Virus record (IMG/VR): IMGVR_UViG_3300002835_000103
Coordinates: 1 to 64,000 of that record
DNA: 64,000 nt
Source of the DNA: a virus
Reading direction: 5' to 3' (one strand)
Positions 1 through 64,000 of this stretch are shown piece by piece. Below the pieces are notes generated by a model. It worked only from the letters and a program-made list of their open reading frames with translations. It ran no database searches and was not told where the DNA came from. The translations under genes were made by a program, and so were the position numbers. How positions within the stretch are numbered: the stretch's first letter is position 1; each line of letters begins with the position of its first letter.

Positions 1-7
1 CTTTCAT
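1..7 (-). CDS. Start of a gene running off the left edge
   Basis: Only the first two codons (ATG AAA) lie in the window. An AAGGA ribosome-binding site sits 5 bases upstream of the ATG, and a sigma70-type promoter (34-62) lies about 30 bases upstream, which is the layout of the other leftward clusters here. The product cannot be judged. Confidence 0.5.
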
Positions 8-33
8 TTATTTCCTTTTTTTGTTATATGCTT

Positions 34-62
34 ATTATAGCACATTTTGGACAACTTGTCAA
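34..62 (-). promoter_or_regulatory. sigma70-type promoter, leftward
   Basis: On the minus strand: TTGACA (57-62), a 17-bp spacer, and TATAAT (34-39). The core is shared with promoters at 2530 and 4814, including the spacer motif TCCAAAATGTGC. It would drive the gene leaving the left edge. Confidence 0.85.
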
Positions 63-64
63 GC

Positions 65-87
65 AAAAACCCTTTTTCCACAAGGGT
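65..87 (-). terminator. Rho-independent terminator, leftward
   Basis: Read leftward, ACCCTT (82-87) pairs with AAGGGT (69-74) around a 7-base loop, and five T follow. It sits directly upstream of the leftward promoter at 34-62, so it separates transcription units. Confidence 0.65.
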
Positions 88-101
88 CGTATGGTCTTCG
101 G

Positions 102-130
102 TTGACAGGCGATGCGTTTTGTGCTATAAT
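102..130 (+). promoter_or_regulatory. sigma70-type promoter, rightward
   Basis: TTGACA (102-107), a 17-bp spacer and TATAAT (125-130). It forms a divergent pair with the promoter at 34-62 and starts a roughly 420-base leader before the plus-strand gene at 554. Confidence 0.8.
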
Positions 131-191
131 AAGGTTTGTCCGACTGCGTAGGTTGCGTTAAAAATCTGCAATCTCAGAACAGACATAATGC

Positions 192-268
192 GATAATCAG
201 TAAAAGGATTATCCGATAATCAGCGTAGATAATAGAGATAATCGGAGTTGTTGATTATGTTGATTATG
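192..268. repeat. Cluster of GATAATC/GATTATC short repeats
   Basis: GATAATC occurs at 192, 215 and 237, the related GATTATC at 208, and GATTATG at 253 and 262. Two of the copies sit in the longer shared word CGATAATCAG. This density in 77 bases suggests binding sites (iteron-like) rather than chance, although the region is AT-rich. Confidence 0.45.
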
Positions 269-362
269 TTCTAATAATAGATTTTAATAATGATTTAATT
301 AAAACGATTATTATTAAGTATTATCTGATCGTATTCAATCATCTACAGCATTAAATAGCATT

Positions 363-370
363 TATAAATA
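363..370 (+). promoter_or_regulatory. T4-like late promoter box (weak candidate)
   Basis: TATAAATA on the plus strand, 184 bases before the gene at 554. It matches the T4 late consensus, but its distance from the gene makes it less convincing than the box at 513. Confidence 0.35.
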
Positions 371-410
371 GGCTCGATTTATCGTCGATTTATTCTCTAT
401 TATAGCATAG

Positions 411-419
411 TTATACACA
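411..419 (+). promoter_or_regulatory. Possible DnaA box
   Basis: TTATACACA matches TTATNCACA. It is a single site, close to the GATAATC cluster. Such words also arise by chance in AT-rich DNA. Confidence 0.25.
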
Positions 420-512
420 GGTTATCCCCCGATTTAGCCGCTCTATATAGAGTTCGTTATCGAGACGCAGTCGCTGGGTTTATCTTTTCGTATCTTAATG
501 AGTCTATTGTAC

Positions 513-520
513 TATAAATA
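513..520 (+). promoter_or_regulatory. T4-like late promoter box
   Basis: TATAAATA on the plus strand, 34 bases before the ATG at 554. That spacing matches the late boxes seen in front of minus-strand structural genes in this window. Confidence 0.5.
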
Positions 521-553
521 CTATATCCCGAATGTATTAGATTAGGTTAATAG

Positions 554-907
554 ATGTATAATAACGATAATAACGATGATATTCAAGAGAAAATGTCCGG
601 TCTACATAAAGCCGCGATTGCTTCCGCTCATCGTGGAACGCGTCAATCTCCTGAAACTAAAAAGAAAATATCAAAATCATTATCCGGGCAGAAATCAAAT
701 CATTCTGGGAAGAAACACGATAATGACGCTAAGAATCGTATAAGTAATGCCCGTGGTCATTATGATCCGATTAAAGGTCGATCGTGGGTTGTTAACGCTG
801 ATGACAAGACTTATCGCAAAGATCATGCTCCTCAGGGTTTTAAGAAACATAAACGCAAATTCAACGAAGATTATATGTCTTTTCGAGAGTTTATCGAGCG
901 AGATTAA
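554..907 (+). CDS. NUMOD3-like DNA-binding protein
   Basis: 117 residues, very basic. Residues 25-50 (HRGTRQSPETKKKISKSLSG and the GKKH that follows) match the NUMOD3 pattern, a small DNA-binding module normally found beside GIY-YIG or HNH homing endonucleases. The C-terminal half (RSWVV, then a Lys/Arg-rich GFKKHKRKF) resembles the tail of other short phage NUMOD proteins. No nuclease motif is visible, so it is likely a stand-alone DNA-binding protein. It is one of few plus-strand genes. Its 3' end overlaps the convergent gene at 904 by 4 bases. Rightward promoters at 102 and 513 could drive it. Confidence 0.65.
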   Translation: MYNNDNNDDIQEKMSGLHKAAIASAHRGTRQSPETKKKISKSLSGQKSNHSGKKHDNDAKNRISNARGHYDPIKGRSWVVNADDKTYRKDHAPQGFKKHKRKFNEDYMSFREFIERD

Positions 908-1278
908 TCTCTATCTCGCATAGAATCTATCATGCTATTATCTGCCAATTGCTGAAGATTATGTGCATTATCTACGGTCGTTTCCAATGCTTTCCATCTA
1001 TAATCTATTACGTGATTATTATCTAATGATTGTACTGGTTCTGCAGTATATTCCGTATTAGTTTTATTCTTGCTCATTCTTATAACTTCTTTAATCGTTT
1101 CTATATCAGATCTCTCGTTATAAGTACCAGTAAAATATCCTTCTATATTCCGCATTCCTTTTAGATCTCTTGTGGAGTTGACATATAGATAAATTACGTT
1201 AATATCATCTTTATGCTTATCGAGAAATGCATAATATTCCCGCATATTACCCGCTACTACGAATTTTCTTTTAATCAT
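904..1278 (-). CDS. Hypothetical protein
   Basis: 124 residues, soluble and mixed charge, with no motif I recognise. The first part (KFVVAGNMREYYAFLDKH, then INVIYLYVNS) has an alternating pattern suggesting a small alpha/beta fold. It is the last gene of the leftward cluster that begins at the promoter near 2530. Its ATG overlaps the stop of a tiny upstream membrane-peptide gene, and an AAGG sequence lies about 9 bases before the start. Confidence 0.7.
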   Translation of the reverse strand: MIKRKFVVAGNMREYYAFLDKHKDDINVIYLYVNSTRDLKGMRNIEGYFTGTYNERSDIETIKEVIRMSKNKTNTEYTAEPVQSLDNNHVIDYRWKALETTVDNAHNLQQLADNSMIDSMRDRD

Positions 1279-1351
1279 ATGGTGGACCTTTATCCGTGAG
1301 TACGATTGCTATTACCAGAATCATTAATACAATAAACGCTAATTCTGGCAT
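1271..1351 (-). CDS. 26-residue membrane peptide
   Basis: Short reading frame starting MPELAFIVLMILVIAIVLTD, almost entirely one transmembrane helix, then a short polar tail. It starts immediately after the stop of the gene at 1352 and overlaps the next start by 8 bases, so it fits the operon without a gap. Function unknown. Translation is plausible from context but unproven. Confidence 0.45.
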   Translation of the reverse strand: MPELAFIVLMILVIAIVLTDKGPPYD

Positions 1352-1471
1352 TTAGTCTTTACCCAGGAGGATTGCCATAGAACATGCGATCAATGACAGA
1401 ATCAAATAGTAAACGTCGTTCGTGGATATTGCGTATGCTGAAAAGATTATAGCAATAACGTAGAATATCAT
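1352..1471 (-). CDS. 39-residue membrane peptide
   Basis: Encodes two hydrophobic stretches (FYVIAIIFSAYAIS and YYLILSLIACSMAILLG). It starts 1 base after the upstream stop and its own stop abuts the next ATG. This leaves no unexplained gap in the operon and supports a real gene. Function unknown; small membrane proteins are common in early regions of T4-like phages. Confidence 0.5.
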   Translation of the reverse strand: MIFYVIAIIFSAYAISTNDVYYLILSLIACSMAILLGKD

Positions 1472-1472
1472 T

Positions 1473-1652
1473 TTAATCTATACCCAGATTGTGTTGCTTC
1501 TTATAATAGTTGTTTTGACCAAGATCGTGACGAGTCAGTTCAATTACTTTATTCGCGAATTCTTGCAGAATAACATCAGTTGATTCCGAATGATCTAAAG
1601 GATCTCGATCTAATATTGTGACATATTCGTCGATCAGATTATCAAGATTCAT
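1473..1652 (-). CDS. Hypothetical small acidic protein
   Basis: 59 residues from MNLDNLIDEYVTIL. The ATG at 1652 lies inside the last codons of the upstream gene (11-base overlap). An in-frame start at 1685 would overlap much further and is less likely. The protein is acidic at the start and looks helical. No recognised domain. Confidence 0.6.
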   Translation of the reverse strand: MNLDNLIDEYVTILDRDPLDHSESTDVILQEFANKVIELTRHDLGQNNYYKKQHNLGID

Positions 1653-1812
1653 ATTCTTCCTCTTCCAGCATTGAGCAATAATCATTGTACATTACGTCGA
1701 GTCGAATTGGATCTAATTCTTTCAATGCATATCCAAAACTGTATTCAATGCCAGCTAGATTAACCGGCGGATATTCGTCGTTTAACATTTCTAAAAATTC
1801 GTATTTGCTCAT
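1642..1812 (-). CDS. Hypothetical small protein
   Basis: 56 residues beginning MSKYEFLEMLNDEYPPVN and ending in a run of Glu. The ATG at 1812 follows the upstream stop by one base, the coupling seen elsewhere here; another ATG six codons upstream (1830) would overlap the previous gene. No recognised family. Confidence 0.6.
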   Translation of the reverse strand: MSKYEFLEMLNDEYPPVNLAGIEYSFGYALKELDPIRLDVMYNDYCSMLEEEEYES

Positions 1813-1813
1813 A

Positions 1814-2035
1814 TTATGGTCTGCTTTCATAAAATAGACATTCCCAAACTCGTTCGCGAACTACTGTATCTGTCGCTTCTTCGAAGCCTAAATCATTAGC
1901 CAATTGCTCTAATAATCCCTTTACTTGTGACCAGGTCAGATTGGCTCTTTTAGCTAAATCAACAATGCGATATACTTCGTAATCACCTTTTTCGGTGAAC
2001 ATTCCAAATTCTGGTACAACTATATTATTAACCAT
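1814..2035 (-). CDS. Hypothetical small protein
   Basis: 73 residues with a likely helical central part (YRIVDLAKRANLTWSQVKGL) that could form a helix-turn-helix-like unit, but I cannot assign it to a family. It overlaps the upstream gene by 8 bases and is part of the leftward cluster from the promoter at 2530. Confidence 0.6.
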   Translation of the reverse strand: MVNNIVVPEFGMFTEKGDYEVYRIVDLAKRANLTWSQVKGLLEQLANDLGFEEATDTVVRERVWECLFYESRP

Positions 2036-2321
2036 AATGTTCCATTTCGTCTAAAAGATAAACACGTTTGACAAGCGAACTGATGCTTGATGCTGGGTGC
2101 CAGTAATGAGGCATATCTTCTACTGTTGCGTTATATATCTCAAATGCTGTTGGTCTTGTAATAACGGTGCCGTGTGCTCCGAATACGTGTGCCATAGAAT
2201 CCCAGCGTACGTTCACTCTGTGAATAGCATCTTCTGGCTGATGCTCTCTGGAAATAAAATAAGTCTCAGAACCATCTTGCCAGGTCTCTTTAACTACGTA
2301 ATCTTTTCTATCGTCTCTCAT
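2028..2321 (-). CDS. Hypothetical protein
   Basis: 97 residues, no recognised domain. It is soluble, rich in aromatic residues and His (for example DMPHYWHPASS), with an N-terminal YVVKETWQDGSETYFISREH that looks like a beta hairpin. It follows the upstream stop by 1 base and overlaps the next gene by 8 bases. Confidence 0.65.
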   Translation of the reverse strand: MRDDRKDYVVKETWQDGSETYFISREHQPEDAIHRVNVRWDSMAHVFGAHGTVITRPTAFEIYNATVEDMPHYWHPASSISSLVKRVYLLDEMEHYG

Positions 2322-2322
2322 T

Positions 2323-2505
2323 TTAGCAATCCAATTCCAGCATTTCTATGTTAGTTGCGATATCAGTAAGCCCGTCGTCATGCGACTCACGAATTAGATT
2401 CTGTTCTGCATTTTGTGCAAATTCCAGTGTGCTATAAACGCCAGTGTTGTAAAATGCAAATTCGTTATCACCTAGACCCTGTGCTTGTAAAATGTATACT
2501 GTCAT
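2323..2505 (-). CDS. Hypothetical protein, first gene of its cluster
   Basis: 60 residues from MTVYILQAQGLGDNEF. An ATG also occurs at 2523, but it coincides with the predicted transcription start of the promoter at 2530. The ATG at 2505 has AAAAAGGA 6 bases before it, so it is the chosen start. The N-terminal strand pattern (TVYILQAQG and EFAFYNTGVYSTLEFA) suggests a small alpha/beta protein. Function unknown. Confidence 0.7.
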   Translation of the reverse strand: MTVYILQAQGLGDNEFAFYNTGVYSTLEFAQNAEQNLIRESHDDGLTDIATNIEMLELDC

Positions 2506-2529
2506 TTTGTTTTCCTTTTTCATGTCTTA

Positions 2530-2558
2530 ATTATAGCACAATTTGGACAACCTGTCAA
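2530..2558 (-). promoter_or_regulatory. sigma70-type promoter, leftward
   Basis: TTGACA (2553-2558), a 17-bp spacer and TATAAT (2530-2535) on the minus strand. It drives the cluster of nine genes from 2505 down to 904. The predicted start of transcription falls at about 2523. Confidence 0.85.
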
Positions 2559-2560
2559 GC

Positions 2561-2584
2561 AAAAACCCTTTGGAAACTAGGGTT
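2561..2584 (-). terminator. Rho-independent terminator, leftward
   Basis: Read leftward: AACCCT (2579-2584), a loop, AGGGTT (2564-2569), then T-rich. The stem overlaps the stop codon of the GIY-YIG gene at 2583 and lies just upstream of the promoter at 2530-2558. Confidence 0.7.
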
Positions 2585-2885
2585 ACTGCGAGTTCAATGT
2601 TGGTGAGTACTCACCAATTAACTGGCGTTCTAAAGCGTGAGCTGGAGCTTTGCCTCTGACGATCGCAAGTTCTTGTGCAACAAACGCTGAGACCCCGTAG
2701 GACCTGATAGCGTCGCATAGCGTCCAGGACTTGTGCTCAGTCAATGCCCGTCTAATGTGCTTTTGTACGCGGATTTTGAGGTCCTGCTTGCGAAAACCCT
2801 GAGTAATTCCGATGTAGAAATCTCCAGTTGCTACATTTTGTAGCATGTAAACGATATGACGTCTGTCTGATCTTTTCTTTCTCAT
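2583..2885 (-). CDS. GIY-YIG family nuclease-like protein
   Basis: 100 residues forming little more than one GIY-YIG domain. The signature is VYML (12-15) plus DFYIG (22-26). A conserved Glu follows at about 86 in ALERQLI, and the terminal PTLN Asn at about 98, both typical of the catalytic fold, which cuts DNA using a metal ion. No extra DNA-binding module is present, so it may be a free-standing homing-type or repair-type nuclease. It is the only gene between two promoters. The ATG lies 6 bases after the -10 box, so the mRNA would be leaderless. Confidence 0.75.
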   Translation of the reverse strand: MRKKRSDRRHIVYMLQNVATGDFYIGITQGFRKQDLKIRVQKHIRRALTEHKSWTLCDAIRSYGVSAFVAQELAIVRGKAPAHALERQLIGEYSPTLNSQ

Positions 2886-2891
2886 GCCCTA

Positions 2892-2920
2892 ATTATAGCA
2901 CATTTTGGCTAAAAGGACAA
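2892..2920 (-). promoter_or_regulatory. sigma70-type promoter, leftward, weak -35
   Basis: TATAAT (2892-2897) with a 17-bp spacer to TTGTCC (2915-2920) on the minus strand. The -10 flank and part of the spacer (CCAAAATGTGC) match the promoters at 34, 2530 and 4814. The predicted start of transcription coincides with the ATG of the GIY-YIG gene. Confidence 0.7.
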
Positions 2921-2924
2921 GCAA

Positions 2925-2947
2925 TAACCCTTCAGACTTCTGGGGTA
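2925..2947 (-). terminator. Imperfect hairpin, possible leftward terminator
   Basis: Read leftward, ACCCCAGA pairs with TCTG and GGGT across a 2-base loop with a small bulge. The T tail is short and broken, so termination would be weak. Confidence 0.35.
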
Positions 2948-2976
2948 TTGACAAAACACTTAAAAGATGTTAAAAT
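2948..2976 (+). promoter_or_regulatory. sigma70-type promoter, rightward, antisense to the next gene
   Basis: TTGACA (2948-2953), a 17-bp spacer and TAAAAT (2971-2976). It points into the 3' end of the minus-strand gene at 2980. The 32-base core differs at only four positions from the promoter at 4880. Confidence 0.65.
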
Positions 2977-2979
2977 GCA

Positions 2980-3249
2980 CTACTTGACACCAAAGTAATC
3001 CTTGATATCTTTGCGTGCATTAGCCAGCGCAGATACAACAACCGCCTGATCAAATGTCGTGAATGCAGATGATGTGCTGGCATTGGCAACGACACCTACC
3101 GCTTCATTAATCAAGTGATGCAAAAAGGCATCAAAGCATTTATTGTCAACTCCTTGCCAGTCCACATGTCCTGGCCCAGGTCCCCATGGCTCATCTTGCC
3201 ACATAGGCATGTCTGCCTTTTCCATTATTCTTTTTATATTTTCATTCAT
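2980..3249 (-). CDS. Hypothetical protein
   Basis: 89 residues starting MNENIKRIMEKADMPMWQDE. The ATG at 3249 overlaps the upstream stop (ATGA). An alternative ATG lies four codons upstream at 3261. The N-terminal helix followed by a helical domain containing FDAFLHHLINEAVGVV is a style often seen in T4-like aquatic phages, but the function is unknown. It is the last gene of the cluster that starts at the promoter near 4814, and a rightward promoter faces its 3' end. Confidence 0.65.
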   Translation of the reverse strand: MNENIKRIMEKADMPMWQDEPWGPGPGHVDWQGVDNKCFDAFLHHLINEAVGVVANASTSSAFTTFDQAVVVSALANARKDIKDYFGVK

Positions 3250-3557
3250 GCTGTTATCCATTTTTCTTGGTCTTTGAATATGATAGATTCTGCACCATCA
3301 TACTCATCTATTATAAATTCTGTACCGACTGGTACCCACACTACTGTGAGATCGCTAGCTCCGCCAAAATACTGATTGGGATACTTGGCCTCGCAATACA
3401 ATTCAATTGTATCAGGCCTTGTACCATCGCCAACCATTTGAACAATAGCTGGGTCAAATAGCAATTCTGGCACATCTCTATTCCAAGTAGACCAACCTGC
3501 ACCGAAACCCGGCGATACCAGTACAGCAACTCTGCCGTCTCTAATTACTTTTTCCAT
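3246..3557 (-). CDS. Hypothetical protein
   Basis: 103 residues, mostly beta by pattern (VAVLVSPGFGAGWSTW, DLTVVWVPVGTEFIID). No family recognised. It is coupled by ATGA overlap to the next gene and lies 6 bases after the upstream stop. Confidence 0.65.
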   Translation of the reverse strand: MEKVIRDGRVAVLVSPGFGAGWSTWNRDVPELLFDPAIVQMVGDGTRPDTIELYCEAKYPNQYFGGASDLTVVWVPVGTEFIIDEYDGAESIIFKDQEKWITA

Positions 3558-3563
3558 ATCAAA

Positions 3564-4115
3564 TCACTCCTCGATATTATCTTTTTCATACTGATACATA
3601 TTATCGCTGATACCAAACTCGGCATCTAGCTCTTCGGGAATAGTGCGCTCGACATCTTCTGCTGACATTGTGCCGAGTTCATAGTAATCGTCTGAACCAT
3701 TAGAATACATTCCAGCAAAGCACATACCGGACTCATAGTATTTTGCCTCAACCTGAAAACCCATACGTTCTAGCTTTTCATAAAACGGAACAGGTGGTGC
3801 CCATGCTGTATCAAATACTGCCTCAAGCGTATCTGGGTATTCTTCATAGGTATCAACGCTATGGCATTCTGTATCCCATTTCGTTCCCCATTCATTTACG
3901 CAAAAATCATACCAGGATGCGTAACCAAACTTCTCGATGTTTGACTTTGTCAATTTTTCGTCTGTTTCTGACGATGCAATTGATTCGGATAATCCTTTCG
4001 GTACTGGAACAAACTCATTAAAGAATGTACCATTTGTCAAAGCGTCGCGCGCTCGAATAATCATAGCGGGGTCTTCATGAGTGAGGCGAACTGTATTACT
4101 GCACCAATTAGGCAT
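3564..4115 (-). CDS. Api92/YubB-like (DUF1281) protein
   Basis: 183 residues. The N-terminal MPNWCSNTVRLTHED is the hallmark of the family called Api92-like or YubB ferredoxin-like (PNWCxN). These proteins occur on phages and plasmids and have no established role. The C-terminal half is acidic (DDYYELG, EELDAEFG). A clear AAGGA site precedes the ATG by 6 bases. Confidence 0.7.
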   Translation of the reverse strand: MPNWCSNTVRLTHEDPAMIIRARDALTNGTFFNEFVPVPKGLSESIASSETDEKLTKSNIEKFGYASWYDFCVNEWGTKWDTECHSVDTYEEYPDTLEAVFDTAWAPPVPFYEKLERMGFQVEAKYYESGMCFAGMYSNGSDDYYELGTMSAEDVERTIPEELDAEFGISDNMYQYEKDNIEE

Positions 4116-4124
4116 ATCTATTCC

Positions 4125-4394
4125 TTAAATCAAATCAATTTGTACTTGCTTAGCAATCTGAGTAGTATTCATACTCTTTATGCTAACCATCGTTGGTAAT
4201 TCTTTGTTTGCTCTTTCAGCAAAATAGCGATCGCTACTCAAACGCAACAACCCATCCCATGCTGCCTGCTTCAAGCTGTGATGAGCATATACATTGAATA
4301 TATTTCCGACCGTAGTATAGATTCCAAAGCCATCTATAATGACTCGGATCTTTTGTGAATTCTTTAAACCGTCAACCAATGTCTTTGTACGCAT
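4125..4394 (-). CDS. Hypothetical protein
   Basis: 89 residues, basic, starting MRTKTLVDGLKNSQKIRVII. No recognised domain. It has an AAGGA site 7 bases upstream of the ATG and lies between a 23-residue membrane peptide and the Api92-like gene. Confidence 0.65.
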   Translation of the reverse strand: MRTKTLVDGLKNSQKIRVIIDGFGIYTTVGNIFNVYAHHSLKQAAWDGLLRLSSDRYFAERANKELPTMVSIKSMNTTQIAKQVQIDLI

Positions 4395-4403
4395 TATAAT
4401 TCC

Positions 4404-4475
4404 TTAGTCAATATAAAAAAGATGTATTGCTAGACCCAAACAAACACCAATACACATTCCTAATAAAATATTCAT
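4404..4475 (-). CDS. 23-residue membrane peptide
   Basis: MNILLGMCIGVCLGLAIHLF plus a short tail: one transmembrane helix with a Gly-rich face. The start overlaps the upstream stop (TAATG), and the frame fills the gap between its neighbours. Function unknown. Confidence 0.45.
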   Translation of the reverse strand: MNILLGMCIGVCLGLAIHLFYID

Positions 4476-4789
4476 TACCATGCCAACTCCTTGACGGGGA
4501 AACGAATCTTGCCTTCGTAGTCAAGCTGTGACTGCTCGAACTCTGTCAAATAGTCGTCGCCGACAATGTTCCAGCTTAGGATATACTCACGATAGAACTC
4601 GTCGTCACTCTCAATCTTTGGACGTAAACAAAAGATTGCTTTGACAGCCTCTTCATCGCCACCTTTGAAGTTCTTAATAGCGTAATCGCTACCGCCTTTG
4701 GCTTTCCAGTATTGAGGACACTCGCCAGTACCATCCCAATCGTGAGCACCATAATTTTCGTATACTTGAGTTGATATAACTAATTTCAT
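4475..4789 (-). CDS. Conserved phage protein of unknown function
   Basis: 104 residues. The N-terminal part (KLVISTQVYENYGAHDWDG and CPQYWKAKGG) is a pattern I recognise from small conserved proteins of many large phages, with no known function. It is the first gene after the promoter at 4814, with an AAGGA site 7 bases before the ATG and a short leader of about 20 bases. Confidence 0.75.
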   Translation of the reverse strand: MKLVISTQVYENYGAHDWDGTGECPQYWKAKGGSDYAIKNFKGGDEEAVKAIFCLRPKIESDDEFYREYILSWNIVGDDYLTEFEQSQLDYEGKIRFPVKELAW

Positions 4790-4813
4790 ATATTTCCTTC
4801 TTACTATGCCTCA

Positions 4814-4842
4814 ATTATAGCACATTTTGGACAACCTGTCAA
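4814..4842 (-). promoter_or_regulatory. sigma70-type promoter, leftward
   Basis: TTGACA (4837-4842), a 17-bp spacer and TATAAT (4814-4819) on the minus strand, with the same spacer text as the promoters at 34 and 2530. It drives 4789 to 2980. Confidence 0.85.
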
Positions 4843-4879
4843 GCATTCCCGAGCAATTTGTATGGGTACTATAAAACGC

Positions 4880-4908
4880 TTGACAGAACACTTGAACGAT
4901 GTTATAAT
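4880..4908 (+). promoter_or_regulatory. sigma70-type promoter, rightward, antisense to the next gene
   Basis: TTGACA (4880-4885), a 17-bp spacer and TATAAT (4903-4908), a consensus promoter. It points into the 3' end of the minus-strand gene at 4918, and no plus-strand gene follows. Confidence 0.75.
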
Positions 4909-4917
4909 GCAAACCGA

Positions 4918-5205
4918 TTATTCACCTCGATATATTACCAGAGTTTTAACATTAACTTTAACTCCAGTATATATTGGTTCATATATTTGCTGTTCACCAT
5001 CCCATTGATCTTGGTCAAAATCATTATGAGTTTCTTTAATAGGTTTAAATGTTATCTGATTATTAGTATGATGTGATTTGACATATACTGTATTAGGAAA
5101 GATAATCGAGCCAGCTATTTTCTCTGTAGAGATAGTTAATCGTTTGGCTTTAGGATGATAAACACAATCTTTAGTGTTTAATACTAATTCTCTATTATAC
5201 GTCAT
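4918..5205 (-). CDS. Hypothetical protein
   Basis: 95 residues, largely beta by pattern (KRLTISTEKIAGSIIFP, VKVNVKTLVIYRGE). No recognised family. The start overlaps the upstream gene by 11 bases. It is the last gene of the cluster led by the AAA ATPase, and a consensus rightward promoter faces its 3' end. Confidence 0.65.
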   Translation of the reverse strand: MTYNRELVLNTKDCVYHPKAKRLTISTEKIAGSIIFPNTVYVKSHHTNNQITFKPIKETHNDFDQDQWDGEQQIYEPIYTGVKVNVKTLVIYRGE

Positions 5206-5449
5206 AATTGGTTAATCTTTTAATATCTTTGGGTTTGACAATAAGTATATGCTTGTATATTTCGTCTTCGATCTTGAAAGGTAAATCAAGATGAATAGTT
5301 ACTGTGGGGCCTTGTTGTTCGTTGATAACCCTGTCATTACCCACAGAGCCTACCCACCTAACACCTTTGTACACTCCAGTAACTCTATCACCTAATTGAT
5401 ATTTACCAAAGTATCTAATAGATTCAAAATGATCTTTTAGACTAGCCAT
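5195..5449 (-). CDS. Hypothetical protein, possibly SH3-like
   Basis: 84 residues. YQLGDRVTGVYKGVRWVGSV is the type of strand-turn-strand seen in small SH3-like beta barrels, followed by another strand pair (TVTIHLDLPF, HILIVKP). This fold guess is inference. The ATG overlaps the upstream gene by 8 bases. Confidence 0.6.
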   Translation of the reverse strand: MASLKDHFESIRYFGKYQLGDRVTGVYKGVRWVGSVGNDRVINEQQGPTVTIHLDLPFKIEDEIYKHILIVKPKDIKRLTNYDV

Positions 5450-5669
5450 TCTTGAGTTTATTACCTAATGTGAATTTACTTAGAACATCTTTAGCAAGAG
5501 AGAAATCATCGACATCTTCTTCTAGATATATTTTCTCTTTTCTATATGCAGTAATCAATTCATTTGCATATGCAATATCATCAAAACTACAATTTTCAAG
5601 CCAGTGTCTAAATGTCTCATCGTCTGCTTTCAATAAGAACATTAAATTTCCCATATCTCGGTCTGTCAT
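5442..5669 (-). CDS. Hypothetical small acidic protein
   Basis: 75 residues from MTDRDMGNLMFLLKADDE. The ATG at 5669 lies one base after the ATPase stop; a GTG three codons upstream is a less likely start. It is helical and acidic. Being coupled to the ATPase, it might act with it, but there is no direct evidence. Confidence 0.6.
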   Translation of the reverse strand: MTDRDMGNLMFLLKADDETFRHWLENCSFDDIAYANELITAYRKEKIYLEEDVDDFSLAKDVLSKFTLGNKLKNG

Positions 5670-5670
5670 A

Positions 5671-6579
5671 TTAAGCACCTTGTGTCAATACATACTTAGC
5701 CAATTGTTTCCAATCGCCACCTTCTGCACGAATCTTTGTCGTTGAGATTAACGAACGCAAACTCAAGTTCTCAATGCTGTTGCCAATTGTCTTGATGAAT
5801 GCAATTGCGTCAGCTTTATGTGATGTTGCAAACTCTGGCATAAACTCTGAATCGCCAATCAACACTTCCATGCGCTCAATCTTTTGTGCTTGTGTCATGC
5901 TCAAGTCAACGCACATTGCACGACTCTTAACAGCTTGGTCTACACGATCAAGATCCATGTTCGAGATAAACACAATGCTACCTGTAAACTTGAAACTGCG
6001 GGGCAGATCGTCATCTTTCATGTCTGCATTCCAGTTGATCCAGCGTTCGCCGTATGAGTCAAGTGCACCCTTGAGCAAGTTAAGAGCAACTGGGTCTTTG
6101 AGCACGCTATCGCAGTCATCAAATACTAATACTTGACCATTGCCTTCGAACAATGTGCGATACAGACCTTTAGCAGTACTGTAACCTTTTACAATGCGAA
6201 AACTCTTTTCACTATTAATGCGAGCACCTTCTTCGAACTGTGCTAAGTCTGTGGTGTCAATCAAGTTCTGTGCTTTGAGTGATTTCAAAACAGTATGTGT
6301 CTTACCCAAGCCACCTTGGCCTGTGATAATTGCCGATGCGATAGTCTTTTTAGCAACCATTGAGACCATTTGTGCAACAAAGTCAAAACGCTTGTTGATA
6401 CCAAATTCGTCAACCTTGGGCTGGGTATTTACAGTACCGCTTACTGGTTCTACTTGCAAACCTAATTTAGCAATCTGGTCGCGCACATAAGATTCGTGAC
6501 GTGATCTTGAGACCATTTTGCCATCAACAAAACCTTCGAAACGATTCTTTGCTTTGTTGAAAATTACTTTTACACGCAT
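5671..6579 (-). CDS. AAA-type P-loop ATPase
   Basis: 302 residues. Walker A is GQGGLGKT (87-94) and Walker B is VLVFDDCDS (150-158), followed by a FTGSIVFISN strand that fits a sensor-1 position. The first 80 residues form a separate short basic domain (KNRFEGFVDGKMVSRSRHES). It hydrolyses ATP by family, but the substrate is unknown. An AGGAG site precedes the ATG. Two leftward promoters and an array of TTTGCACA words lie upstream, so it appears tightly regulated. It leads a four-gene cluster down to 4918. Confidence 0.8.
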   Translation of the reverse strand: MRVKVIFNKAKNRFEGFVDGKMVSRSRHESYVRDQIAKLGLQVEPVSGTVNTQPKVDEFGINKRFDFVAQMVSMVAKKTIASAIITGQGGLGKTHTVLKSLKAQNLIDTTDLAQFEEGARINSEKSFRIVKGYSTAKGLYRTLFEGNGQVLVFDDCDSVLKDPVALNLLKGALDSYGERWINWNADMKDDDLPRSFKFTGSIVFISNMDLDRVDQAVKSRAMCVDLSMTQAQKIERMEVLIGDSEFMPEFATSHKADAIAFIKTIGNSIENLSLRSLISTTKIRAEGGDWKQLAKYVLTQGA

Positions 6580-6610
6580 ACTAACTCCTGTTTTTGTTTG
6601 CTATATATCT

Positions 6611-6639
6611 ATTATAATTGCTTTTGCACATTTGCACAA
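6611..6639 (-). promoter_or_regulatory. Proximal leftward promoter of the ATPase cluster
   Basis: TATAAT (6611-6616) with a 17-bp spacer to TTGTGC (6634-6639) on the minus strand. The -35 and spacer are made of two tandem TTTGCACA words, so a bound regulator would cover the promoter. Confidence 0.55.
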
Positions 6640-6724
6640 GCAAAGACCCTTTTGGCTTTATGGGTTCTTTTGATTTGCACAAATTTACTTTTCATCATGT
6701 CATAATTATATGTGCATTTGCACA
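6623..6724. repeat. Four TTTGCACA sites, candidate operators
   Basis: TTTGCACA occurs at 6623-6630, 6631-6638, 6674-6681 and 6717-6724. The last forms a palindrome TGTGCATTTGCACA (6711-6724) that fills the spacer of the distal promoter. Four exact 8-base copies in about 100 bases, each over or beside a promoter element, point to a regulator binding site. Confidence 0.6.
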
Positions 6725-6733
6725 GTTTGTCAA
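6705..6733 (-). promoter_or_regulatory. Distal leftward promoter of the ATPase cluster
   Basis: TTGACA (6728-6733), a 17-bp spacer and TATAAT (6705-6710) on the minus strand. The spacer contains the palindrome TGTGCATTTGCACA. The leader to the ATG at 6579 would be about 120 bases. Confidence 0.75.
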
Positions 6734-6776
6734 GCGTTTTTAGTCAAAAAGATTCGAATTTCTGCTAAAAAAGTGC

Positions 6777-6805
6777 TTGACAGGAGATCAAAAAGAATAT
6801 ATAAT
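6777..6805 (+). promoter_or_regulatory. sigma70-type promoter of the plus-strand operon
   Basis: TTGACA (6777-6782), a 17-bp spacer and TATAAT (6800-6805). It lies 35 bases before the first plus-strand gene at 6840 and diverges from the ATPase promoters. Confidence 0.85.
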
Positions 6806-6839
6806 CGAGGTAATATTATCTACAATATAGGGATTCTAC

Positions 6840-7007
6840 ATGGATATTCAGCCAAAAGACATAAGTAAAGGTCATTTTTATATCAGTTTGATTAAAAGTG
6901 GAATGCGAATTATAGCAGGTGCATACTTAATCACGGGTGATTTTGTTATTGCCGGTCTATTGTTAATTACTGCAGAACTATTGGGCATTCTTGAGGAGTT
7001 GGTATGA
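6840..7007 (+). CDS. 55-residue membrane protein
   Basis: Starts MDIQPKDISKGHFYISLIKS, followed by two hydrophobic segments (MRIIAGAYLITGDFVIAGLL and the following LITAELLGIL). An AGGG site lies about 9 bases upstream, and the stop overlaps the next ATG (ATGA). It resembles short membrane proteins found in T4-like aquatic phages. Function unknown. It leads the rightward operon from the promoter at 6777. Confidence 0.65.
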   Translation: MDIQPKDISKGHFYISLIKSGMRIIAGAYLITGDFVIAGLLLITAELLGILEELV

Positions 7008-7195
7008 ACAATAACGACACAACAAAACAACGCATGGAAGAATTAATGGCTCCTGTAGAACAACAGATTTTGATGTGCGATAATAGAGAAGATATACTAA
7101 TGATGGCATGTGCTATGATGCAACGTACTCATGAGATATTTGTAAATGAATTGGGTGAGGATGGTGCTAAAATAATGTATGAAGATTATGTATAA
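7004..7195 (+). CDS. Hypothetical small acidic protein
   Basis: 63 residues, helical and acidic (MEELMAPVEQQILMCDNRED), Met-rich. A strong GAGGAG site lies 7 bases before the ATG. It is coupled by 4- and 8-base overlaps to its neighbours. No recognised family. Confidence 0.7.
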   Translation: MNNNDTTKQRMEELMAPVEQQILMCDNREDILMMACAMMQRTHEIFVNELGEDGAKIMYEDYV

Positions 7196-7355
7196 AGATT
7201 CTAAATTTAGATTGTGGGTTTTTAGATTATGGCATGAAAATCTAGAAGAAAGATTCCTACACAAAGAAGAACAAATAACTATTCAAGAATATTGGGAAAA
7301 ATATAAATGGTGGATAAAAAGAGAATATCGACATCAAACACGAAAGAACAAATAA
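7188..7355 (+). CDS. Hypothetical basic Trp-rich protein
   Basis: 55 residues beginning MYKDSKFRLWVFRLWHENLE, with a second Trp-rich stretch EYWEKYKWWIKREYRH. It starts inside the end of the upstream gene and its stop overlaps the next ATG (TAATG), which argues for translation. The amphipathic basic helix could bind membrane or nucleic acid; this is a guess. Confidence 0.6.
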   Translation: MYKDSKFRLWVFRLWHENLEERFLHKEEQITIQEYWEKYKWWIKREYRHQTRKNK

Positions 7356-7558
7356 TGAGTTTTAGAAATCAAATCATCGATGCAACCGCAGCACGATACA
7401 CCGCAGATATTGAACAGTTACGAATTGACGCTGAAGTATTATTACAACATACTGTGGGTGTGCCAGGTTCATCTAGCACCTGTGCATCATTCGATGCCAT
7501 AGTAACACAGATTGCTTATTTGGAATCGAAGCTCGCATCTTTGTCATTATTTAAATGA
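7355..7558 (+). CDS. Conserved small phage protein of unknown function
   Basis: 67 residues from MSFRNQIIDATAARYTADIE. I take the ATG at 7355, which overlaps the upstream stop. A longer frame from 7307 would run through the gene at 7188. The pattern of an N-terminal helix plus a VGVPG turn and a second helix is typical of a small protein I associate with T4-like aquatic phages. Function unknown. Confidence 0.65.
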   Translation: MSFRNQIIDATAARYTADIEQLRIDAEVLLQHTVGVPGSSSTCASFDAIVTQIAYLESKLASLSLFK

Positions 7559-7827
7559 AAATCAAAGACGGAGAGACATTTGAACAATGGTCTGAAAGAG
7601 TCAGACAATTTGAATTCGGTTATGCCATGCAAGCATTGGCACACGGAACGCCCGCTGACACAATACTAGAACAGATGTCTATTCGCATCACAAATAAAAT
7701 GAAACATTATATTCTCATTTGCATCAAAGTACCTTACAGTTATGATGTGAATAAAAATAAACTTGAATACGAACAAATAATGAAACTGATATCTCCGGTT
7801 GCGGATCATGTCACTTGGGATAATTAA
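7555..7827 (+). CDS. Hypothetical protein
   Basis: 90 residues (MKIKDGETFEQWSERVRQFE), predicted alpha-helical at the start and alpha/beta later. The ATG overlaps the upstream stop (ATGA). No recognised domain. Confidence 0.7.
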   Translation: MKIKDGETFEQWSERVRQFEFGYAMQALAHGTPADTILEQMSIRITNKMKHYILICIKVPYSYDVNKNKLEYEQIMKLISPVADHVTWDN

Positions 7828-7829
7828 AA

Positions 7830-7919
7830 ATGAAACACACAATTTATTACGTTTTAATCGTGGCAGTATCCACAGCTGCTGTCGCAGTGCAGATACTTTA
7901 TAACTTACACAGAGTTTAG
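7830..7919 (+). CDS. 29-residue membrane peptide
   Basis: MKHTIYYVLIVAVSTAAVAV plus a short tail, a single transmembrane helix with a basic N-terminus. It starts 2 bases after the upstream stop. Its last 15 bases overlap the convergent gene at 7905. Confidence 0.45.
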   Translation: MKHTIYYVLIVAVSTAAVAVQILYNLHRV

Positions 7920-8225
7920 GCCTTCTAACTCTCGATCTGATTCTGTTATTACCAGAGTCGTGTTGGGCATTATCTTTAGCAATGCCTTTTGTATCTCATC
8001 TAAAGACTTGCCTTGAATTAAAAATGCTTCAGGGTTCAGAGTCCATAAGTATACTTGATCTCCGTGATGCTCAACTCGGCATTCTATATACTTTTCCTGT
8101 TCACTGGGAGGAGTAATCATTTTATATTGTTGCATGTCTTTATTAGTTACCGCTCTAATAAAGCCAATTGCATTCCAAATTATCCACGCATAAAATATGC
8201 ATTCAAGTAGTTGTTGTATTGTCAT
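7905..8225 (-). CDS. Hypothetical membrane-anchored protein
   Basis: 106 residues with an N-terminal hydrophobic segment (LLECIFYAWIIWNAIGFI) and a soluble C-terminal domain with beta pattern (YIECRVEHHGDQVYLWTL, MPNTTLVITE). No recognised family. It lies 6 bases downstream of an RCC1 adhesin gene and is the last gene of that leftward run. Its 3' end overlaps the plus-strand operon. Confidence 0.6.
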   Translation of the reverse strand: MTIQQLLECIFYAWIIWNAIGFIRAVTNKDMQQYKMITPPSEQEKYIECRVEHHGDQVYLWTLNPEAFLIQGKSLDEIQKALLKIMPNTTLVITESDRELEGLNSV

Positions 8226-8231
8226 ATGATA

Positions 8232-9368
8232 TTAATCACTGATGGCCATGGTGTGTTGACCACCTGCATCAACCGTTGACCAAGTTGTTAAAGCGCCAAC
8301 CTGTACTGGACTAGATACATATACAGTTGCGCTATTACCTATACCTAATCGACCGGAGCTGCTGTTACCCCACGCCCACATGGTTCCATCTGTTTTAATA
8401 GCCATGTTGTGATAACTACCTGAAGCAATATTTAACCAATTAGTTAATGCGCCAACCTGTTTTGGGCTTGAATAGTTTGTGGTATTGCCTAATCCTAATT
8501 GCCCATTTGAATTGCGACCACCCAATCCCCACATGGTACCATCTGTTTTAATGGCCATGCTATGATAACTACCTGAAGCAATTGTTAACCAAGTTGTTAG
8601 GGCACCAACCTGTACAGGACTAGATCTATATGTTAGATTGCCTAATCCTAATTGCCCATGTGGATTCATACCCCACGACCACATGGTACCATCGGTTTTG
8701 ATGGCCAAGCTGTGATTATAACCTGCAGAAATTCGTAACCAAGTAGTTAAAGCACCAATCTGTACTGGACTAGATATATTTGTAGTATTTCCTAGACCCA
8801 GTTGTCCCTGTGCATTATATCCCCACGACCACATAGTACCATCTGTTTTGACGGCCATGCTGTATTGAAAACCTGCATCAATTTTTGACCATGTGGTTAA
8901 TGCACCAACCTGTACTGGACTAGATATATTTGTAGTATTTCCTAGACCTAATTTACCGCTGCTACCATTACCCCATGACCACATGGTGCCATCTGTTTTA
9001 ATAGCCATGCTATGATAAGTGCCTCCAGCAATACTTGACCAAGTTGTTAGGGCACCAACCTGTACTGGACTAGATATATCTGTAGTATTACCTAAACCTA
9101 ATTGGCCGTTTCCGCCTGAACCCCATGACCACAAGGTACCATCTGTTTTGACTGCCATGGTGTGCTGGCTACCAGCAAAAACTGTTGACCATGTACCTAA
9201 AGCACCAACCTGTACTGGACTAGATATATCTGTAGTATTACCTAAACCCAATCTGCCATAGCTATTTCTACCCCATGACCACAAGTAAAATTCTGGTACA
9301 GGAACCGGAGGATCCCATGTCTGCACATTCATTCCACCAAGAGCAAAGTTAACATTTGTAATTTGCAT
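8232..9368 (-). CDS. RCC1-type seven-bladed beta-propeller adhesin
   Basis: 378 residues. After a 17-residue tag (MQITNVNFALGGMNVQT) and a proline linker come seven roughly 50-residue RCC1 repeats, each with the core KTDGT(M/L)WSWG...GQLGLGNTT...SSPVQVGALTTW. Seven repeats predict a closed propeller. Blades 5 and 6 share the segment IASGSYH, suggesting a recent duplication. RCC1 repeats in phages are found in tail or fibre proteins, so receptor binding is the likely role. It stands apart from the main array, behind a glycine-rich and a GIY-YIG gene. No Shine-Dalgarno sequence precedes the ATG, only an A-rich leader. Confidence 0.85.
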   Translation of the reverse strand: MQITNVNFALGGMNVQTWDPPVPVPEFYLWSWGRNSYGRLGLGNTTDISSPVQVGALGTWSTVFAGSQHTMAVKTDGTLWSWGSGGNGQLGLGNTTDISSPVQVGALTTWSSIAGGTYHSMAIKTDGTMWSWGNGSSGKLGLGNTTNISSPVQVGALTTWSKIDAGFQYSMAVKTDGTMWSWGYNAQGQLGLGNTTNISSPVQIGALTTWLRISAGYNHSLAIKTDGTMWSWGMNPHGQLGLGNLTYRSSPVQVGALTTWLTIASGSYHSMAIKTDGTMWGLGGRNSNGQLGLGNTTNYSSPKQVGALTNWLNIASGSYHNMAIKTDGTMWAWGNSSSGRLGIGNSATVYVSSPVQVGALTTWSTVDAGGQHTMAISD

Positions 9369-9380
9369 TTTAATTCTTTC

Positions 9381-10277
9381 TTATACGTTTGCTGTGTTTG
9401 TTGATGGGAATGCTCGACCGGATCCCCAAATAATTCTTACTGCTCCAGTACCACCAGGGCCCGAGAAGTTAGGTCCATCTGTTGCGCCACCTGCACCCAC
9501 TACCACAGTATAACTTTGACCTGGCACAACTTCAATATTATTTTTCCAACCAAGGCCACCGCCGCCGCCATTGATAGTATAGGTGCCTGAGCCACCACCA
9601 CCATAGAAACCGCCAATCCCGCCATTAGTACCCGAACCATTTGGATATTGTACACCATTACCACCACCTGATCCGCCTCTAGCAAAACCGCTACCATTTA
9701 CTGAACCAAGTGGCGACCCTATACCGCTTGTGCCTTGACCTAAGATGCCAACACCGCCTCCAGGTCCCCAAACACCTCCACCACCTCCACCGCCTTGGCC
9801 ATCGCCACCTGCAATAGTAGCAGTAGGTGCGGCCGTACCTTTACCCGCATCGCCACCGTTTCCTGAATATCCGCCAGCGCCACCGCCACCATAAAAATCA
9901 GTACCTGACCCATTATAGCTATTACCACCATTGCCACCACCGTCACCTACATAACCACCACCAAAACCATAACCGGCACGCAGAGTACCCACTGCGCCAC
10001 TATAAGCTCCGCCTCGACCACCGCCTAATCCTGCCACTGTTACTTGGCTTATAAAATAACTATTGCCGCCATTGGTCACACTTGCTGCAGTACTTGAAGA
10101 ACGACACCCGCCACCCCCGCCACCAACCGCCACAACTGCGACGCTATATACTCCAGGTGGGGCAGTCCAACTGAATGTGCCTGCAGTAGTAAATTGAGCT
10201 TGACCTGGCGGAGTCGGAGGAGGCGGAGTAGTAATAATTTGCATTCCGCCCAATAACTCTAATCCCGATAATCGCAT
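9381..10277 (-). CDS. Glycine-rich fibre tip or adhesin protein
   Basis: 298 residues. The tag MRLSGLELLGGMQIITT and a PPPPTPP linker are followed by a beta segment (FTTAGTFSWTAPPGVYSVAV) and then a long glycine-rich domain full of GGGG runs. The opening segment is typical of glycine-rich phage fibre tips, whose polyglycine sheets form variable receptor-binding loops (compare T-even gp38-type adhesins). It has the same tag-linker-tip plan as the neighbouring RCC1 genes. An AAAGG site lies upstream. Confidence 0.75.
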   Translation of the reverse strand: MRLSGLELLGGMQIITTPPPPTPPGQAQFTTAGTFSWTAPPGVYSVAVVAVGGGGGGCRSSSTAASVTNGGNSYFISQVTVAGLGGGRGGAYSGAVGTLRAGYGFGGGYVGDGGGNGGNSYNGSGTDFYGGGGAGGYSGNGGDAGKGTAAPTATIAGGDGQGGGGGGGVWGPGGGVGILGQGTSGIGSPLGSVNGSGFARGGSGGGNGVQYPNGSGTNGGIGGFYGGGGSGTYTINGGGGGLGWKNNIEVVPGQSYTVVVGAGGATDGPNFSGPGGTGAVRIIWGSGRAFPSTNTANV

Positions 10278-10278
10278 C

Positions 10279-10680
10279 TTATACCTTTAAATTCTTGATA
10301 TGAGTTTTATGTACGCGGCATTGCACTTGGCCGTTGTAATAATCTTCTGTTTCTAAAACTCGTCTATCCATTTGTTCTCTTGCTTCTAAATAATTGCACA
10401 AACCTTTGTTTGGGCATATATGCAGTATCTCTCGTATAAACTTATCCGCACCATGCGTTTCAACATCAGCTTTAACTTCATCAGATGAAGACCAATAATC
10501 CCTCCAATCTGACTCAACCTTTAATCTTTTCTTCTTACCCTTAACTACCTTTGTTCTGCGAAACCAAAACAACTTTTTACCTATATACTTGCGATTCGTG
10601 GCAGTATTGGTAATCAAGTACACGTAACCATACGCGTCGTCTGGAATAAGTTCTAAAGGGTTTCCGTTATATAGCCACAT
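10279..10680 (-). CDS. GIY-YIG-like endonuclease family protein
   Basis: 133 residues. GYVYLITN (18-25) and RKYIGKK (30-36) form the GIY-YIG signature, followed by a basic stretch (VVKGKKKRLKVESDW), SSSDEVKADVE, and a C-terminal LEAREQMDRRVLE with the expected acidic residue. Similar stand-alone proteins occur in T4-like aquatic phages as putative endonucleases. It lies between the zinc-finger gene and the adhesin genes and is preceded 23 bases upstream by a perfect TATAAATA late box, so it is probably a late gene. Confidence 0.75.
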   Translation of the reverse strand: MWLYNGNPLELIPDDAYGYVYLITNTATNRKYIGKKLFWFRRTKVVKGKKKRLKVESDWRDYWSSSDEVKADVETHGADKFIREILHICPNKGLCNYLEAREQMDRRVLETEDYYNGQVQCRVHKTHIKNLKV

Positions 10681-10702
10681 CTAAATACCAATATTAAATT
10701 AG

Positions 10703-10710
10703 TATTTATA
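10703..10710 (-). promoter_or_regulatory. T4-like late promoter box
   Basis: TATAAATA on the minus strand, 23 bases before the ATG at 10680. It separates the nucleotide operon from the late genes down to 7905. Confidence 0.7.
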
Positions 10711-11065
10711 CGGTTTCCCAATAGTCGTTTCCGTCTGAAAAGTTATCACCATCATCCCTAGGTGGAACAAAGAAGTAATCGTCGGGATTTGTCATTATAT
10801 CTTCGGCGTCTTCAGCTAATCCGCCGGTTCCCATGATGCCGGCTCGTTGCAGCATTTGGGTTTGTATAGATTTCTTATATCTATGCTCTTCAGATTCTTC
10901 GCGTGCCATGTATGCCGCTTGCTTTTCTGAAAAGACTTTCTTTTGTTCCGCATTCCATTGTCTGGAATTGGCACAGGCGCGAGAACAGAACTTACCTGGT
11001 TTGGTATGCTCTGTGCTGCACTTAGGACAAGTCTTCGTCTTCGTACTCATCCTGTTGGTCTGCAT
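10706..11065 (-). CDS. Zinc-finger protein of unknown function
   Basis: 119 residues. A Cys cluster CPKCSTEHTKPGKFCSRACA gives two CxxC/CxxxC pairs that should bind zinc. A basic helix and an acidic C-terminal tail follow (DNFSDGNDYWETV). The zinc knuckle resembles those in HNH/NUMOD-associated proteins, so DNA binding is plausible. The first ATG (11065) has GGAG 9 bases upstream; a second ATG at 11050 is possible. It overlaps the small zinc-ribbon gene upstream by 44 bases. Confidence 0.65.
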   Translation of the reverse strand: MQTNRMSTKTKTCPKCSTEHTKPGKFCSRACANSRQWNAEQKKVFSEKQAAYMAREESEEHRYKKSIQTQMLQRAGIMGTGGLAEDAEDIMTNPDDYFFVPPRDDGDNFSDGNDYWETV

Positions 11066-11183
11066 CCATATGTGCTCCGCAGAATGGACAAAACTCTACT
11101 TTATAATAGTCTTCGTCAAGATCAAAATTTATCTTGAAGACGCCATCACATTCGACACATTCGTGGTGTTGTTTTCTTGCCAT
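11022..11183 (-). CDS. 53-residue zinc-ribbon protein
   Basis: Reads MARKQHHECVECDGVFKINF, then an acidic middle and FCPFCGAHMD, ending in a very acidic tail. The pair CxxC (residues 9-12) and CPFCG (32-36) forms a classic zinc ribbon. It overlaps the end of the cytidylyltransferase-like gene by 55 bases and the start of the next gene by 44, yet both halves of the ribbon are intact, so it is very likely real. Function unknown; transcription-factor-like ribbons of this size occur in T4-like aquatic phages. Confidence 0.7.
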   Translation of the reverse strand: MARKQHHECVECDGVFKINFDLDEDYYKVEFCPFCGAHMDADQQDEYEDEDLS

Positions 11184-11623
11184 GATAATCCTCTCTTTTT
11201 AGTTTCTGCATCAAACACTCGTTGACGCAGGTCAGATGAACTAAAGAAATGATCTCGTTTATTGAAATACAATTCTATTCCTCTTTTCAAGCAAATGTCC
11301 TTGCCTGTATATTCTGTATCTTTATATTCTTCACCTAAGATTCTTACATCAATTGGCAATGCCATAAAGATATCCTCGAGCTCTTTCTCCGTTGAATATA
11401 CTATAATCTCATCAACATGCTTGCATGATGATACCTGAATTTGTCTCTCAATGATTGACTGCACAGGTCTGTTTTTAGATTTTCTATCTATTGTGGGATC
11501 GATTTGAATCGCAGCAATTAGATAATCGCATTGACGCTTTGCCTCTTCCAACATAATCACATGACCTGCATGGAACAGATCAAATGTGGAACACGTAATT
11601 CCAATTTTTTTGTTTACACTCAT
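11129..11623 (-). CDS. Cytidylyltransferase-like nucleotidyltransferase
   Basis: 164 residues. The N-terminal CSTFDLFHAGHVIML carries the HxGH nucleotide-binding motif (18-21), and SSSDLRQRV near the end stands where the family has ISSTxxR. The size and layout match glycerol-3-phosphate or sugar cytidylyltransferases (TagD/RfaE type), which activate small alcohol phosphates with CTP. The exact substrate cannot be read from sequence. The ATG overlaps the deaminase stop (ATGA). It could supply an activated sugar or glycerol for surface modification, or a cofactor. Confidence 0.75.
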   Translation of the reverse strand: MSVNKKIGITCSTFDLFHAGHVIMLEEAKRQCDYLIAAIQIDPTIDRKSKNRPVQSIIERQIQVSSCKHVDEIIVYSTEKELEDIFMALPIDVRILGEEYKDTEYTGKDICLKRGIELYFNKRDHFFSSSDLRQRVFDAETKKRGLSWQENNTTNVSNVMASSR

Positions 11624-12084
11624 ATTTTCTCCACTTCAATGTTACACTTATTTAAAAATTCTATACCTTCATCGCTTCTATATTGATTGCGATAAAACAC
11701 TTTTTTAATCCCTGCTATATGTATAAGTTTAGCACATTCAAAGCAAGGTGCATGAGTGATATACATCGTAGCCCCTGCACCTGATTCATTTGATTGTGCC
11801 AACTTGCCAATAGCATTCATTTCAGCATGAATAACTTCTTTCTTTGTTTCATACTTATATGTTCCCATGGTATGCCATGGACCACCTTCGTCAATTATAT
11901 ATTGCGATTCTTCATATACTTCATTCTCACAATTATTATCCCAGCCCCTGGGTGTGCCGTTATAACCGATAGATATAATTCTGTTATCTTTCTCAACAAC
12001 AGCACCAACCTTTAATCGTTTAGCCGATGACAATGTAGAATACGCCTCAGCAACAATCATATGCGTATTATCAAATTTACTCAT
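11620..12084 (-). CDS. dCMP deaminase
   Basis: 154 residues. The zinc site is HAE (86-88) with PCFEC (113-117); GAVVEKDNRIISIGYNGTPRG is the substrate-side motif of phage dCMP deaminases. The enzyme converts dCMP to dUMP, the substrate of thymidylate synthase, here ThyX in the same operon. The ATG at 12084 overlaps the upstream stop; a TTG two codons earlier is unlikely. Confidence 0.9.
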   Translation of the reverse strand: MSKFDNTHMIVAEAYSTLSSAKRLKVGAVVEKDNRIISIGYNGTPRGWDNNCENEVYEESQYIIDEGGPWHTMGTYKYETKKEVIHAEMNAIGKLAQSNESGAGATMYITHAPCFECAKLIHIAGIKKVFYRNQYRSDEGIEFLNKCNIEVEKI

Positions 12085-12719
12085 TTCCAACTCACCATTT
12101 TAAATCTTTCCTTAGGTACACCAAAGTATTTACATTTCCAATCACTTTGAGCAAAAAAGTCTAAATGATACCATTCATCTTTATGCTTAATTATTTCTTT
12201 AGCAGCATCATCCCAATCTATAGTTGCAAACTCTGCTTGTACTAACAATTTACAGGCTTGCACTTCTTCACAATCAAACCCATCATATTCCCAATGTAAT
12301 ACTTCAAAGCAATTGCCGTGCCTATCAACATAATCCATAGAGAAATCTAATCCCCATTTTGGACGTAATGATATAACTTTATGCACTAAAGGTAATTGTT
12401 TTGCCCAATATGTTAGTTCAGCTAATGCTTCACCTTCATACCCTTTTCGTTCAAATAACAAACTATGGTTTAGAACTGCACCTTCTATCTTAGGATATTG
12501 TGTAAACCAATCTTCTTTTAATGCTGAACGATGTGGTCTATGTTTTTTATCTTTTTGCCTATTACTATAAGCATAATGTCTTTCCAATTCAGTTAGATCA
12601 TAACCATTTTGGTCAAACAGTTCCACATCTTCCGGTGTGGGTGTGTATAATATTTTATCAATGGGTTTAGACCAATAACCATTTGTGTTAAAAGAATTAT
12701 TGGTTAATTCAATTTTCAT
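12081..12719 (-). CDS. Hypothetical protein of the nucleotide operon
   Basis: 212 residues, rich in Trp, His and acidic residues (LHWEYDGFDCEEVQACKLLV, DEWYHLDFFAQSDW). No motif I can assign. It lies between the zinc protein and dCMP deaminase, coupled on both sides, so it is co-expressed with nucleotide metabolism. Confidence 0.7.
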   Translation of the reverse strand: MKIELTNNSFNTNGYWSKPIDKILYTPTPEDVELFDQNGYDLTELERHYAYSNRQKDKKHRPHRSALKEDWFTQYPKIEGAVLNHSLLFERKGYEGEALAELTYWAKQLPLVHKVISLRPKWGLDFSMDYVDRHGNCFEVLHWEYDGFDCEEVQACKLLVQAEFATIDWDDAAKEIIKHKDEWYHLDFFAQSDWKCKYFGVPKERFKMVSWK

Positions 12720-12885
12720 CCCATTTTCCTTCAGGGCATTTTGCTCCAGGTATCATAGTCTTTGCCCATATAGAGCATCCACATTTATCGCACACCTTAG
12801 CACCAATGATAGTAGTAAGATGTTCACACTTGTCGCAAATTTCTCTGCGTTTTAATGTGAAACTTATTTCATTATTACTATTCAT
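12709..12885 (-). CDS. 58-residue zinc-binding protein
   Basis: Contains CDKCEH (17-22), CDKCGC (32-37) and a C-terminal AKCPEGKW. Five or six Cys in CxxC pairs suggest a zinc ribbon. The frame fills the gap between its neighbours (1 base after the upstream stop, 11-base overlap with the next gene). The terminal CPEGKW is typical of a small metal-binding phage family. Function unknown. Confidence 0.7.
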   Translation of the reverse strand: MNSNNEISFTLKRREICDKCEHLTTIIGAKVCDKCGCSIWAKTMIPGAKCPEGKWDEN

Positions 12886-12886
12886 T

Positions 12887-13288
12887 TTATTTTATAATAG
12901 GTCCGCCTGTTATCCACAGTTCACAACTTCTAGTACCCGCACATTTAAAATGTAGTAAATTGCAATATCCTAAATCTGCAGATTCTCTAGTTTTCTCTGC
13001 TTCATATGCCTCTTTACCCATGCCGCCTTCTATACATTTATACATTGCGTCAGTTATATTGAACGCAGCGCAATTAGCACATTGCATAGTCTTGGCCGTT
13101 TTTTCACTAATACCCCATTGCTTAGCAGAAACTTTCCAGTAGTCTCCTGGTTCATCTGGATTAGCTGGTCCATAATGATGTTTATCTATAGCTATTTGTC
13201 TATTCTTAACATTGATGTCTAAATTTTGAGTAGCTATAGGGCATCCGTTTTTAGATGCCTCCGATAATAGTTCTTTAAAAGTTTTCAT
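12887..13288 (-). CDS. Cys-rich hypothetical protein, possibly metal-binding
   Basis: 133 residues from MKTFKELLSEASKNGCPIAT. The ATG overlaps the NrdB stop (ATGA). Cys are arranged as CANCAAF, YKC, YCNLLHFKCAGTRSCELW, resembling small iron-sulfur (HiPIP-like) proteins, so a redox or metal cluster is plausible. This is inference from Cys spacing only. Its place right after nrdB hints at a link with the reductase. Confidence 0.65.
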   Translation of the reverse strand: MKTFKELLSEASKNGCPIATQNLDINVKNRQIAIDKHHYGPANPDEPGDYWKVSAKQWGISEKTAKTMQCANCAAFNITDAMYKCIEGGMGKEAYEAEKTRESADLGYCNLLHFKCAGTRSCELWITGGPIIK

Positions 13289-14277
13289 TTTTGTTTTGCC
13301 CAAACATCTTCCCAGTTACCTGTATGTGCTGCCTTAGCATAATCGGTTGCTCTATTCTCAAAGAAGTTAGTGTGAATAGGTGCATTAATCATTTCTTCAA
13401 CCCAAGGTAGCGGATTCTTTTTAACCTTCATGATTCCCTTAAGACCAAGACTAATAAGGCGACGATCAGTAATATAACGGATATACTGTTTGACATCTGC
13501 AGCATTTAAATTTTCCATAGGACCCATGGCAAATGCCAAATCAATAAAGCGTTCTTCGAGTAAGACCATTTGCTCAGCAATTGTATACAATTCACCTTTG
13601 AGTTCATCGTTCCAAATTTCGGGATTCTCTTGTATATATGTTCTGAATAATTTGATCATGGCCTCACAATGCTGAGTCTCATCCACAATAGACCAAGTAA
13701 CAATTTGTCCCATGCCCTTCATTTTACCATGACGAGGAAAATTCAACAACATAATAAAAGAACTAAACAACTGCATACCTTCTGTAAATGCCGAGAAAAT
13801 AGCAATATGTTTTGCTGTGTTTTCTTTTGTAGAGTTCTGTTGTGATATATCCAAGACATAATCATGCTTGGCTTTCATTTCTTCATAAGCCAAGAACTCA
13901 TTATACATTGTCTCAGGCAATCCTAATGTCTCAATTAAATGGGAATATGCTGCAATATGCAGAGCTTCACGCGCCGCAAAGCCCAATAACATCATTCGCA
14001 CTTCAGGCTGTGGAAAGTATGGTAAGTAGTTATTAACATACCCACCTGCAACATCAATATCACCTTGAGTAAAAAATCTAAAGATGTGTGTGAGAAATTG
14101 TTTTTCTTCAGCAGTTAGTTTCTTTTTCCAATCCTTAACATCTTCTACCATTGGTACTTCAGTATGAAGCCAATGTGATTGCTCATGCTTCAACCATGCA
14201 TCATATGCCCATGGATAATTAAATGGCTTAAATGAATCTCGGGTATCTGTAAGATTCGATTTTGTTTTTTTAATCAT
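13285..14277 (-). CDS. nrdB: Ribonucleotide reductase class Ia small subunit
   Basis: 330 residues. All diiron and radical residues are in place: Asp at about 73 (TQGDIDVAGGY), REALHIAAY giving Glu104, His107 and the radical Tyr111, Glu166 (FTEGMQ), and DETQH giving Glu200 and His203. It makes the tyrosyl radical for NrdA, which reduces ribonucleotides to deoxyribonucleotides. The start overlaps the thioredoxin gene by 8 bases. Gene order nrdA-trx-nrdB is one transcription unit. Confidence 0.95.
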   Translation of the reverse strand: MIKKTKSNLTDTRDSFKPFNYPWAYDAWLKHEQSHWLHTEVPMVEDVKDWKKKLTAEEKQFLTHIFRFFTQGDIDVAGGYVNNYLPYFPQPEVRMMLLGFAAREALHIAAYSHLIETLGLPETMYNEFLAYEEMKAKHDYVLDISQQNSTKENTAKHIAIFSAFTEGMQLFSSFIMLLNFPRHGKMKGMGQIVTWSIVDETQHCEAMIKLFRTYIQENPEIWNDELKGELYTIAEQMVLLEERFIDLAFAMGPMENLNAADVKQYIRYITDRRLISLGLKGIMKVKKNPLPWVEEMINAPIHTNFFENRATDYAKAAHTGNWEDVWAKQK

Positions 14278-14524
14278 TGAGGAACTCTTCTACTAAATTT
14301 TTTGCTCTAACGCCTACTAGTCTACCAGCAACATTGCCATTTTCATCTATCTTAACAAGTGTAGGTACACTTCTAATTCCAAATTCAATTGCAACTTCTT
14401 GATGCACATCAATGTCCACCACTTCAATAGGAATATTCATAGTAGTATTAACTTCTTCAAGTATACTGGCCATTGCTTTACATGGTTGGCACCATGATGC
14501 TGTAAATCTTATTACTTTTTTCAT
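14270..14524 (-). CDS. Thioredoxin/glutaredoxin-like protein
   Basis: 84 residues. The active site is WCQPC (Cys12, Cys15) with the cis-proline loop SVPTL at about 52-56, a compact thioredoxin fold. Lying between nrdA and nrdB, it is the likely electron donor that re-reduces the C-terminal Cys pair of NrdA, as T4 NrdC does. It is shorter than cellular thioredoxins (about 105 residues). Confidence 0.9.
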   Translation of the reverse strand: MKKVIRFTASWCQPCKAMASILEEVNTTMNIPIEVVDIDVHQEVAIEFGIRSVPTLVKIDENGNVAGRLVGVRAKNLVEEFLND

Positions 14525-14526
14525 TT

Positions 14527-16338
14527 TTATCCTTCACACGCTAAACAAATGTCTTCGGTTGCTAATGCTTTCAAGTCAATCTCTTCCATGACTTGTCGCT
14601 CTATTTTCTTTGATATCTTATCTGCTTTACCAATCTTTTCACTACGGCAATAGTACAATGTCTTTAGGCCTTGTTTCCATGCTTGAAAGTGAACCGCATG
14701 AATATATTTAATATTGCTATCTGGTCTAAAGAATAGATTAACAGATTGTGCTTGATCTATATATTGCTGTCTGTCTGCAGAATGTTGTACTACCCAACGC
14801 TGGTCAATTTCCATAGATGTTTTAAATACATCTTTGGTCCAATCATCCATCCAGGTAAGGTGTTGCACCGAACCATCATTGGCAATAATGCTTGACCAAA
14901 TTTCATTGTAATCATCTTGATTAACTATATCACCTTCGCCTGAAAGATGTTTTTCAATAACTCTATTCAACCATTTATTTTTGTTGAGCATTGATCCCGA
15001 TAAAGTATCTTGTCTATATGCGTTCGCACGAAGCGGCTCAATAGAAGGGGAAGTATTACCCATAATAATAGAAGAAGAAGCGTTTGGAGCAATAGCAAGC
15101 ATATGAGAGAAGCGGCGTCCAGTACCTGTCGCATCAGGTGCTTCACCTCGTTCTTTACCCAACTGAATGTTAGCATTATCTAGTTCCTTACGAATGTGTC
15201 CAAATATCTTATGGTTCAATCCGGTTGCCGATGCTGATTCCCACGGGAGGTTGTTCTTTTGTAAAAGAGCATGCCAACCGAGAGCACCAATACCAATAGA
15301 CCGTTCGCGGCTAGCGCTAAATCGTGCGCGCGATATGCTGTCAGGAGCATTATCAATGAAATACTGCAAGACGTTATCGAGCATCTCCGCAACGTCCCGA
15401 AGAAAAAGTTTGTCATCTTTCCAATCATCATAATACTCCAAGTTCAAAGAAGATAAGCAACATACCGCAGTACGATCTTTATCCGTTGGTAAAATAATTT
15501 CACTGCACAAATTAGATTGTTTAATACTCAGTCCCAACTTCTTTTGGAACTCCGGCATAGCTCTATTGCTACTGTCAATAAAATGTAAATAAGGCTCGCC
15601 CGTTTGCATGCGCATATCTAAAATACGTTGCCACAATTCTCTTGCTGATATTTTATCTTTGACTTCGCCGTTATGTGGATCTTTCAATTCCCAAGTATCA
15701 TCCATCTCAGGATCAATCATAGCACGCTCGATTAGGTGCATAAAGTCATCGGTGATATTGATACCGTGATGCAAATTCAAACAACGCATATTGGGATCGC
15801 CCGTTGGCTTTCTCATCTCTAAAAAGATAAGAATATCGGGATGAGATATATCAAGATAAGCAGCATAAGACCCCCGCCTTGTCCGCCCCTGTCTGTATGC
15901 CAAACTACTAGCGTCATAAGTACGAAGATGAGGCATAACCCCAACGCTTTTATCATCTGAAGATCGAATGCCAATTCCAATTCCAACTCCTCCGCCCATC
16001 ATGGACAACCAGTTTACTTCGGCCAAACAATCGACCAACCCTTCTGCACTATCATGTAGATAAGGTAGAAAACATGATATAGGAAGGCCACGCTTACTAC
16101 GCCCAAAGCTGAGAATAGGAGTAGAATATGACAACCAATGTCTACTGCTATATTCATACAACCTTTGCGAATGTTTTACATTAGTCCCGAACGTCTTGGA
16201 AACATAGGCAAACCTTTCCTGAGGAGACACTTCATCCTCTTTCATGTAGCTTTCTTTTAATCTCTTAATACCTAACTCGTCGAATAGACTATCTCTAGTA
16301 TAATCGACTTTAATCCCATGCACAATTTCTTGCGTCAT
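14527..16338 (-). CDS. nrdA: Ribonucleotide reductase class Ia large subunit
   Basis: 603 residues from the ATG at 16338, which has TTGGAG about 7 bases upstream; a start at 16395 would overlap the upstream gene. Catalytic residues are clear: Cys89 (ISCFLP), NLCSE (Asn276, Cys278, Glu280), Cys293/294 (AVCCLSS), the radical-transfer Tyr pair LYYC, and the C-terminal CLAC (598-601). Bacterial NrdA is about 760 residues with an N-terminal ATP-cone. That domain is missing here, so dATP shut-off of activity is probably lost. Confidence 0.95.
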   Translation of the reverse strand: MTQEIVHGIKVDYTRDSLFDELGIKRLKESYMKEDEVSPQERFAYVSKTFGTNVKHSQRLYEYSSRHWLSYSTPILSFGRSKRGLPISCFLPYLHDSAEGLVDCLAEVNWLSMMGGGVGIGIGIRSSDDKSVGVMPHLRTYDASSLAYRQGRTRRGSYAAYLDISHPDILIFLEMRKPTGDPNMRCLNLHHGINITDDFMHLIERAMIDPEMDDTWELKDPHNGEVKDKISARELWQRILDMRMQTGEPYLHFIDSSNRAMPEFQKKLGLSIKQSNLCSEIILPTDKDRTAVCCLSSLNLEYYDDWKDDKLFLRDVAEMLDNVLQYFIDNAPDSISRARFSASRERSIGIGALGWHALLQKNNLPWESASATGLNHKIFGHIRKELDNANIQLGKERGEAPDATGTGRRFSHMLAIAPNASSSIIMGNTSPSIEPLRANAYRQDTLSGSMLNKNKWLNRVIEKHLSGEGDIVNQDDYNEIWSSIIANDGSVQHLTWMDDWTKDVFKTSMEIDQRWVVQHSADRQQYIDQAQSVNLFFRPDSNIKYIHAVHFQAWKQGLKTLYYCRSEKIGKADKISKKIERQVMEEIDLKALATEDICLACEG

Positions 16339-16352
16339 CTTTACTCCAATTT

Positions 16353-16607
16353 TTATTTTACTGTTTCGAATATTTTCTTTTGTATCTGATACCATTCAAT
16401 CCACGCATCCAATTTCACTCCACATTCGTAGTATGTGGTATAATTTAATGTGACAGTCTTTGCAACATCACTCAATTTTGCGTCATCTTTTAATTGTGCT
16501 AGGTCAGGGCACTTAACCATGATTGCTTCCGGTGCTTCAGGAAATTTGGCAACAACTGGCACTGCCTTGCATCCTGTTAGTAACAATAATAGTAATAGGT
16601 ATCTCAT
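16353..16607 (-). CDS. Small lipoprotein, candidate outer-membrane spanin
   Basis: 84 residues. MRYLLLLLLLTGCKAV is a lipoprotein signal with lipobox LTGC (Cys13). The mature part is short and helical. It overlaps the membrane/coiled-coil gene upstream by 4 bases (ATGA). A small lipoprotein directly after a membrane-anchored coiled-coil protein is the layout of two-component spanins, which fuse inner and outer membranes at lysis. The lipobox is seen directly; the spanin role is inference. It implies a Gram-negative host. Confidence 0.6.
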   Translation of the reverse strand: MRYLLLLLLLTGCKAVPVVAKFPEAPEAIMVKCPDLAQLKDDAKLSDVAKTVTLNYTTYYECGVKLDAWIEWYQIQKKIFETVK

Positions 16608-17029
16608 TCTCTTTTCGCCGCTTTGTTGTGAGTATCGATTACTTCTTTAGGTATGATGCAAGAATTATCATACTTAACTATTTCTCGATCTATATATCTC
16701 ACAATGTCTTCGCCTTTTTCACGAATAACTTTTTCTTGTACTACAACCTTTTGTTGAATCTTAATAGTTTCTTTTTTGCCCGCAACTTCAGCTGCAGCAA
16801 CTTTTGCTTCCATTTCTTTTACCTTGGCGACCCATTGCTCTTCATTGGCAAGCCCGCCTTCAAAGTAAATACCAAATGTGAATACTACAAATCCAATTAT
16901 TCTCATTGGGATATAATACTTATCCACAAATGGAATCTTCTTTAATACCATACTGCCAAGAACAGCAAGCAATCCTGCTATAACAATAGCATGAAAGAAA
17001 GCATTAGGTAATAGAGATAGATACCACAT
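16604..17029 (-). CDS. Membrane protein with coiled coil, candidate inner-membrane spanin
   Basis: 141 residues. Two N-terminal hydrophobic segments (about 10-28 and 42-58) precede a long charged coiled coil (EEQWVAKVKEMEAKVAAAEV, then KKETIKIQQKVVVQEKV). The periplasmic coiled coil plus the adjoining lipoprotein gene fits an Rz/Rz1-like pair, although classical i-spanins have one membrane segment. It sits unusually inside the nucleotide operon. Confidence 0.55.
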   Translation of the reverse strand: MWYLSLLPNAFFHAIVIAGLLAVLGSMVLKKIPFVDKYYIPMRIIGFVVFTFGIYFEGGLANEEQWVAKVKEMEAKVAAAEVAGKKETIKIQQKVVVQEKVIREKGEDIVRYIDREIVKYDNSCIIPKEVIDTHNKAAKRE

Positions 17030-17053
17030 TTTTATTTGGGAAGTTTGTAATTA

Positions 17054-17743
17054 TCACTTGGGTTCATTTATCAAGTCTTTAGTCATTGGGAATATTTCCG
17101 CAATAACTTCAGCACAAGCCAGAGCAATCTCAGCATGTTCTTTCTGAGTTCCATTGCCGGCTCTTAGCATTATATAGTGGATGTAACTTCTTAAGGTTCC
17201 ATTCATATAGAGTCTACTTACTGTCAATCCCTCAGGCAGCACTGCTCTTGCTTGTTCTTTGGCAATGCCTTTAGAAACAGCCCAAGTATACACGTCTCGA
17301 GTCTTATTAATTAGATCTCGTTGTAGATTCTGCCACTGATAAGCAATTTGTCGTTGTTCATCATTTTGCAAATCTATATCAACAGAATTTTGACGATTCT
17401 TTGTATCTTGTAAGCGTGCGTCACGAATAACAAAATCTAAATCCTGTGTAGGATCCGCATATCGTTGACTAAACTCTTGAAATGAAAAACTTCTATGACG
17501 AAGAATTTGCCTGGCAATATCTCTTGTTGTTTCAATCTCAACACAAACAGAAACCATTTCAAGCGGTGACCAGTGCTGATGCTTAATCAAATACTTAATC
17601 AACTTCTCGGATGTTTCTGTGTTATATTGATTTGCGGGATTTGAAACTCTCGCACAAAACGCTACTAGGTCCTGTACATCATACAATCCATCCGACACCA
17701 ATTCGCGTGTGGGTTTGCTGTAACTAATTAATTTCACCTTCAT
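17054..17743 (-). CDS. thyX: Flavin-dependent thymidylate synthase
   Basis: 229 residues. The ThyX signature RHRx7S is present as RHRSFSFQEFSQR (82-94). It methylates dUMP to dTMP using methylene-tetrahydrofolate and FAD/NADPH. T4 uses ThyA (Td); here the unrelated ThyX is used, with dCMP deaminase in the same operon supplying dUMP. The gene starts 1 base after the primase stop. Confidence 0.95.
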   Translation of the reverse strand: MKVKLISYSKPTRELVSDGLYDVQDLVAFCARVSNPANQYNTETSEKLIKYLIKHQHWSPLEMVSVCVEIETTRDIARQILRHRSFSFQEFSQRYADPTQDLDFVIRDARLQDTKNRQNSVDIDLQNDEQRQIAYQWQNLQRDLINKTRDVYTWAVSKGIAKEQARAVLPEGLTVSRLYMNGTLRSYIHYIMLRAGNGTQKEHAEIALACAEVIAEIFPMTKDLINEPK

Positions 17744-17744
17744 G

Positions 17745-18761
17745 CTAACACCTTTTCCATGCAGTAAATTTCATTTTTGCTTCTAGACCATTATATATGT
17801 TCTTGGAAATAATCTTTGCTGGGTCTTTATCCGCTAGTATCATATCATTAATATCTTTTTCTTGTAGAGTTTGTGGCCAGATAACAACATTATAATTGCT
17901 ATTTACCGCTTTGTCTATAATTTTTGAGACTTCTTTATTTCTAGGTTGATTGTCAAATATAACAACCAACTTGTCTTTTGGTATGCCTAAAGTATCAAGT
18001 TTACCAAATGCTGTACCTGCAACAGCAATACAATTATCAATGAACAAACTATCAATAGGGCCTTCAACCACATATATCTTTTTATTACGATTAACTTTAT
18101 CAAGACCAAATATAAATGGTCGGTCTTCCGATATCTTAATAGTAACATAGCGCAATGATTCGCCACGCAATGCTCTACAAGTAACACCGGTTAATACGCC
18201 TTCAGCATCATAAAAAGGAATAACAAGTCTTGGTTCATCGGTCTTTAATGTACCTTTATACTTGTCAGATAATTGCTCGATCTTTCTAATGTCATCGATA
18301 TAATATAATCCATCAAACTTTTCTCTTGGGATTTTTCTATCAAGGCAAAATTTAACTGCTTCATTATCATCCGGTAATTTATCTAAACGATTAAGCAACT
18401 CATCAAGAATGTTTTTCTTTTCAAATACAGGGGCTGCCATTTTAAATGCAGGCTCGGCTTTTTGATGAGGCTTATTCATTGGCATGCCTTCGCTATAACG
18501 CTCTAAGACATATTGACTGTACTGCAATGAATCTAATTGTTTTAAGAATGTACCAAAATGCATTGAAACATTACAGTTGTGACACTTGTAAAACAATTCA
18601 TTTTTTACTGCATAGAAGTAGCCGCGGGTTTTATTCTTCTTAACTGAAGAATCACCGCAGATAACACATCGGCAATTATATAAACGGTCATTCTTTTGTT
18701 TGAACAACGGTAAACGATTACTGATTAGTTTAAGATATTTAAGATCAACGAATAAAGACAT
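17745..18761 (-). CDS. DNA primase, T4 gp61-like
   Basis: 338 residues. The N-terminal zinc-binding part has CRCVIC (30-35) and CHNC (60-63). A TOPRIM domain follows with VVEGPIDSLF (Glu233) and VIFDN (Asp270). This is the order in T4 gp61-type primases, which make RNA primers for lagging-strand synthesis with a separate helicase (gp41). The helicase is not in this window. The ATG directly follows the T tail of a terminator hairpin whose 3' arm contains its GGAG ribosome-binding site. Confidence 0.9.
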   Translation of the reverse strand: MSLFVDLKYLKLISNRLPLFKQKNDRLYNCRCVICGDSSVKKNKTRGYFYAVKNELFYKCHNCNVSMHFGTFLKQLDSLQYSQYVLERYSEGMPMNKPHQKAEPAFKMAAPVFEKKNILDELLNRLDKLPDDNEAVKFCLDRKIPREKFDGLYYIDDIRKIEQLSDKYKGTLKTDEPRLVIPFYDAEGVLTGVTCRALRGESLRYVTIKISEDRPFIFGLDKVNRNKKIYVVEGPIDSLFIDNCIAVAGTAFGKLDTLGIPKDKLVVIFDNQPRNKEVSKIIDKAVNSNYNVVIWPQTLQEKDINDMILADKDPAKIISKNIYNGLEAKMKFTAWKRC

Positions 18762-18783
18762 AAAAAGGCTCCAGGAGAGCCTT
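18762..18783 (-). terminator. Terminator hairpin overlapping promoter and primase RBS
   Basis: Read leftward: AAGGCTC (18777-18783), loop TCCTG, GAGCCTT (18765-18771), then T. A perfect 7-bp stem with a T tail. It should end transcripts coming from the structural genes upstream. Confidence 0.75.
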
Positions 18784-18812
18784 ATTATAATATAGCTAGG
18801 CTATAAGGTCAA
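18784..18812 (-). promoter_or_regulatory. sigma70-type promoter of the nucleotide/primase operon
   Basis: TTGACC (18807-18812), a 17-bp spacer and TATAAT (18784-18789) on the minus strand. The expected start of transcription (about 18777) lies inside the terminator 5' arm, so new transcripts would lack that arm and escape the hairpin. Confidence 0.75.
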
Positions 18813-19114
18813 TTAAAAAGATGAGCTATTTTATCAATATGGCCAGATAGGAAGCCAATTACGGCTAACCCACCCCATGCCATATAAGTCCATTTATCTT
18901 TTATTTTTTCAATAGATTCGATTTTGTCGTTTAATGCGGTATGCTGAGAGCAAGAAGCATCGTACATCTTATCGAGTTTAGCGCTAAGATCATCACGTGT
19001 TTTATCCAAACAGTCGTGCATCTCCTTAACATCAGCTTTTAAAGTATCCATTTTTTCATTGATACCCTCAACCCGGGTCTCTAAGACTCCGATTCTTTCT
19101 TGCGAAGTAGCCAT
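18809..19114 (-). CDS. Coiled-coil protein with C-terminal membrane anchor
   Basis: 101 residues. Residues 1-70 form a coiled coil (ERIGVLETRVEGINEKMDTL), and the C-terminus has one hydrophobic segment (YMAWGGLAVIGFLSGHI). This layout resembles XhlA/haemolysin-type holin-associated proteins, so a lysis role is possible but unproven. The ATG overlaps the upstream stop. Confidence 0.55.
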   Translation of the reverse strand: MATSQERIGVLETRVEGINEKMDTLKADVKEMHDCLDKTRDDLSAKLDKMYDASCSQHTALNDKIESIEKIKDKWTYMAWGGLAVIGFLSGHIDKIAHLFN

Positions 19115-19407
19115 TATTTTTTCTTCTTGGCTCGTGGAGTAGAAGATTTAACTTTAGCAACAGTTTGTGCAACTGCTTCTTTGGCGTCGTCTAAATCAAC
19201 TTTACCATCTTTGTTGATATCTAATACGGTTGCAACTGTTACAGGCTCAGGTGCTTTTTCCTCAACAGGCTCAGGTGCTTTTTCAGCAACAGGAGTATCC
19301 GCGACAACCGCTGTTTCTTTCAAATCAGTAGTGCCAGTCTTAAAAAATCTCACGTAGCCATAATATAAAATTGCAACGATTGCAGCTAACCCTAAAAATA
19401 TTTCCAT
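19114..19407 (-). CDS. Membrane-anchored protein with a single EF-hand
   Basis: 97 residues: an N-terminal membrane helix (2-19), a Pro/Glu/Ala-rich linker with a repeated EKAPEPV, a canonical EF-hand loop DINKDGKVDLDD (63-74, ligands Asp63, Asn65, Asp67, Asp71, Asp74) and a Lys-rich tail. A calcium-binding or dockerin-like role is likely from the loop. It is flanked by another membrane-anchored gene. Such a layout is unusual for a phage protein; the partner is unknown. Confidence 0.65.
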   Translation of the reverse strand: MEIFLGLAAIVAILYYGYVRFFKTGTTDLKETAVVADTPVAEKAPEPVEEKAPEPVTVATVLDINKDGKVDLDDAKEAVAQTVAKVKSSTPRAKKKK

Positions 19408-19961
19408 TATTTTCTCCTAATAATACTGTTTTTATTTGTCCAACGTTTCTGTGCTTTTTTGCTAACAGGTGGTTCGCCGGTCAAACCCTTTATACCTAAA
19501 GTAACTGCGGCATTGTTTGCAGGTGCTGCTGCCGCCATTCCTTCGCCTTCTTCACTAAATTGTTTAAATGTAAACAACTTTTTCTCATACAGGAATTCTT
19601 CAACAATCATCATTTCAGATTGTAATTCCTCGTTTAATTTATTTATATACTGTGTTTCTAGGTCAATTGGCTCAATGTTTTGATCCAAATTTTCTTTAAT
19701 AAGAGCATAGGCTGCAGCTAAAGACAACAATTTTTTGTTATCTATGGGCACTTTTTCAATGATTTTCTTCAATCTAAAAACTAAGCGATGCAATAAAGTA
19801 TATGCATCTCTTTCGTTGACAGAATTTAAATCCTGCATTCTTTTTAACTCTTTGCCCTTTGCATCAATGATACCTAATTTATAAGCATCTGTTTGATCAA
19901 ATGGTGTTACCAAGAGTTTTAAAATTCTATATGCGATAATGGAATCTACAAATTTTCCCAT
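19407..19961 (-). CDS. Conserved T4-like phage protein, possibly structural
   Basis: 184 residues, mostly helical. The N-terminal IIAYRILKLLVTPFDQTDAY and KLGIIDAKGKELKR segments are a pattern I recall from conserved hypothetical proteins of T4-like aquatic phages. The C-terminal part has a short Ala-rich linker and a basic end (KKAQKRWTNKNSIIRRK). Function unknown. The ATG lies 1 base after the upstream stop. Confidence 0.65.
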   Translation of the reverse strand: MGKFVDSIIAYRILKLLVTPFDQTDAYKLGIIDAKGKELKRMQDLNSVNERDAYTLLHRLVFRLKKIIEKVPIDNKKLLSLAAAYALIKENLDQNIEPIDLETQYINKLNEELQSEMMIVEEFLYEKKLFTFKQFSEEGEGMAAAAPANNAAVTLGIKGLTGEPPVSKKAQKRWTNKNSIIRRK

Positions 19962-19962
19962 T

Positions 19963-20352
19963 TTATACTTTTCTTAATACGTTTGCTATGGTTGAATCTA
20001 TTGGAATATCGGCATCTAAAATAATTTGACTGCTTGATATAACAACCTTTTCAGGCATATAATTTAAAAATACCAAAAATGTTTTTAACTGAGGCCAGAA
20101 TCTTTCTTCTGTTTTAAAGAACAACATCTTTGTTGCCGCCTCAACTCCAAACAAATTGTTTATGACAATGATATGATTAATTATCAATCTTTCTTTTAGG
20201 CCTTTATCACTATGATACTTGCCCAATAGACGTTTAATATATTTAAATCGTTTAATGTCATCTAAGAATTCTGCCATACCTTTACAGTAGGGGTTATCAT
20301 AGTGTTTCATTGCATACATAATAAAACTTTCTTCAGTCAAATCAAAAACCAT
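19963..20352 (-). CDS. Conserved T4-like phage protein of unknown function
   Basis: 129 residues, helical and rich in Phe and Tyr (FDLTEESFIMYAMKHYDNPY). The middle contains RLIINHIIVINNLFGVEAA. It belongs with the previous gene as a conserved pair in T4-like aquatic phages (recollection, not verified). Possibly virion assembly. Confidence 0.65.
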   Translation of the reverse strand: MVFDLTEESFIMYAMKHYDNPYCKGMAEFLDDIKRFKYIKRLLGKYHSDKGLKERLIINHIIVINNLFGVEAATKMLFFKTEERFWPQLKTFLVFLNYMPEKVVISSSQIILDADIPIDSTIANVLRKV

Positions 20353-20358
20353 TCTGTG

Positions 20359-20886
20359 TTATTCTAGTGGATTCGTCGGCCAAGTAACATCACTTATTGT
20401 TTTAATTTTAGTAGTGCCCTCAACATAACCATTCACATCTAGATCTCTAAGTGCTTGTCTGTATGCCAATACATCTGCGAATTGTTGATCTGTTAGTTTA
20501 TGGGAAATATTTAACAAAGTCTCTTCTTGATGTCTTTGTAAAATGTAATCAGTATTATATATCAACATTTCTCGTTGAGCAGATGCAGGAACTCTTGCAG
20601 TATTCATTGCCAAGTCTGCAATAGCCGCCTGTTCGATATTTGCCAAGTGTTCTGCGATCCAAACAATTGCGGGCAAACTTGAACCGGAAGAAACGACACC
20701 ATTTAGTTCTTCAACCGCATAAAGGTTTCTGTCTGGTTCATATGAAACTCTACGGACAGTATCTGTAAATGGAAAATTTGTGTGTTCTATAAACACAGAT
20801 GGGGCAGAAAATAAATAACCCGTACCATTGAATCTACAAGATACTGTTCCATTATAAAAATCTATTGAGACATAGTTATGTAACAT
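20359..20886 (-). CDS. Tail fibre assembly-like protein
   Basis: 175 residues. The C-terminal part LTDQQFADVLAYRQALRDLD followed by VTWPTNPLE matches the end of phage tail-fibre assembly chaperones (YRQALRD...WP). The N-terminal beta part (YVSIDFYNGTVSCRFNGTGY) is unrelated to that family. It directly follows the tail-collar gene, which fits a chaperone or accessory role for fibres. Confidence 0.6.
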   Translation of the reverse strand: MLHNYVSIDFYNGTVSCRFNGTGYLFSAPSVFIEHTNFPFTDTVRRVSYEPDRNLYAVEELNGVVSSGSSLPAIVWIAEHLANIEQAAIADLAMNTARVPASAQREMLIYNTDYILQRHQEETLLNISHKLTDQQFADVLAYRQALRDLDVNGYVEGTTKIKTISDVTWPTNPLE

Positions 20887-20898
20887 TATGTTTCCTTG

Positions 20899-22326
20899 TT
20901 ATACTAATTGAATAAACGCAACACGATATGTTCCGGGGTCGTGTGTTGCTGTACCACCCGCAACCGTAACTGTGTGCGTATGACTTACGCCTACACTTTG
21001 ATGGCCGGTTTGGGTTGTTCTAACTCCACTACCTACTACTTGCGCAGTAGCATGTTGGTGAACCCAATCCCCATACGCTCCGCTTGATGAAAAAGTAAGC
21101 GTATTCGAAGTCTCAACCGCTTGGTCCGACGCTGATGTGGAATATCCTAAAAAATATCCTCGCATGTCGACAGTATTATTCGCGCCATCACACAATTTCC
21201 AATAAGAAGGCAATTCAGATAATGTGCCGTCATACATAACCATAGTACTTCCAAATGCAGGATCTGCAGTTGCGGCCACCCACATTTTCATTAGTTTACC
21301 TTTTATTGAATCTGGGGTAAATGTGCATGTTACATCGTGGTTATGATTTTGTCCTGTTCCTGAAGCTACATTATTTACACCCGATCCGGCACTAGAAGAA
21401 CTTCTTACTCCGCCCTGTATGTGATCGTGTTGACCGTTTGTTCCCGTTGTCCCGGATACGCTCGCAGGAACTGCGGCCACCTCTGCCACCCCTGTAGAAA
21501 CTCCGCGAACATATCGGTTATATGTTGTTCCAAGTTTCTGGGTCCAACCATTTTTATTTGAAGAATTAATATGTATTGTATTGGATGGGAATGTTGTTTG
21601 ATTACTGGATGCTCTTAACAATGTAACATTGCCGGTATGTGGTCTGGCATTGGTAACAGTTGCGGGGGCAATCGTTAAATCATGACTATGTTCTCCTGCA
21701 GGATTAGCAGCTATACCGGTTATTGCCCCAGCATTTATACTTGAATTAAATTCATACCCAGATGTTTGTGTATGTGACCCAGCTAGCCCCAATGAAAATG
21801 TATACGATACATTTGTAGCTGGGGAAGTACTTGTTCCTATTTCTGCTTGCGTAGTTGTACCTTGTAGATATAAATTATCTGCTGCGGAATATCTAGGCCA
21901 TGACGCATTGCTTGGATCGGACCCATTGTATAAAATAATTGTGCCGGCAGGTATAGTTGGATTTAATGTTGTAACTTGATTACTCACAACTCCGGTTTTT
22001 GATCTACCTAATTTATTATATGAATAAACAGTAAAAGTATAAGTTGATGCTGGAGTTAAATTCTCCATAGTGATTGTTGCGCTTGCAATAGTTGTTACAA
22101 TACTTACATTTGACCCAGTATTAGATGTTGCAGATATTTCAAACCCTTCGGAGAAAGTATATCCGTCGATATTTGTAACACTATAACTTAAAACTACATT
22201 AGATAAAGCAGGCGAACTTGCAGTAATAGTACCAGTTATGCTAGGCAAACCAATCTCATTGGGATCACCCATTAACTGAGCTTTGCCCGTTATACTTATA
22301 TTCGATGACGTAATTTGTAACGACAT
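20899..22326 (-). CDS. Tail fibre or collar protein with FN3 domain and HxH motifs
   Basis: 475 residues. After a short N-terminal tag comes a fibronectin type III-like domain (about 25-120), then PAGTIILYNGSDPSNASWPR and, nearer the end, the tail-collar motif YWKLCDGANNTVDMRGYFLG. Several HxH motifs (EHSHD, QHDH, NHNHD, HQH, SHTHT) recur, as in fibre domains of T-even phages where paired His bind metal along a trimer axis. A trimeric receptor-binding fibre is the likely product. The HxH and collar motifs are seen directly; the trimer is inference. Confidence 0.75.
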   Translation of the reverse strand: MSLQITSSNISITGKAQLMGDPNEIGLPSITGTITASSPALSNVVLSYSVTNIDGYTFSEGFEISATSNTGSNVSIVTTIASATITMENLTPASTYTFTVYSYNKLGRSKTGVVSNQVTTLNPTIPAGTIILYNGSDPSNASWPRYSAADNLYLQGTTTQAEIGTSTSPATNVSYTFSLGLAGSHTQTSGYEFNSSINAGAITGIAANPAGEHSHDLTIAPATVTNARPHTGNVTLLRASSNQTTFPSNTIHINSSNKNGWTQKLGTTYNRYVRGVSTGVAEVAAVPASVSGTTGTNGQHDHIQGGVRSSSSAGSGVNNVASGTGQNHNHDVTCTFTPDSIKGKLMKMWVAATADPAFGSTMVMYDGTLSELPSYWKLCDGANNTVDMRGYFLGYSTSASDQAVETSNTLTFSSSGAYGDWVHQHATAQVVGSGVRTTQTGHQSVGVSHTHTVTVAGGTATHDPGTYRVAFIQLV

Positions 22327-22371
22327 TATTCTATCTTTATTGTTTTCTAAAATTCATGAGTATAACAATTA

Positions 22372-23271
22372 TCATAACTTAGTTAATCGCACTGCACCCT
22401 GCGCCCAGGTTGTTACCAACGTGCCAGTATTTTCTCTCACAATATTAGATGCGATTGGATTAACATAAGAATTGGGTGAGCTGGTATTTAAACTATCGTA
22501 TCCACCTGCAGGACCAACCGAATCATCTGTACCATTTCCACCACCGAACCCACCATATGTGGTTTGGTTGTTATACCCTGCTCCCGTGCCATTTATACTT
22601 TGATTTTTCCAATTAGTATTGAATCCTGTTCCGACTGTTCCATCTGCTGAGCTTGAAGCAGTTGCAGGAGTTGAAAATCTTCCTTCACGTTGTCCTAGAC
22701 CGCCAGCTGCAACTAATAATGCTGTCATATCACCAGCTGAAAAGGTCGAACTTCCGCTAGATGATTTTGCAACAACAGTAAATCCTCCGCCAGCCCCGCC
22801 CGCAAAATCCAAGCTACCCGAATTTCCACTTGCGCCCGCGCCTCCTATTGTTATCCAAAGTACATCTCCAGAGTTTAACGTAAAATCTCCTTGTACCGCA
22901 GATCCTACGACAGACGGTTTATCAGTCGGTCCCCCGGATCCACCTTGCGATTTTATACGCCAGGTACCGGTTTCTGGAATTGTAAAATATATGTAACCAG
23001 CCGCGGAAGGTATTTTAATATATGTGGCAGCAACCATTGCATCATATGCTCCGGTTTGAGATGTTGAATTAAAATACCCATATATCTCTGCAGCAGTTTG
23101 TCCGGAAATAGGAGTAGTATCATTTGGACCGGAAGTTGTCCTACTTGAAGATACTGTTATTGGACTAGAATAAACGTATAAACCTGAGGGTGCAGGTGCT
23201 CCTGGCGGAGGCGTCTCACCGGAGGTTATTCTTCCGGAAAAACTAACATTATTTAAAGTAAATCTTGCCAT
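22372..23271 (-). CDS. Glycine-rich adhesin protein
   Basis: 299 residues. The tag MARFTLNNVSFSGRITS and a Pro/Gly linker (GETPPPGAPAPSG) precede a domain containing TGTWRIKSQGGSGGP and many Gly/Ser runs. The central part resembles Gly-rich extracellular domains with AGGAGGGFTVV and LLVAAGGLGQRE. It lacks the C-terminal GGYRIY cap of the other glycine-rich genes in the window. It is probably a fibre tip. Confidence 0.65.
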   Translation of the reverse strand: MARFTLNNVSFSGRITSGETPPPGAPAPSGLYVYSSPITVSSSRTTSGPNDTTPISGQTAAEIYGYFNSTSQTGAYDAMVAATYIKIPSAAGYIYFTIPETGTWRIKSQGGSGGPTDKPSVVGSAVQGDFTLNSGDVLWITIGGAGASGNSGSLDFAGGAGGGFTVVAKSSSGSSTFSAGDMTALLVAAGGLGQREGRFSTPATASSSADGTVGTGFNTNWKNQSINGTGAGYNNQTTYGGFGGGNGTDDSVGPAGGYDSLNTSSPNSYVNPIASNIVRENTGTLVTTWAQGAVRLTKL

Positions 23272-23272
23272 G

Positions 23273-23713
23273 TTATGCTACCCGAGCAGTCCCGCCTATC
23301 ATAAACCATTTGTTGTCGGTATACAATAATGTTGCGCTATCACCCACATTGCTAAAAATAATGTTTGCGTTGTTGGCAACATTGGTATTTAAAATAAACG
23401 AACCGTTGGCAGTGGATGTTGTTAACAATACTTTAACTTGACCATTGGCACCGTTGGGAATAGCTATAGTACTTTGAGAAGAACCTACTCCCAAGTATGT
23501 TATGGGAGTGGTTATGTTAACAGTGCTGGCAGAAGTCATATCCTGAGGAGTTCCGCCAAGTACAATATTACCTTTTATTGTGGGATCAGTAATCCCGGCA
23601 AATAAAATAGATGTGGTGACTTGTTTGCTTACACCGCTTTGAACCAGATACATTGCATCGGGTTTGTTAACTTGTGTTGCTGCGGTTAATTCTGATAATT
23701 TTGATTTTGCCAT
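23273..23713 (-). CDS. Small fibre-associated beta protein
   Basis: 146 residues. It starts MAKSKLSELTAATQVNKPDA, a segment common at the N-terminus of phage fibre or structural proteins, then a beta-rich region (TSASTVNITTPITYLG) ending in LLYTDNKWFMIGG. It is the first gene after a perfect late box at 23739. Confidence 0.6.
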   Translation of the reverse strand: MAKSKLSELTAATQVNKPDAMYLVQSGVSKQVTTSILFAGITDPTIKGNIVLGGTPQDMTSASTVNITTPITYLGVGSSQSTIAIPNGANGQVKVLLTTSTANGSFILNTNVANNANIIFSNVGDSATLLYTDNKWFMIGGTARVA

Positions 23714-23738
23714 TCTGGTACCAATTGCGTCTGTTAGT

Positions 23739-23746
23739 TATTTATA
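23739..23746 (-). promoter_or_regulatory. T4-like late promoter box
   Basis: TATAAATA on the minus strand, 26 bases before the ATG at 23713, in a 45-base gap between genes. Confidence 0.75.
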
Positions 23747-23758
23747 ACGTGTAAAACA

Positions 23759-24550
23759 TTATTTAAGTCCCAATTCTTTACGAATCTTTGTGGCAGAGAT
23801 TGAATGTGTGGCATCATCAAACACTTCTTGTTCAATTTTATATCCAACATCTCGACCATATGTAATGTTTACAATATTTGGAACAACCTGAATCTCATAT
23901 TGTCCCTGATATAATGTATCAAGATCTCGTCTAATGTAGCTCTTAACCTGTTCGATAGCAAAGGGATTGGAACCATTCCAACCTTGGCAATCTCTGATCT
24001 GAATAACAACCTGTCCGGTCTTGGCAATTGATCTTTCGAACAATGCTCGGTGTCCAGGGTGCCAAGGTTGCCAACGACCTAGCATCTGTACTGTTTCTTT
24101 TTGCCAGTCAAATACTGGTCTGCGTCTGTTATCATAAATGTGAGCCACAATAAACTCTGCCCACTTCTCTGCATTTTGTTCTGTTATTCTAAAGTCATAT
24201 ACATCTGGCGGCACAAATGCCTTGTTGGTATCTTCAAAGCGGCCTTTTTCAATAGTATCAACCCAGACAGTCCAGTCTGCTTTGAAATTGTTTCGCATCT
24301 CGGCCAAAGGTGCAACGAAATCGCAAATAACATAATCAGTTGTCATGCCATCAGCAAGTTCTCGCATACGCAAACTTTGACGAATACGACCTTCTCGACT
24401 GAAATCCCAATCATTGTATTTTTTACGAACATCATCAGCATTGAGCCAAGAAACTGTTTTCTTTTCTCTTTGCAGGTATTCTAAAATATATTGGGAAAGA
24501 TATGTCTTGCCCGCACCTGGTAAACCCATTACTAAAATTCTCTGTGTCAT
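23759..24550 (-). CDS. APS-kinase-like / nucleotidyltransferase fusion
   Basis: 263 residues in two parts. Residues 1-140 are a P-loop kinase: GLPGAGKT (9-16), NADDVR, DFSREGRIRQ, DFVAPLAEMR and DTNKAF line up with the motifs of adenylylsulfate (APS) kinases, which make PAPS from APS and ATP. Residues 150-263 are a nucleotidyltransferase: HPGH (164-167) and ISATKIR (251-257). The second half looks like a cytidylyl/NMN adenylyltransferase-type fold; its substrate is unknown. If active as APS kinase it could supply PAPS to the two sulfotransferases in this window. Confidence 0.7.
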   Translation of the reverse strand: MTQRILVMGLPGAGKTYLSQYILEYLQREKKTVSWLNADDVRKKYNDWDFSREGRIRQSLRMRELADGMTTDYVICDFVAPLAEMRNNFKADWTVWVDTIEKGRFEDTNKAFVPPDVYDFRITEQNAEKWAEFIVAHIYDNRRRPVFDWQKETVQMLGRWQPWHPGHRALFERSIAKTGQVVIQIRDCQGWNGSNPFAIEQVKSYIRRDLDTLYQGQYEIQVVPNIVNITYGRDVGYKIEQEVFDDATHSISATKIRKELGLK

Positions 24551-24581
24551 AATTTAATCACTCCATGTTAAAATTGTTTAT

Positions 24582-24589
24582 TATTTATT
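24582..24589 (-). promoter_or_regulatory. Late promoter-like box, variant
   Basis: AATAAATA on the minus strand, 32 bases before the ATG at 24550. It differs from TATAAATA at one base. Confidence 0.45.
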
Positions 24590-24610
24590 GCCTGTTAAAA
24601 ACTAAAATTT

Positions 24611-25762
24611 TTAATTTGTAATAGATAGCATATTTGCTCCGGCTGCAACACTGTACCATGTTGTAGACGAACCAACTTGTACTGGACTGGATCTATGTGT
24701 AGTATTGCCTAAACCAAGTGAGCCGGATCCATTTGCGCCCCATGTCCATAATGTACCATCGGTTTTGATTGCAGCACTAGTAAGATTACCAGCGGAAACC
24801 ATTGACCAATTTGTTAGTGCGCCAACCTGTACTGGGCTAGATTTGCTGATAGTAGTGCCGTCACCTAAATTGCCGTAAGTAGTATTATATCCCCATGACC
24901 ATAACGTTCCATCTGTTTTTATTGCTAAGGTATAACCGTCACCACCATCAATACTTGACCACGTAGTCAATGCGCCAATTTGTACTGGACTGGATCTATA
25001 TATAGTAGTGCCGTCACCTACATTGCCGTAATAATTGTAGCCCCAGCTCCATAAGGTGCCGTCTGTTTTAATGGCCGCGCTGGTGGACGACGCCGCGGCT
25101 ATCTTTGACCAAGTTGTTAGTGCACCAATTTGTTTTGGACTTGAATAATCTGTGGTATTACCCAAGCCTAATCGGCCAGAGCCACCACTACCCCAAGCCC
25201 ACATGGTACCATCTGTTTTGACGGCTATGGTATGCAGAGAGCCGCCAGCAATTTTTGACCATGTGGTTAAAGCACCAATCTGTACTGGACTTGATCTGAA
25301 TGCGGTATCACCTAACCCCAATTGCCCCATGCCAGTGCCATAATTTCCGCCCCATGACCACAAGGTACCATCTGTTTTAATGGCCAGGCTGTGACTATAG
25401 CCTGCAGCAATACTCAACCAAGTAGTTAAAGCACCAACTTGTACTGGGCTAGATACTCTACCAGATGGATATGTGCCAACTGGTTCGCCATTGCCCAATT
25501 GCCCAAATTGATTATATCCCCAGGTCCACAAGGTGCCATCAATTTTTGTTGCCATGCTGTACTGACCGCCTGTGGCAATCTGTGACCATGTGGTTAGTGC
25601 GCCAATCTGCACAGGACTAGATCTATCAATAGTAGATCCGTCACCAACTGCGCCGTAGGCATTATACCCCCATCCCTGTAGGTAATATACTGGCGGAATT
25701 GGAAAGACTGCTTGCGCGCTAACGTCGCCGACGAAATTTAAGCCTGAAAAAGTAAATGCCAT
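24611..25762 (-). CDS. RCC1-type seven-bladed propeller adhesin
   Basis: 383 residues: tag MAFTFSGLNFVGDVSAQ, linker AVFPIPP, seven RCC1 repeats. Three blades use the variant DGTTI(Y/S/D) instead of GNTT, and one blade carries an inserted GEPVGTYPSGRV loop, so tips differ between paralogues. It is the last (3'-most) gene of the 24.6-34.7 kb array. The leader is A-rich (AAAAGAACAACAAA) with no Shine-Dalgarno sequence. Confidence 0.85.
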   Translation of the reverse strand: MAFTFSGLNFVGDVSAQAVFPIPPVYYLQGWGYNAYGAVGDGSTIDRSSPVQIGALTTWSQIATGGQYSMATKIDGTLWTWGYNQFGQLGNGEPVGTYPSGRVSSPVQVGALTTWLSIAAGYSHSLAIKTDGTLWSWGGNYGTGMGQLGLGDTAFRSSPVQIGALTTWSKIAGGSLHTIAVKTDGTMWAWGSGGSGRLGLGNTTDYSSPKQIGALTTWSKIAAASSTSAAIKTDGTLWSWGYNYYGNVGDGTTIYRSSPVQIGALTTWSSIDGGDGYTLAIKTDGTLWSWGYNTTYGNLGDGTTISKSSPVQVGALTNWSMVSAGNLTSAAIKTDGTLWTWGANGSGSLGLGNTTHRSSPVQVGSSTTWYSVAAGANMLSITN

Positions 25763-25774
25763 TTTGTTGTTCTT

Positions 25775-26896
25775 TTAATTTGAGATTGCCAGGATCACGT
25801 AGTCTGTGTTCGTAACACTAATCCACGTAGTGCGTGCGCCAATTTGTTTAGGGCTTGAATATGCTGTAGTATTACCTAAACCCAATGTGCTATTGCCACC
25901 GGTACCCCATGACCACAATGTACCATCTGTTTTAATTGCGTGGGCGGTGTAGCCTTTACTACTAACACTTGACCAAGTAGTCAATGCACCAATTTGAACC
26001 GGACTAGATCTACTTGTAGTATCTCCTACCCCAAGGGCACCTTGATAATTTCTTCCCCACGACCACATTGTGCCATCGGTTTTAATGGCATATCCGCTTT
26101 CTGAACCTGCATTAATCGTTGACCAATTAGTTAGAGCACCAATTTGTTTTGGGCTTGAATATGCTGTAGTATTTCCTAAACCAAGTCTACCATGTGCATT
26201 TGTTCCCCACGACCACATGGTACCATCTGTTTTAATGGCCATGCTGTAGTATAATGCAGAAACATTTAACCAAGCTGTTAGAGCACCAACTTGTACTGGA
26301 CTAGATCTGTTATTAGTATCTCCTAAGCCCAACTGACCGTTAGTATTGCTTCCCCACGACCATAAGGTACCATCTGTTTTAACGGCCAGGCAATGATATG
26401 TTCCACCAGAAATATTTAGCCAATTGGTTAATGCACCAATCTGTACTGGACTGGATCTGTTATTAGTATCTCCTAAGCCTAATGATCCTTGACCATTTCC
26501 GCCCCAAGCCCACAATGCGCCGTTTGTGTTAATAGCAACACCACCATTAAATCTAGCGGATATCTTTGCCCATGTAGTTAGAGCACCAATTTGTTTAGGA
26601 CTAGAATACCGTGTGGTATTACCTAGGCCTAAATGTCCCGAATCGTTGTAACCCCATGTCCACATGGTACCATCGGTTTTAAGGGCTAGACTGTAAAGAT
26701 ATTGCCCAGCAGTACTACTCCAATTAGTCAATGCCCCAACCTGATTCGGACTAGATCTACTTGCGGTATCGCCTAGCCCAAGTTGCCCAAAGTTCTGGTA
26801 TCCCCATGACCATAAGTAAAATTCTGGAGGAGCGGGATGAGTAGTTGTGAGGTTAAGACCGGTTATTCCGCTTATGCCAGATAAAGTAAATGCCAT
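25775..26896 (-). CDS. RCC1-type seven-bladed propeller adhesin
   Basis: 373 residues: tag MAFTLSGISGITGLNLTT, linker HPAPPE, seven repeats. Two blades share GDTNNRSSPVQ and two others GNTTAYSSPKQIGA, showing exchange of blade segments. One blade has NTNGALWAWG in place of KTDGT. The leader is AAAAGAAAAACAAAATGG. Confidence 0.85.
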   Translation of the reverse strand: MAFTLSGISGITGLNLTTTHPAPPEFYLWSWGYQNFGQLGLGDTASRSSPNQVGALTNWSSTAGQYLYSLALKTDGTMWTWGYNDSGHLGLGNTTRYSSPKQIGALTTWAKISARFNGGVAINTNGALWAWGGNGQGSLGLGDTNNRSSPVQIGALTNWLNISGGTYHCLAVKTDGTLWSWGSNTNGQLGLGDTNNRSSPVQVGALTAWLNVSALYYSMAIKTDGTMWSWGTNAHGRLGLGNTTAYSSPKQIGALTNWSTINAGSESGYAIKTDGTMWSWGRNYQGALGVGDTTSRSSPVQIGALTTWSSVSSKGYTAHAIKTDGTLWSWGTGGNSTLGLGNTTAYSSPKQIGARTTWISVTNTDYVILAISN

Positions 26897-26912
26897 TTTG
26901 TTTTTCTTTTAA

Positions 26913-28061
26913 TTAATAGTAACCGATTGCTGCAGAGTGATAAAAAGTACCGGCAGCGGCATTTGTCCAAGCTGATAATGAACCTACTTGTGTTGGACTA
27001 GATCTATCTAAAGTATCTCCTAGCCCAAGATTACCTGTACTTTGATATGTATCACCCCAAGACCATAGTGTGCCATCTGTTTTAATTGCCAACGTAAAAT
27101 ACGAGCCCGAGTAAACGTTTCCCCAATTAGTTAATGCACCAACCTGTACTGGACTAGATCTATCTGTAGTATTGCCTAACCCTAATCGTCCATCTGCACC
27201 GTAACCCCATGACCACATGGTACCATCTGTTTTAATGGCCATATGATAATAATTACCAGCAGAAACCTTAGACCAATTTGTAAGGGAACCTACCTGTACT
27301 GGGCTAGATCTATGTGTAGTATCACCTTGGCCGAGTTCTCCATAAAAATTACTTCCAGTTGTCCATAATGTACCGTCTGTTTTAATTGCGGCCAGATGAT
27401 ATGGACCTGCAGAAACTGTTGACCAAGTTGTTAAAGCACCAATCTGTACTGGACTAGATCTATCTGTAGTATTACCTTGACCTAATTGTCCGTAGGTATT
27501 TTTACCCCATCCCCACATTGTACCATTGGTTTTAATTGCATGAACGGTTCTATAATTGCCAGCTGAAACTTTTAACCAATTTGTAAGGGAACCTACCTGT
27601 ACTGGGCTGTCTCTATTTGATTCATCTCCTAATCCCAATGCACCTTTATAATTATTTCCCCATGCCCACAATGTTCCGTCTGTTTTAACTGCGGCAGTGT
27701 GATAACCTCCACCGTCAAAACTATCAGCATTGCCGGCCCAATTAGTTAATGCACCAACTTGTTTTGGACTTGAATAAGTTGTAGTATTACCCAGCCCCAA
27801 TATTCCAGATACACCGTATCCCCATGTCCATAATGTACCATCGGTTTTAACCGATATTTTATGATAACCTCCGGCAGCAACTCTTAACCAATTAGACAAT
27901 GCGCCAATTTGCACTGGGGTAGATTTATCAATTGTAGTTCCGTCACCTAGTGCACCATATCCACCATCACCCCAACTCCAAAGGTAATACCCCGGAGGAG
28001 TGGGTTGAATTATGTTAATTGTTACCCCTGCGTATCCGCCGCCTGAAAATGTAACTGCCAT
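26913..28061 (-). CDS. RCC1-type seven-bladed propeller adhesin
   Basis: 382 residues: tag MAVTFSGGGYAGVTINII, linker QPTPPG, seven repeats. Blade 5 has WTTGSN instead of WSWG, and the last repeat ends in SAAIGYY rather than MAISN. One blade is extended (GNADSFDGGGYHTAA). Confidence 0.85.
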   Translation of the reverse strand: MAVTFSGGGYAGVTINIIQPTPPGYYLWSWGDGGYGALGDGTTIDKSTPVQIGALSNWLRVAAGGYHKISVKTDGTLWTWGYGVSGILGLGNTTTYSSPKQVGALTNWAGNADSFDGGGYHTAAVKTDGTLWAWGNNYKGALGLGDESNRDSPVQVGSLTNWLKVSAGNYRTVHAIKTNGTMWGWGKNTYGQLGQGNTTDRSSPVQIGALTTWSTVSAGPYHLAAIKTDGTLWTTGSNFYGELGQGDTTHRSSPVQVGSLTNWSKVSAGNYYHMAIKTDGTMWSWGYGADGRLGLGNTTDRSSPVQVGALTNWGNVYSGSYFTLAIKTDGTLWSWGDTYQSTGNLGLGDTLDRSSPTQVGSLSAWTNAAAGTFYHSAAIGYY

Positions 28062-28088
28062 TTTTTGTTCTTTTCTTTTTTTTAATTT

Positions 28089-29216
28089 TTAGTTACTGAT
28101 GGCCATGCTGTGAAAATAACCTGCGGCAACACTTGACCAATTAGTTAAAGCCCCAATTTGCACCGGACTAGATCTATCTGTAGTATTTCCTAAACCCAAT
28201 TGACCCGTATTATTAAAACCCCATGACCACATGGTACCGTCTGTTTTGATGGATAGGTTGTGATATTCACCGGCATCAACACTTGACCAAGTGGTTAACG
28301 CGCCAATTTGTGTTGGACTAGATCTATTTGCGGTATCGCCTAAACCCAATCGCCCCGCATAATTTCTACCCCATACCCACATGGTACCATCTGTTTTAAT
28401 GGCCAAGTTATGATATTGACCAGCAGCAATATTTAACCAATTAGTTAAAGATCCAACTTGTTTTGGACTAGAATAGTATGTCGTATTACCTACCCCCAAT
28501 TGCCCAAAATTATTTTTACCCCATAACCACATGGTTCCATCTGTTTTAATTGCCGATGTGTGCTCATAACCTGCAGCAATATTTAACCAATTAGTTAAAG
28601 ATCCAACTTGTTTTGGACTAGAATAGTATGTCGTATTACCTAGGCCTAATTGCCCTTTACCCCCAATACCCCATACCCACATGGTACCATCTGTTTTAAT
28701 GGCCAAGTTATGATATTGACCAGCAACAATATTTGACCATGTGTTTAATGCACCAACCTGTACTGGACTAGATACAGATGTAGTATTACCTAGGCCTAAT
28801 CGCCCGGCGGACCCGTTACCCCATACCCACATAGTACCATCTGTTTTGAGCGCCAGATTGTGTTGACCACCTGCACCAATTTTTGCCCAGGTAGTTAATG
28901 CACCAATTTGTACTGGATTTGAATAATTTGTGGTATTACCTAAACCTAATTGACCAAGGCTACCCGATCCCCAAGACCATAGTGTACCATCTGTTTTAAT
29001 GGCCAAGTTATGATATTGACCAGCAGCAATATTTAACCAATTAGTTAAAGCCCCAACTTGTACAGGACTAGATCTATCGGTAGTATTGCCTAATCCTAAT
29101 TGACCTGAATTATTTCTGCCCCATGACCACAGGTATTGCGGAGGAGGTGGCGGCGGAGCTGGGCATACTAGATTAAACCCGCCCCTTGTTGAAAAACCTG
29201 AAAAGGTAAATGCCAT
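28089..29216 (-). CDS. RCC1-type propeller adhesin with freshly duplicated blades
   Basis: 375 residues from MAFTFSGFSTRGGFNLV; the linker is PAPPPPPPQ. An in-frame ATG at 29270 would overlap the upstream gene and lacks the tag, so I take 29216. Neighbouring blades carry the same segment SSPKQVGSLTNWLNIAAG twice. At DNA level 28423-28492 and 28573-28642 are identical over 70 bases. Most loops use WVWG or WLWG instead of WSWG, unlike the other paralogues. Confidence 0.85.
   Translation of the reverse strand: MAFTFSGFSTRGGFNLVCPAPPPPPPQYLWSWGRNNSGQLGLGNTTDRSSPVQVGALTNWLNIAAGQYHNLAIKTDGTLWSWGSGSLGQLGLGNTTNYSNPVQIGALTTWAKIGAGGQHNLALKTDGTMWVWGNGSAGRLGLGNTTSVSSPVQVGALNTWSNIVAGQYHNLAIKTDGTMWVWGIGGKGQLGLGNTTYYSSPKQVGSLTNWLNIAAGYEHTSAIKTDGTMWLWGKNNFGQLGVGNTTYYSSPKQVGSLTNWLNIAAGQYHNLAIKTDGTMWVWGRNYAGRLGLGDTANRSSPTQIGALTTWSSVDAGEYHNLSIKTDGTMWSWGFNNTGQLGLGNTTDRSSPVQIGALTNWSSVAAGYFHSMAISN
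28423..28642 (-). repeat. Perfect 70-base direct repeat, one blade apart
   Basis: 28423-28492 equals 28573-28642 (offset 150). Another shared block, 28368-28425, recurs at 28668-28725 (offset 300), and a related block at 28384-28450 recurs at 28984 (offset 600). All offsets are whole blades. Confidence 0.85.
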
Positions 29217-29229
29217 TTTGTTTTTCTTT

Positions 29230-30360
29230 TTATCCGATAGCCAGGCTGAAAGAACCACCTGCAGAAACATTTGCCCAATTTGTTAATGATCCAATCTGCA
29301 CTGGACTAGATCTATTTGTGATATCGCCTATACCCAATCGACCAGATTGATTATCGCCCCATGACCACATGGTACCATCTGTTTTAATGGCCAGATTGTG
29401 TTCAACACCCCCTGAAATATTTAACCAAGTAGTTAATGCACCAACTTGTACTGGACTAGATCTATTTGTAGTATCTCCTAACCCCAATGAGCCTACTGCA
29501 TTTCTTCCCCAAGACCATAAAGTACCATCTGTTTTTACAGCCAGGCCGTGATAATACCCAGCGGAAACACTTTGCCAAGTAGTTAATGCGCCAATCTGTA
29601 CAGGACTAGATCTATTTGTAGTATCGCCCAATCCAAGTTCGCCGTAACCATTAGCGCCCCATGTCCATAAAGTTCCATCTGTTTTAGTTGCGAGGGCACC
29701 AAATCTAATATTAGTAATATTTGACCAAGTGGTTAAAGCGCCAATTTGTTGTGGGCTAGATGTATTTGTAGTATTACCCAATCCCAATTGCCCGTTAGAC
29801 CCTTGTCCCCATGACCACATAGTACCATTGGTTTTAATTGCTGCAGCACCGTTTCCAGCAAGTGAAATTATAATTGCCCAATCAGTTAAGGAACCTACTT
29901 GTACTGGACTAGAATATGATGTAGTATTGCCCAATCCTAACTTGTAACCATAATTACCACCCCACGCCCATAAGGTACCATTGGTTTTTATAGCAAACAT
30001 ATTAGACGCTTTCCCTGTACTAATATTTGCCCAAGTAGTTAAAGCTCCAATCTGTTTTGGAGAAGAATAATATGTAGTATTACCTAAGCCTAATTGACCT
30101 GCATAATTTCTGCCCCAAGACCACATTGTGCCATCTGTTTTTAGAGCCATTGCCCAACCTTCTGCTGCAGCAATACTTGACCAAGTGGTCAATGCACCAA
30201 TCTGTTTTGGAGAAGAATAATCTGTAGTATTACCTAACCCCAATCGACCACTAATACCTTGACCCCATGACCAAAGATAATATATCGGAGGTGGTGGTGG
30301 TTGAGTAGTGGTAAATGATATACCCGAATAATTGCCGATACCTGAAATAGTAAATGCCAT
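29230..30360 (-). CDS. RCC1-type seven-bladed propeller adhesin
   Basis: 376 residues: tag MAFTISGIGNYSGISFTT, linker QPPPPP, seven repeats. Two blades have KTNGT in place of KTDGT, and one (TDWAIIISLAGNG) is diverged. It ends SLAIG, shorter than its relatives. Leader AAAAAGAGAACAAAATGG. Confidence 0.85.
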   Translation of the reverse strand: MAFTISGIGNYSGISFTTTQPPPPPIYYLWSWGQGISGRLGLGNTTDYSSPKQIGALTTWSSIAAAEGWAMALKTDGTMWSWGRNYAGQLGLGNTTYYSSPKQIGALTTWANISTGKASNMFAIKTNGTLWAWGGNYGYKLGLGNTTSYSSPVQVGSLTDWAIIISLAGNGAAAIKTNGTMWSWGQGSNGQLGLGNTTNTSSPQQIGALTTWSNITNIRFGALATKTDGTLWTWGANGYGELGLGDTTNRSSPVQIGALTTWQSVSAGYYHGLAVKTDGTLWSWGRNAVGSLGLGDTTNRSSPVQVGALTTWLNISGGVEHNLAIKTDGTMWSWGDNQSGRLGIGDITNRSSPVQIGSLTNWANVSAGGSFSLAIG

Positions 30361-30375
30361 TTTGTTCTCTTTTTA

Positions 30376-31509
30376 TTAATAGCTAATAGCCAAAGTGAAC
30401 GTACCAACTGCATCAATCTTTGACCAATTAGTTGATGAACCAATCTGTGTTGGGCTTGATCTATTTGTGGTATCACCTAACCCCAATCGACCGGATCCAT
30501 TTCCACCCCAAGCCCACATGGTACCATCTGTTTTAATGGCCACGCTGTGACTTCTACCGGCATCAATACTTGACCAATTGGTTAAAGCACCAACTTGAAC
30601 TGGGCTTATATATTGAGTGGTACCACCTAAACCTAACATTCCTATATAATTGCGACCCCATCCCCACAAGGTGCCATTATTTTTCAGGGCCACGCTGTGA
30701 GCATATTTACCCCCAGCAACACTTAACCAATTGGTTAGACCCCCTACCTGTTTTGGGCTAGAATAATATGTATAATTATTTAATCCTAACTGACCAAAAG
30801 CATTCATCCCCCATGACCATAACGTACCATCTGTTTTGACGGCCATACTGGCCCTATACCCTCCAGCAATATTTAACCAAGTAGTTAATGAACCAATTTG
30901 TACTGGACTAGATCTATTTGAGGTATCGCCTAGCCCCAGTGAACCGTGTTGATTAACTCCCCATGCCCACATGGTACCATCTGTTTTAATGGCCATGGTA
31001 TGCTGACCACCTGCATTAATCTTTGACCAAGTAGTTAATGCACCAATTTGTACTGGACTAGATATACTTGTAGTATTGCCTAACCCCAATCGACCGCTAT
31101 TATTATAACCCCATGACCACATGGTACCATCTGTTTTAATGGCTATGTTGTAGAAGAAACTTCCTTCAATTGTTGCCCAATTGGTTCCTGCGCCAATCTG
31201 TACTGGACTAGATCTATCTGTAAGATCCCCCAAACCTAACTGCCCCGTATCATTGTAACCCCATGACCATAAGGTACCATCTGTTTTGAGGGCCATGCCG
31301 TGATTATACCCGGCAGCAATATTCAACCAAGAGCCTAGCGAACCAATTTGTTTTGGACTTGAATAACTTGTAGTATTACCTAAACCTAGTCGACCGTCGC
31401 TTCCACTACCCCACGACCATAGATAAGATGTTGGTTCGGGAGGTGGAGGTGGAGTATACACCATGTCGAAACTACCTTTTGTGGTTATACCCGAAAAAAT
31501 TAATGGCAT
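30376..31509 (-). CDS. RCC1-type seven-bladed propeller adhesin
   Basis: 377 residues: tag MPLIFSGITTKGSFDMV, linker PPPPPEPT, seven repeats. One blade reads KNNGTLWGWG with GMLGLGGTTQYIS, a diverged tip. The leader is poly-A-rich with no ribosome-binding motif. Confidence 0.85.
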   Translation of the reverse strand: MPLIFSGITTKGSFDMVYTPPPPPEPTSYLWSWGSGSDGRLGLGNTTSYSSPKQIGSLGSWLNIAAGYNHGMALKTDGTLWSWGYNDTGQLGLGDLTDRSSPVQIGAGTNWATIEGSFFYNIAIKTDGTMWSWGYNNSGRLGLGNTTSISSPVQIGALTTWSKINAGGQHTMAIKTDGTMWAWGVNQHGSLGLGDTSNRSSPVQIGSLTTWLNIAGGYRASMAVKTDGTLWSWGMNAFGQLGLNNYTYYSSPKQVGGLTNWLSVAGGKYAHSVALKNNGTLWGWGRNYIGMLGLGGTTQYISPVQVGALTNWSSIDAGRSHSVAIKTDGTMWAWGGNGSGRLGLGDTTNRSSPTQIGSSTNWSKIDAVGTFTLAISY

Positions 31510-31527
31510 TTTTTTTTATTCTTTTTA

Positions 31528-32634
31528 TTAATTACTGATGGCATGGCTAAAATAACTACCTGCAGCAACACTTAACCATTTTGTTAATGCGCCAATCTGT
31601 ACTGGACTAGATCTATTGGTAGTAGTGCTGTCGCCTACTTGACCATTTCCGTTACCGCCATGTCCCCATAATGTGCCATCTGTTTTAATAGCCAATACAT
31701 GTCGAGGACCTGCAGTAACATTTGACCAAGTTGTTAAAGCGCCAATTTGTACTGGATTAGATCTGTCTGTAGCATCACCTAAACCCAATTGTCCTTCATC
31801 ATTGTTACCCCATGACCACATGGTACCATCTGTTTTGATTGCAACACTGCCAGCAGAATGAACAGCAACCTTTGACCAAGTAGTTAAGGCACCGATCTGT
31901 GTTGGGTTAACTGCGTTAGAGGTATTACCTAATCCCAATCTGTTATTTTGACCGCTACCCCATGTCCACAAGGTACCATTTGTTTTAACTGCCACGGCGT
32001 GATACCACGAAATTGCAAATGTTGACCAATTGGTATCTGTACCAACTTGTACTGGACTAGAACCGGCTCTACCTTGCGTTGCTTCGCCTCCACCAGAGCC
32101 TATCGACCACAACGTACCATCAGTTTTGCCGGCAAGGGTAAAGTACCTACCTGCAGAAACATTCAACCAAGTTGTTAGTGCACCTACTTGTTTTGGACTT
32201 GAATATGGTGAAGTATTACCTACACCTAATTGCCCGTAGCTATTACCACCCCATGCCCACATGGTACCATCCGTTTTAACTGCCATGGTGTGATTTCTAC
32301 CTCCAGAAACTCGTGACCAAGTTGTTAGTGCACCTACTTGTTTGGGACTTGAATAGTTTGTAGTATTACCTACACCCAATTGACCAACATTGTTTATACC
32401 CCAAGACCATAGACTACCATCGGCTTTGATAGCCATGCCATGATAACCTCCTGCGGCAACACTTAACCAAGTAGTTAAAGCACCAATTTGTACTGGACTA
32501 GATCTATTTGTGGTATCGCCTAACCCCAATCGACCAGAGCTATTACCGCCCCATGACCATAAGTAAAATTCTGGTGGTGGTGGAGGAGGCTGAATATTGA
32601 CTCCGCCTAATATAGTTATTCCGATTAGATCCAT
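31528..32634 (-). CDS. RCC1-type propeller adhesin with a degenerate blade
   Basis: 368 residues: tag MDLIGITILGGVNIQ, linker PPPPPP, seven repeats. Blade 4 is degenerate (WSIGSGGGEATQGRAGSS), lacking the QLGLGN core, and the last blade has WGHGGNGNGQVGDST. It is the shortest of the RCC1 set. Leader ATAATAAGAAAACAAA. Confidence 0.85.
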   Translation of the reverse strand: MDLIGITILGGVNIQPPPPPPEFYLWSWGGNSSGRLGLGDTTNRSSPVQIGALTTWLSVAAGGYHGMAIKADGSLWSWGINNVGQLGVGNTTNYSSPKQVGALTTWSRVSGGRNHTMAVKTDGTMWAWGGNSYGQLGVGNTSPYSSPKQVGALTTWLNVSAGRYFTLAGKTDGTLWSIGSGGGEATQGRAGSSPVQVGTDTNWSTFAISWYHAVAVKTNGTLWTWGSGQNNRLGLGNTSNAVNPTQIGALTTWSKVAVHSAGSVAIKTDGTMWSWGNNDEGQLGLGDATDRSNPVQIGALTTWSNVTAGPRHVLAIKTDGTLWGHGGNGNGQVGDSTTTNRSSPVQIGALTKWLSVAAGSYFSHAISN

Positions 32635-32663
32635 TTTGTTTTCTTATTATCTTTTACAATTTA

Positions 32664-33542
32664 TTAAAATGTTATTGAACCAGAACTGGTCCATTTATAT
32701 ATTCTATATCCGCCGGATACTATTACGTTGGGAGATCCTGTTGTATTTGATGCGGCCGGATTAATATCTTCGTAACGAAGTATAACTATACCGGAACCAC
32801 CAGCTCCGGAACCGCTACCGTTGCCTACTTGATTACCGCCGCCGCCACCGCCGGTATTTACATTGCCGGCAGCATTACCGGCACCGCCGCCGTATCCTAT
32901 ACTAGCTGTGATATCGGATCCGCCACCAACGCCACCGGATCCGCCTCCGGCATATCCAACACTTGTACCGGATATAGAGGAGTTTATACCTGCTCCACCA
33001 AAACCGCCGGCGGTGGTGGTGGCTGCTGCTCCAACTGCGCCAGCGCCACCACCACCGCCACCGCCACCAGTTTCTTGGCCACCACCAGCTCCGCCATTAT
33101 AGCCTTGTCTTGGTGGTCCAGCAGTTCCAGAACCGCCGCCACTTGCTAGTCTACCACCTTGACCACCACCCGATCCACCGTTATTTATAGAACCTATGCT
33201 GCCGCCGGCGGCATTACCTGCACCACCGCCGATTGCTGTTGCAGTTCCGCTTATTGATGAATTTGCCCCAACACCGCCATTTAGTCCGTTGTTATTTCCT
33301 GTAGCAGTGCCGCCGGCACCTACTGTAATAGTAAGTGTAGAGCTACTAACTAACAAGGCTGTTCCTGTTAATAATCCGCCGGCGCCACCACCGCCACCAC
33401 CGCCCCGCTGGTTATCAGCTGATCCACCACCTGCACCGCCCGCGACTACAAGGTATTCTATAGTAGGAGTCACCGGCGGTGTTGGAATATGCACCGCAGT
33501 CAATGCTCCGTTTATTCTTACGCCTGAAATTGTTAGTGCCAT
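32664..33542 (-). CDS. Glycine-rich adhesin sharing its tag with an RCC1 gene
   Basis: 292 residues. The tag MALTISGVRINGALTAVHIP is nearly the same as that of the RCC1 gene at 33559 (MALTISGFTITGNLNAVHIP), yet the distal domain is glycine-rich (VVAGGAGGGSADN, many GGGG runs). The C-terminus NVIVSGGYRIYKWTSSGSIT is shared with the glycine-rich genes at 48467 and 50188. It lies inside the RCC1 array. Confidence 0.75.
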   Translation of the reverse strand: MALTISGVRINGALTAVHIPTPPVTPTIEYLVVAGGAGGGSADNQRGGGGGGGAGGLLTGTALLVSSSTLTITVGAGGTATGNNNGLNGGVGANSSISGTATAIGGGAGNAAGGSIGSINNGGSGGGQGGRLASGGGSGTAGPPRQGYNGGAGGGQETGGGGGGGGAGAVGAAATTTAGGFGGAGINSSISGTSVGYAGGGSGGVGGGSDITASIGYGGGAGNAAGNVNTGGGGGGNQVGNGSGSGAGGSGIVILRYEDINPAASNTTGSPNVIVSGGYRIYKWTSSGSITF

Positions 33543-33558
33543 TTTGTTCTTTTAATTT

Positions 33559-34701
33559 TTAGCTACTGATGGCTAAAGACCATCGTTGACCTGCGGCAAC
33601 ACTTGACCAATTAGTCAATGAACCCACTTGAATCGGACTAACTACCGGTGTAGTAGTAGTGCCATCACCTACTTCACCATATGAATTCCTGCCCCAAGAC
33701 CACAAGGTACTGTTAGTTTTAATTGCCAAATTATGATATCTACCCGCGGAAATCTTTAACCAATTGGTTAACGCGCCAATTTGGGTTGGACTAGATCTAC
33801 GTTCTTGATCACCTAATCCCAATCTACCGGCGCCAGTGTTACTATTATCACCCCATGACCACATGGTGCCATCTGTTTTAATGGCCACGCAGTGACTACT
33901 ACCTCCAGCAATACTTGCCCAAGTAGTACCTGCACCAACTTGTTTTGGACTAGAATAATCTGTAGTATTGCCTAGTCCCAACATGCCATAAGCATTTCTA
34001 CCCCAAGTCCATATGGTACCATCTGTTTTAACTGCAATACCGTGATAAGAACCCCCAGAAACTCTTAACCAATTGGTTAATGCGCCAATTTGTACTGGGC
34101 TAGATACATTTGTAACATTACCTAAGCCTAGTGCACCAAAAGTATCATTTCTACCCCAAGACCATATGGTACCATCTGTTTTAATTGCAGCGGTCCAACT
34201 TCCCGAACCTGCAGAAACACTTGCCCAAGTGGTGCCTGCACCAATTTGTACTGGACTAGATACACTTGTGGTATTGCCTAAACCCAATTGACCATAATTA
34301 TTTTTACCCCATGACCACAAGGTGCCATCTGTTTTAACGGCCATGCTGTGATACCTACCTGCACTAACATTTAACCAAGTAGTTAATGCACCAACCTGTA
34401 CTGGACTAGATGTATTTGTAGTATTGCCAAGGCCTAATTGACCATCGCCATTGAGACCCCATGCCCACATGGTACCATCTGTTTTAGTCGATAAACTGTG
34501 ATAGCCCGCCGCAATATTTAACCAAGTAGTTAATGCGCCGACTTGTGTTGGACTAGCTACATTTGTAGTATTGCCTAACCCTAATTGACCGGCATTGTTT
34601 CTGCCAAAACTCCATAGGTAATATATTGGTGGAGGAGGAGGTGGAATATGCACCGCATTAAGATTACCGGTTATAGTAAAACCGGAGATGGTCAGGGCCA
34701 T
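33559..34701 (-). CDS. RCC1-type seven-bladed propeller adhesin
   Basis: 380 residues: tag MALTISGFTITGNLNAVH, linker IPPPPPP, seven repeats. One blade is extended (GDNSNTGAGRLGLGDQERR), and the final blade has a DGTTTTPVVSPI loop. This is the first gene of the main array. Unlike the others it has a fair ribosome-binding site (AGAGGTG, 5 bases before the ATG). Confidence 0.85.
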   Translation of the reverse strand: MALTISGFTITGNLNAVHIPPPPPPIYYLWSFGRNNAGQLGLGNTTNVASPTQVGALTTWLNIAAGYHSLSTKTDGTMWAWGLNGDGQLGLGNTTNTSSPVQVGALTTWLNVSAGRYHSMAVKTDGTLWSWGKNNYGQLGLGNTTSVSSPVQIGAGTTWASVSAGSGSWTAAIKTDGTIWSWGRNDTFGALGLGNVTNVSSPVQIGALTNWLRVSGGSYHGIAVKTDGTIWTWGRNAYGMLGLGNTTDYSSPKQVGAGTTWASIAGGSSHCVAIKTDGTMWSWGDNSNTGAGRLGLGDQERRSSPTQIGALTNWLKISAGRYHNLAIKTNSTLWSWGRNSYGEVGDGTTTTPVVSPIQVGSLTNWSSVAAGQRWSLAISS

Positions 34702-34721
34702 ATTACACCTCTTCTTTTAAA

Positions 34722-35108
34722 TTAAACTAACGCGTCTAATTCGTCGTGTGTTGTTGCGGCGGTAACTGCTGCAACTTTAGAGTCTGCTGTAGCTTGTGCT
34801 GCAGCAATTGCTTCTGCGGTATGAGTTCCAGGTGTCATCTCATTTTGCATATTCATGCGAGCAACCGCAAAATTAGCATTAGAAATCATGCTGTTTTTAC
34901 GATCTTCAACTGTGATATCTACTGCATCCCAGATGATTTGAACTGGATCTACGTTTAGATCATAGCGGTGAGCCGCAAACTGTTGACGATGTGCAACTAG
35001 TTCAGCACGAACTTCTACTGCATTTCTCCAGCCTTCTTGGCCTTCGGGTGGTGCAGAGTCCCAAACTTGTTTAACTTCGCCGTCTAATACTTGTACAAAT
35101 AATGCCAT
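34722..35108 (-). CDS. Fibre accessory or assembly-like protein
   Basis: 128 residues. FVQVLDGEVKQVWDSAPPEG and then GWRNAVEV resemble the short N-terminal domain of phage fibre accessory proteins, followed by a helical stretch (DRKNSMISNANFAVARMNMQ) and an Ala-rich C-terminus ending in HDELDALV. It is the first gene of the array after a perfect late box. AGGAG lies 7 bases before the ATG. Confidence 0.55.
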   Translation of the reverse strand: MALFVQVLDGEVKQVWDSAPPEGQEGWRNAVEVRAELVAHRQQFAAHRYDLNVDPVQIIWDAVDITVEDRKNSMISNANFAVARMNMQNEMTPGTHTAEAIAAAQATADSKVAAVTAATTHDELDALV

Positions 35109-35142
35109 TTTTAATCTCCTAATGTTAAATGGGTGTCTGTTA

Positions 35143-35150
35143 TATTTATA
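35143..35150 (-). promoter_or_regulatory. T4-like late promoter box
   Basis: TATAAATA on the minus strand, 35 bases before the ATG at 35108 and heading the RCC1 array. Confidence 0.75.
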
Positions 35151-35175
35151 ATATAAGATATTCCAAATTTTCGGT

Positions 35176-35802
35176 TTAACCCGGTTGTAGGAATATAAGG
35201 TGTGTCAATCTACTGTTGTTAACGTCTGTTCCAAAATGTTGGCCCATATGGTGCCATAACCAGGGCCTGAACAGCACTGCCCGATTAAACTTAATGTCTA
35301 CATTCAATTCGGTTTTCCATAAATCAGTATTTATACCCTCAGTTTCAAAGAAATTTCGCATATCTTCAAATGTTTTTACTCCAATTGCGTCACTTTCGGT
35401 GTAATCTTTAGGGGCAATAGTCATACCGGTTCTTTTATGGGAAACAATTTTTGTCCCGGCATCTCTACCTTCATAATGCTCGGGCAGACTTAAATAAACT
35501 ACTCCTGCCCATGTTTGCCCGGGGGTTGGATCAAAATGCACAATTTGTTTTGCAATGTCTTTTTCTCTAGTATGTCTGAAATATCCGTTGGCTGAAGGCT
35601 TTGCAGGCTTTACGGTTTCGCCAGTTGCTTTACATAACATTTTTGTAATGGTTGTATCCCAATACGATCTCGTGGTGTTTAGCCCTGGATAGTTGGGTGT
35701 CAGGCCTTCTGGCTCATACTCCGCGTTCAATGCCATATCCCGCATCATATAAGGATCGGAATAAAAATCATCTATAACTATTACTTTTTTATCAAATTCC
35801 AT
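35176..35802 (-). CDS. Cupin or 2-oxoglutarate-oxygenase-like protein
   Basis: 208 residues from MEFDKKVIVIDDFYSDPYMM; the ATG at 35802 overlaps the upstream stop by 11 bases. The end (VLFRPWLWHHMGQHFG, then SRLTHLIFLQPG) with an earlier HFDPTPGQTWAGVVYLS fits the double-stranded beta-helix of Fe(II)/2-oxoglutarate oxygenases or the related DUF6445 family. A HxD-like pair is plausible (HFDP) with a distal His (HH) and Arg. Probably hydroxylates a protein or small molecule; the target is unknown. Confidence 0.6.
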   Translation of the reverse strand: MEFDKKVIVIDDFYSDPYMMRDMALNAEYEPEGLTPNYPGLNTTRSYWDTTITKMLCKATGETVKPAKPSANGYFRHTREKDIAKQIVHFDPTPGQTWAGVVYLSLPEHYEGRDAGTKIVSHKRTGMTIAPKDYTESDAIGVKTFEDMRNFFETEGINTDLWKTELNVDIKFNRAVLFRPWLWHHMGQHFGTDVNNSRLTHLIFLQPG

Positions 35803-36574
35803 TTTTAATATCAAACTGTGAAAAATATTTACATAAACTCTCACCAAGTACTTCTTGTGCAGAATCACTGGTCTTTTCTAATTTACCTCTGATTGTATGC
35901 AGATCTTTCAATCCCCATGCAGTATCTTTGGCTTCACCGCAAGTATTTGTGATACTATCGAACTTGTGGTCATATCTATTTATTTCCAAGAAATCGTATA
36001 TCTTATTAATTGTGTCTTGAGGTGTTTGTACTAGATCATCATACTGCACAAAATATAAATTTTCTTTATAATTTTTCATGCCTATCTGTAAACTTTCCCA
36101 CGGATCTCTAATATAGGATTCCCACAGTTCCATTGCTCTTGTGTTTGTATTTATCGGCTTGCGCTTTTTTTTCAATGCTGCATCAATAAAATTGTTTGGA
36201 TCTTTATTAAGTAGCTTGATGAAACTTGTGACAACTTCCGCAACCGGTCTGTTGGTACAAATGACCTTGGGGTTTTCAGAAATGTGTAGCTTTGCTGGCA
36301 TAACATTCCTTGCCCAAGCTCTGTGCTTGTCTATAATATGAGGCTTCTTTATGCTCTCATAATATGCTTTGGGTAACGCAGTGTATATGGATGCAGATTG
36401 ATTTTCAACATCAAAGGTATATTGCTGAGTAACTCTATTGAGTGCCTCATTTTGCAGGCATAACAAATCCAATAAAGGACTTGTGGGGGAAACATATACC
36501 TCTGGATTTTGATTTAAAATTGATCCAAGCAATGTTGAACCTGATCTAGGTAAGCCGCTTAAAAAGTATATCAT
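35792..36574 (-). CDS. Sulfotransferase
   Basis: 260 residues. The 5'-phosphosulfate loop FLSGLPRSGSTLLGS (4-18) and the 3'-phosphate element VICTNRPVAEVVTSF match PAPS-dependent sulfotransferases. It would move sulfate from PAPS to a hydroxyl or amine of an unknown acceptor. It overlaps the larger sulfotransferase-glycosyltransferase gene by 4 bases and the oxygenase-like gene by 11, forming one unit. Confidence 0.8.
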   Translation of the reverse strand: MIYFLSGLPRSGSTLLGSILNQNPEVYVSPTSPLLDLLCLQNEALNRVTQQYTFDVENQSASIYTALPKAYYESIKKPHIIDKHRAWARNVMPAKLHISENPKVICTNRPVAEVVTSFIKLLNKDPNNFIDAALKKKRKPINTNTRAMELWESYIRDPWESLQIGMKNYKENLYFVQYDDLVQTPQDTINKIYDFLEINRYDHKFDSITNTCGEAKDTAWGLKDLHTIRGKLEKTSDSAQEVLGESLCKYFSQFDIKNGI

Positions 36575-38328
36575 TGTATATTCATTCCCAAAAGTTTTTC
36601 TCTAACTTTCACAAAAGGTGCTTCCCAATCTCCGTATTTTTCTTGGCGCATCAAGGTAAAGCAATCATAATAGGGAGTACGATCTCCATCTAATGCATAT
36701 AAGAAGTATGGCATAATTGGAGTAACAACCCAGGTATCAACACCCATAGCACCAGCAAGGTGACTGACAGATGTGCATGAACTAATTACCAGATCACATT
36801 CGGCAACTGCTTTACGAGTATCTTCCCATGTATTTAATGGAACTTTTCTAACCCAGAATGGACATTCATCTTCGCCCTCATCTCTTTGCAAGCTAATAAA
36901 CTCTGCATTGATACCTCGAAGTGCCTCAAACATTAATTCTGATGGGAACTTCTTATGATGCTCATGCTCAAATTGTGGGTTGCCTTGCCATCTCAATCCA
37001 ATACGCATCTTTTTGCCTTTGATTGAGAATGGCTTTCTAATGTAAGGTGCGCCGGATATGTCGTCAAGTTCTAATCCCAACGGAACAGCTGCAGACATAC
37101 CTGCTACCCAGAAATCATGATATACTCCATAGATTGATTCGTGTTGCACAACTGCGGATACACCCTCAACATCTATAAACAAAGATGCCAACATACCAGT
37201 ACAACATACCATGACTTTACATCCTCGATCTGCAATAACTTTTGCATAACGAACTTGGTGTATTTGATCTCCCAATCCACCTTCAAGGTATAGCATTACG
37301 ATACCTTTTGTTTTTCCATCCCACATAGGCATAGGTGTATCTGGTCTACTGTTTCCAAACACACCAACAATCCGACCACGATCCATTAGGCTATAACCTT
37401 TTTGGATTTCACCTTGACGCAAATAATACCAACCTCTGTTATAAGCTGCTCTATGGTTAAGTGGTTCAGCTGCTTCTATTTTTTGAGAAAGTCTCCAACC
37501 TTCATCGAAGTCTCCTCGGGTACTTGCTTCGAGTTGAAAATCAAGATCGTGTTTTTCTTGTACTGTTCTTGGAGTTTTTAACCAGAACTCACCCTGACAG
37601 AATGTGGGATAATGATGCTTTAATAATTCTCTCGGGTCTTGATTATGCTGACGCTGTAGTACAGGTTTAATATCATGCATACCTGCATACCCGTGAATGT
37701 TCTCATCGTCTTCTGATACTGTAGAACCATCAATATTCCCAAAGTCATAATTAAAATCTGGTAGACCCAAGAACTCATGAATACGTTTTAGTTCTTTCTT
37801 GGGATCTTTAACTAAATCCTCATACTCAACAAACAGGAAATTTTCTGGGGCAAATTTATACCCTTCTTGCAATGAGATATAAGCTGCCTTCAAGTGATCC
37901 ATTAACTGACCTGAATAGATAAGTTGATCTAAGTCTGTGGGTTTTGCCACACGAACAAAAGATGCAGCACAATCGGGCACGGAACGAACCGTTGCAATAA
38001 CTTTAGGTCTTCTTTCAAGAACCGCAGACATGGCTGCCATAATTTGTGGAATAGGCCATCCGCGAGATTTATCTATAACAACGGGCTTGTCTACATCTGA
38101 GTAAAACGCATCAATAGTCCCTCGCATTGTTGCCGCCAATTTAGAACGATCCGCATCGTTCTCATTTAATAACCCAGCACTATGCCAAGTATTTGCCAAG
38201 CCATCTAAGGCATGGACCAACCCAGATGTTGTACTAACATGGGTCATTGGATTTTGATTTAAAATGGCTGCCAGAACTGTAGAACCAGAGCGGGGAATGC
38301 CTGCAAGAAAATGTAGTTGTTTATTCAT
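36571..38328 (-). CDS. Sulfotransferase-TPR-glycosyltransferase fusion
   Basis: 585 residues. Residues 1-245 are a PAPS sulfotransferase (FLAGIPRSGSTVLAA; KVIATVRSVPDCAASF). About 250-310 is TPR-like (AAYNRGWYYLRQGEIQKGYS). From 320 on is a GT9/heptosyltransferase-like domain (MLYLEGGLGDQIHQVRYA; LRWQGNPQFEHE; LVISSCTSVSHLAGAMG). One chain may thus transfer both a sugar and sulfate, or bind a common acceptor. It has its own sigma70 promoter (38361-38389) and an AGGTGA site. Confidence 0.8.
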   Translation of the reverse strand: MNKQLHFLAGIPRSGSTVLAAILNQNPMTHVSTTSGLVHALDGLANTWHSAGLLNENDADRSKLAATMRGTIDAFYSDVDKPVVIDKSRGWPIPQIMAAMSAVLERRPKVIATVRSVPDCAASFVRVAKPTDLDQLIYSGQLMDHLKAAYISLQEGYKFAPENFLFVEYEDLVKDPKKELKRIHEFLGLPDFNYDFGNIDGSTVSEDDENIHGYAGMHDIKPVLQRQHNQDPRELLKHHYPTFCQGEFWLKTPRTVQEKHDLDFQLEASTRGDFDEGWRLSQKIEAAEPLNHRAAYNRGWYYLRQGEIQKGYSLMDRGRIVGVFGNSRPDTPMPMWDGKTKGIVMLYLEGGLGDQIHQVRYAKVIADRGCKVMVCCTGMLASLFIDVEGVSAVVQHESIYGVYHDFWVAGMSAAVPLGLELDDISGAPYIRKPFSIKGKKMRIGLRWQGNPQFEHEHHKKFPSELMFEALRGINAEFISLQRDEGEDECPFWVRKVPLNTWEDTRKAVAECDLVISSCTSVSHLAGAMGVDTWVVTPIMPYFLYALDGDRTPYYDCFTLMRQEKYGDWEAPFVKVREKLLGMNIQ

Positions 38329-38360
38329 AAAATCACCTAATTATTGTGGTATATACTAAT

Positions 38361-38389
38361 ATTTTATCGGATTTAAGATATTTTGTCAA
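38361..38389 (-). promoter_or_regulatory. sigma70-type promoter of the sulfotransferase unit
   Basis: TTGACA (38384-38389), a 17-bp spacer and TAAAAT (38361-38366) on the minus strand. The -35 box overlaps the stop codon of the GT2 gene. It lies 33 bases upstream of the ATG at 38328. Confidence 0.75.
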
Positions 38390-39162
38390 TACTTATCCCA
38401 CCATTCTCTCCAATTTATAAATGGATCCTTTTCGGTATCGAATTGCATATGTAGTGCAAGACTTGGAATCGGTATAAGCAAAAAATATCCGCGTGTTTTA
38501 AACAACTGATTAATGGATTCATCTTCCATTGTTGGGGATACTTTACTTGTTCCCATTTTATAAAACAAATCCCATTCGTTTTTTATAATGCTAATGTGCG
38601 TCATAAAACAACTTGAAGTCAAGATGTTTGTTCTCCAATGTCTACCTGAAGATTGTACTACGTATGAGGGAATTTGTGTATTTACCGGAATGTAATGATA
38701 GGGATCATTGAATGGGAAAATACTAACAGGTTTATTTAATCTGGTGCTGGCATCTACCCAGGTGTTGACCATATCACGAATTGCGTTTATTTCATATAGG
38801 TAATCATCTTGAACAAAGTATACTAGGTCTTTACCAAATTGTTTGCCGTGTTCGTAACATCTAAGAATTGAGGGCATAATGCCTCTTGTTTCCAATTGCG
38901 TAATGTTATATGGTACATTGCATTTAGATGCAATACTTATTAGTTTATCGAATGAAGCCTCATCCGAATGATCGTCAAATACTTGCAGGGAAATATCAAC
39001 GTGCGGTAATAGATCAGATGCATAGTTAATCGATTCAACAAGACTTGTAACGCATCTGCGCATAATTTCAGCTTTGTCTGTACCGCAGTATCTTTGTTTT
39101 GTAGTATCTCTGCTTTTTACGGAATGTGTCTGCAATACTACTAATAGATTCAATTTATTCAT
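38386..39162 (-). CDS. GT2-like glycosyltransferase
   Basis: 258 residues. LLVVLQTHS, VFDDHSDE and the acidic LVYFVQDDYLYE (metal and sugar-nucleotide binding) follow the GT-A fold order. It should transfer a sugar from a nucleotide donor; the acceptor is unknown. It overlaps the methyltransferase gene by 4 bases (ATGA). Confidence 0.75.
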   Translation of the reverse strand: MNKLNLLVVLQTHSVKSRDTTKQRYCGTDKAEIMRRCVTSLVESINYASDLLPHVDISLQVFDDHSDEASFDKLISIASKCNVPYNITQLETRGIMPSILRCYEHGKQFGKDLVYFVQDDYLYEINAIRDMVNTWVDASTRLNKPVSIFPFNDPYHYIPVNTQIPSYVVQSSGRHWRTNILTSSCFMTHISIIKNEWDLFYKMGTSKVSPTMEDESINQLFKTRGYFLLIPIPSLALHMQFDTEKDPFINWREWWDKY

Positions 39163-39704
39163 TCTTTAATTACCTTCAATTTAATATTAACTTCCATGAT
39201 AATGTTATTGTGTTCTTGCACATATCTTTCAACTTCTTCTTCGGGTCTGCCGTTGAATATTTTATAATATCTTTGATCAGGAATATTTTCCACTTCTGCA
39301 AGCTCAAAGTCTACATTGTAATAATGCGCCAATCTAGAAGCAGATTCTCCTCGTTGTTTGCATAGATCATTGTATTTTTTACTAAAAAGCCCTAATCCTT
39401 CAGCAGTTATTGGTCTACGATGTGTTGGATCATTTGCAAAATATTCATGTCTATGATGTGGTACTACAATATCAATTATAGCATCATGCTTACAAACACG
39501 ATATAGTTCTTTGATTGCGTGAAAATACCCTTCGCCCATGTGCTCTAACACATGATGCGCAATTACTTCTTCTACGGAGTTATCTTCAAACGGCCATGTG
39601 TCGTTTTCGAGATCAAATTTAAAATCAGGATTACAATTATCATCGTAATCACAATTTAAAAATCCATCATATTGTTTATCACCTGCTCCAATATTTAATT
39701 TCAT
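39159..39704 (-). CDS. SAM-dependent methyltransferase
   Basis: 181 residues. LNIGAGDK (3-10) is the SAM loop, NCDYDD the acidic strand-2 end, and VIAHHVLEHMGEG the post-II motif of class I methyltransferases. The small size and neighbours suggest methylation of a sugar or small molecule rather than DNA. It is co-transcribed with the GT2 gene. Confidence 0.75.
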   Translation of the reverse strand: MKLNIGAGDKQYDGFLNCDYDDNCNPDFKFDLENDTWPFEDNSVEEVIAHHVLEHMGEGYFHAIKELYRVCKHDAIIDIVVPHHRHEYFANDPTHRRPITAEGLGLFSKKYNDLCKQRGESASRLAHYYNVDFELAEVENIPDQRYYKIFNGRPEEEVERYVQEHNNIIMEVNIKLKVIKE

Positions 39705-39719
39705 AATATTTCCAATAAT

Positions 39720-40211
39720 TTACTTTTCTATTAATCTAAAAATTTGCACAATTCCACTATCAAATGAATGGAATAACCAAGGCCTGAAAAATACAGCTTG
39801 CCCCGGTTTCAACTGATGGTTAACCATTAGATCCCATTCAAATAAATTTCTATAATTGTGTTGGTATCCGTCTAATGCAGTTAATGCGCCGGATTTGTGT
39901 TCAAAGATGTTAAATGTAGATTGATCTATTGCGACTACAAGTAACCATTCCTTTAAAGAATCAAATCCTTCGAAGTGTATCAGTAATTCGGGGAATCGAA
40001 ACACGCCCGACTTTTCTCTATCAACTGTAACATCTTTACCAAGTACGGTTGAGAATAGTTTATCTGCGTCTGCAGGGATGTGATTGAAATTTAATATTTC
40101 TTTACCAAACTCAGTTGATTGAAAGTTTAAACCTCTAACCACATTATGTAAATTGGTTGCGCTTTCTACATTATAAAATTCATCAACCGTCATTGTTTTA
40201 ATTAATGCCAT
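39720..40211 (-). CDS. Cupin or 2-oxoglutarate-oxygenase-like protein
   Basis: 163 residues. PGQAVFFRPWLFHSFDSGIV near the end matches the FRPWLxH segment of the gene at 35176, and STFNIFEHKSG is a plausible earlier metal site. It looks like a small double-stranded beta-helix protein. A variant late box lies 35 bases before the ATG, so this gene may be late although it precedes the modification genes. Confidence 0.55.
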   Translation of the reverse strand: MALIKTMTVDEFYNVESATNLHNVVRGLNFQSTEFGKEILNFNHIPADADKLFSTVLGKDVTVDREKSGVFRFPELLIHFEGFDSLKEWLLVVAIDQSTFNIFEHKSGALTALDGYQHNYRNLFEWDLMVNHQLKPGQAVFFRPWLFHSFDSGIVQIFRLIEK

Positions 40212-40245
40212 ACTAAAATATTCCCGTTATAATTTAATTATATAT

Positions 40246-40253
40246 TATTTATC
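40246..40253 (-). promoter_or_regulatory. Late promoter-like box, variant
   Basis: GATAAATA on the minus strand, 35 bases before the ATG at 40211. Confidence 0.45.
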
Positions 40254-41445
40254 ATCCTAATCCTATACTATGGCTGTATCCAGTAGCTACAGTAAGCCAA
40301 TTTGTTAAGGATCCGACCTGGTTTGGCTCACTTCTACCAAAAGTATCTCCAAGACCAAGTTTACCGTTAAAGTTATCTCCCCAAGACCACAATGTACCGT
40401 CGGTTTTAGTTATTATGCACTGAGTGTTCAAAGCTCCAGTCCCAGCATTTGACCAAGTTGTTAATGCACCAACTTGTTTTGGACTAGAATAACTTGTGGT
40501 ATTACCTAAACCCAATTGTCCAGATGATCCTCTACCCCATGTCCACAATGTACCATCAGTTTTAATTGCCGCGCAGCTATTATACATCGCACGAATTTTT
40601 GACCAATTTGTTAATGCCCCAATTTGTACTGGGCTTGAAAAGTATGTAATATTACTTAGACCTAATTGACCATAACCATTATTTCCCCAGCTCCACATAG
40701 TACCATCAGTTTTAATAGCAATCGAAAAATTGGATTGTCCCCCGCAACTACCACGTGCCCAAGTTGTTAATGCACCAATCTGTACTGGACTAGATCTATG
40801 CGCAGTATCGCCTAGTCCTAATTTGCCATGATGGTTCGCGCCCCATGACCACATAGTACCATCTGTTTTAATGGCTATGGAGTGATCAACACCGGAGGAA
40901 ACACTTGACCAATTTGTTAATGCCCCAATTTGTACTGGACTAGATATATTTGTAGTATTACCTAAACCAAGCTGACCTAAGTTATTTTTACCCCACGACC
41001 AAATAGTACCATCTGTTTTGATGGCCATGCTGCAACCGAAGCCTGAACTAACACGAGACCAAGTGGTTAATGCACCAATCTGCACTGGACTAGATCTATT
41101 TGTAGTATCACCTAAGCCCAATACGCCTTGATAATTTTCACCCCATGCCCATAAGGTGCCGTCGGTTTTAATTGCTTGACTATTTGAGTATCCTGCACCT
41201 ACAACAGACCAATTCAAAGACCCAACTTGTTTTGGACTTGAATAATTTGTCGTATTGCCTATACCTATTTGACCACTGCTACCGCTCCCCCATGAATATA
41301 TTTTATATACTACCGGAGGCGCAGGCCAAATGCCTGCTCGTTTTGCCTGCATTTGATCTGCAGGATTAAAAATTCCAGAAGCAGATGAAGTATTAACTAC
41401 TGTGGGTGTTGCAGATATTAATCCGCCGTAATACTTTTTAACCAT
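40252..41445 (-). CDS. RCC1-type propeller adhesin with YYGG tag
   Basis: 397 residues. A different 36-residue N-terminal tag (KKYYGGLISATPTVVNTSSA plus GIFNP and MQAKRAG) replaces the FSG tag of the main array; the same tag occurs in the gene at 41464 and is known from structural proteins of T4-like aquatic phages. Then seven RCC1 repeats, the last ending in SHSIGLG. It may dock elsewhere on the virion than the FSG-tagged adhesins. Confidence 0.85.
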   Translation of the reverse strand: MVKKYYGGLISATPTVVNTSSASGIFNPADQMQAKRAGIWPAPPVVYKIYSWGSGSSGQIGIGNTTNYSSPKQVGSLNWSVVGAGYSNSQAIKTDGTLWAWGENYQGVLGLGDTTNRSSPVQIGALTTWSRVSSGFGCSMAIKTDGTIWSWGKNNLGQLGLGNTTNISSPVQIGALTNWSSVSSGVDHSIAIKTDGTMWSWGANHHGKLGLGDTAHRSSPVQIGALTTWARGSCGGQSNFSIAIKTDGTMWSWGNNGYGQLGLSNITYFSSPVQIGALTNWSKIRAMYNSCAAIKTDGTLWTWGRGSSGQLGLGNTTSYSSPKQVGALTTWSNAGTGALNTQCIITKTDGTLWSWGDNFNGKLGLGDTFGRSEPNQVGSLTNWLTVATGYSHSIGLG

Positions 41446-41460
41446 ATTAATTTATATTGT

Positions 41461-41468
41461 TATTTATT
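41461..41468 (-). promoter_or_regulatory. Late promoter-like box, variant
   Basis: AATAAATA on the minus strand, 16 bases before the ATG at 41445, the shortest spacing in the set. Confidence 0.35.
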
Positions 41469-42675
41469 GCTTAGTAGCCAACACGAATCGATGGGAATTT
41501 CCTGCAACAACATCTATCCAGGTAGTCAACGATCCAACTTGATTTGGACTAGTATTATTAAAAATATAGCCTTGTGCCAGGACTCCACCCTGATCACTTC
41601 CCCATGCCCATAATGTACCATTTGTTTTAATTGCGGTGGTGAAATAATTACCTGCAGAAACTTTTAACCAATTAGTTAAAGCTCCAACTTGGTTCCAAAC
41701 GTATGTACTCGAAGTTCCGTTATTTCCCAGTTCTCCATATGAATTCTGGCCAATAGTCCATAATGTACCATCAGTTTTAGTTGCTGCATTGTGGTTGCGG
41801 TTAGCAGCAACCGACGCCCAATTTGTGCCTGAGCCAACTTGTGTTGGCTCAGATCTTTTTACAGTATCCCCAAATCCTAATCTGCCCTGAAAACCACTTC
41901 CATTAGTCCCCCAGGCATACAACGTACCATCTGTTTTAATTGCAAAACTTGTATTATAACCTGCAGAAATCTTTAGCCAAGTGGTTAGAGCACCAATCTG
42001 TTTTGGACTCGAATATGCTGTAGTATTACCTAAACCCAATTGACCGTCATTAGCAGATCCCCAACTCCACAATGTACCATCGGTTTTAACTGCCAAACAA
42101 TGAAATTGAACAACTGAAGTAGTTTTCCAATTGGTTAAAGCGCCAATTTGTTTAGGAGAAGAATAATAAGTACTATTACCTAGACCCAGTACTCCGGCGT
42201 TATTAGCACCACAACTCCACATCGTGCCATCGGTTTTAACTGCAATAAAGCATTGTAAACCTGCGCTAACACTTTCCCAATTAGCTAATGCACCTACTTG
42301 CGTTGGACTAGAAACTGGTGTGGTATTACCAAGACCCAAACGACCATACCCATTTCTTCCCCAGGCCCAAAATGTTCCGTCAGTTTTAATAGAATATCCT
42401 GAGTGTCCTCCGGCTGCTATAGTTTTCCAATTGGTTAAAGATCCAACTTGTTTAGGTGAGGAATAAAGGTTAGTATTACCTAAGCCAAGGTTACCATATG
42501 AATTTTGCCCCCAAGACCAAAGATTGTATGGGATAGGAGGTGCTGCAGGCGTAGGCCAATTGCCTGCTCGTTTTGCCTGCATTTGTTGAGTAGGATTGAA
42601 TATTCCAGAAGCGGATGAAGTATTAACTACCGTTTTGGTGGCAGATATTAGTCCTCCATAATACCTTCTTTTCAT
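41464..42675 (-). CDS. RCC1-type propeller adhesin with YYGG tag
   Basis: 403 residues. The tag MKRRYYGGLISATKTVVNTS, linker AAPPIP, then seven RCC1 repeats that are the most diverged of the set (WSCGAN, WTIGQN, LYAWGT; loop TSSTYVWNQ). It follows the small beta protein at 42677 by 1 base and a giant fibre gene before that, suggesting that these three assemble together. Confidence 0.85.
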   Translation of the reverse strand: MKRRYYGGLISATKTVVNTSSASGIFNPTQQMQAKRAGNWPTPAAPPIPYNLWSWGQNSYGNLGLGNTNLYSSPKQVGSLTNWKTIAAGGHSGYSIKTDGTFWAWGRNGYGRLGLGNTTPVSSPTQVGALANWESVSAGLQCFIAVKTDGTMWSCGANNAGVLGLGNSTYYSSPKQIGALTNWKTTSVVQFHCLAVKTDGTLWSWGSANDGQLGLGNTTAYSSPKQIGALTTWLKISAGYNTSFAIKTDGTLYAWGTNGSGFQGRLGFGDTVKRSEPTQVGSGTNWASVAANRNHNAATKTDGTLWTIGQNSYGELGNNGTSSTYVWNQVGALTNWLKVSAGNYFTTAIKTNGTLWAWGSDQGGVLAQGYIFNNTSPNQVGSLTTWIDVVAGNSHRFVLATKQ

Positions 42676-42676
42676 A

Positions 42677-43048
42677 TTAGCTTATATCCTCATAACTGCA
42701 AGTTACGTGAAGAACATTTCCAGTATCTGCAGTTGCCCCTAAACTTGTATTTTCTTCCAAGTAATATTGACTGCTTTTATCTATAACATTTAATGTACTG
42801 TTTCCAGGAACCGTTGTCCGGCCAACAATATTAAATGCATTGCCACTCAAGCTAGCTGCAGAATAATAACTTATTGTTACATTTGCAGACGTTGAAGTGT
42901 AATTTGAAACGTTCAATACATTTATCTTTAAACATTTGCCAGAACTAGCGGCATTGTTTAGTATAGAAGTTGCAGTTATAGTTGTTAAGTTTGCTCCCGC
43001 TGTTTTACCATTGATTATTGTTGCGCCGATTATGTTTGGTGCTGCCAT
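42677..43048 (-). CDS. Small virion-associated beta protein
   Basis: 123 residues: MAAPNIIGATIINGKTAGAN, a central LKINVLNVSNYTSTSANVTI and the end YLEENTSLGATADTG. This is a pattern I associate with small beta-sandwich proteins next to fibre genes in T4-like aquatic phages. It has a strong GGAGGATAAC ribosome-binding site. Related in style, not closely in sequence, to the genes at 49459, 52291 and 57372. Confidence 0.6.
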   Translation of the reverse strand: MAAPNIIGATIINGKTAGANLTTITATSILNNAASSGKCLKINVLNVSNYTSTSANVTISYYSAASLSGNAFNIVGRTTVPGNSTLNVIDKSSQYYLEENTSLGATADTGNVLHVTCSYEDIS

Positions 43049-43049
43049 G

Positions 43050-46000
43050 TTATCCTCCGAATATTAATGAATAGCCCACTGCTGCAGCTGCGCTTCCGCC
43101 TGCGCCTCCGCTACCAACAGTAGTCCAACCTGATGAAGTGTATACAACCAACGCGTTTGCGGTTGTGTTATAAACTGTATCGCCTTGTAATGCAGTTGCT
43201 AAAGCATTAGTATTAGAATAATTTGCAAATCTTATTGGCGTTGAAGCCTGTACTCTGCCGGTCGATTGTGGCGATAATAAAATATTACCAGATGTTGATA
43301 TTGTTAAATCACCAAATCCATTAATAATTCCTGCAGTATTGCCAGAACTTAATGTTACAACAGATGAATTTGCACCTGTTGCAAGAATAATATTTCCGCC
43401 GGATGTAATATTAACATTACCCGCGGAGAAAATTGTTCCACCAGCTGCGCCTGTACCATTGGCATAGAATGCGTTTGCTATTACGTTACCGGTGTTAATG
43501 TTGCCGGTATAAGTTATTAGGAACGCGGCAACATTGGCATTGGCAAATTGACTACCTTGTGGGTTTGCTGCAAGATAAGCAATAACATTTGAAACAACTC
43601 TTGCATTTGTATAATATAAGTTACCACTTGAAGCAAGTTCTGCAACATTGGCAGTTGTTAAATTAGCCTGCGTAACTGACCCACCGGCTGATATACCAGT
43701 AACCGTTCCTCTAAATGTTATCGGACTGTTGACAAAAATGTTACCGCCAGCCAAATTCAAATTACCTGTAGCACTTAACAATAAGTTACTAGATGTCGAT
43801 AATTCTGCAGAGCCTGTACCTGTAGCAATAAATGTATTTGCAATTATGTTTCCGCTTGCAAGAACATTTGAAGCTGTTAAATTAATGGTATTATTTTGAG
43901 CAATAATGTTCAAATTACCGGTTGAATTTAATGTGCCGGACGTTGCTGAAGGTGAAATAACTGTGTTAGCTATAACATTACCTGCGGAAATATTACCGGT
44001 ATATGTTGTTAAGAATGCACTCACATTTGCATTACTATAACTTCCGCTTGTAGGATTTGTTAATAGATATGCTGCAACATTGGCATTACCATATGTACCG
44101 CCTTGTGGGTTTGCCGCAAGATAAGCAATAACATTTGAAACAACTCTTGCATTGGTGTAATATAGGTTGTTTAATTCTGTTACATTTGCCGTTGTTAAAT
44201 TAGCCTGAGTAACCGATGCACTTGCAATACCCGTAACCGTTCCTCTGAATGTTATAGGGCTATTGACAAAAATGTTACCACCTGCCAAATTTAAATTGCC
44301 GGTCGCGCTTAATAACAAATTGCTTGAAGTTGAAAGTTCTGCGGAACCTGTACCTGTAGCAGTGAATGTGTTAGCAACAATATTGCCAGATGCAAGAACA
44401 GTATTTGCAGTTAAATTAATTGTGTCACCGGAAACAATGTTCAAATTACCAGTTGAATTTAATGTGCCAGATGTTGCAAACGGTGAAATAACTGTGTTAG
44501 CAATAACATTGCCAGCATTAATATTGCCGGTATATGTTGTCAGGAATGCGCCGACATTAGCATTACCAAAATTACTTATTATTGGATTTGCCGTTAAATA
44601 AGCAGTAACATTAGATAACACACGAGCATTTGTGTAATATAAATTGCCACTTGCGGCATTTTCATTTACATTTGCAGTGTTTAAATTAGCAGTTAATGCA
44701 TAAGATGATAGTACTCCAATAACATTAGAATAAACTCTTGCATTTGTGTAGTATAGATTTGAACCTTCAGCAATACTAGAAGTCGTTAAGGTTAACCCTG
44801 TTAATCCTCCTCTTAATACCAGATTACCATTAACAAAAACATTTGGAGCAGTTAAGTTCAAATTACCGGCTGCACTTAATAATAAATTACTTGTGGATAC
44901 TATTTCACCGGAACCTGCACCTGCTGATATAAATGTATTTGCAACAATGTTGCCTGATACCAATACGTTGGGCGTGGTTAAATTAATTGTACCCACCGCA
45001 GTAATATTTAAATTGCCAGTAGATGTTAGTGTAGCTGATGTTGCCGTAGGAGAAACAAAGCTGTTAGAAATTATATTTCCTGCAGAAAGATTGCCCGTAT
45101 ATGTTGTTAAGAATGAAGCAACATTGGCATTACTAAATGATGAAGATGCTGTAGGAGCAGCCCAGAATAAATTGCCTGTGCCATTTGTTTGCAGTATATA
45201 CCCGGTCACCCCATCGGTCTTTGGCCATGCTTGCCCATCTAATATAATTCTACCTGTGCCGTTTGCAACCAATTCTATGTTGGAATTTCCGGTAGTTGAT
45301 ATAGATAGAACACCCACGTTGTCTATTATGCCGCCGGTTAAAATTAAGTTACCTGCAGCAATGTTACCAGTGTATGTTGGCAATGCCGCTTCAATATTTG
45401 ATAATACTCGAGCATTGGTATAATATAAGTTTGAACCTTCGGCAATGCTTGATGTTGTTAGTGTTAATCCAGTTATTCCGCCTCTTAGTACTAAATTGCC
45501 GTTAACAAAAACATTCGATGATGTTAAGTTAAGATTACCGGCTGCACTTAATAACAAGTTACTTGTGGATGCAACTTCGCCTGAGCCTGCACCGGTCGAT
45601 ATAAAATTATTTGCTACAACATTACCTGACACCAATACGTTTGGTGTTGTTAAATTAATTGTTCCGGCCGCAGTAATATTCAAATTACCCGTTGATGTCA
45701 ATGTTGCTGAAGTTGCGGTTGGCGATACAAAACTATTGGCAATTACATTACCGGCACTTAGATTGCCAGTATAAGTTGTTAAGAAAGAACTCACATTGGC
45801 ATTGCCAAAACTAACAGTCGCAGGATTTGCTGCTAAATATGCAATAACATTTGATACTACTCTGGCATTGGTATAATATAAGTTTGAACCTTCAGCAATG
45901 TTTGAAGTAGACAATGCTGATAATGCGCTTATAACATTAGAGTAAACTCTTGCATTCGTGTAGTATAAGTTTGAACCTTCAGCAATGCTTGATGTTGTTA

Positions 46001-48413
46001 AAGTTAAGCCTGACAGAGCACCTCGTAATACTAAATTGCCATTAACAAATACATTTGAAGATGTTAAGTTTAAATTACCAGCTGCGCTTAATAATATATT
46101 GCTTGTGGATGTAAGTTCTGCAGAGCCTGAGCCGGTTGCAATAAATGTATTTGCTACAATATTGCCTGACACCAACACATTGGTTGTTGTTAAATTAATT
46201 GCACCTGCCGCAGTAATATTCAAATTGCCGGTAGATGTTATTGTTGCCGCTATTGCAGTAGGTGACAGAATTGTATTTGCAATTACATTACCTGCACTAA
46301 TGTTACCGGTGTATGTTGTTAGGAATGAAGCAACATTGGCATTGGCAAATGATGATGCAGGTGCTGCCCAAAATAAGTTGCCTGTACCATTTGTTTGTAG
46401 TACATAACCATTAATGCCATCGGTATGTGGCCATGCCTGCCCATCTAATAAAATTCTGCCATTACCTGCCGCAGATAATTCTATGTTGGAATTTGAAGTG
46501 GTTGCAATTGTCAATACACCAACATTATCTATTATTCCACCTGTCAATATTAAATTACCTGCAGCAAGATTGCCGGTGTATGTTGATAGGAATGATGCAA
46601 CATTGGCGTTACTAAAACTACCACTTACCGGATTTGCCGCAAGGTAAGCAGTAATATTTGATAAAACTCTGGCATTGGTATAGAAAATGCTATTGCCGGA
46701 TTCAATTACGTTGGCCGTATATAGATTCAACCAAGTTGTTGCAGAAATATTACCCGCACTAATTAAATTGGCGCCTGTAAACGAACCACCGGAACCACTG
46801 CCTGTTATAATGTTATTGGCAACAATATTGCCCGATGCAATAACATTCGGAGATGTCAAATTAATTGCACCTAACGCAGTAATATTCAAATTACCTGTTG
46901 ATGTTATTGTTGCAGCTATTGCTGTAGGTGAAATAATTGTATTGGCAATAACATTGCCTGCAGTAATATTACCGGTGTATGTTGTTAGAAACGCACCTAC
47001 ATTTGCGTTACCATATGTACTAATTGCGGGATTTGCTGCCAAATATGCAATAACATTTGATACTACTCTGGCGTTGGTGTAATATAAATTGTTTAATTCC
47101 GCAACATTGGCTGTGGTTAAATCTACTACATTGGCTTTTAATCTTAAATTAGACTCAACTTGAGCATTAACTCTGGCATTTGTATAGAATAGATTGTTTG
47201 TACCTTCAGTAATACCATTTGTATTGCCTGAGAATGATGATGCACCTACTCCCGTTAGAGAAGAACCATCACCAAAGAATTTTGTTGCGATTACATTACC
47301 AGATGCAATAACATTGCCGGAATTTAATGTAATATTTCCAGTGCCCGTGATATTAACATTACCGGTAGAAGATAATGTAGCAGAGCCTGTACCTACTGAT
47401 ATAAATGTATTTGCAATTAAATTACCGCTTGCAATAACATTTGTGGAATTGATATTGACTGCACCTGCGGCAGTCATTGTAATGTTTCCAGTAGATGTAA
47501 TCAACCCAGCAGATGCGCTTGCTGATATAAATCCATTTGCTATTACATTACCAGTAACATTTAGATTGCCTGTGATATTATTAACATTTACGGAAACGCC
47601 AGTCAAATTAGCAGAGATTTGACCATTAGCAGCGATAATAATGTTATTACCCTGTAATGACGGCATTAATGCTATAACATTGGATGCTACTCTGGCATTT
47701 GTATAGTATAAATTATTACCTTCAGCAACATTGGCAGTTGTTAAATCAACTACATTGGCCTTGGCAGCCAATAATGATACCACATTGGCAAAAACTCTGG
47801 CATTGGTAAAATAAAGATTACTTGCAGATTCTGTTACATTTGCAGTAAAAATTCCAGAATAACTATTTGCTGTTAAAGGTCCGTTAACAACAATACTTGA
47901 TCCAGTTAAAGTAACGACGCCGGTTGCGGATATTGATACGTTGCCGGTGGATGATAATAATCCAGAGCCTGGGCCGGTTGATATAAAAGTGTTGGCAATA
48001 ACATTGCCAGTTGCGATAACATTTGTAGAGTTGATATTGACTGCACCCGCAGCAGTCATGGTGATGTTGCCAGAGGATGAAATTAAGCCAGCAGAAGCAC
48101 TTGTGGAAACGAAACCATTGGCAATTACATTGCCGCTAACATTCAAGTTGCCAGTAACAGAAGAAACACTTACCGCAGACAGGTTTGCTGAAATAAGACC
48201 ATTTGCTGCAATAGAGATATTATCGCCGGCAACAAGAGCGCCGATTGCCCTGGCGTTACTGAAATATACATTACCAGAACTTGTGTTTCCCGATTCAATA
48301 ACATTACCGGTAAATATACTTTGGAAGGAAACATTGCCGGTGTTGGCACCCAGCAATTGGCCGTTACTTCCTCCATTTCCACTGATTAAACTTACATCTA
48401 TTTTGCGAGCCAT
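43050..48413 (-). CDS. Giant repetitive fibre-like protein (LYYTNARV repeats)
   Basis: 1787 residues. The N-terminus is MARKIDVSLISGNGGSNGQL. About a dozen units contain LYYTNARVxSNVxAYL, alternating with GNLNITAxGxINLT...SGNxxANxFI segments that look like beta-strand turns. The C-terminus (FANYSNTNALATALQGDTVY, then VVYTSSGWTTVG) resembles fibre or needle domains with a tail-spike-like chaperone-free end. It is probably a long trimeric beta-structured fibre. A late-like box lies 29 bases upstream. Confidence 0.75.
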   Translation of the reverse strand: MARKIDVSLISGNGGSNGQLLGANTGNVSFQSIFTGNVIESGNTSSGNVYFSNARAIGALVAGDNISIAANGLISANLSAVSVSSVTGNLNVSGNVIANGFVSTSASAGLISSSGNITMTAAGAVNINSTNVIATGNVIANTFISTGPGSGLLSSTGNVSISATGVVTLTGSSIVVNGPLTANSYSGIFTANVTESASNLYFTNARVFANVVSLLAAKANVVDLTTANVAEGNNLYYTNARVASNVIALMPSLQGNNIIIAANGQISANLTGVSVNVNNITGNLNVTGNVIANGFISASASAGLITSTGNITMTAAGAVNINSTNVIASGNLIANTFISVGTGSATLSSTGNVNITGTGNITLNSGNVIASGNVIATKFFGDGSSLTGVGASSFSGNTNGITEGTNNLFYTNARVNAQVESNLRLKANVVDLTTANVAELNNLYYTNARVVSNVIAYLAANPAISTYGNANVGAFLTTYTGNITAGNVIANTIISPTAIAATITSTGNLNITALGAINLTSPNVIASGNIVANNIITGSGSGGSFTGANLISAGNISATTWLNLYTANVIESGNSIFYTNARVLSNITAYLAANPVSGSFSNANVASFLSTYTGNLAAGNLILTGGIIDNVGVLTIATTSNSNIELSAAGNGRILLDGQAWPHTDGINGYVLQTNGTGNLFWAAPASSFANANVASFLTTYTGNISAGNVIANTILSPTAIAATITSTGNLNITAAGAINLTTTNVLVSGNIVANTFIATGSGSAELTSTSNILLSAAGNLNLTSSNVFVNGNLVLRGALSGLTLTTSSIAEGSNLYYTNARVYSNVISALSALSTSNIAEGSNLYYTNARVVSNVIAYLAANPATVSFGNANVSSFLTTYTGNLSAGNVIANSFVSPTATSATLTSTGNLNITAAGTINLTTPNVLVSGNVVANNFISTGAGSGEVASTSNLLLSAAGNLNLTSSNVFVNGNLVLRGGITGLTLTTSSIAEGSNLYYTNARVLSNIEAALPTYTGNIAAGNLILTGGIIDNVGVLSISTTGNSNIELVANGTGRIILDGQAWPKTDGVTGYILQTNGTGNLFWAAPTASSSFSNANVASFLTTYTGNLSAGNIISNSFVSPTATSATLTSTGNLNITAVGTINLTTPNVLVSGNIVANTFISAGAGSGEIVSTSNLLLSAAGNLNLTAPNVFVNGNLVLRGGLTGLTLTTSSIAEGSNLYYTNARVYSNVIGVLSSYALTANLNTANVNENAASGNLYYTNARVLSNVTAYLTANPIISNFGNANVGAFLTTYTGNINAGNVIANTVISPFATSGTLNSTGNLNIVSGDTINLTANTVLASGNIVANTFTATGTGSAELSTSSNLLLSATGNLNLAGGNIFVNSPITFRGTVTGIASASVTQANLTTANVTELNNLYYTNARVVSNVIAYLAANPQGGTYGNANVAAYLLTNPTSGSYSNANVSAFLTTYTGNISAGNVIANTVISPSATSGTLNSTGNLNIIAQNNTINLTASNVLASGNIIANTFIATGTGSAELSTSSNLLLSATGNLNLAGGNIFVNSPITFRGTVTGISAGGSVTQANLTTANVAELASSGNLYYTNARVVSNVIAYLAANPQGSQFANANVAAFLITYTGNINTGNVIANAFYANGTGAAGGTIFSAGNVNITSGGNIILATGANSSVVTLSSGNTAGIINGFGDLTISTSGNILLSPQSTGRVQASTPIRFANYSNTNALATALQGDTVYNTTANALVVYTSSGWTTVGSGGAGGSAAAAVGYSLIFGG

Positions 48414-48441
48414 CTCTTGACCTTTTTATTGTTATCTACTA

Positions 48442-48449
48442 TATTTATT
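48442..48449 (-). promoter_or_regulatory. Late promoter-like box, variant
   Basis: AATAAATA on the minus strand, 29 bases before the ATG at 48413. Confidence 0.45.
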
Positions 48450-48466
48450 GCCAACGATTATTCTAC

Positions 48467-49459
48467 TTAAAACGTAATGGATCCTGAACTGGTCCATTGA
48501 TATATTCTATATCCGCCGGATACTATTACGTTAGGTGACCCTGTTGTACTTGTTGCTGATGAAAATGTATCTGCATAGCGGATGATTACAGTACCAGAAC
48601 CTCCGGAACCAGCTATACCAGTTGTCCATCCTAAACCTCCACCACCACCGCCGGTATTTACGTTGCCAGATGTTGCACTTGCTGTTCCACTAGCCGCCAT
48701 AACGCCTGCACCACCACCTCCGGAACCACCATTTCCAGCAGTAGAGCCACCTTCACCGCCACCGCCACCGCCACCAGCATAATAAGTTGCAGTCCCGGTA
48801 ATAGAACTAACTGCACCAATGCCGCCATTGCCACCTGTTCCCGGAGAAGTACCATTTCCGTTTGCACCGACACCTCCCGCTCCGCCACCGCCACCAGCAA
48901 CATAAATTGTATTAGGACTAGTTCCGCGTGTTCCCGAACCACCATTATTACCTTGTCCTGCAGTACCTGTTCCACCAGCAATAGTTGTAAAAGAAGCAGC
49001 AGAAGAACCACCGCCACCAGAACCGCCATTAGCGCCAACTGAAACATATGCGCCACCACCGCCGCCGCCTATTGCTGTTACCGTAGTAAATCCAGAACCA
49101 GATATACTTGAGTTAGCACCAGAAGCGGCTCGATTATTTGTTTGAGTTTGTGTTCCTTGTATTCCAACACCACCTGCGCCAACTGTTATTGTGTATGTAA
49201 CACTAACGGCTACGTTTGCCGTATTAGTTAGTAATCCACCTGCTCCGCCGCCGCCTCCGTCTGCTGAACCTCCTGCTCCTCCGCCAGCAACTACTAGATA
49301 TTCTACCGTTGAAGTTGGAACAGGTGGCGGGGGCGGTTCTCCTGCAACTAAAATATTAACACTGACTTTTTGTCTTGCAATGGCACGAAAATTGTTCGCA
49401 GATGCAGAAAACTTTTGTGTAGTACTAACTTTTGCAGCACTATACTTCCGTAAGGTCAT
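48467..49459 (-). CDS. Glycine-rich adhesin protein
   Basis: 330 residues. It has its own N-terminal tag (MTLRKYSAAKVSTTQKFSAS) and a PPPPPVPT linker, then TVEYLVVAGGGAGGS and long Gly runs; the C-terminus NVIVSGGYRIYQWTSSGSIT is the cap shared with 32664 and 50188. The tag has no match among the FSG-tagged genes, so it may dock at another site. Its start overlaps the stop of the gene at 49459 by 1 base. Confidence 0.75.
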   Translation of the reverse strand: MTLRKYSAAKVSTTQKFSASANNFRAIARQKVSVNILVAGEPPPPPVPTSTVEYLVVAGGGAGGSADGGGGGAGGLLTNTANVAVSVTYTITVGAGGVGIQGTQTQTNNRAASGANSSISGSGFTTVTAIGGGGGGAYVSVGANGGSGGGGSSAASFTTIAGGTGTAGQGNNGGSGTRGTSPNTIYVAGGGGGAGGVGANGNGTSPGTGGNGGIGAVSSITGTATYYAGGGGGGGEGGSTAGNGGSGGGGAGVMAASGTASATSGNVNTGGGGGGLGWTTGIAGSGGSGTVIIRYADTFSSATSTTGSPNVIVSGGYRIYQWTSSGSITF

Positions 49460-49788
49460 TAGGTAACCTCAGTGCCGAACAGATTAAAACTAATATTTGT
49501 GGTATTTGCATATACTGTTACAACGTCTGTGGCAGCCAATGTTACACCGATTGTTAGCGATATTGAATCCAAAGCAGGAACAGTTGCATCAAAGGCAATA
49601 TAATGTTTGTTTGCCAGCGTTTCACCTGCAGGTCTTACTGCAATGCGATATGCTGCTGCACTGGCATTTTGATTACAAACTGATATTGTAGAAGTAACTG
49701 CACTTGTGCCCGACGGAACAGTATACAGTGTATTTGCTGTACCTGCTGAAGGACTGATCTGTCCCAATACTTTATATGTTATCGCCAT
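49459..49788 (-). CDS. Small beta-sandwich virion protein
   Basis: 109 residues: YKVLGQISPSAGTANTLYTV, AYRIAVRPAGETLANKHYIA and ATDVVTVYANTTNISFN. A close paralogue lies at 52291, and a more distant one at 57372. Such proteins sit beside fibre genes in T4-like aquatic phages and are probably baseplate or fibre attachment parts. Confidence 0.65.
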   Translation of the reverse strand: MAITYKVLGQISPSAGTANTLYTVPSGTSAVTSTISVCNQNASAAAYRIAVRPAGETLANKHYIAFDATVPALDSISLTIGVTLAATDVVTVYANTTNISFNLFGTEVT

Positions 49789-49797
49789 TTTTATCTC

Positions 49798-50157
49798 TTA
49801 TTCTGTTGTTGTAACAACTTCTACCCAATTTTGAACTTCTTCGTTCCATGCATAAATTTTATCATCATCTGGTTTTGCTATAGGTGCTTCCCATAAGCAA
49901 GTATTTTCATTTAATACCCAAGAATTAAATGGTGTTGGTGGTATAAATGCATCTCTTGTTGCATCATACCTATAACCAATACCAGCATAATTTTTTCGTA
50001 ATGGAGTACCCCCATTGATGTGAACGCCTGCATGAGTGTTATAGCTTGTTTGTACCCAGCTTGCGGGATCACCAAACAAACCAGTATCAATTACATCTTG
50101 CTCGACAACGATAACCTGTGTAACGATACCGTTTTCTACTTTTGCGAAATGGCTCAT
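49798..50157 (-). CDS. Conserved phage fibre-associated protein
   Basis: 119 residues: MSHFAKVENGIVTQVIVVEQ, DPASWVQTSYNTHAG, RKNYAGIGYRYDATRDAFIP and the end ENTCLWEAPIA. I recognise this as a widespread small protein next to fibre genes in aquatic phages (a hinge-connector-like role has been suggested). A late-like box lies 25 bases upstream. Confidence 0.75.
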   Translation of the reverse strand: MSHFAKVENGIVTQVIVVEQDVIDTGLFGDPASWVQTSYNTHAGVHINGGTPLRKNYAGIGYRYDATRDAFIPPTPFNSWVLNENTCLWEAPIAKPDDDKIYAWNEEVQNWVEVVTTTE

Positions 50158-50181
50158 TTTAAAAAACTCCTATTTTCCTGT

Positions 50182-50189
50182 TATTTATC
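50182..50189 (-). promoter_or_regulatory. Late promoter-like box, variant
   Basis: GATAAATA on the minus strand, 25 bases before the ATG at 50157. Confidence 0.45.
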
Positions 50190-51147
50190 AGAATGTTATT
50201 GAACCGGATGAGGTAAATTGATATATTCTATATCCGCCAGATACTGTTACGTTAGGTGAACCTGTTGTAGCTGTTGCTGCATTATATGTATCTGCATAGC
50301 GAAGGATTACAATTCCAGAACCACCAGCACCGCCAGAAAATCTTGATCCTGAATAAGCACCGCCACCACCACCCCCACCTCCAGAATTAGTGCCGCCGGC
50401 GCCACCGGCGCCACCGGTTGTTCCACTTGCTCCTCCGTTACTTCCGCCTGCACCGGATAATCCTGAACCAGAAGAACCTCCCCCACCTCCCCCCCCACCG
50501 CCGCCGCCGCCAGCAGAAAGTCTATAACCGCTACCGCCACCGCCGCCAGCATAATATGTTGCAGTTCCGGAAATATCAGTTGATGTACCGGAACCGCCGG
50601 TACCGCCAGTAGGGGATGCACTTGCAGGCCCCGCATTACCTCCAACAGTATTAGAGCCACCTCCACCTCCACCAGCACCATCGATAGAACCATTTAATCC
50701 ACCTCCACCATTATTGCCTTGACTAGGTGATGTTGATGGCGTGTTTCCTGCACCGCCTGTTGTTGGTATAGTAGGAGATAAACCGTAACCTGTACCACCA
50801 CCGGATCCACCAGAAGCGCCATTTAATCCAACTGAGGTAGTTCCATAACCCCCGCCAGTTGAGGTAATATCTCCAAATACAGAATTTGATCCCGAAATAC
50901 CGTTGCCTCCGCCAGAGCCACCGGACCCACCACCGCCAACGGTAACAGTAATAGCAGAACCAGATGTTACAGAGTAACCAGCCGCAGTTCTGTACCCACC
51001 AGCACCGCCACCGCCACCATCAGAGCCACCACCACCTCCACCAGCAACTACTAGATATTCAACTGTTGGGGTAGGAGAAGGAGGAGGCGGAGTAATTGTT
51101 AGGGCTACCCCTGATCCGATTGAGATACCATTGAATGAAATTGCCAT
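50188..51147 (-). CDS. Glycine-rich adhesin protein
   Basis: 319 residues. The tag MAISFNGISIGSGVALTI and a PPPPSPT linker, then TVEYLVVAGGGGGGSDGGGG and a very long Gly/Ser region; C-terminal cap NVTVSGGYRIYQFTSSGSIT. It carries the same NG/SG-type tag as the RCC1 genes (compare MAFTFSG). No Shine-Dalgarno sequence; the leader is A-rich. Confidence 0.75.
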   Translation of the reverse strand: MAISFNGISIGSGVALTITPPPPSPTPTVEYLVVAGGGGGGSDGGGGGAGGYRTAAGYSVTSGSAITVTVGGGGSGGSGGGNGISGSNSVFGDITSTGGGYGTTSVGLNGASGGSGGGTGYGLSPTIPTTGGAGNTPSTSPSQGNNGGGGLNGSIDGAGGGGGGSNTVGGNAGPASASPTGGTGGSGTSTDISGTATYYAGGGGGSGYRLSAGGGGGGGGGGGGSSGSGLSGAGGSNGGASGTTGGAGGAGGTNSGGGGGGGGAYSGSRFSGGAGGSGIVILRYADTYNAATATTGSPNVTVSGGYRIYQFTSSGSITF

Positions 51148-51162
51148 TTTTTTACTTTTAAT

Positions 51163-52281
51163 TTATGACGAGATTGCAGTTGAATGTCTATATCCTGCAG
51201 AAACATTCAACCAATTAGTTAAAGCACCAATTTGTACTGGACTAGATCTATTTGTGGTATTACCTTGACCTAATTGACCGTAGCTATTACCGCCCCATGA
51301 CCACAGTGTACCGTCGGTTTTAACTGCCGTAGTATGGAATTGTCCCGCATCAATTTTTGACCAAGTAGTCAATGCTCCAACTTGTACAGGGCTAAATATA
51401 TCAGTAGTATTACCTAAACCCAATCGGCCTGTCTCGCCTGAACCCCAAGCCCATAATGTACCATCTGTTTTAATGGCTACATTATGCTGATATGCTGCTT
51501 CTATAATTGACCAATTGGTCAACGCACCAACTTGTGCTGGACTAGAACCACCGCCCGATCCTCCATCTTGTCCTGCATTGTTTCTACCCCAAGCCCACAA
51601 TGTACCATTGGTTTTAATGGCAATCGTATGATGGTCTCCGCTAGTACAGCGCAACCAATTATTTAATGCGCCAACTTGCACAGGACTAGATCTATAAAAT
51701 GTATTGCCCTGGCCCAACTGCCCATAAAAATTATTTCCCCATGACCACAGGGTACCATCGGTTTTTACGGCAAACGACGATGAACCGCCGGTGCCAATAC
51801 TCGCCCACGTGGTTAATGCGCCAACTTGTTTGGGACTTGAATATGCTGTAGTATTACCGAAGCCAAGTTGTCCCGAGCCATTGGTTCCCCATGCCCACAT
51901 GGTGCCATCTGTTTTTATAGCCAAACTATGCTCGCGGCCGCTGGCCAGACTACTCCAACCGGTTAATGCGCCAACTTGTACTGGACTAGATCTTGCGGTT
52001 GTAGTATTATCCCCCAATTGTCCACTGGCGTTATTACCCCAACTCCATAATGTACCATCTGTTTTTATAGCTGTATTATGATACCCACCGCCAGCAACAC
52101 TTAACCAATTACCCAGGGCACCAATTTGCGTGGGGCTCGATCTATTTGTGGTATCTCCCACGCCCAATCTCCCGTGGTAATTTACTCCCCATGACCATAA
52201 GTAAAATTCTGGTGGCGGAGGCAGATCAGGTGTCTCGTATGAAAATGTTCCACCAAATGTTAGATTTTGAAATGTGATCAT
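51163..52281 (-). CDS. RCC1-type seven-bladed propeller adhesin
   Basis: 372 residues: tag MITFQNLTFGGTFSYET, linker LPPPPE, seven repeats. One blade (GQDGGSGGGSSPAQVG) lacks the GLGNTT core, another has DNTTTARSS. It stands alone between a glycine-rich gene and a small beta protein, away from the main array. Confidence 0.85.
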   Translation of the reverse strand: MITFQNLTFGGTFSYETPDLPPPPEFYLWSWGVNYHGRLGVGDTTNRSSPTQIGALGNWLSVAGGGYHNTAIKTDGTLWSWGNNASGQLGDNTTTARSSPVQVGALTGWSSLASGREHSLAIKTDGTMWAWGTNGSGQLGFGNTTAYSSPKQVGALTTWASIGTGGSSSFAVKTDGTLWSWGNNFYGQLGQGNTFYRSSPVQVGALNNWLRCTSGDHHTIAIKTNGTLWAWGRNNAGQDGGSGGGSSPAQVGALTNWSIIEAAYQHNVAIKTDGTLWAWGSGETGRLGLGNTTDIFSPVQVGALTTWSKIDAGQFHTTAVKTDGTLWSWGGNSYGQLGQGNTTNRSSPVQIGALTNWLNVSAGYRHSTAISS

Positions 52282-52290
52282 GTTTTTATA

Positions 52291-52620
52291 TTACTTATTC
52301 TCTGATCCAAATACGCTGAAACTAACATTGGATGTATTTGCAGAAACTGTTACCACATCCGTTGCAGCTAAAGTTATACCAGCAGTAATGCCCAATGATT
52401 CATTTCCGGCAAGTGAAGTATTGAATGAGAAATAATGTTTGGAAGCCAGGGTCTCGCCAGCGGGTCTTATGGCAATACTAAATGTTGCAGACGAGGTTGA
52501 ATAGTTGCAAACATTTAGAGTAGATATTACTGCACTGGTATCAGAGGGAACCGAATACAATGTGGTATTTGTATTCCCTGCTGGATTTGATTGACCAAGA
52601 ACTTTAAATTGTAAAGCCAT
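52291..52620 (-). CDS. Small beta-sandwich virion protein
   Basis: 109 residues: FKVLGQSNPAGNTNTTLYSV, IAIRPAGETLASKHYFSF, AATDVVTVSANTSNVSFSVF. Clearly paralogous to the gene at 49459 (shared RPAGETLA and LAATDVVTV blocks). It follows the giant gene at 52631 by 10 bases. Confidence 0.7.
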   Translation of the reverse strand: MALQFKVLGQSNPAGNTNTTLYSVPSDTSAVISTLNVCNYSTSSATFSIAIRPAGETLASKHYFSFNTSLAGNESLGITAGITLAATDVVTVSANTSNVSFSVFGSENK

Positions 52621-52630
52621 ATTTTTATTC

Positions 52631-55600
52631 TCACAATCCTGCTAATAAGAACGGATTAAACGTCTGTGTTGTTATTGCCTCATTACCGAAGAATTTAACT
52701 TCAATTGTAGAGTTTGGTGATGGAGTGGGAATCAATGTTAATATTGTTCCTGATACTGTGTAGTCCGTAGTAGGAATCTGAACCAATCCGTCTATGGTAA
52801 CAATGATACGTCTTGCTAACGATACAGAAGTGCCCAATGTTATATTTGCATTACCACCTGCGAATGTTTGACTATCTGTAATAGCATGTACGCCACCGCT
52901 GATTAAACCATTGGCTGCAAGAGTTATACCTTCACCTGCGGTCAACGCAGATACCACACGGGCATTTGTGAAATATAAGTTACTACCAACTTCTGCAACA
53001 TTGGCAGTTGTCAGCCCAACAATAGCTGTTGCGAATACTGTTGCACTTACGTTGGCTGAAATTCTACCGTTCGCTTCAATTGTAATATTGTTTCCAGCCA
53101 ATGTTGGTAACAATGCAATAACATTAGAGTAAACTCTGGTGTTTGTGTAATATAAATTATTTGTGCCTTCAGTAATACCATTTGTATTACCTGTAAATGA
53201 TGATGCACCTACACCCGTTAAAGATGAACCATCACCAAAGAATTTTGTTGCAGTTACATTGCCAGTTGCTACAATATTGCTTGAATTTAAATTAATATTG
53301 GCCGCAGTTATGCTAACATTGCTTGCTGCATTGATATTAAAATTACTGGTAGACGTTATCGAACCTGTACCTGTAGCAGTTGATATGAATGTATTAGAAT
53401 ATACGTTGCCCGTTAATATAATATTTCCACCAGAAACAATATTAAAGTCACCGGTTGCCGTTAATGTACCTGTACCGGTTGCTGCAGCAATAAAGCTATT
53501 GGCAATAACGTTGCCTGCATTAATGTTACCGGTATATGTTGTTAGGAATGCACCTACATTTGCGTTACCATATGTGCTAATTACTGGATTGGCCGCAAGA
53601 TACGCAATAACATTAGATACCACGCGAGCATTTGAGTAATATAAATTGCCGCCAAATTCATTTACGTTGGCTGTGTTTAAGCCTGTAACCGAACTTGCGT
53701 TCAATGTCGTTGTAGATGAAATCTGACCATTTCCGCTGATTGATATACCAGAACCTGCGGACAATGCAGAAACAACTCTTGCATTTGTAAAATATAAATT
53801 ACCGCTTGTTTCAATAACATTAGCAGTATATAAACCAACCCAGTTTACAGCTGTAATGGTATTTGTGCTAATTAGGTTAGCCTCCGTAATAGAGCCACCT
53901 GTTCCGCCACCTACAATAGTGTTCGCAAAAATAACGCTAGCAGAAATATTATTTGCGCTAATTAAATTAGCACCCGTAATAGAACCGCCTAAGCCTTGGC
54001 CTGCAATAATCGCATTAGCATTAATATTGCCCGCATTAATATTGCCGGTATACGTTGTTAGGAATGCACCTACATTGGCATTACCAAATGTTCCGCCCTG
54101 TGGATTTGCTGCAAGATATGCCGTAACATTTGATAATACTCTGGCATTTGTGTAATATAAATTACTATTTGATTCGGATACGTTAGCAGTGGTCAAGCCA
54201 ACAATGGATAAAACATTTACTGTTGCACTAGCTGTAGCAGAAATTCTACCATTTGCGGCAATTGTAATATTATCGCCGGCCAAGGATGGTAAGAATCCTA
54301 TAACATTTGATTGAACTCTTGCATTTGTAAAATATAAATTACCACTTGTTTCAATTACGTTGGCTGTGTATAAACCAATCCAATTTACTGAAGAAATGTT
54401 ATTTGTGCTGATCAAATTAGCACCAGTAACAGAACCTCCAGAGCCACCACCAATAATGGTGTTTGCAGTAATAACACTTGCAGAAATATTATTTGCGCTA
54501 ATTAAATTAGCACCAGTAATAGAACCACCTAAACCAGTTCCCGAAATAATCGCATTAGCAATTACATTGCCTGCACTAATGTTACCAGTATATGTTGTTA
54601 GGAAAGCCCCAACATTGGCATTGCCATAAGTACTAATTACCGGATTTGCTGCAAGGTAAGCGGTAACATTTGACAATACTCTGGCATTTGAATAATATAA
54701 ATTGCCACCAAATTCATTTACGTTGGCTGTGTTTAAGCCTGTAACAGAACTTGCGTTTACTGTTGCTGTAGATGATATTTGGCCGTTTGCAGATAATGAA
54801 ATACCTGAGCCTGCGGACAATGCAGAAACAACTCTGGCATTTGTAAAATATAAATTACCACTGGTTTCAATAACATTCGCAGTATATAAATTGTGCCATG
54901 TTGTTGATGAAATTCTTCCCGCAGTAACATTTCCAGTTGTTACGATATTGTTTGAATTTAAATTAATGTTACTTGCTGTTATATTAACATTGCCGGCAGC
55001 ATTAATATTAAAGTCGGATGTTGATGCAATTGATCCAGAGCCTGTTGCGGTAGATATAAATGTATTGGCAAAAACATTACCTGTTAATCTAATGTTGCCG
55101 CCGGAAACAATATTAAAATCGCCAGTGGCGTTTAATGTACCTGTACCTGGTGCAGTAGATATAAAACTATTTGCAATTACATTACCAGCACTAATATTAC
55201 CGGTATACGTTGTTAGGAAAGCGCTCACATTAGCTGTGCCAAATGTGCCAACTTGCGGATTTGCTTCAAGATATGCAGTAACATTCGATAACACACGAGC
55301 ATTTGTATAATATAAATTGCTATTTGATTCTGATACGTTAGCTGTGTTCAAACCTACAACTGAACTTGCGTTTACTGTTGTTGTGGATGAAATTTGTCCG
55401 TTACCGCTAATTGCAATACCGGAACCAGCTGACAATGCAGAAACAACTCTGGCATTTGTAAAATACAAATTACCACTGGTTTCAATTACATTTGCTGTGT
55501 ATAGTCCAAGCCAATTTACAGATGAAATATTATTTGTACTAATTAGGTTAGCACCTGTAAACGAACCGCCTGTTCCTGAACCAGTAATAATTGTGTTAGC

Positions 55601-57379
55601 AATTACATTACCAGCACTAATGTTACCTGTATATGCAGATAACAGTGCAATAACATTAGCATATACTCTTGCGTTTGTATAATATAAATTGCCTGCAACT
55701 TCTGTTACGTTTGCAGTAGATAAATTGTTAACAGTTGTTTCAATTGTTGCTGTTACATTTGCCGTTGCACGAATCGTACCTGTAGCCGGGTCATAGATAA
55801 TTGTAGAGTCGCCAGCGCTTAATGCCGCTCTTGCAAGAGCATTACTAAAATACTTGTTAGTGCCTTCGGTTAAATTACTTGTGGTGAAGTTGCTTAATGT
55901 TGATACTGTACCTTGTACATTACCAAATAATGTGGTAGCCGATAAATTTGCCAATCTAAATGACGCGTGCGCAGTATTGATAAAGATGTTTGCATCGGGT
56001 GCAGGATCGTAGTTATCAAATACTTTAAATGTTCCGTCGGTTGCATCTCTAAAGAAACCGGCATTATGATATACGCCATCGTTATAGTTAAATGCAATAC
56101 CTAGATCCGGATTTGCAGATGGTGAACCATTGTTCAAATAAATCATATTGTCCGATATGGACAAATTATTTGAGCTGTGAGTTGTTACATTACCGTAAAA
56201 ATTTACAGGCCCGGTAACATTTAATCCACCAAATGTAACATTTGAAGATGTGGATACATTTTGACCAATTGAAATACCGCCGGTTGTGTTATCATATGAT
56301 ACGCCAGTATCGCCAGATAATGCAGATCTTACACGAGAATTTGTATAATAAAGATTGTTTAGTTCTGTAACATTGGCAGTTGTAATATTTGCTGTTAAAG
56401 GACCGTTAATAACAACGCCATCACTACCGCTTAAAGTAACAATGCCGATCGCAGATACTGTTACGTTGCCAGTAGATGATATTAATCCTGAGCCTGGACC
56501 GGTTGATACAAAATTATTTGCAATTACATTGCCGCTAACATTCAAATTACCAACAACACTATTAACAGCTACCGCTAATAAATTAGCAGAAATTCTACCA
56601 TTTGCAGCAATAATAATATTATCGCCGGCTAATGTGGGTAACAACGCAATAACATTAGATGCTACTCTTGCATTGGTATAATATAAATTGTTTAATTCTA
56701 CAACATTTGCAGTAGTAAGGTCCGTAACATTTGCTTTAAGATTTAATAGCGGAGTAACATTAGATACTACTCTTGCATTGGTGTAATATAAATTGTTTAA
56801 TTCTACAACATTTGCGGTTGTTAAATCTGTAACATTTGCTTTAAGATTTAATAGCGGAGTAACATTCGCCAATACTCTTGCATTGGTAAAGTATAAATTT
56901 GTACCTTCTGCTAAATCAGCAGTTGTAAAATTACTTAATGTTAAAACAGTATTTGCAACATTAGCAGTTAATGCAATATTTGCAAAATTAGCATTTGCAG
57001 CAAAAAATGCAGTATTAGCAACAAGCGAACTTTGAACTATTCCCAATATGGTATTGGCTACATTCGATAATTCGGTGGACGAAACAGTAATTATATTAGG
57101 AACCCAATTTGTTCCGTCCCATATTAAACCATATCCAAGACCAGGGGCAAGCGTTACAGTATCTACATCTGCTAACGCATTAATACTTATTGCTGATAAA
57201 TTTGCCGTAGGTAAAATCCAAGCTCGGTTACCATCTACATTCGCAGTTAATACATAACCATTGGCAGCAGGCAAGCCTAAGTCTGGTTCAGTTTCCTCTA
57301 GACGTATAAATTCATAACGACTAGCGCTTACATTGGCGCTAGGTGTCTTTTTTACTCTACCCGATATTAGTTTAGTCAT
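52631..57379 (-). CDS. Giant repetitive fibre-like protein (LYYTNARV repeats)
   Basis: 1582 residues. MTKLISGRVKKTPSANVSAS leads into repeats of LTTANVxELNNLYYTNARVxSNV and GAFLTTYTGNIxAGNVIAN. A middle segment (IYLNNGSPSANPDLGIAFNY, GVYHNAGFFRDATDGTFKVF) is also found in the giant gene at 60287. The C-terminal 80 residues (VTIDGLVQIPTTDYTVSGTI) form a separate beta domain. Gene order and repeats suggest coassembly with the other two giant proteins. Confidence 0.75.
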   Translation of the reverse strand: MTKLISGRVKKTPSANVSASRYEFIRLEETEPDLGLPAANGYVLTANVDGNRAWILPTANLSAISINALADVDTVTLAPGLGYGLIWDGTNWVPNIITVSSTELSNVANTILGIVQSSLVANTAFFAANANFANIALTANVANTVLTLSNFTTADLAEGTNLYFTNARVLANVTPLLNLKANVTDLTTANVVELNNLYYTNARVVSNVTPLLNLKANVTDLTTANVVELNNLYYTNARVASNVIALLPTLAGDNIIIAANGRISANLLAVAVNSVVGNLNVSGNVIANNFVSTGPGSGLISSTGNVTVSAIGIVTLSGSDGVVINGPLTANITTANVTELNNLYYTNSRVRSALSGDTGVSYDNTTGGISIGQNVSTSSNVTFGGLNVTGPVNFYGNVTTHSSNNLSISDNMIYLNNGSPSANPDLGIAFNYNDGVYHNAGFFRDATDGTFKVFDNYDPAPDANIFINTAHASFRLANLSATTLFGNVQGTVSTLSNFTTSNLTEGTNKYFSNALARAALSAGDSTIIYDPATGTIRATANVTATIETTVNNLSTANVTEVAGNLYYTNARVYANVIALLSAYTGNISAGNVIANTIITGSGTGGSFTGANLISTNNISSVNWLGLYTANVIETSGNLYFTNARVVSALSAGSGIAISGNGQISSTTTVNASSVVGLNTANVSESNSNLYYTNARVLSNVTAYLEANPQVGTFGTANVSAFLTTYTGNISAGNVIANSFISTAPGTGTLNATGDFNIVSGGNIRLTGNVFANTFISTATGSGSIASTSDFNINAAGNVNITASNINLNSNNIVTTGNVTAGRISSTTWHNLYTANVIETSGNLYFTNARVVSALSAGSGISLSANGQISSTATVNASSVTGLNTANVNEFGGNLYYSNARVLSNVTAYLAANPVISTYGNANVGAFLTTYTGNISAGNVIANAIISGTGLGGSITGANLISANNISASVITANTIIGGGSGGSVTGANLISTNNISSVNWIGLYTANVIETSGNLYFTNARVQSNVIGFLPSLAGDNITIAANGRISATASATVNVLSIVGLTTANVSESNSNLYYTNARVLSNVTAYLAANPQGGTFGNANVGAFLTTYTGNINAGNINANAIIAGQGLGGSITGANLISANNISASVIFANTIVGGGTGGSITEANLISTNTITAVNWVGLYTANVIETSGNLYFTNARVVSALSAGSGISISGNGQISSTTTLNASSVTGLNTANVNEFGGNLYYSNARVVSNVIAYLAANPVISTYGNANVGAFLTTYTGNINAGNVIANSFIAAATGTGTLTATGDFNIVSGGNIILTGNVYSNTFISTATGTGSITSTSNFNINAASNVSITAANINLNSSNIVATGNVTATKFFGDGSSLTGVGASSFTGNTNGITEGTNNLYYTNTRVYSNVIALLPTLAGNNITIEANGRISANVSATVFATAIVGLTTANVAEVGSNLYFTNARVVSALTAGEGITLAANGLISGGVHAITDSQTFAGGNANITLGTSVSLARRIIVTIDGLVQIPTTDYTVSGTILTLIPTPSPNSTIEVKFFGNEAITTQTFNPFLLAGL

Positions 57380-57707
57380 TTGCTGTTTCTAATAAACTCA
57401 TAACTAATTTTAGTGCGGTGTTTGCACTGGCAAAAGCTACCACCTTTTGTCCCGTCTCTAATACAAGCTTACCTGTTAAAACACTTGCAGAATCCTTTGT
57501 GGGAATCTCAAAATCTTTGGCCAATTCAATTTGTTGATTTGTTGCCGTACTATGTAATAGAGTAGTTGATACCGTATTATTACTCACATTAGTTACTTGC
57601 AAAGATAAGATAATAGATGTTTTTAACGCAGGTGCGGTATAAATTACATTAGATTGTGTTGTAAGATTTGATGTTATTGTTTTAAATACGTTTAATGCTG
57701 TTGCCAT
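57372..57707 (-). CDS. Small virion-associated beta protein
   Basis: 111 residues: MATALNVFKTITSNLTTQSN, KTSIILSLQVTNVSNNTVST and KLVLETGQKVVAFASANTAL. A distant relative in fold and position of the small beta proteins at 49459 and 52291. Its stop region overlaps the next giant gene by 8 bases. Confidence 0.65.
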   Translation of the reverse strand: MATALNVFKTITSNLTTQSNVIYTAPALKTSIILSLQVTNVSNNTVSTTLLHSTATNQQIELAKDFEIPTKDSASVLTGKLVLETGQKVVAFASANTALKLVMSLLETAND

Positions 57708-57710
57708 TTA

Positions 57711-60257
57711 TTATCCTTCGATTGCTAGTATATACGGTGTCATAACTGCAAACAATGCCTTATTGAATGTTCTACCTGTAATTGTGCCGTCAACTCTATT
57801 TATAACCAATCCTGTACCAATTCTAAAATCGCCAAGCTGGTCGGTACTAGTAAAGTATACTTTTCCTCCGCGCAATTCGGTAACTTCATTTTCCTGTATT
57901 GGTACGCCACCTAAAGACGGTAAAGCGGTTGCAATACTATTGCCTGCGCCAACATATTCAAATGTGTGTCCGCTTGATGAAATATAACTTCCTTGGTGGA
58001 ATGAAACTCTTGAATTAGCTAATAAAGACTCATTAACTACCTCTAGGAATGTAACTGTACTTGTGTTACCAACTAATTCAGTTGCACCTCTAACGGTATA
58101 GAATGTGCCAGATCCATTACTAATATTTGCCCAATTTTGATTTACAAATTCCAATACTTCAGCTTTAATAAAATCTCTGTTTGCTAATACTAATTTTGTA
58201 GCATTAATTACATTAGTATTTGAACTCGGTGTAAAGGTAATTGGTACTTTTGTCGGCGCAACATTTGGACCGTTAGTAACAATATTTGCAATCAACCTTA
58301 CATCTGTTAACAGTATATTTGCTTCTGTACTAGTTGCAAATGATGCAGCTGTTGTATTTTGTGTTACTGCATTTTGATAAACATTGGCAATTACGTTGCC
58401 GGTTACAATTTTTTCAACAAGGTTGCCAATAAAATAATAAGCAGCGCCTGTTTGAACAACCTGATTATTAATTTGCGTGTCTGTAGCATCATATTGGTAA
58501 TAAAAAGTACCAGAATTAACTGATTGTCTATTTCCACCGTGTCTTAAATCAAAGGTGACACTTTCTAAAATATATCCAACATCTCTAGAACATTTTGTTG
58601 TTGCATTTGCACTATCAAGGAATGCAGTGTTTGCCCAGAAACCTGGGTATGTTGTATCAATGTAACCAATAACTTCTGCGGCAATAAATGATTTATTAGC
58701 AATAACTAAATTTGCAGCATTGCTAACATTTACGTTTGTATTTGCAGGATACTGATTAGGCACAATAATATCGGTTACACCTACTGTGCCGTTTTGAATT
58801 ATATTTGTAACAACATTAAAATTATCTTGTAATCTTGCAGATTCTACTGCAGTGCCGCCTGTTCCATTTGAAGGTGATACGTTTGCCTGATATACTTGAC
58901 TAACAGTTGTACCTTGTGCAAATTGAACTGCAATTTGCGCTGCAACATTAATTGCATTAATTGTTTCAATAGATTGATTAGGTATCGCCGATGTAGGTTG
59001 TGCCCAATACTGAAGACCAGCAAATGTTGCTTGTGTATTGCTACCATATGCCAAATCAAATGCCAAAGAGTCAACGATTAGACCAGTATCTCTTGAACAC
59101 TTTTCTTGATTATAACTTGCAAATAAAGCAGAATCGCCATAATTTGGTTTAATAGGCAAGTTATAAATTACAACTTCGTTTGTTGCTTCTGTTATAGCAT
59201 TTGCAACTTTGCCATAATACAATGGTTCGCTAACGCCGTCAGCCCATAAACCGTATGTGCCAAATGATGCATTAGAGTTTGTAACAGAACAGAATCCGCC
59301 ATTTTCACATTTAATAGCAATATTACAACAAATTGTAAACACAGATACCAACTGAGTGTATCCTTTGTTTAACATATGGATACCTATACCGCCTTCATTC
59401 GTTTGGGTATAAGCATCGCACACCATTGATCTTAATCCAGAAACATAACGACCATCTACACGCATACCTGTACCGGTAGTTGTAATAGAAGAACAATTCT
59501 GTATATATGGACTGGTTACAATAGTACCAGCAGATCCATTTGGATTATATGAGAATGCGGCCGCAGGCGATACGTGGTCTCTGAATGTAATACCTGTTAC
59601 ATAAGAAGCATTCTCAACATAGAACATATCAACCGATGGTTGCGTTGGTCTAATTGTAGTTGTTCTTAGATTATCCCCTACTAATGCAACACGTCTAGGT
59701 ATTGTTACTGGTTGATTGTGTAGTCTGTAATCTCCGCTTCTTAAGAATACGGTTGTCCACTCTGTGGCCGCAGCCAATGCCACGTGGATATTGGCAAATG
59801 CGTTACCCGTTGTTTTGCCATCATTTGCATCGTTACCATTTTGTGCAACGTATAATACGTTAGAATTAAATCTTGAAACTAATGCTCTTAATTCCGCAAC
59901 AGTTGGTTGAATTGCGGCCTCAACTCTTGCATTTGTGTAATATAAATTACTTGCAGATTCTTGCACATTAGCAGTTGTTAAATCTGTAACATTTGCTTTT
60001 GCGTTTAATAAACTAATTACATTAGCATAAACTTTTGCATTTGTAAAATATTGATTAGTGCCTTCTGCAAGATTTGATGTTGTTTGATTTGATAAACTGC
60101 TTACAGTACCAGTTACATTACCAACAAGTGAACCATTGACAGTTAAATTGCCAAAGATACCATTATAGGTTACATTTATATTGTTTGCGGTCAGGTAATC
60201 TACGCCATAGACGTTACCTGAAACTCTTAACCCTGATTTTACTCTAAAATCTTGCAT
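57711..60257 (-). CDS. Beta-helix virion protein with LYYTNARV motifs
   Basis: 848 residues. The N-terminus has two LYYTNARV-type units; from about 130 comes a parallel beta-helix or pectin-lyase-like region (NDANDGKTTGNAFANIHVAL, VTIPRRVALVGDNLRTTTIR, GIGIHMLNKGYTQLVSVF). Two CSRD(T/V)G motifs mark repeated domains (CSRDTGLIVDSLAFDL; CSRDVGYILESVTFDL). The C-terminus DQLGDFRIGTGLVINRVDGT is typical of structural proteins of T4-like aquatic phages. Tailspike or fibre role is likely; enzymatic activity on glycans cannot be judged. Confidence 0.75.
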   Translation of the reverse strand: MQDFRVKSGLRVSGNVYGVDYLTANNINVTYNGIFGNLTVNGSLVGNVTGTVSSLSNQTTSNLAEGTNQYFTNAKVYANVISLLNAKANVTDLTTANVQESASNLYYTNARVEAAIQPTVAELRALVSRFNSNVLYVAQNGNDANDGKTTGNAFANIHVALAAATEWTTVFLRSGDYRLHNQPVTIPRRVALVGDNLRTTTIRPTQPSVDMFYVENASYVTGITFRDHVSPAAAFSYNPNGSAGTIVTSPYIQNCSSITTTGTGMRVDGRYVSGLRSMVCDAYTQTNEGGIGIHMLNKGYTQLVSVFTICCNIAIKCENGGFCSVTNSNASFGTYGLWADGVSEPLYYGKVANAITEATNEVVIYNLPIKPNYGDSALFASYNQEKCSRDTGLIVDSLAFDLAYGSNTQATFAGLQYWAQPTSAIPNQSIETINAINVAAQIAVQFAQGTTVSQVYQANVSPSNGTGGTAVESARLQDNFNVVTNIIQNGTVGVTDIIVPNQYPANTNVNVSNAANLVIANKSFIAAEVIGYIDTTYPGFWANTAFLDSANATTKCSRDVGYILESVTFDLRHGGNRQSVNSGTFYYQYDATDTQINNQVVQTGAAYYFIGNLVEKIVTGNVIANVYQNAVTQNTTAASFATSTEANILLTDVRLIANIVTNGPNVAPTKVPITFTPSSNTNVINATKLVLANRDFIKAEVLEFVNQNWANISNGSGTFYTVRGATELVGNTSTVTFLEVVNESLLANSRVSFHQGSYISSSGHTFEYVGAGNSIATALPSLGGVPIQENEVTELRGGKVYFTSTDQLGDFRIGTGLVINRVDGTITGRTFNKALFAVMTPYILAIEG

Positions 60258-60286
60258 TACTAATCCTGTTGTATGCCATTATTTTT

Positions 60287-63200
60287 TTATTTTTCGGTAT
60301 ATGTAGCGCCTGTCAATTTTACCGTAACTTGTATTGCTGGATCTGAAACATTACCATAAATTATAACATTACCAGTATTTATGTCTACCTGGAATGATAA
60401 TAGATCTAAATTATTATCATTTGACAACATGGCATATTGAGTTATAAAACTACTAGTATCATCATGCATTACTAACAATTCACCTGAATTATATTTACCG
60501 GTGTATCCCGCACTTGTACCTTTTGCAGTATACACGTATTTTGCAGTTGAATATGTAGAAGTACTAAATCTTGTTATCTCTACATTTCCAGTTGTTGTAA
60601 TATTTGCAACTATTGCGTTGGATTGCCCAGCATTAGCTTTAATGAATTTTGTTCCATCCCATACCAATGTATCATTTGGTTGTATATTTGAAATATCAAC
60701 ATCTGCAAACACATTAATGCTCATTTGTGCTACATTGGATAGTACGCGAGCATTAGAATAATAAAGATTATTTAATTCTACAACATTAGCAGTAGTTAAA
60801 TCTACTACGTTAGCTTTTAATGCTAAATTCGGTGCTATTTGTGCGTTAACTCTTGCATTAGTATAGTAAAGATTGTTTAATTCTACAACATTTGCAGTGG
60901 TTAAATCTGTAACATTAGCTTTTAATCTTAAATTGGATTCAACTTGCGCATTAACTCTTGCATTTGTGTAGTAAAGATAATGAGGTCTTTCAATTATAGT
61001 AATTGTACCTACCATTGAACCGTGGAATTGGCATATGTAATAATATGTTCCAGGAGCAATACCTGCAGTATCCCAGACTACCGTACCGATTTGCGCGCCA
61101 TTATTAGTTACACCGGTAGTTACTGCGGATCCTGTGCCAGTTGTTGCAACAGTCTTTATCCAAAACGGATGCCCTGATGCATTAACATTAAATGTTAAAA
61201 CAGTCCCAGCTTCAGCTGTAATAGCTATATTATTTCCAGAACTGTACCCCGTAAACACATAGGCGCTGGAACCCGAAGCAGTTACACCATATGTTCTGTC
61301 TGTTAAAGTAGAAAGACTTTCTATAACATTAGCAGTTGTTAAATCTGTAACATTAGCTTTTAACACTAAATTAGGTGCTACTTGTGCATTTACTCTTGCA
61401 TTAGTGTAATATAGATTAGTACCTTCTGCTAAATTGCTTGTAGTGAAGTTACTAATTGATAACACAGTATTTGCTACATTAGCAGTACCGGCAACATTAG
61501 CTGTACCAGCAACATTTGCAAAATTAGCAACTAATGCAACATTAGCGGTTTCGGCAACATTTGCAAAATTAGCGCTGGTTGCTGGTGGAGTTGCCCCCGC
61601 AACAAAAGATGTTCCATTCCAAATTAATATACCAGTGTTTGTAATGCCTGTTATATCAACATCCGCAAACACATTAATGCTCATCTGTGCTACATTGGAT
61701 AGTACGCGAGCATTAGAATAATATAATGCAGATTGTGATTCAATTACATTTGCGCTGTATAACCCTTGCCAATTTGTAGCAGAAATATTATTTGCACTAA
61801 TTAAATTAGCACCGATAATAGAACCACCTGTACCTGAACCAATTGTTACGTTGCCCGCACCAACATTACCAGTATAGCTTGGCAACGATGATATTACATT
61901 GGAATAAACTCTTGCATTGGTATAATATAAGTTGTTACCTTCAACAAGATTACTGGTTGTAAAATTGCTAATTGATAATACTGTATTTGCTACATTAGCA
62001 GTTCCTGAAACATTTGCAAAATTAGCAACCAATGCTATATTAGATATAGCAGCAACTAATGCTACATTAGCAGTTTCTGAAACATTTGCAAAATTCGCGC
62101 TGGTTGCTGGTGGAGTTGCCCCCGCAACAAAAGCTGTCCCATTCCAAATTAATATGCCAGTGTTTGCAATGCCAGAAATATCAACATCTGCAAATACGTT
62201 AATGCTCATTTGCGCTACGTTAGATAATACGCGAGCATTTGAATAATATAAATTATTGCCTTCTGTTAAATTAGAAGTTGTAAAATTACTTAATGTTAAA
62301 ACAGTATTTGCAACATTAGCGGTTTCAGCAACATTTGCAAAATTAGTTACCAATGCAACATTAGCGGTTCCAGCAACATTTGCAAAATTAGCTTCAGTTG
62401 CTGTCGAAGGGGCCCCTGCAACAAAAGATGTTCCATTCCAAATTAATATGCCATTGTTTCCAATGCCAGAAATATCAACATCTGCAAAAACATTAATACT
62501 CATCTGTGCTACATTAGATATAACACGCGCATTAGTATAATATAAGTTATTTAATTCTACAACATTTGCAGTAGTTAAATCTACTACATTGGCTTTTAAA
62601 GCTAAATTAGATTCTACTTGAGCATTAACTCTGGCATTGGTGTAATATAAATTGTTTAGCTCTACTACATTTGCAGTAGTTAACTTTGGATCAACATGCG
62701 AGTCAACTCTTGCATTTGTATAATATAATTGAGTTCCTTCTACTAAATTAGTAGTACTAAAATTACTAATTGTAGATACAAATCCAGTTACATTACCAAC
62801 AACATTACCTTCATATGTGGTGGCTACAACATTTGCTAAACGGAATCCAGCATTTGTAGTATCAACAGTGGCTGCGTTAGGATCGCCCGGAAGGTTATCA
62901 AAGAACTTAAATTTCTTATCAGTTGCGTCTCTAAATATTCCCGCAAGTTTTTGGGTACCATCGTTATAATGTCCAATTAATCCCAGATCAATAGAATCTG
63001 AAGGATTGCCGTAACCCAATTGAATTAATGGATCAGTTATAATTAATGTATTTGCATAAAATCCAACTACATTTCCAACAACATTTAAGTTGCCGGTCAA
63101 CGTCATATTATTGAATGTTACGTTAGATATTGTATCTACATTTTGGCCGATGCTTATAACGCCGGTTGTATTATCGTAATAAACACCAGTCCCATTTGAT

Positions 63201-64000
63201 AATGTTGATCTTACACGGGCATTGGTATAATATAGGTTGCCATTAGTCTCAAGTACATTAGCCGTATAGAGGTTATTCCATATATTCGACGTAATCGATT
63301 TTGTAGTAACATTTGAGTTTGATGCAAGAGCTTGAACTGATAATGCGCCACCTGCACCAGATGTAATCCTTGTAGAACCAAGTGTTATTGAGAACCCAGA
63401 TAGATATAGATCTTTCCATTTTTTATCTGGCGCGCCTAAATCATGCGCTTCATCTGTATCAGGAACAAGATTTGTATTAATAGATGCAAATCTGTCAGTA
63501 ACGTTTGCATAAACTCGATCATTAGTATAATATAGATTTGAAGCAGATTCAATTACATTAGCAGTAGTTAAATCAACTACGTTTGCCTTTAACGCTAAAT
63601 TGGATTCAACTTGAGCATTGACTCTTGCATTCGTGTAGTATAGGTTGTTTAATTCTACTACATTTGCAGTCGTTAATTTTGGATCAACATAAGATTCAAC
63701 TCTTGCATTCGTGTAGTATAAATTATTTAATTCTACAACATTTGCAGTAGTTAACTTTGGATTAACATAAGATTCAACTCTTGCATTGGTGTAGTATAGG
63801 TTGGTTAGTTCAACAATATTTGCAGTAGTTAAATCAACTACGTTTGCTTTTAACGCTAAATTAGATTCAACTTGTGCGTTAACTCTTGCATTGGTATAAT
63901 ATAAGTTTGTACCTTCAGCAAGATTACTTGTTGTAAAATTACTAATTGATAATACTGTATTTGCTACAGTCGCTGTATTAGCATTTGATGCTGAAACAGA
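60287..64000 (-). CDS. Giant repetitive fibre-like protein with plastocyanin-like domain (partial)
   Basis: The frame is open from the stop at 60287 to the right edge (1237 residues seen); the 5' end lies outside. An internal Met at 63106 is not the start, because GVYYDNTTGVISIGQNV in frame upstream matches the giant gene at 52631. LYYTNARV units recur. Codons at about 60985-61302 encode a cupredoxin-like domain with GHPFWI and YYICQFHGSMVG, which supplies a His, a Cys, a His and a Met as type 1 copper ligands. Copper binding is inference. The remainder is a repetitive fibre. Confidence 0.8.
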   Translation of the reverse strand, partial: SVSASNANTATVANTVLSISNFTTSNLAEGTNLYYTNARVNAQVESNLALKANVVDLTTANIVELTNLYYTNARVESYVNPKLTTANVVELNNLYYTNARVESYVDPKLTTANVVELNNLYYTNARVNAQVESNLALKANVVDLTTANVIESASNLYYTNDRVYANVTDRFASINTNLVPDTDEAHDLGAPDKKWKDLYLSGFSITLGSTRITSGAGGALSVQALASNSNVTTKSITSNIWNNLYTANVLETNGNLYYTNARVRSTLSNGTGVYYDNTTGVISIGQNVDTISNVTFNNMTLTGNLNVVGNVVGFYANTLIITDPLIQLGYGNPSDSIDLGLIGHYNDGTQKLAGIFRDATDKKFKFFDNLPGDPNAATVDTTNAGFRLANVVATTYEGNVVGNVTGFVSTISNFSTTNLVEGTQLYYTNARVDSHVDPKLTTANVVELNNLYYTNARVNAQVESNLALKANVVDLTTANVVELNNLYYTNARVISNVAQMSINVFADVDISGIGNNGILIWNGTSFVAGAPSTATEANFANVAGTANVALVTNFANVAETANVANTVLTLSNFTTSNLTEGNNLYYSNARVLSNVAQMSINVFADVDISGIANTGILIWNGTAFVAGATPPATSANFANVSETANVALVAAISNIALVANFANVSGTANVANTVLSISNFTTSNLVEGNNLYYTNARVYSNVISSLPSYTGNVGAGNVTIGSGTGGSIIGANLISANNISATNWQGLYSANVIESQSALYYSNARVLSNVAQMSINVFADVDITGITNTGILIWNGTSFVAGATPPATSANFANVAETANVALVANFANVAGTANVAGTANVANTVLSISNFTTSNLAEGTNLYYTNARVNAQVAPNLVLKANVTDLTTANVIESLSTLTDRTYGVTASGSSAYVFTGYSSGNNIAITAEAGTVLTFNVNASGHPFWIKTVATTGTGSAVTTGVTNNGAQIGTVVWDTAGIAPGTYYYICQFHGSMVGTITIIERPHYLYYTNARVNAQVESNLRLKANVTDLTTANVVELNNLYYTNARVNAQIAPNLALKANVVDLTTANVVELNNLYYSNARVLSNVAQMSINVFADVDISNIQPNDTLVWDGTKFIKANAGQSNAIVANITTTGNVEITRFSTSTYSTAKYVYTAKGTSAGYTGKYNSGELLVMHDDTSSFITQYAMLSNDNNLDLLSFQVDINTGNVIIYGNVSDPAIQVTVKLTGATYTEK

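Follow-up and report, generated by a model that had tools for sequence, protein, structure and literature searches.

The promoter early stem-loop cassettes (PeSLs) of T4-like phages have, as far as is known, one promoter. They are the closest known kind to the intergenic units described here (Arbiol 2010 and Comeau 2014, as referenced in PMC4177764 and PMC4503421). In engineered E. coli, an antisense promoter combined with a terminator at the end of a gene represses the upstream gene (PMC4731013), and head-on collision of polymerases is described in PMC13082048, on the basis of Wang 2023 and Ju 2019, as a prevalent way in which convergent transcription is terminated in E. coli. Once it has terminated, bacterial polymerase often starts again, usually in the antisense direction (PMC6978322), and does so at the nearest promoter (PMC11347151). 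Antisense promoters in bacteria have been described as poorly conserved (PMC6978322).

The window analysed here is the first 64 kb (64,000 nucleotides) of an 82,535-base freshwater phage contig, the DNA of which gave no match in searches of phage and plasmid collections. Leftward operons of short genes make up most of positions 1-6600. By eye, the many 150-nt repeats in the ORF at 8232-9368 and across 24-34 kb are RCC1-like; 11 tRNA genes are located towards the contig's right end (13101-18534 of L140, its remaining 18.5 kb).

A first-pass annotation had pointed out two near-copy promoters on the plus strand of this region (A and B in Table 1), each facing the 3' end of a minus-strand gene and having no plus-strand gene downstream. 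Their coordinates and strand were borne out, as was their similarity: 28 of 32 positions are equal, the spacer is 17 bp in both, and promoter B ends 3 nt, and promoter A 9 nt, from the stop codon of the minus-strand ORF that it faces. Neither of these ORFs has internal stops in relatives; third-position changes are in excess in the ORF facing B (37 of 66), and the 7 changes in the ORF facing A are too few for such an excess to show. Both are probably real genes. No convincing plus-strand gene was found downstream of either promoter, where the ORFs on that strand (up to 86 aa) overlap the minus-strand genes and look incidental. A plus-strand peptide or small RNA as the product of these promoters was rejected in the absence of a convincing ORF or terminator. 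A further promoter-like site on the plus strand, at 5078-5106, sits within the gene facing promoter A.

Table 1. Window coordinates of the promoters, hairpins and genes at the operon boundaries discussed in the text.
Feature	Position	Strand	Remarks
Third reverse promoter, back-to-back kind	102..130	+	Counterpart in relatives faces the 3' end of a 124-aa gene
Leftward promoter of next operon	2530..2558	-	12/12; own ACCCT...AGGGT terminator-like hairpin upstream
GIY-YIG endonuclease-like gene	2583..2885	-	Pfam GIY-YIG; flanked by the 2948 cassette and another terminator-promoter unit
Leftward promoter of the cassette	2892..2920	-	-35 decayed (TTGTCC-17-TATAAT); precedes the GIY-YIG gene
Hairpin ACCC(CAG-NNNN-CTGAA)GGGT, then TATTGC	2927..2947	-	Weak, intrinsic-terminator-like, predicted to end the leftward operon; fold z -0.33
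Antisense promoter B	2948..2976	+	TTGACA-17-TAAAAT, 11/12, TG before -10; predicted start near 2983
Last gene of leftward operon facing promoter B	2980..3261	-	93 aa, function unassigned
First gene under the cassette's leftward promoter	4475..4789	-	104 aa
Leftward promoter of next operon	4814..4842	-	12/12, spacer with TTGTCCAAAATGTGC
Short TACCC...GGG hairpin between back-to-back promoters	4848..4868	-	From sequence and alignment
Antisense promoter A	4880..4908	+	TTGACA-17-TATAAT, 12/12, TG before -10; predicted start near 4915
Last gene of leftward operon facing promoter A	4918..5205	-	95 aa, function unassigned

Going beyond the first-pass annotation, the sequences show that both promoters belong to cassettes, common to relatives, of which a terminator-like hairpin and the next operon's promoter are further parts. 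Along the operon, the stop codon comes first, followed by the antisense promoter, an ACCC...GGGT hairpin that has a short T-rich tail, and the next operon's promoter. The hairpin thus lies between back-to-back promoters, with 27-43 bp between their -35 boxes. Every part is intact in the cassette at 4814-4908. We infer that the hairpins are terminators; the region 2912-2980 folds no better than shuffles, indicating that they are weak. Promoter-like sites are strongly enriched in positions 1-8000 of the window, with 9 sites of at least 11/12 (0.5 expected from 200 shuffles), 7 sites of 12/12 (0.01 expected) and 3 strict back-to-back pairs (none in the shuffles).

Reverse and leftward promoters also stand back to back near 34/102 and 6705/6777, and another such reverse promoter is found ~0.75 kb left of the window, in a near-identical contig. 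Similar copies within the genome are A, B and, as related boundaries, those near 102 and to the left of the window. The antisense part is present at only some operon boundaries, and the 2530 boundary lacks one. The pairs at 34/102 and 6705/6777 had been said to serve plus-strand genes; this is correct for 6777-6805 and only loosely so for 102-130, which is separated from a NUMOD3 gene by ~420 nt of partly conserved non-coding DNA. The leftward promoters at 34-62, 2530-2558 and 4814-4842 have a common spacer TTGTCCAAAatGTGC with an overlapping palindrome-like TTGACAnnTTGTCCAA, as if a common regulator bound them. Repeated TTTGCACA elements surround the 6705 promoter (window 6602-6733), and a perfect palindrome (ATACAGC-TAAAT-GCTGTAT) is located within a promoter at contig positions 76360-76388; both are candidate operators.

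The partly conserved non-coding stretch downstream of promoter 102-130 (window 131-553) is common to L018, L021 and L023 and contains DnaA-box-like TTATNCACA/TTATCCACA sequences (window 411), which are in tandem in L021 and L023. This stretch may act as a replication origin or give rise to a non-coding RNA. In L018 and L021, only non-coding DNA, and no NUMOD3 gene, separates the counterpart of 102-130 from the 3' end of the 124-aa gene that it faces. A reverse promoter followed by a conserved TTCGAACA..GGGGGTGGACGGCG stretch is found in L012 (near 12836, ~0.72 kb left of window position 1), L032, L052, L201 and L373. In the last four of these, 3-6 of the 4-7 DnaA-box-like sites of the locus fall in the 450 nt after the stretch, and the corresponding 450 nt of L012 and L660 hold no DnaA-box-like sites. 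The stretch is a possible phage origin or RNA, and could encode a short peptide, MFEHSGGGRR.

Relatives were gathered by searches with two window proteins, which yielded more than 100 loci. Alignment blocks between the window and these relatives break at the cassette, and in close relatives the same cassette abuts at least four different genes (93-aa, 95-aa, 104-aa and DUF1281-like), with about -1 to +11 nt between the -10 and the stop codon. The 2875-2978 cassette of L020, L021 and L022 directly follows the DUF1281-like gene, which in the window is two genes away; in the same three loci and in L104, a 104-aa gene takes the place that the 95-aa gene has in the window, ahead of the 4784-4914 cassette. 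The 2948-type cassette is uninterrupted in L020-L022, where a relative of the window's GIY-YIG gene is found elsewhere and in the opposite orientation. In the distant L109 and L116, a cassette with the same layout and a different spacer abuts the stop codon of an AAA-like gene (homologue of 5671-6579), and at this place a promoter and a similar hairpin are present in L113, L115, L119 and L127 without the antisense part. The first-pass annotation had proposed checking whether related phages keep the promoters, and they do so while the facing gene changes. Among 79 nonredundant sources, antisense promoters of at least 11/12 occur in 31 of 685 co-directional intergenic regions, compared to 1.6 in shuffles; these 31 are not independent events, as several are orthologous, and many lie within ~10 nt of a stop codon, while some are far from one and may serve reverse-strand features.

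Alignment of 19 sequences from four positions showed that the -35, the bases adjoining the -10 (including the TG) and the -10 itself, except for one A/T position, are invariant, with the gap constant at 17 bp and the middle of the spacer variable. For sites of the 4880 type (class A) and the 2948 type (class B), changes were counted by parsimony in eight relatives, assuming no recombination within the cassette. The hexamers and TG of class B have 1 change (TATAAT/TAAAAT) in 14 sites, where 13.4 are expected from fourfold sites (Poisson P about 2e-5, gene tree of eight relatives); the rest of the spacer has 0.53 changes per site, the hairpin loop 1.33, and the 5' stem arm of the hairpin none, the stem arms being constant and the loop variable in relatives. 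In class A, the entire 29-bp antisense element has 2 changes compared to 15.7 expected, and the adjacent sense spacer has 0.47 per site. The class A spacer is as conserved as its hexamers, which would be superfluous for a plain promoter and may reflect a bound regulator. The antisense -35 is invariant even in cassettes with a decayed sense -35 (TTGTCC, TTGTGC, TTGACG). As expected of sigma-70 promoters (17 ± 1 bp), the hexamers are 17 bp apart, and they are more conserved than the spacer, or equally so in class A. Promoter changes far below the neutral expectation argue against the earlier suggestion that these sites are relics, and it is very likely that 2948-2976 and 4880-4908 are real antisense promoters maintained by selection.

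The promoter core (ATTWTAACATC-N-TT..A......TGTCAA) was also sought in a viral collection. Among the matches listed, 34 of the 49 classified in other phages directly precede a gene on the same strand and 2 abut an opposite-strand stop, whereas 12 of the 16 in this clade abut such a stop. The core thus behaves as an ordinary promoter elsewhere, and is differently placed in this clade. The combination of ATTATA-17-TGTCAA with an adjacent TACCC...GGGT was found in at least 120 viral stretches, compared to 6 for the same motif with a 14-bp spacer, but was rejected as evidence of antisense use because most of these are ordinary promoters behind the terminator of an upstream gene. Scans for back-to-back promoters gave 30 of 184 pairs with an arm abutting an opposite stop, according to simple and noisy ORF calls, and the abutting pairs that also carry a TACCC hairpin are, by eye, from this clade. 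Bacterial genomes contain 92 scattered matches to the core, mostly in gut Clostridia as judged by title.

We tentatively propose that, in the shuffled operon-boundary cassette of which the antisense promoters are standard parts, convergent polymerase would damp the upstream operon; as a whole mechanism, this is a possibility that we favour with some hesitation. Host RNA polymerase would start at about 2983 and 4915 from these sigma-70-type promoters, travel rightward into the tail of the operon ending there, and meet the leftward polymerase head-on at the operon end. The encounter would reinforce the weak intrinsic terminator, prevent read-through from reaching the next leftward promoter, and damp the upstream operon, whatever its last gene. 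The antisense promoter may be loaded by polymerase that has come free at the hairpin. That such promoters could compete with leftward transcription had been suggested before, and is consistent with all the evidence presented here. With somewhat more reserve, we suggest that this may be a natural mobile boundary cassette, composed of an antisense promoter, a weak terminator and the next promoter, in which head-on or recycled polymerase would insulate neighbouring operons for any genes.

Boundary reinforcement has a close rival, from which it is not cleanly separated, in which the antisense promoter serves its neighbour: terminated polymerase would remain on the DNA and re-start at the closest promoter, whichever way this points, or divergent initiation would supply negative supercoiling to the sense promoter, with the RNA as a by-product. 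We consider this rather unlikely, although the hairpin between strong, closely spaced back-to-back promoters would suit it, as would the tendency of polymerase to re-start antisense (PMC6978322) and at the nearest promoter (PMC11347151), and no particular target gene would be necessary. However, the published antisense sites near terminators have an atypical -35 (PMC6978322), which is perfect here, and some boundaries function without a reverse promoter. A different view of the mobility of the cassette is that units once serving reverse-strand genes were duplicated and shuffled, leaving the reverse promoter as a functionless remnant. The cassettes clearly move between genes, some back-to-back pairs in the same region serve plus-strand genes (6777-6805), and A and B have no plus-strand gene downstream; yet the slow evolution of the promoter positions, far below the neutral rate in relatives, and an antisense -35 that is invariant beside a decayed sense -35 disfavour such hitchhiking and make it unlikely.

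The exchange of facing genes bears on the suggestion, made in the first-pass annotation, of antisense RNAs aimed at particular genes. The predicted starts are a few nt from the stop codon, so a dedicated RNA from each promoter would overlap the 3' end of the mRNA and might regulate the facing gene, but conserved pairing with one target is not seen, as the facing gene varies while the promoter stays, and neither a strong terminator nor a conserved RNA body was found downstream. Because the facing gene is not constant, gene-specific antisense RNA is improbable, and the best fit is an effect at the boundary that does not depend on the target. It is more doubtful still that the element is no promoter, and that a conserved 3'-UTR RNA structure or protein-binding site on the sense strand is promoter-like by chance. 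Class A is conserved through its spacer too, and the inverted repeat of its two -35 boxes folds well (z -3.0); however, the invariant columns of the 19 sequences are the -35, TG and -10 at a constant 17-bp gap with a variable middle, class B folds no better than shuffles, and the core drives genes in other phages. Sense-strand RNA structure was rejected as the conserved feature on these grounds.

Bacterial antisense promoters are often dismissed as noise, being rarely conserved, but this set is under clear purifying selection and its placing is fixed, beside terminator-like hairpins and ahead of changing genes. If active, the promoters would show that convergent transcription serves phages as a general element for insulation or damping, and the engineered terminator/antisense-promoter pairs would have an equivalent in nature.

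Like PeSLs, as far as these are described in the sources cited above, the cassette is a small intergenic unit with a stem-loop and a host-type promoter (sigma-70 here), has several similar copies per genome, and borders regions of gene swapping, with flanking genes that differ between relatives. Compared with PeSLs by the titles of those sources, it adds a conserved antisense promoter beyond the stem-loop, pointing into the operon that has ended. The convergent polymerases of Wang 2023 and Ju 2019, as presented in PMC13082048, likewise stop at hairpins near operon ends, but there a convergent gene supplies the opposing polymerase, which in the phage would come from a gene-less promoter. The re-initiation sites of Harden 2020 (PMC6978322) resemble the phage promoters in that antisense starts lie close to intrinsic terminators; those are E. 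coli and B. subtilis sites with an atypical -35, whereas the phage promoters have the full consensus and are under purifying selection. In the pairs of Brophy and Voigt (PMC4731013), the 3' end of a gene is followed by an antisense promoter and an adjoining unidirectional terminator, much as here, and damping would be expected in both cases. Their pairs are engineered and have the terminator between the gene and the promoter, whereas the phage cassette is natural and conserved, and has its antisense promoter between the stop codon and the hairpin.

Follow-up and report, generated by a model that had tools for sequence, protein, structure and literature searches.

Multi-copy RCC1 proteins of phages are already known and usually carry the annotation of a DNA-condensation protein. 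The closest described systems are the Asteriusvirus/Rak2-like phages (phAPEC6, 121Q, PBECO4), in which many RCC1 paralogues per array each start with a short N-terminal tag and a glycine-rich tip is found on the same tag. In the cultured coliphage phAPEC6, 15 ORFs start with MLPFxRMxKYGN, mostly RCC1 and one glycine-rich, and eight RCC1-array proteins were detected in purified virions by mass spectrometry, two of them by one peptide each (PMC7247149 Table 1); GAP32_001 is likewise present in virions (PMC5259590). Escherichia phage Sharanji, for which E. coli K-12 MG1655 is recorded as host, is a further cultured phage with tagged RCC1 proteins and has 12 tag places. The parts of the phAPEC6 publication considered here list the RCC1 proteins as DNA condensation proteins and do not describe a tag module. 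Furthermore, the gp38-type adhesins of S16, T2 and PP01 have a glycine-rich recognition tip with hypervariable segments and attach by an exchangeable N-terminal part, of which a T2/PP01 chimera exchanged 113 residues (PMC12892980). Ackermannviridae carry up to four large branched tailspikes as receptor-binding proteins with conserved N-termini and modular exchange (PMC11414711), and tail fibre gp24 of the freshwater phage Pam3 ends in a glycine-rich distal domain that is described as receptor-recognising (PMC9608196).

The window analysed here, a stretch of 64,000 nt from an 82.5-kb record of an uncultured lake phage, resembles the Asteriusvirus-type arrays in that several RCC1 genes share a short common tag, but its tags are unrelated to MLPFxRMxKYGN and the propellers of the Asteriusvirus/Rak2-like phages are much more diverged. 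The glycine-rich ORF of phAPEC6 and gene 9381 of the window (genes are named by their first coordinate) seem to be related because both match phrog_4474; a direct BLAST comparison was not significant (E 0.04). In contrast to gp38, the tag is about 20 residues long and common to several folds and paralogues, and an assignment of gene 32664 to the gp38 adhesins was rejected, as only about 25 residues precede its glycine-rich domain and the N-terminal gp37-attachment domain of ~100 residues is lacking. Pam3 gp24, unlike the window proteins, contains a TNF-like domain and uses an alpha-helical bundle at its N-terminus for docking. A branched multi-tailspike complex of the Ackermannviridae type was also rejected, since instead of large N-terminal interaction domains the 17 small proteins have only about 25-50 residues with a very short tag ahead of the tip. 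Phage DSL-LC04 (OR003939) gave the only tblastn match to tag B in public phages, there on one glycine-rich and one LamG protein, and no RCC1 protein was noted in the 14-kb stretch examined. In Clostridioides phage LIBA6276, RCC1 and glycine-rich genes adjoin tail-fibre genes. The literature searched contained no description of a design with shared tags and swappable tips.

RCC1 and glycine-rich genes of the window

The array of RCC1 and glycine-rich genes that had been predicted from the sequence was confirmed. The count of 12 RCC1 and five glycine-rich ORFs holds for the whole window, whereas only ten and one of them lie within 24611-42675, where they form two clusters (24611-34701 and 40252-42675) with sulfotransferase, methyltransferase and other genes in between. 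All 12 RCC1 ORFs, like every other feature given below, are located on the minus strand. Ten of the 12 carry tag A: 8232..9368 (MQITNVNFALGGMNVQTWD; PF00415 4.5e-87), 24611..25762 (MAFTFSG), 25775..26896 (MAFTLSG), 26913..28061 (MAVTFSG), 28089..29216 (MAFTFSG), 29230..30360 (MAFTISG), 30376..31509 (MPLIFSG), 31528..32634 (short form, MDLIGITILGGVNIQPPPPPP), 33559..34701 (MALTISGFTITGNLNAVHIPPPPPP) and the A-like 51163..52281 (MITFQNLTFGGTFSYE). The remaining two, 40252..41445 (GLISATPTVVNTSSASGIFNPADQMQAKRAGIWP) and 41464..42675, carry tag B. Gene 28089 likely starts at 29216 and not at 29270, because MAFTFSG is preceded there by the spacer common to the neighbouring genes.

In agreement with the seven repeats per protein of the original prediction, PF00415 yielded seven stretches in all four RCC1 proteins scanned (8232, 24611, 33559 and 41464), and the AlphaFold model of 33559 (pLDDT 93) contains 28 strands, corresponding to seven blades. 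Its fold matches include UVR8, HERC1/2 and RPGR (TM 0.81-0.87), so that the RCC1 proteins of the window are predicted to be RCC1-like seven-bladed propellers; the tag is without structure in this single-chain model (pLDDT 57-66). The whole record contains 83 RCC1 repeats. Propeller variability is concentrated in a few repeat positions (11, 13-14, 16, 24-25 and 44-48) of a fixed scaffold. Recent gene conversion was rejected as an explanation: the longest common DNA block is 45 nt and gives no sign of recent exchange among the RCC1 genes of the window.

The glycine-rich domain PF21722 is found in 32664..33542 (MALTISGVRINGALTAVHIP; 3.1e-20), 48467..49459 (1.8e-22) and 50188..51147 (MAISFNGISIGSG; 3.1e-11), while 9381..10277 (MRLSGLELLGGMQ; phrog_4474 4.6e-29) and 22372..23271 (MARFTLNNVSFSGRITSG and a proline linker; PF12810 0.0011, under the curated cut-off) gave Pfam matches only under the cut-off. 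The model of 32664 (pLDDT 84) matches the Bxb1 tail tip 9d93 (4.6e-4) and the Pam3 fibre 7ypx (1.4e-3) with TM 0.35-0.49, and a glycine-rich profile also matches the Pam3 fibre (7ypx/7yfw, 3.5e-4). PF21722 and the structural match place these proteins in the class of tail-tip glycine-rich domains; S16 gp38, which bears on the question of a polyglycine-II sandwich, is absent among the fold matches listed.

Several further genes accompany the array. An fn3-containing protein (20899..22326; fn3 weak, 2.9e-4) has a tag-A-like N-terminus (MSLQITSSNISITGKAQ) with a profile score of 8.4 bits. The tips are flanked by a large YYTNARV-repeat structural protein (43050..48413; phrog_697 structural protein, 1.4e-11), and a tail-fibre protein (57711..60257; phrog_17885 tail fiber, 2.6e-83) belongs to the same structural region. 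A small protein at 34722..35108 belongs to a family associated with RCC1 tip genes, as 57 of 63 homologues have an RCC1 gene within 6 kb; searches of Pfam and of the phages collection gave no match, and it is possibly an assembly factor.

Tags shared between unrelated folds and tip replacement

About 14 of the 17 genes carry tag A and two tag B, whereas the N-terminus of 48467 (MTLRKYSAAKVSTTQKF...PPPPP) is of a third kind. The predicted motif proved too strict as a general description: (F/I/L)SG occurs in nine of 17 genes and a literal PPPP also in nine, and the remaining tag-A genes have looser variants such as LELLGGM and NVNFALGG; the likeness of the N-terminus of 22372 to the tag was judged by eye only. 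The near-identical start of the RCC1 gene 33559 and the glycine-rich gene 32664 was confirmed. Their common ALTISG is encoded by synonymous codons that differ at all six positions, which indicates that the tag is kept at the protein level and did not arise by recent copying of DNA.

A tag-A profile made from RCC1 tags only, with the prolines left out, scores above 6 bits for 26% of the 72 glycine-rich N-termini, for 1.3% of 1237 other genes and for 0.8% of shuffles; its discrimination is weak (AUC 0.73), and some of its matches are false, among them a membrane protein starting MIFAIILLL. In the window it scores 14.4 bits for 32664, 12.8 bits for 50188 and 6.1 bits for 9381, and in related contigs it also picks up glycine-rich, LamG and other genes, so that the tags are related across tips by profile. 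Pairs with the same tag and unrelated tips number 57 against 3 after shuffling, a figure that is an upper one for true tip swaps because it includes a few proteins that are not tips and some pairs of two glycine-rich genes. Both results bear out that the tag is common to two different distal folds. A single docking module, however, did not hold up: the lake phage has three or more types of N-terminus and related contigs have further ones, and both RCC1 and glycine-rich tips occur in each of at least four tag families that are unrelated to one another. A search of the phages collection with tag C gave no match. Tags also appear to move among propeller lineages, with 59 tag changes on the propeller tree versus 92 +/- 3 after shuffling and mixed tags in 8 of 28 well-supported small clades, in a tree of repeat proteins whose topology can be distorted by recombination.

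Tip replacement behind a constant tag was observed at gene 9381, which supports the view that one module carries different tips. Compared with the near-identical strain L106, the upstream region is 99.5% and the adjoining segE 96.5% identical, but in the tip gene only the first 39 nt are conserved (92%), followed by unrelated tips, glycine-rich in the window and LamG in L106 (PF13385 1.9e-15). Moreover, L106 has kept TGRAFPSTNTANV with its stop 3' of the LamG stop codon, a scar that represents the last 12 codons of the old glycine-rich gene, and diverged forms of this scar lie behind a third tip type in L115 and L110. Alleles of the RCC1 gene 8232 in L106, L110 and L115 are 89-100% identical in the tag, only 57-67% in the propeller and 98% in the 3' flank. 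As one head has been replaced behind an unchanged tag in a close relative, binding heads seem to be exchanged by these phages in the manner of drill bits, and this exchange is possibly driven by the GIY-YIG endonuclease of the SegE type that is encoded beside the swapped gene (10279..10680; PF19835 1.4e-37).

The suggestion that the phage could switch between tips is not supported by the data. No RVT_1, Resolvase or Phage_integrase was found in the record, which is possibly incomplete, nor any inverted repeats fitting an invertible cassette, and the array is collinear in six other contigs with 99.97-99.99% identity. Adhesins diversified by a diversity-generating retroelement or switched by an invertase were rejected accordingly.

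Possible functions of the tagged proteins

We consider it likely that the array encodes modular virion adhesins on the tail of this T4-like lake phage, built from a docking tag, a linker and a swappable tip. In each protein, the N-terminal tag would span about 13-25 residues (longer for tag B, with 41 residues) and would be followed by a linker rich in prolines and by a single tip for receptor binding, either glycine-rich or an RCC1 propeller of seven blades. The tag would act as a docking peptide, and since any tip would fit the conserved virion site, tips could be duplicated, diversified and replaced without altering the rest of the particle. We assume docking of the tag to the virion and a probable location of the tagged proteins on the tail, where they may bind molecules of the host surface. 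All 17 proteins of the lake phage, which fall into two unrelated shapes, would then probably be host-binding. Several tips are probably displayed together, as had been proposed, by analogy with the eight phAPEC6 proteins detected in virions, a comparison across lineages with different tags. The literature searched contains no example of a phage receptor bound by an RCC1 propeller.

As an alternative, the RCC1, glycine-rich and lectin domains could decorate the head or the tail shaft by plug-in tags and adhere loosely to cells or glycans. Six fibres would indeed hardly accommodate so many tips. Moreover, phrog_8510, a further match of the LamG tip of L106, belongs to the class head and packaging, as does phrog_697, which is matched by the YYTNARV proteins. 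Nevertheless, we regard decoration as unlikely, because the array genes sit among tail-fibre genes and the glycine-rich domains are similar to the known tail tip of Bxb1 and the fibre of Pam3. In addition, phage CBB has tail hairs and no counterpart of the GAP32 RCC1 protein (PMC5259590), which also argues that the RCC1 proteins are not simply hairs, a role that was rejected on this basis.

It has also to be considered that the 5' ends are conserved as DNA signals, for recombination or for the initiation of translation, and not as docking tags of the proteins, in line with the break of homology at the end of the tag in L106, as expected of a recombination entry point, and with the similar spacers upstream of the array genes. 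This is very improbable in view of the synonymous codons of ALTISG and the recurrence of tags as amino acids in distant phages and in several unrelated families. We give hardly any credence to a role of the RCC1 proteins in condensing or organising DNA inside the capsid, for which the family name and the proposal for phAPEC6 (PMC7247149) speak: the proteins contain only 15-27 K+R per roughly 380 residues, their genes lie among fibre genes, and tags common to glycine-rich tips and LamG lectins are unexpected for a DNA-organising protein. The low K+R content and the phage setting also mean that chromatin binding or a Ran GEF function, as in RCC1 proper, is not expected.

For the preferred reading as tail adhesins, a wider form is conceivable, in which a tag of ~20 residues and one acceptor on the virion would display at least a dozen interchangeable adhesins of unrelated folds at once, and in which this design would have evolved separately in unrelated phage groups, with other tags and the same preferred tips (RCC1, glycine-rich, LamG); we put this forward tentatively and incline slightly against it. 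The evidence suggests that lake phages, coliphages and possibly other phages have a class of interchangeable adhesins that has been overlooked. The sequence rule of tag, proline linker and tip could be used to find candidate receptor-binding proteins in uncultured phages, the putative docking peptide is small and testable, and the many paralogues allow the direct question of whether several receptor-binding proteins are displayed together.

Tip genes and their predicted folds

With families of baseplate and tail-fibre proteins, and with RNR, ThyX and primase genes identified by reading or PHROG match, the 82,535-bp IMG/VR virus record holding the window looks like a T4-like phage. Twelve RCC1 ORFs (368-403 residues) and five glycine-rich ORFs lie in the window, all on the minus strand; an unbroken run at 24611-34701 comprises nine of these genes, eight RCC1 and one glycine-rich. 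The original prediction of twelve and five holds window-wide, but its interval 24611-42675 contains ten RCC1 genes and one glycine-rich gene; the other array genes are found at 8232-10277, 22372-23271 and 48467-52281.

Seven RCC1 repeats were detected in all four RCC1 proteins scanned with Pfam, and the full record contains 83. The AlphaFold2 model of the RCC1 protein 33559 (40 sequences) is a closed propeller of 28 strands (pLDDT 93) with UVR8, HERC1/2, RPGR and RCC1 as solved relatives; residues 1-26, comprising tag and linker, are without secondary structure and the first 20 residues reach a block-mean pLDDT of 57-66. Propeller variability is limited to a few repeat positions (11, 13-14, 16, 24-25 and 44-48) of an otherwise almost invariant scaffold, as expected for a putative recognition surface. 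The glycine-rich protein 32664 belongs to Pfam Gly_rich_2, and its model (pLDDT 84) matches two phage structures, the tail tip of mycobacteriophage Bxb1 and the tail fibre of cyanophage Pam3. A profile from 20 relatives picks up (at 3.5e-4) Pam3, whose glycine-rich domain is described as belonging to the receptor-recognising tip (PMC9608196).

N-terminal tags common to different tips

Tag A, approximately M-x-h-x-h-S/N-G-x(3-6)-G-x-h followed by prolines, is present in ten RCC1 genes as well as in the glycine-rich genes 32664, 50188 and 9381, and the N-terminus of 22372 appears tag-A-like by eye. Genes 40252 and 41464 bear tag B (GLISATxTVVNTSSASGIFNPxxQMQAKRAGxWP) and 48467 has an N-terminus of a third type. 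The predicted sharing of tags between folds was borne out by a profile built solely from the ten RCC1 tags, proline linker left out, which exceeded 6 bits in 26% of 72 glycine-rich N-termini, against 1.3% of 1237 other genes, many of the latter matches being LamG-type tips, and 0.8% of shuffled sequences. ALTISG occurs in the tag of 33559 and in that of 32664, encoded by six codons that all differ synonymously between the two genes, a pattern pointing to selection at the peptide level.

Relatives carry these tags on other tips too: dozens of related contigs have tag-A genes with glycine-rich, RCC1, LamG, fn3 or unrecognised tips downstream of their SegE homologue. Among 1263 proteins, 57 pairs had at least 9 of 15 N-terminal residues in common and unrelated distal parts, compared with 3 after shuffling. 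At least four tag families bear both RCC1 and glycine-rich tips, namely tag A, tag B (on glycine-rich and LamG tips in phage DSL-LC04), a third in contigs L210 and L027 and a fourth in L152 and L034/L040/L078. Mapped onto a tree built from 208 propellers, the tag type changes 59 times, versus 92 +/- 3 after shuffling, and mixed tags occur in 8 of the 28 small clades with good support. Two RCC1 N-termini (L250:3962 and L264:4794) join two tag types, KPGFNPL and then YSGLW or YKGIW with GTWP/NTWP, and are possibly tag chimaeras.

Virion proteins in other phages and sulfation neighbours

Like the window, the cultured coliphage phAPEC6 has a tagged RCC1 array including a glycine-rich tip. Fifteen ORFs in one array start with MLPFxRMxKYGN, and those scanned gave RCC1-like model matches. 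At 7325-8059, where the deposited record gives a shorter hypothetical gene (gp004), lies a glycine-rich ORF missing from that annotation; it starts with the tag of the array and matches phrog_4474 at 9e-69, the family also matched by 9381. The phAPEC6 report (PMC7247149) lists gp003, 005, 006, 007, 009, 010, 549 and 551 as detected by virion mass spectrometry, gp006 and gp010 with one peptide each; six of the eight bear the name DNA condensation protein, and DNA ordering is the proposal made there. Tags were read directly for the first six, and gp549 and gp551 are taken to belong to the tag places at 348,957-351,446. RCC1-like GAP32_001 was likewise detected in virions (PMC5259590).

The tip clusters have as neighbours genes for an APS kinase-like protein and two sulfotransferases (23759-24550, 35792-36574 and 36571-38328). 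The gene at 34722-35108 encodes a small protein without Pfam match whose family is closely linked to RCC1 tip genes in 57 of 63 homologues and had no member in the public phage collection (tblastn, E 1e-3). Besides RCC1 genes, a sulfotransferase lies within 6 kb in 49/63 and an APS kinase-like gene in 44/63, some of these contigs being podovirus-like in appearance. The 34722 protein is a candidate assembly factor, and tips and sulfation genes possibly form a mobile cassette.

Tip replacement at 9381

In the near-identical strain L106, 96% identity to the window over 10216-14173 ends within gene 9381; at this locus identity is 99.5% upstream and 96.5% in the SegE endonuclease gene. A small GIY-YIG-like ORF recognised by eye at 2583-2885 is a second candidate homing endonuclease of the record. 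The tip genes are 92% identical over their first 39 nt, both encoding MRLSGLELLGGMQ, and then continue into a glycine-rich tip in the window and a LamG lectin in L106 (PF13385, 1.9e-15). A scar, TGRAFPSTNTANV-stop, persists 3' of the LamG stop codon and corresponds to the end of the window's 9381. In contigs L115 and L110 this locus holds a tip of a third type together with diverged versions of the same scar. Four alleles of the adjoining RCC1 gene 8232 are 89-100% identical in their tags and 57-67% in their propellers; in the 3' flank of this gene, window and L106 share 98% identity.

For the suggested switching of tips no switching machinery was found in the 82,535-bp record, and the array is intact in six near-identical contigs over the parts covered by each. 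Precedents exist for modular receptor-binding proteins, several per phage (PMC11414711), for glycine-rich tips and for phage RCC1 proteins in multiple copies. Our literature search found no description of RCC1 propellers as tips with micro-tags common to other folds, which is weak evidence because subscription journals were mostly outside its scope. A docking peptide with interchangeable receptor-binding tips is the economical and probable reading, and the junctions fit putative tip exchange by homologous recombination across the conserved tag and flanks, perhaps aided by SegE cleavage.
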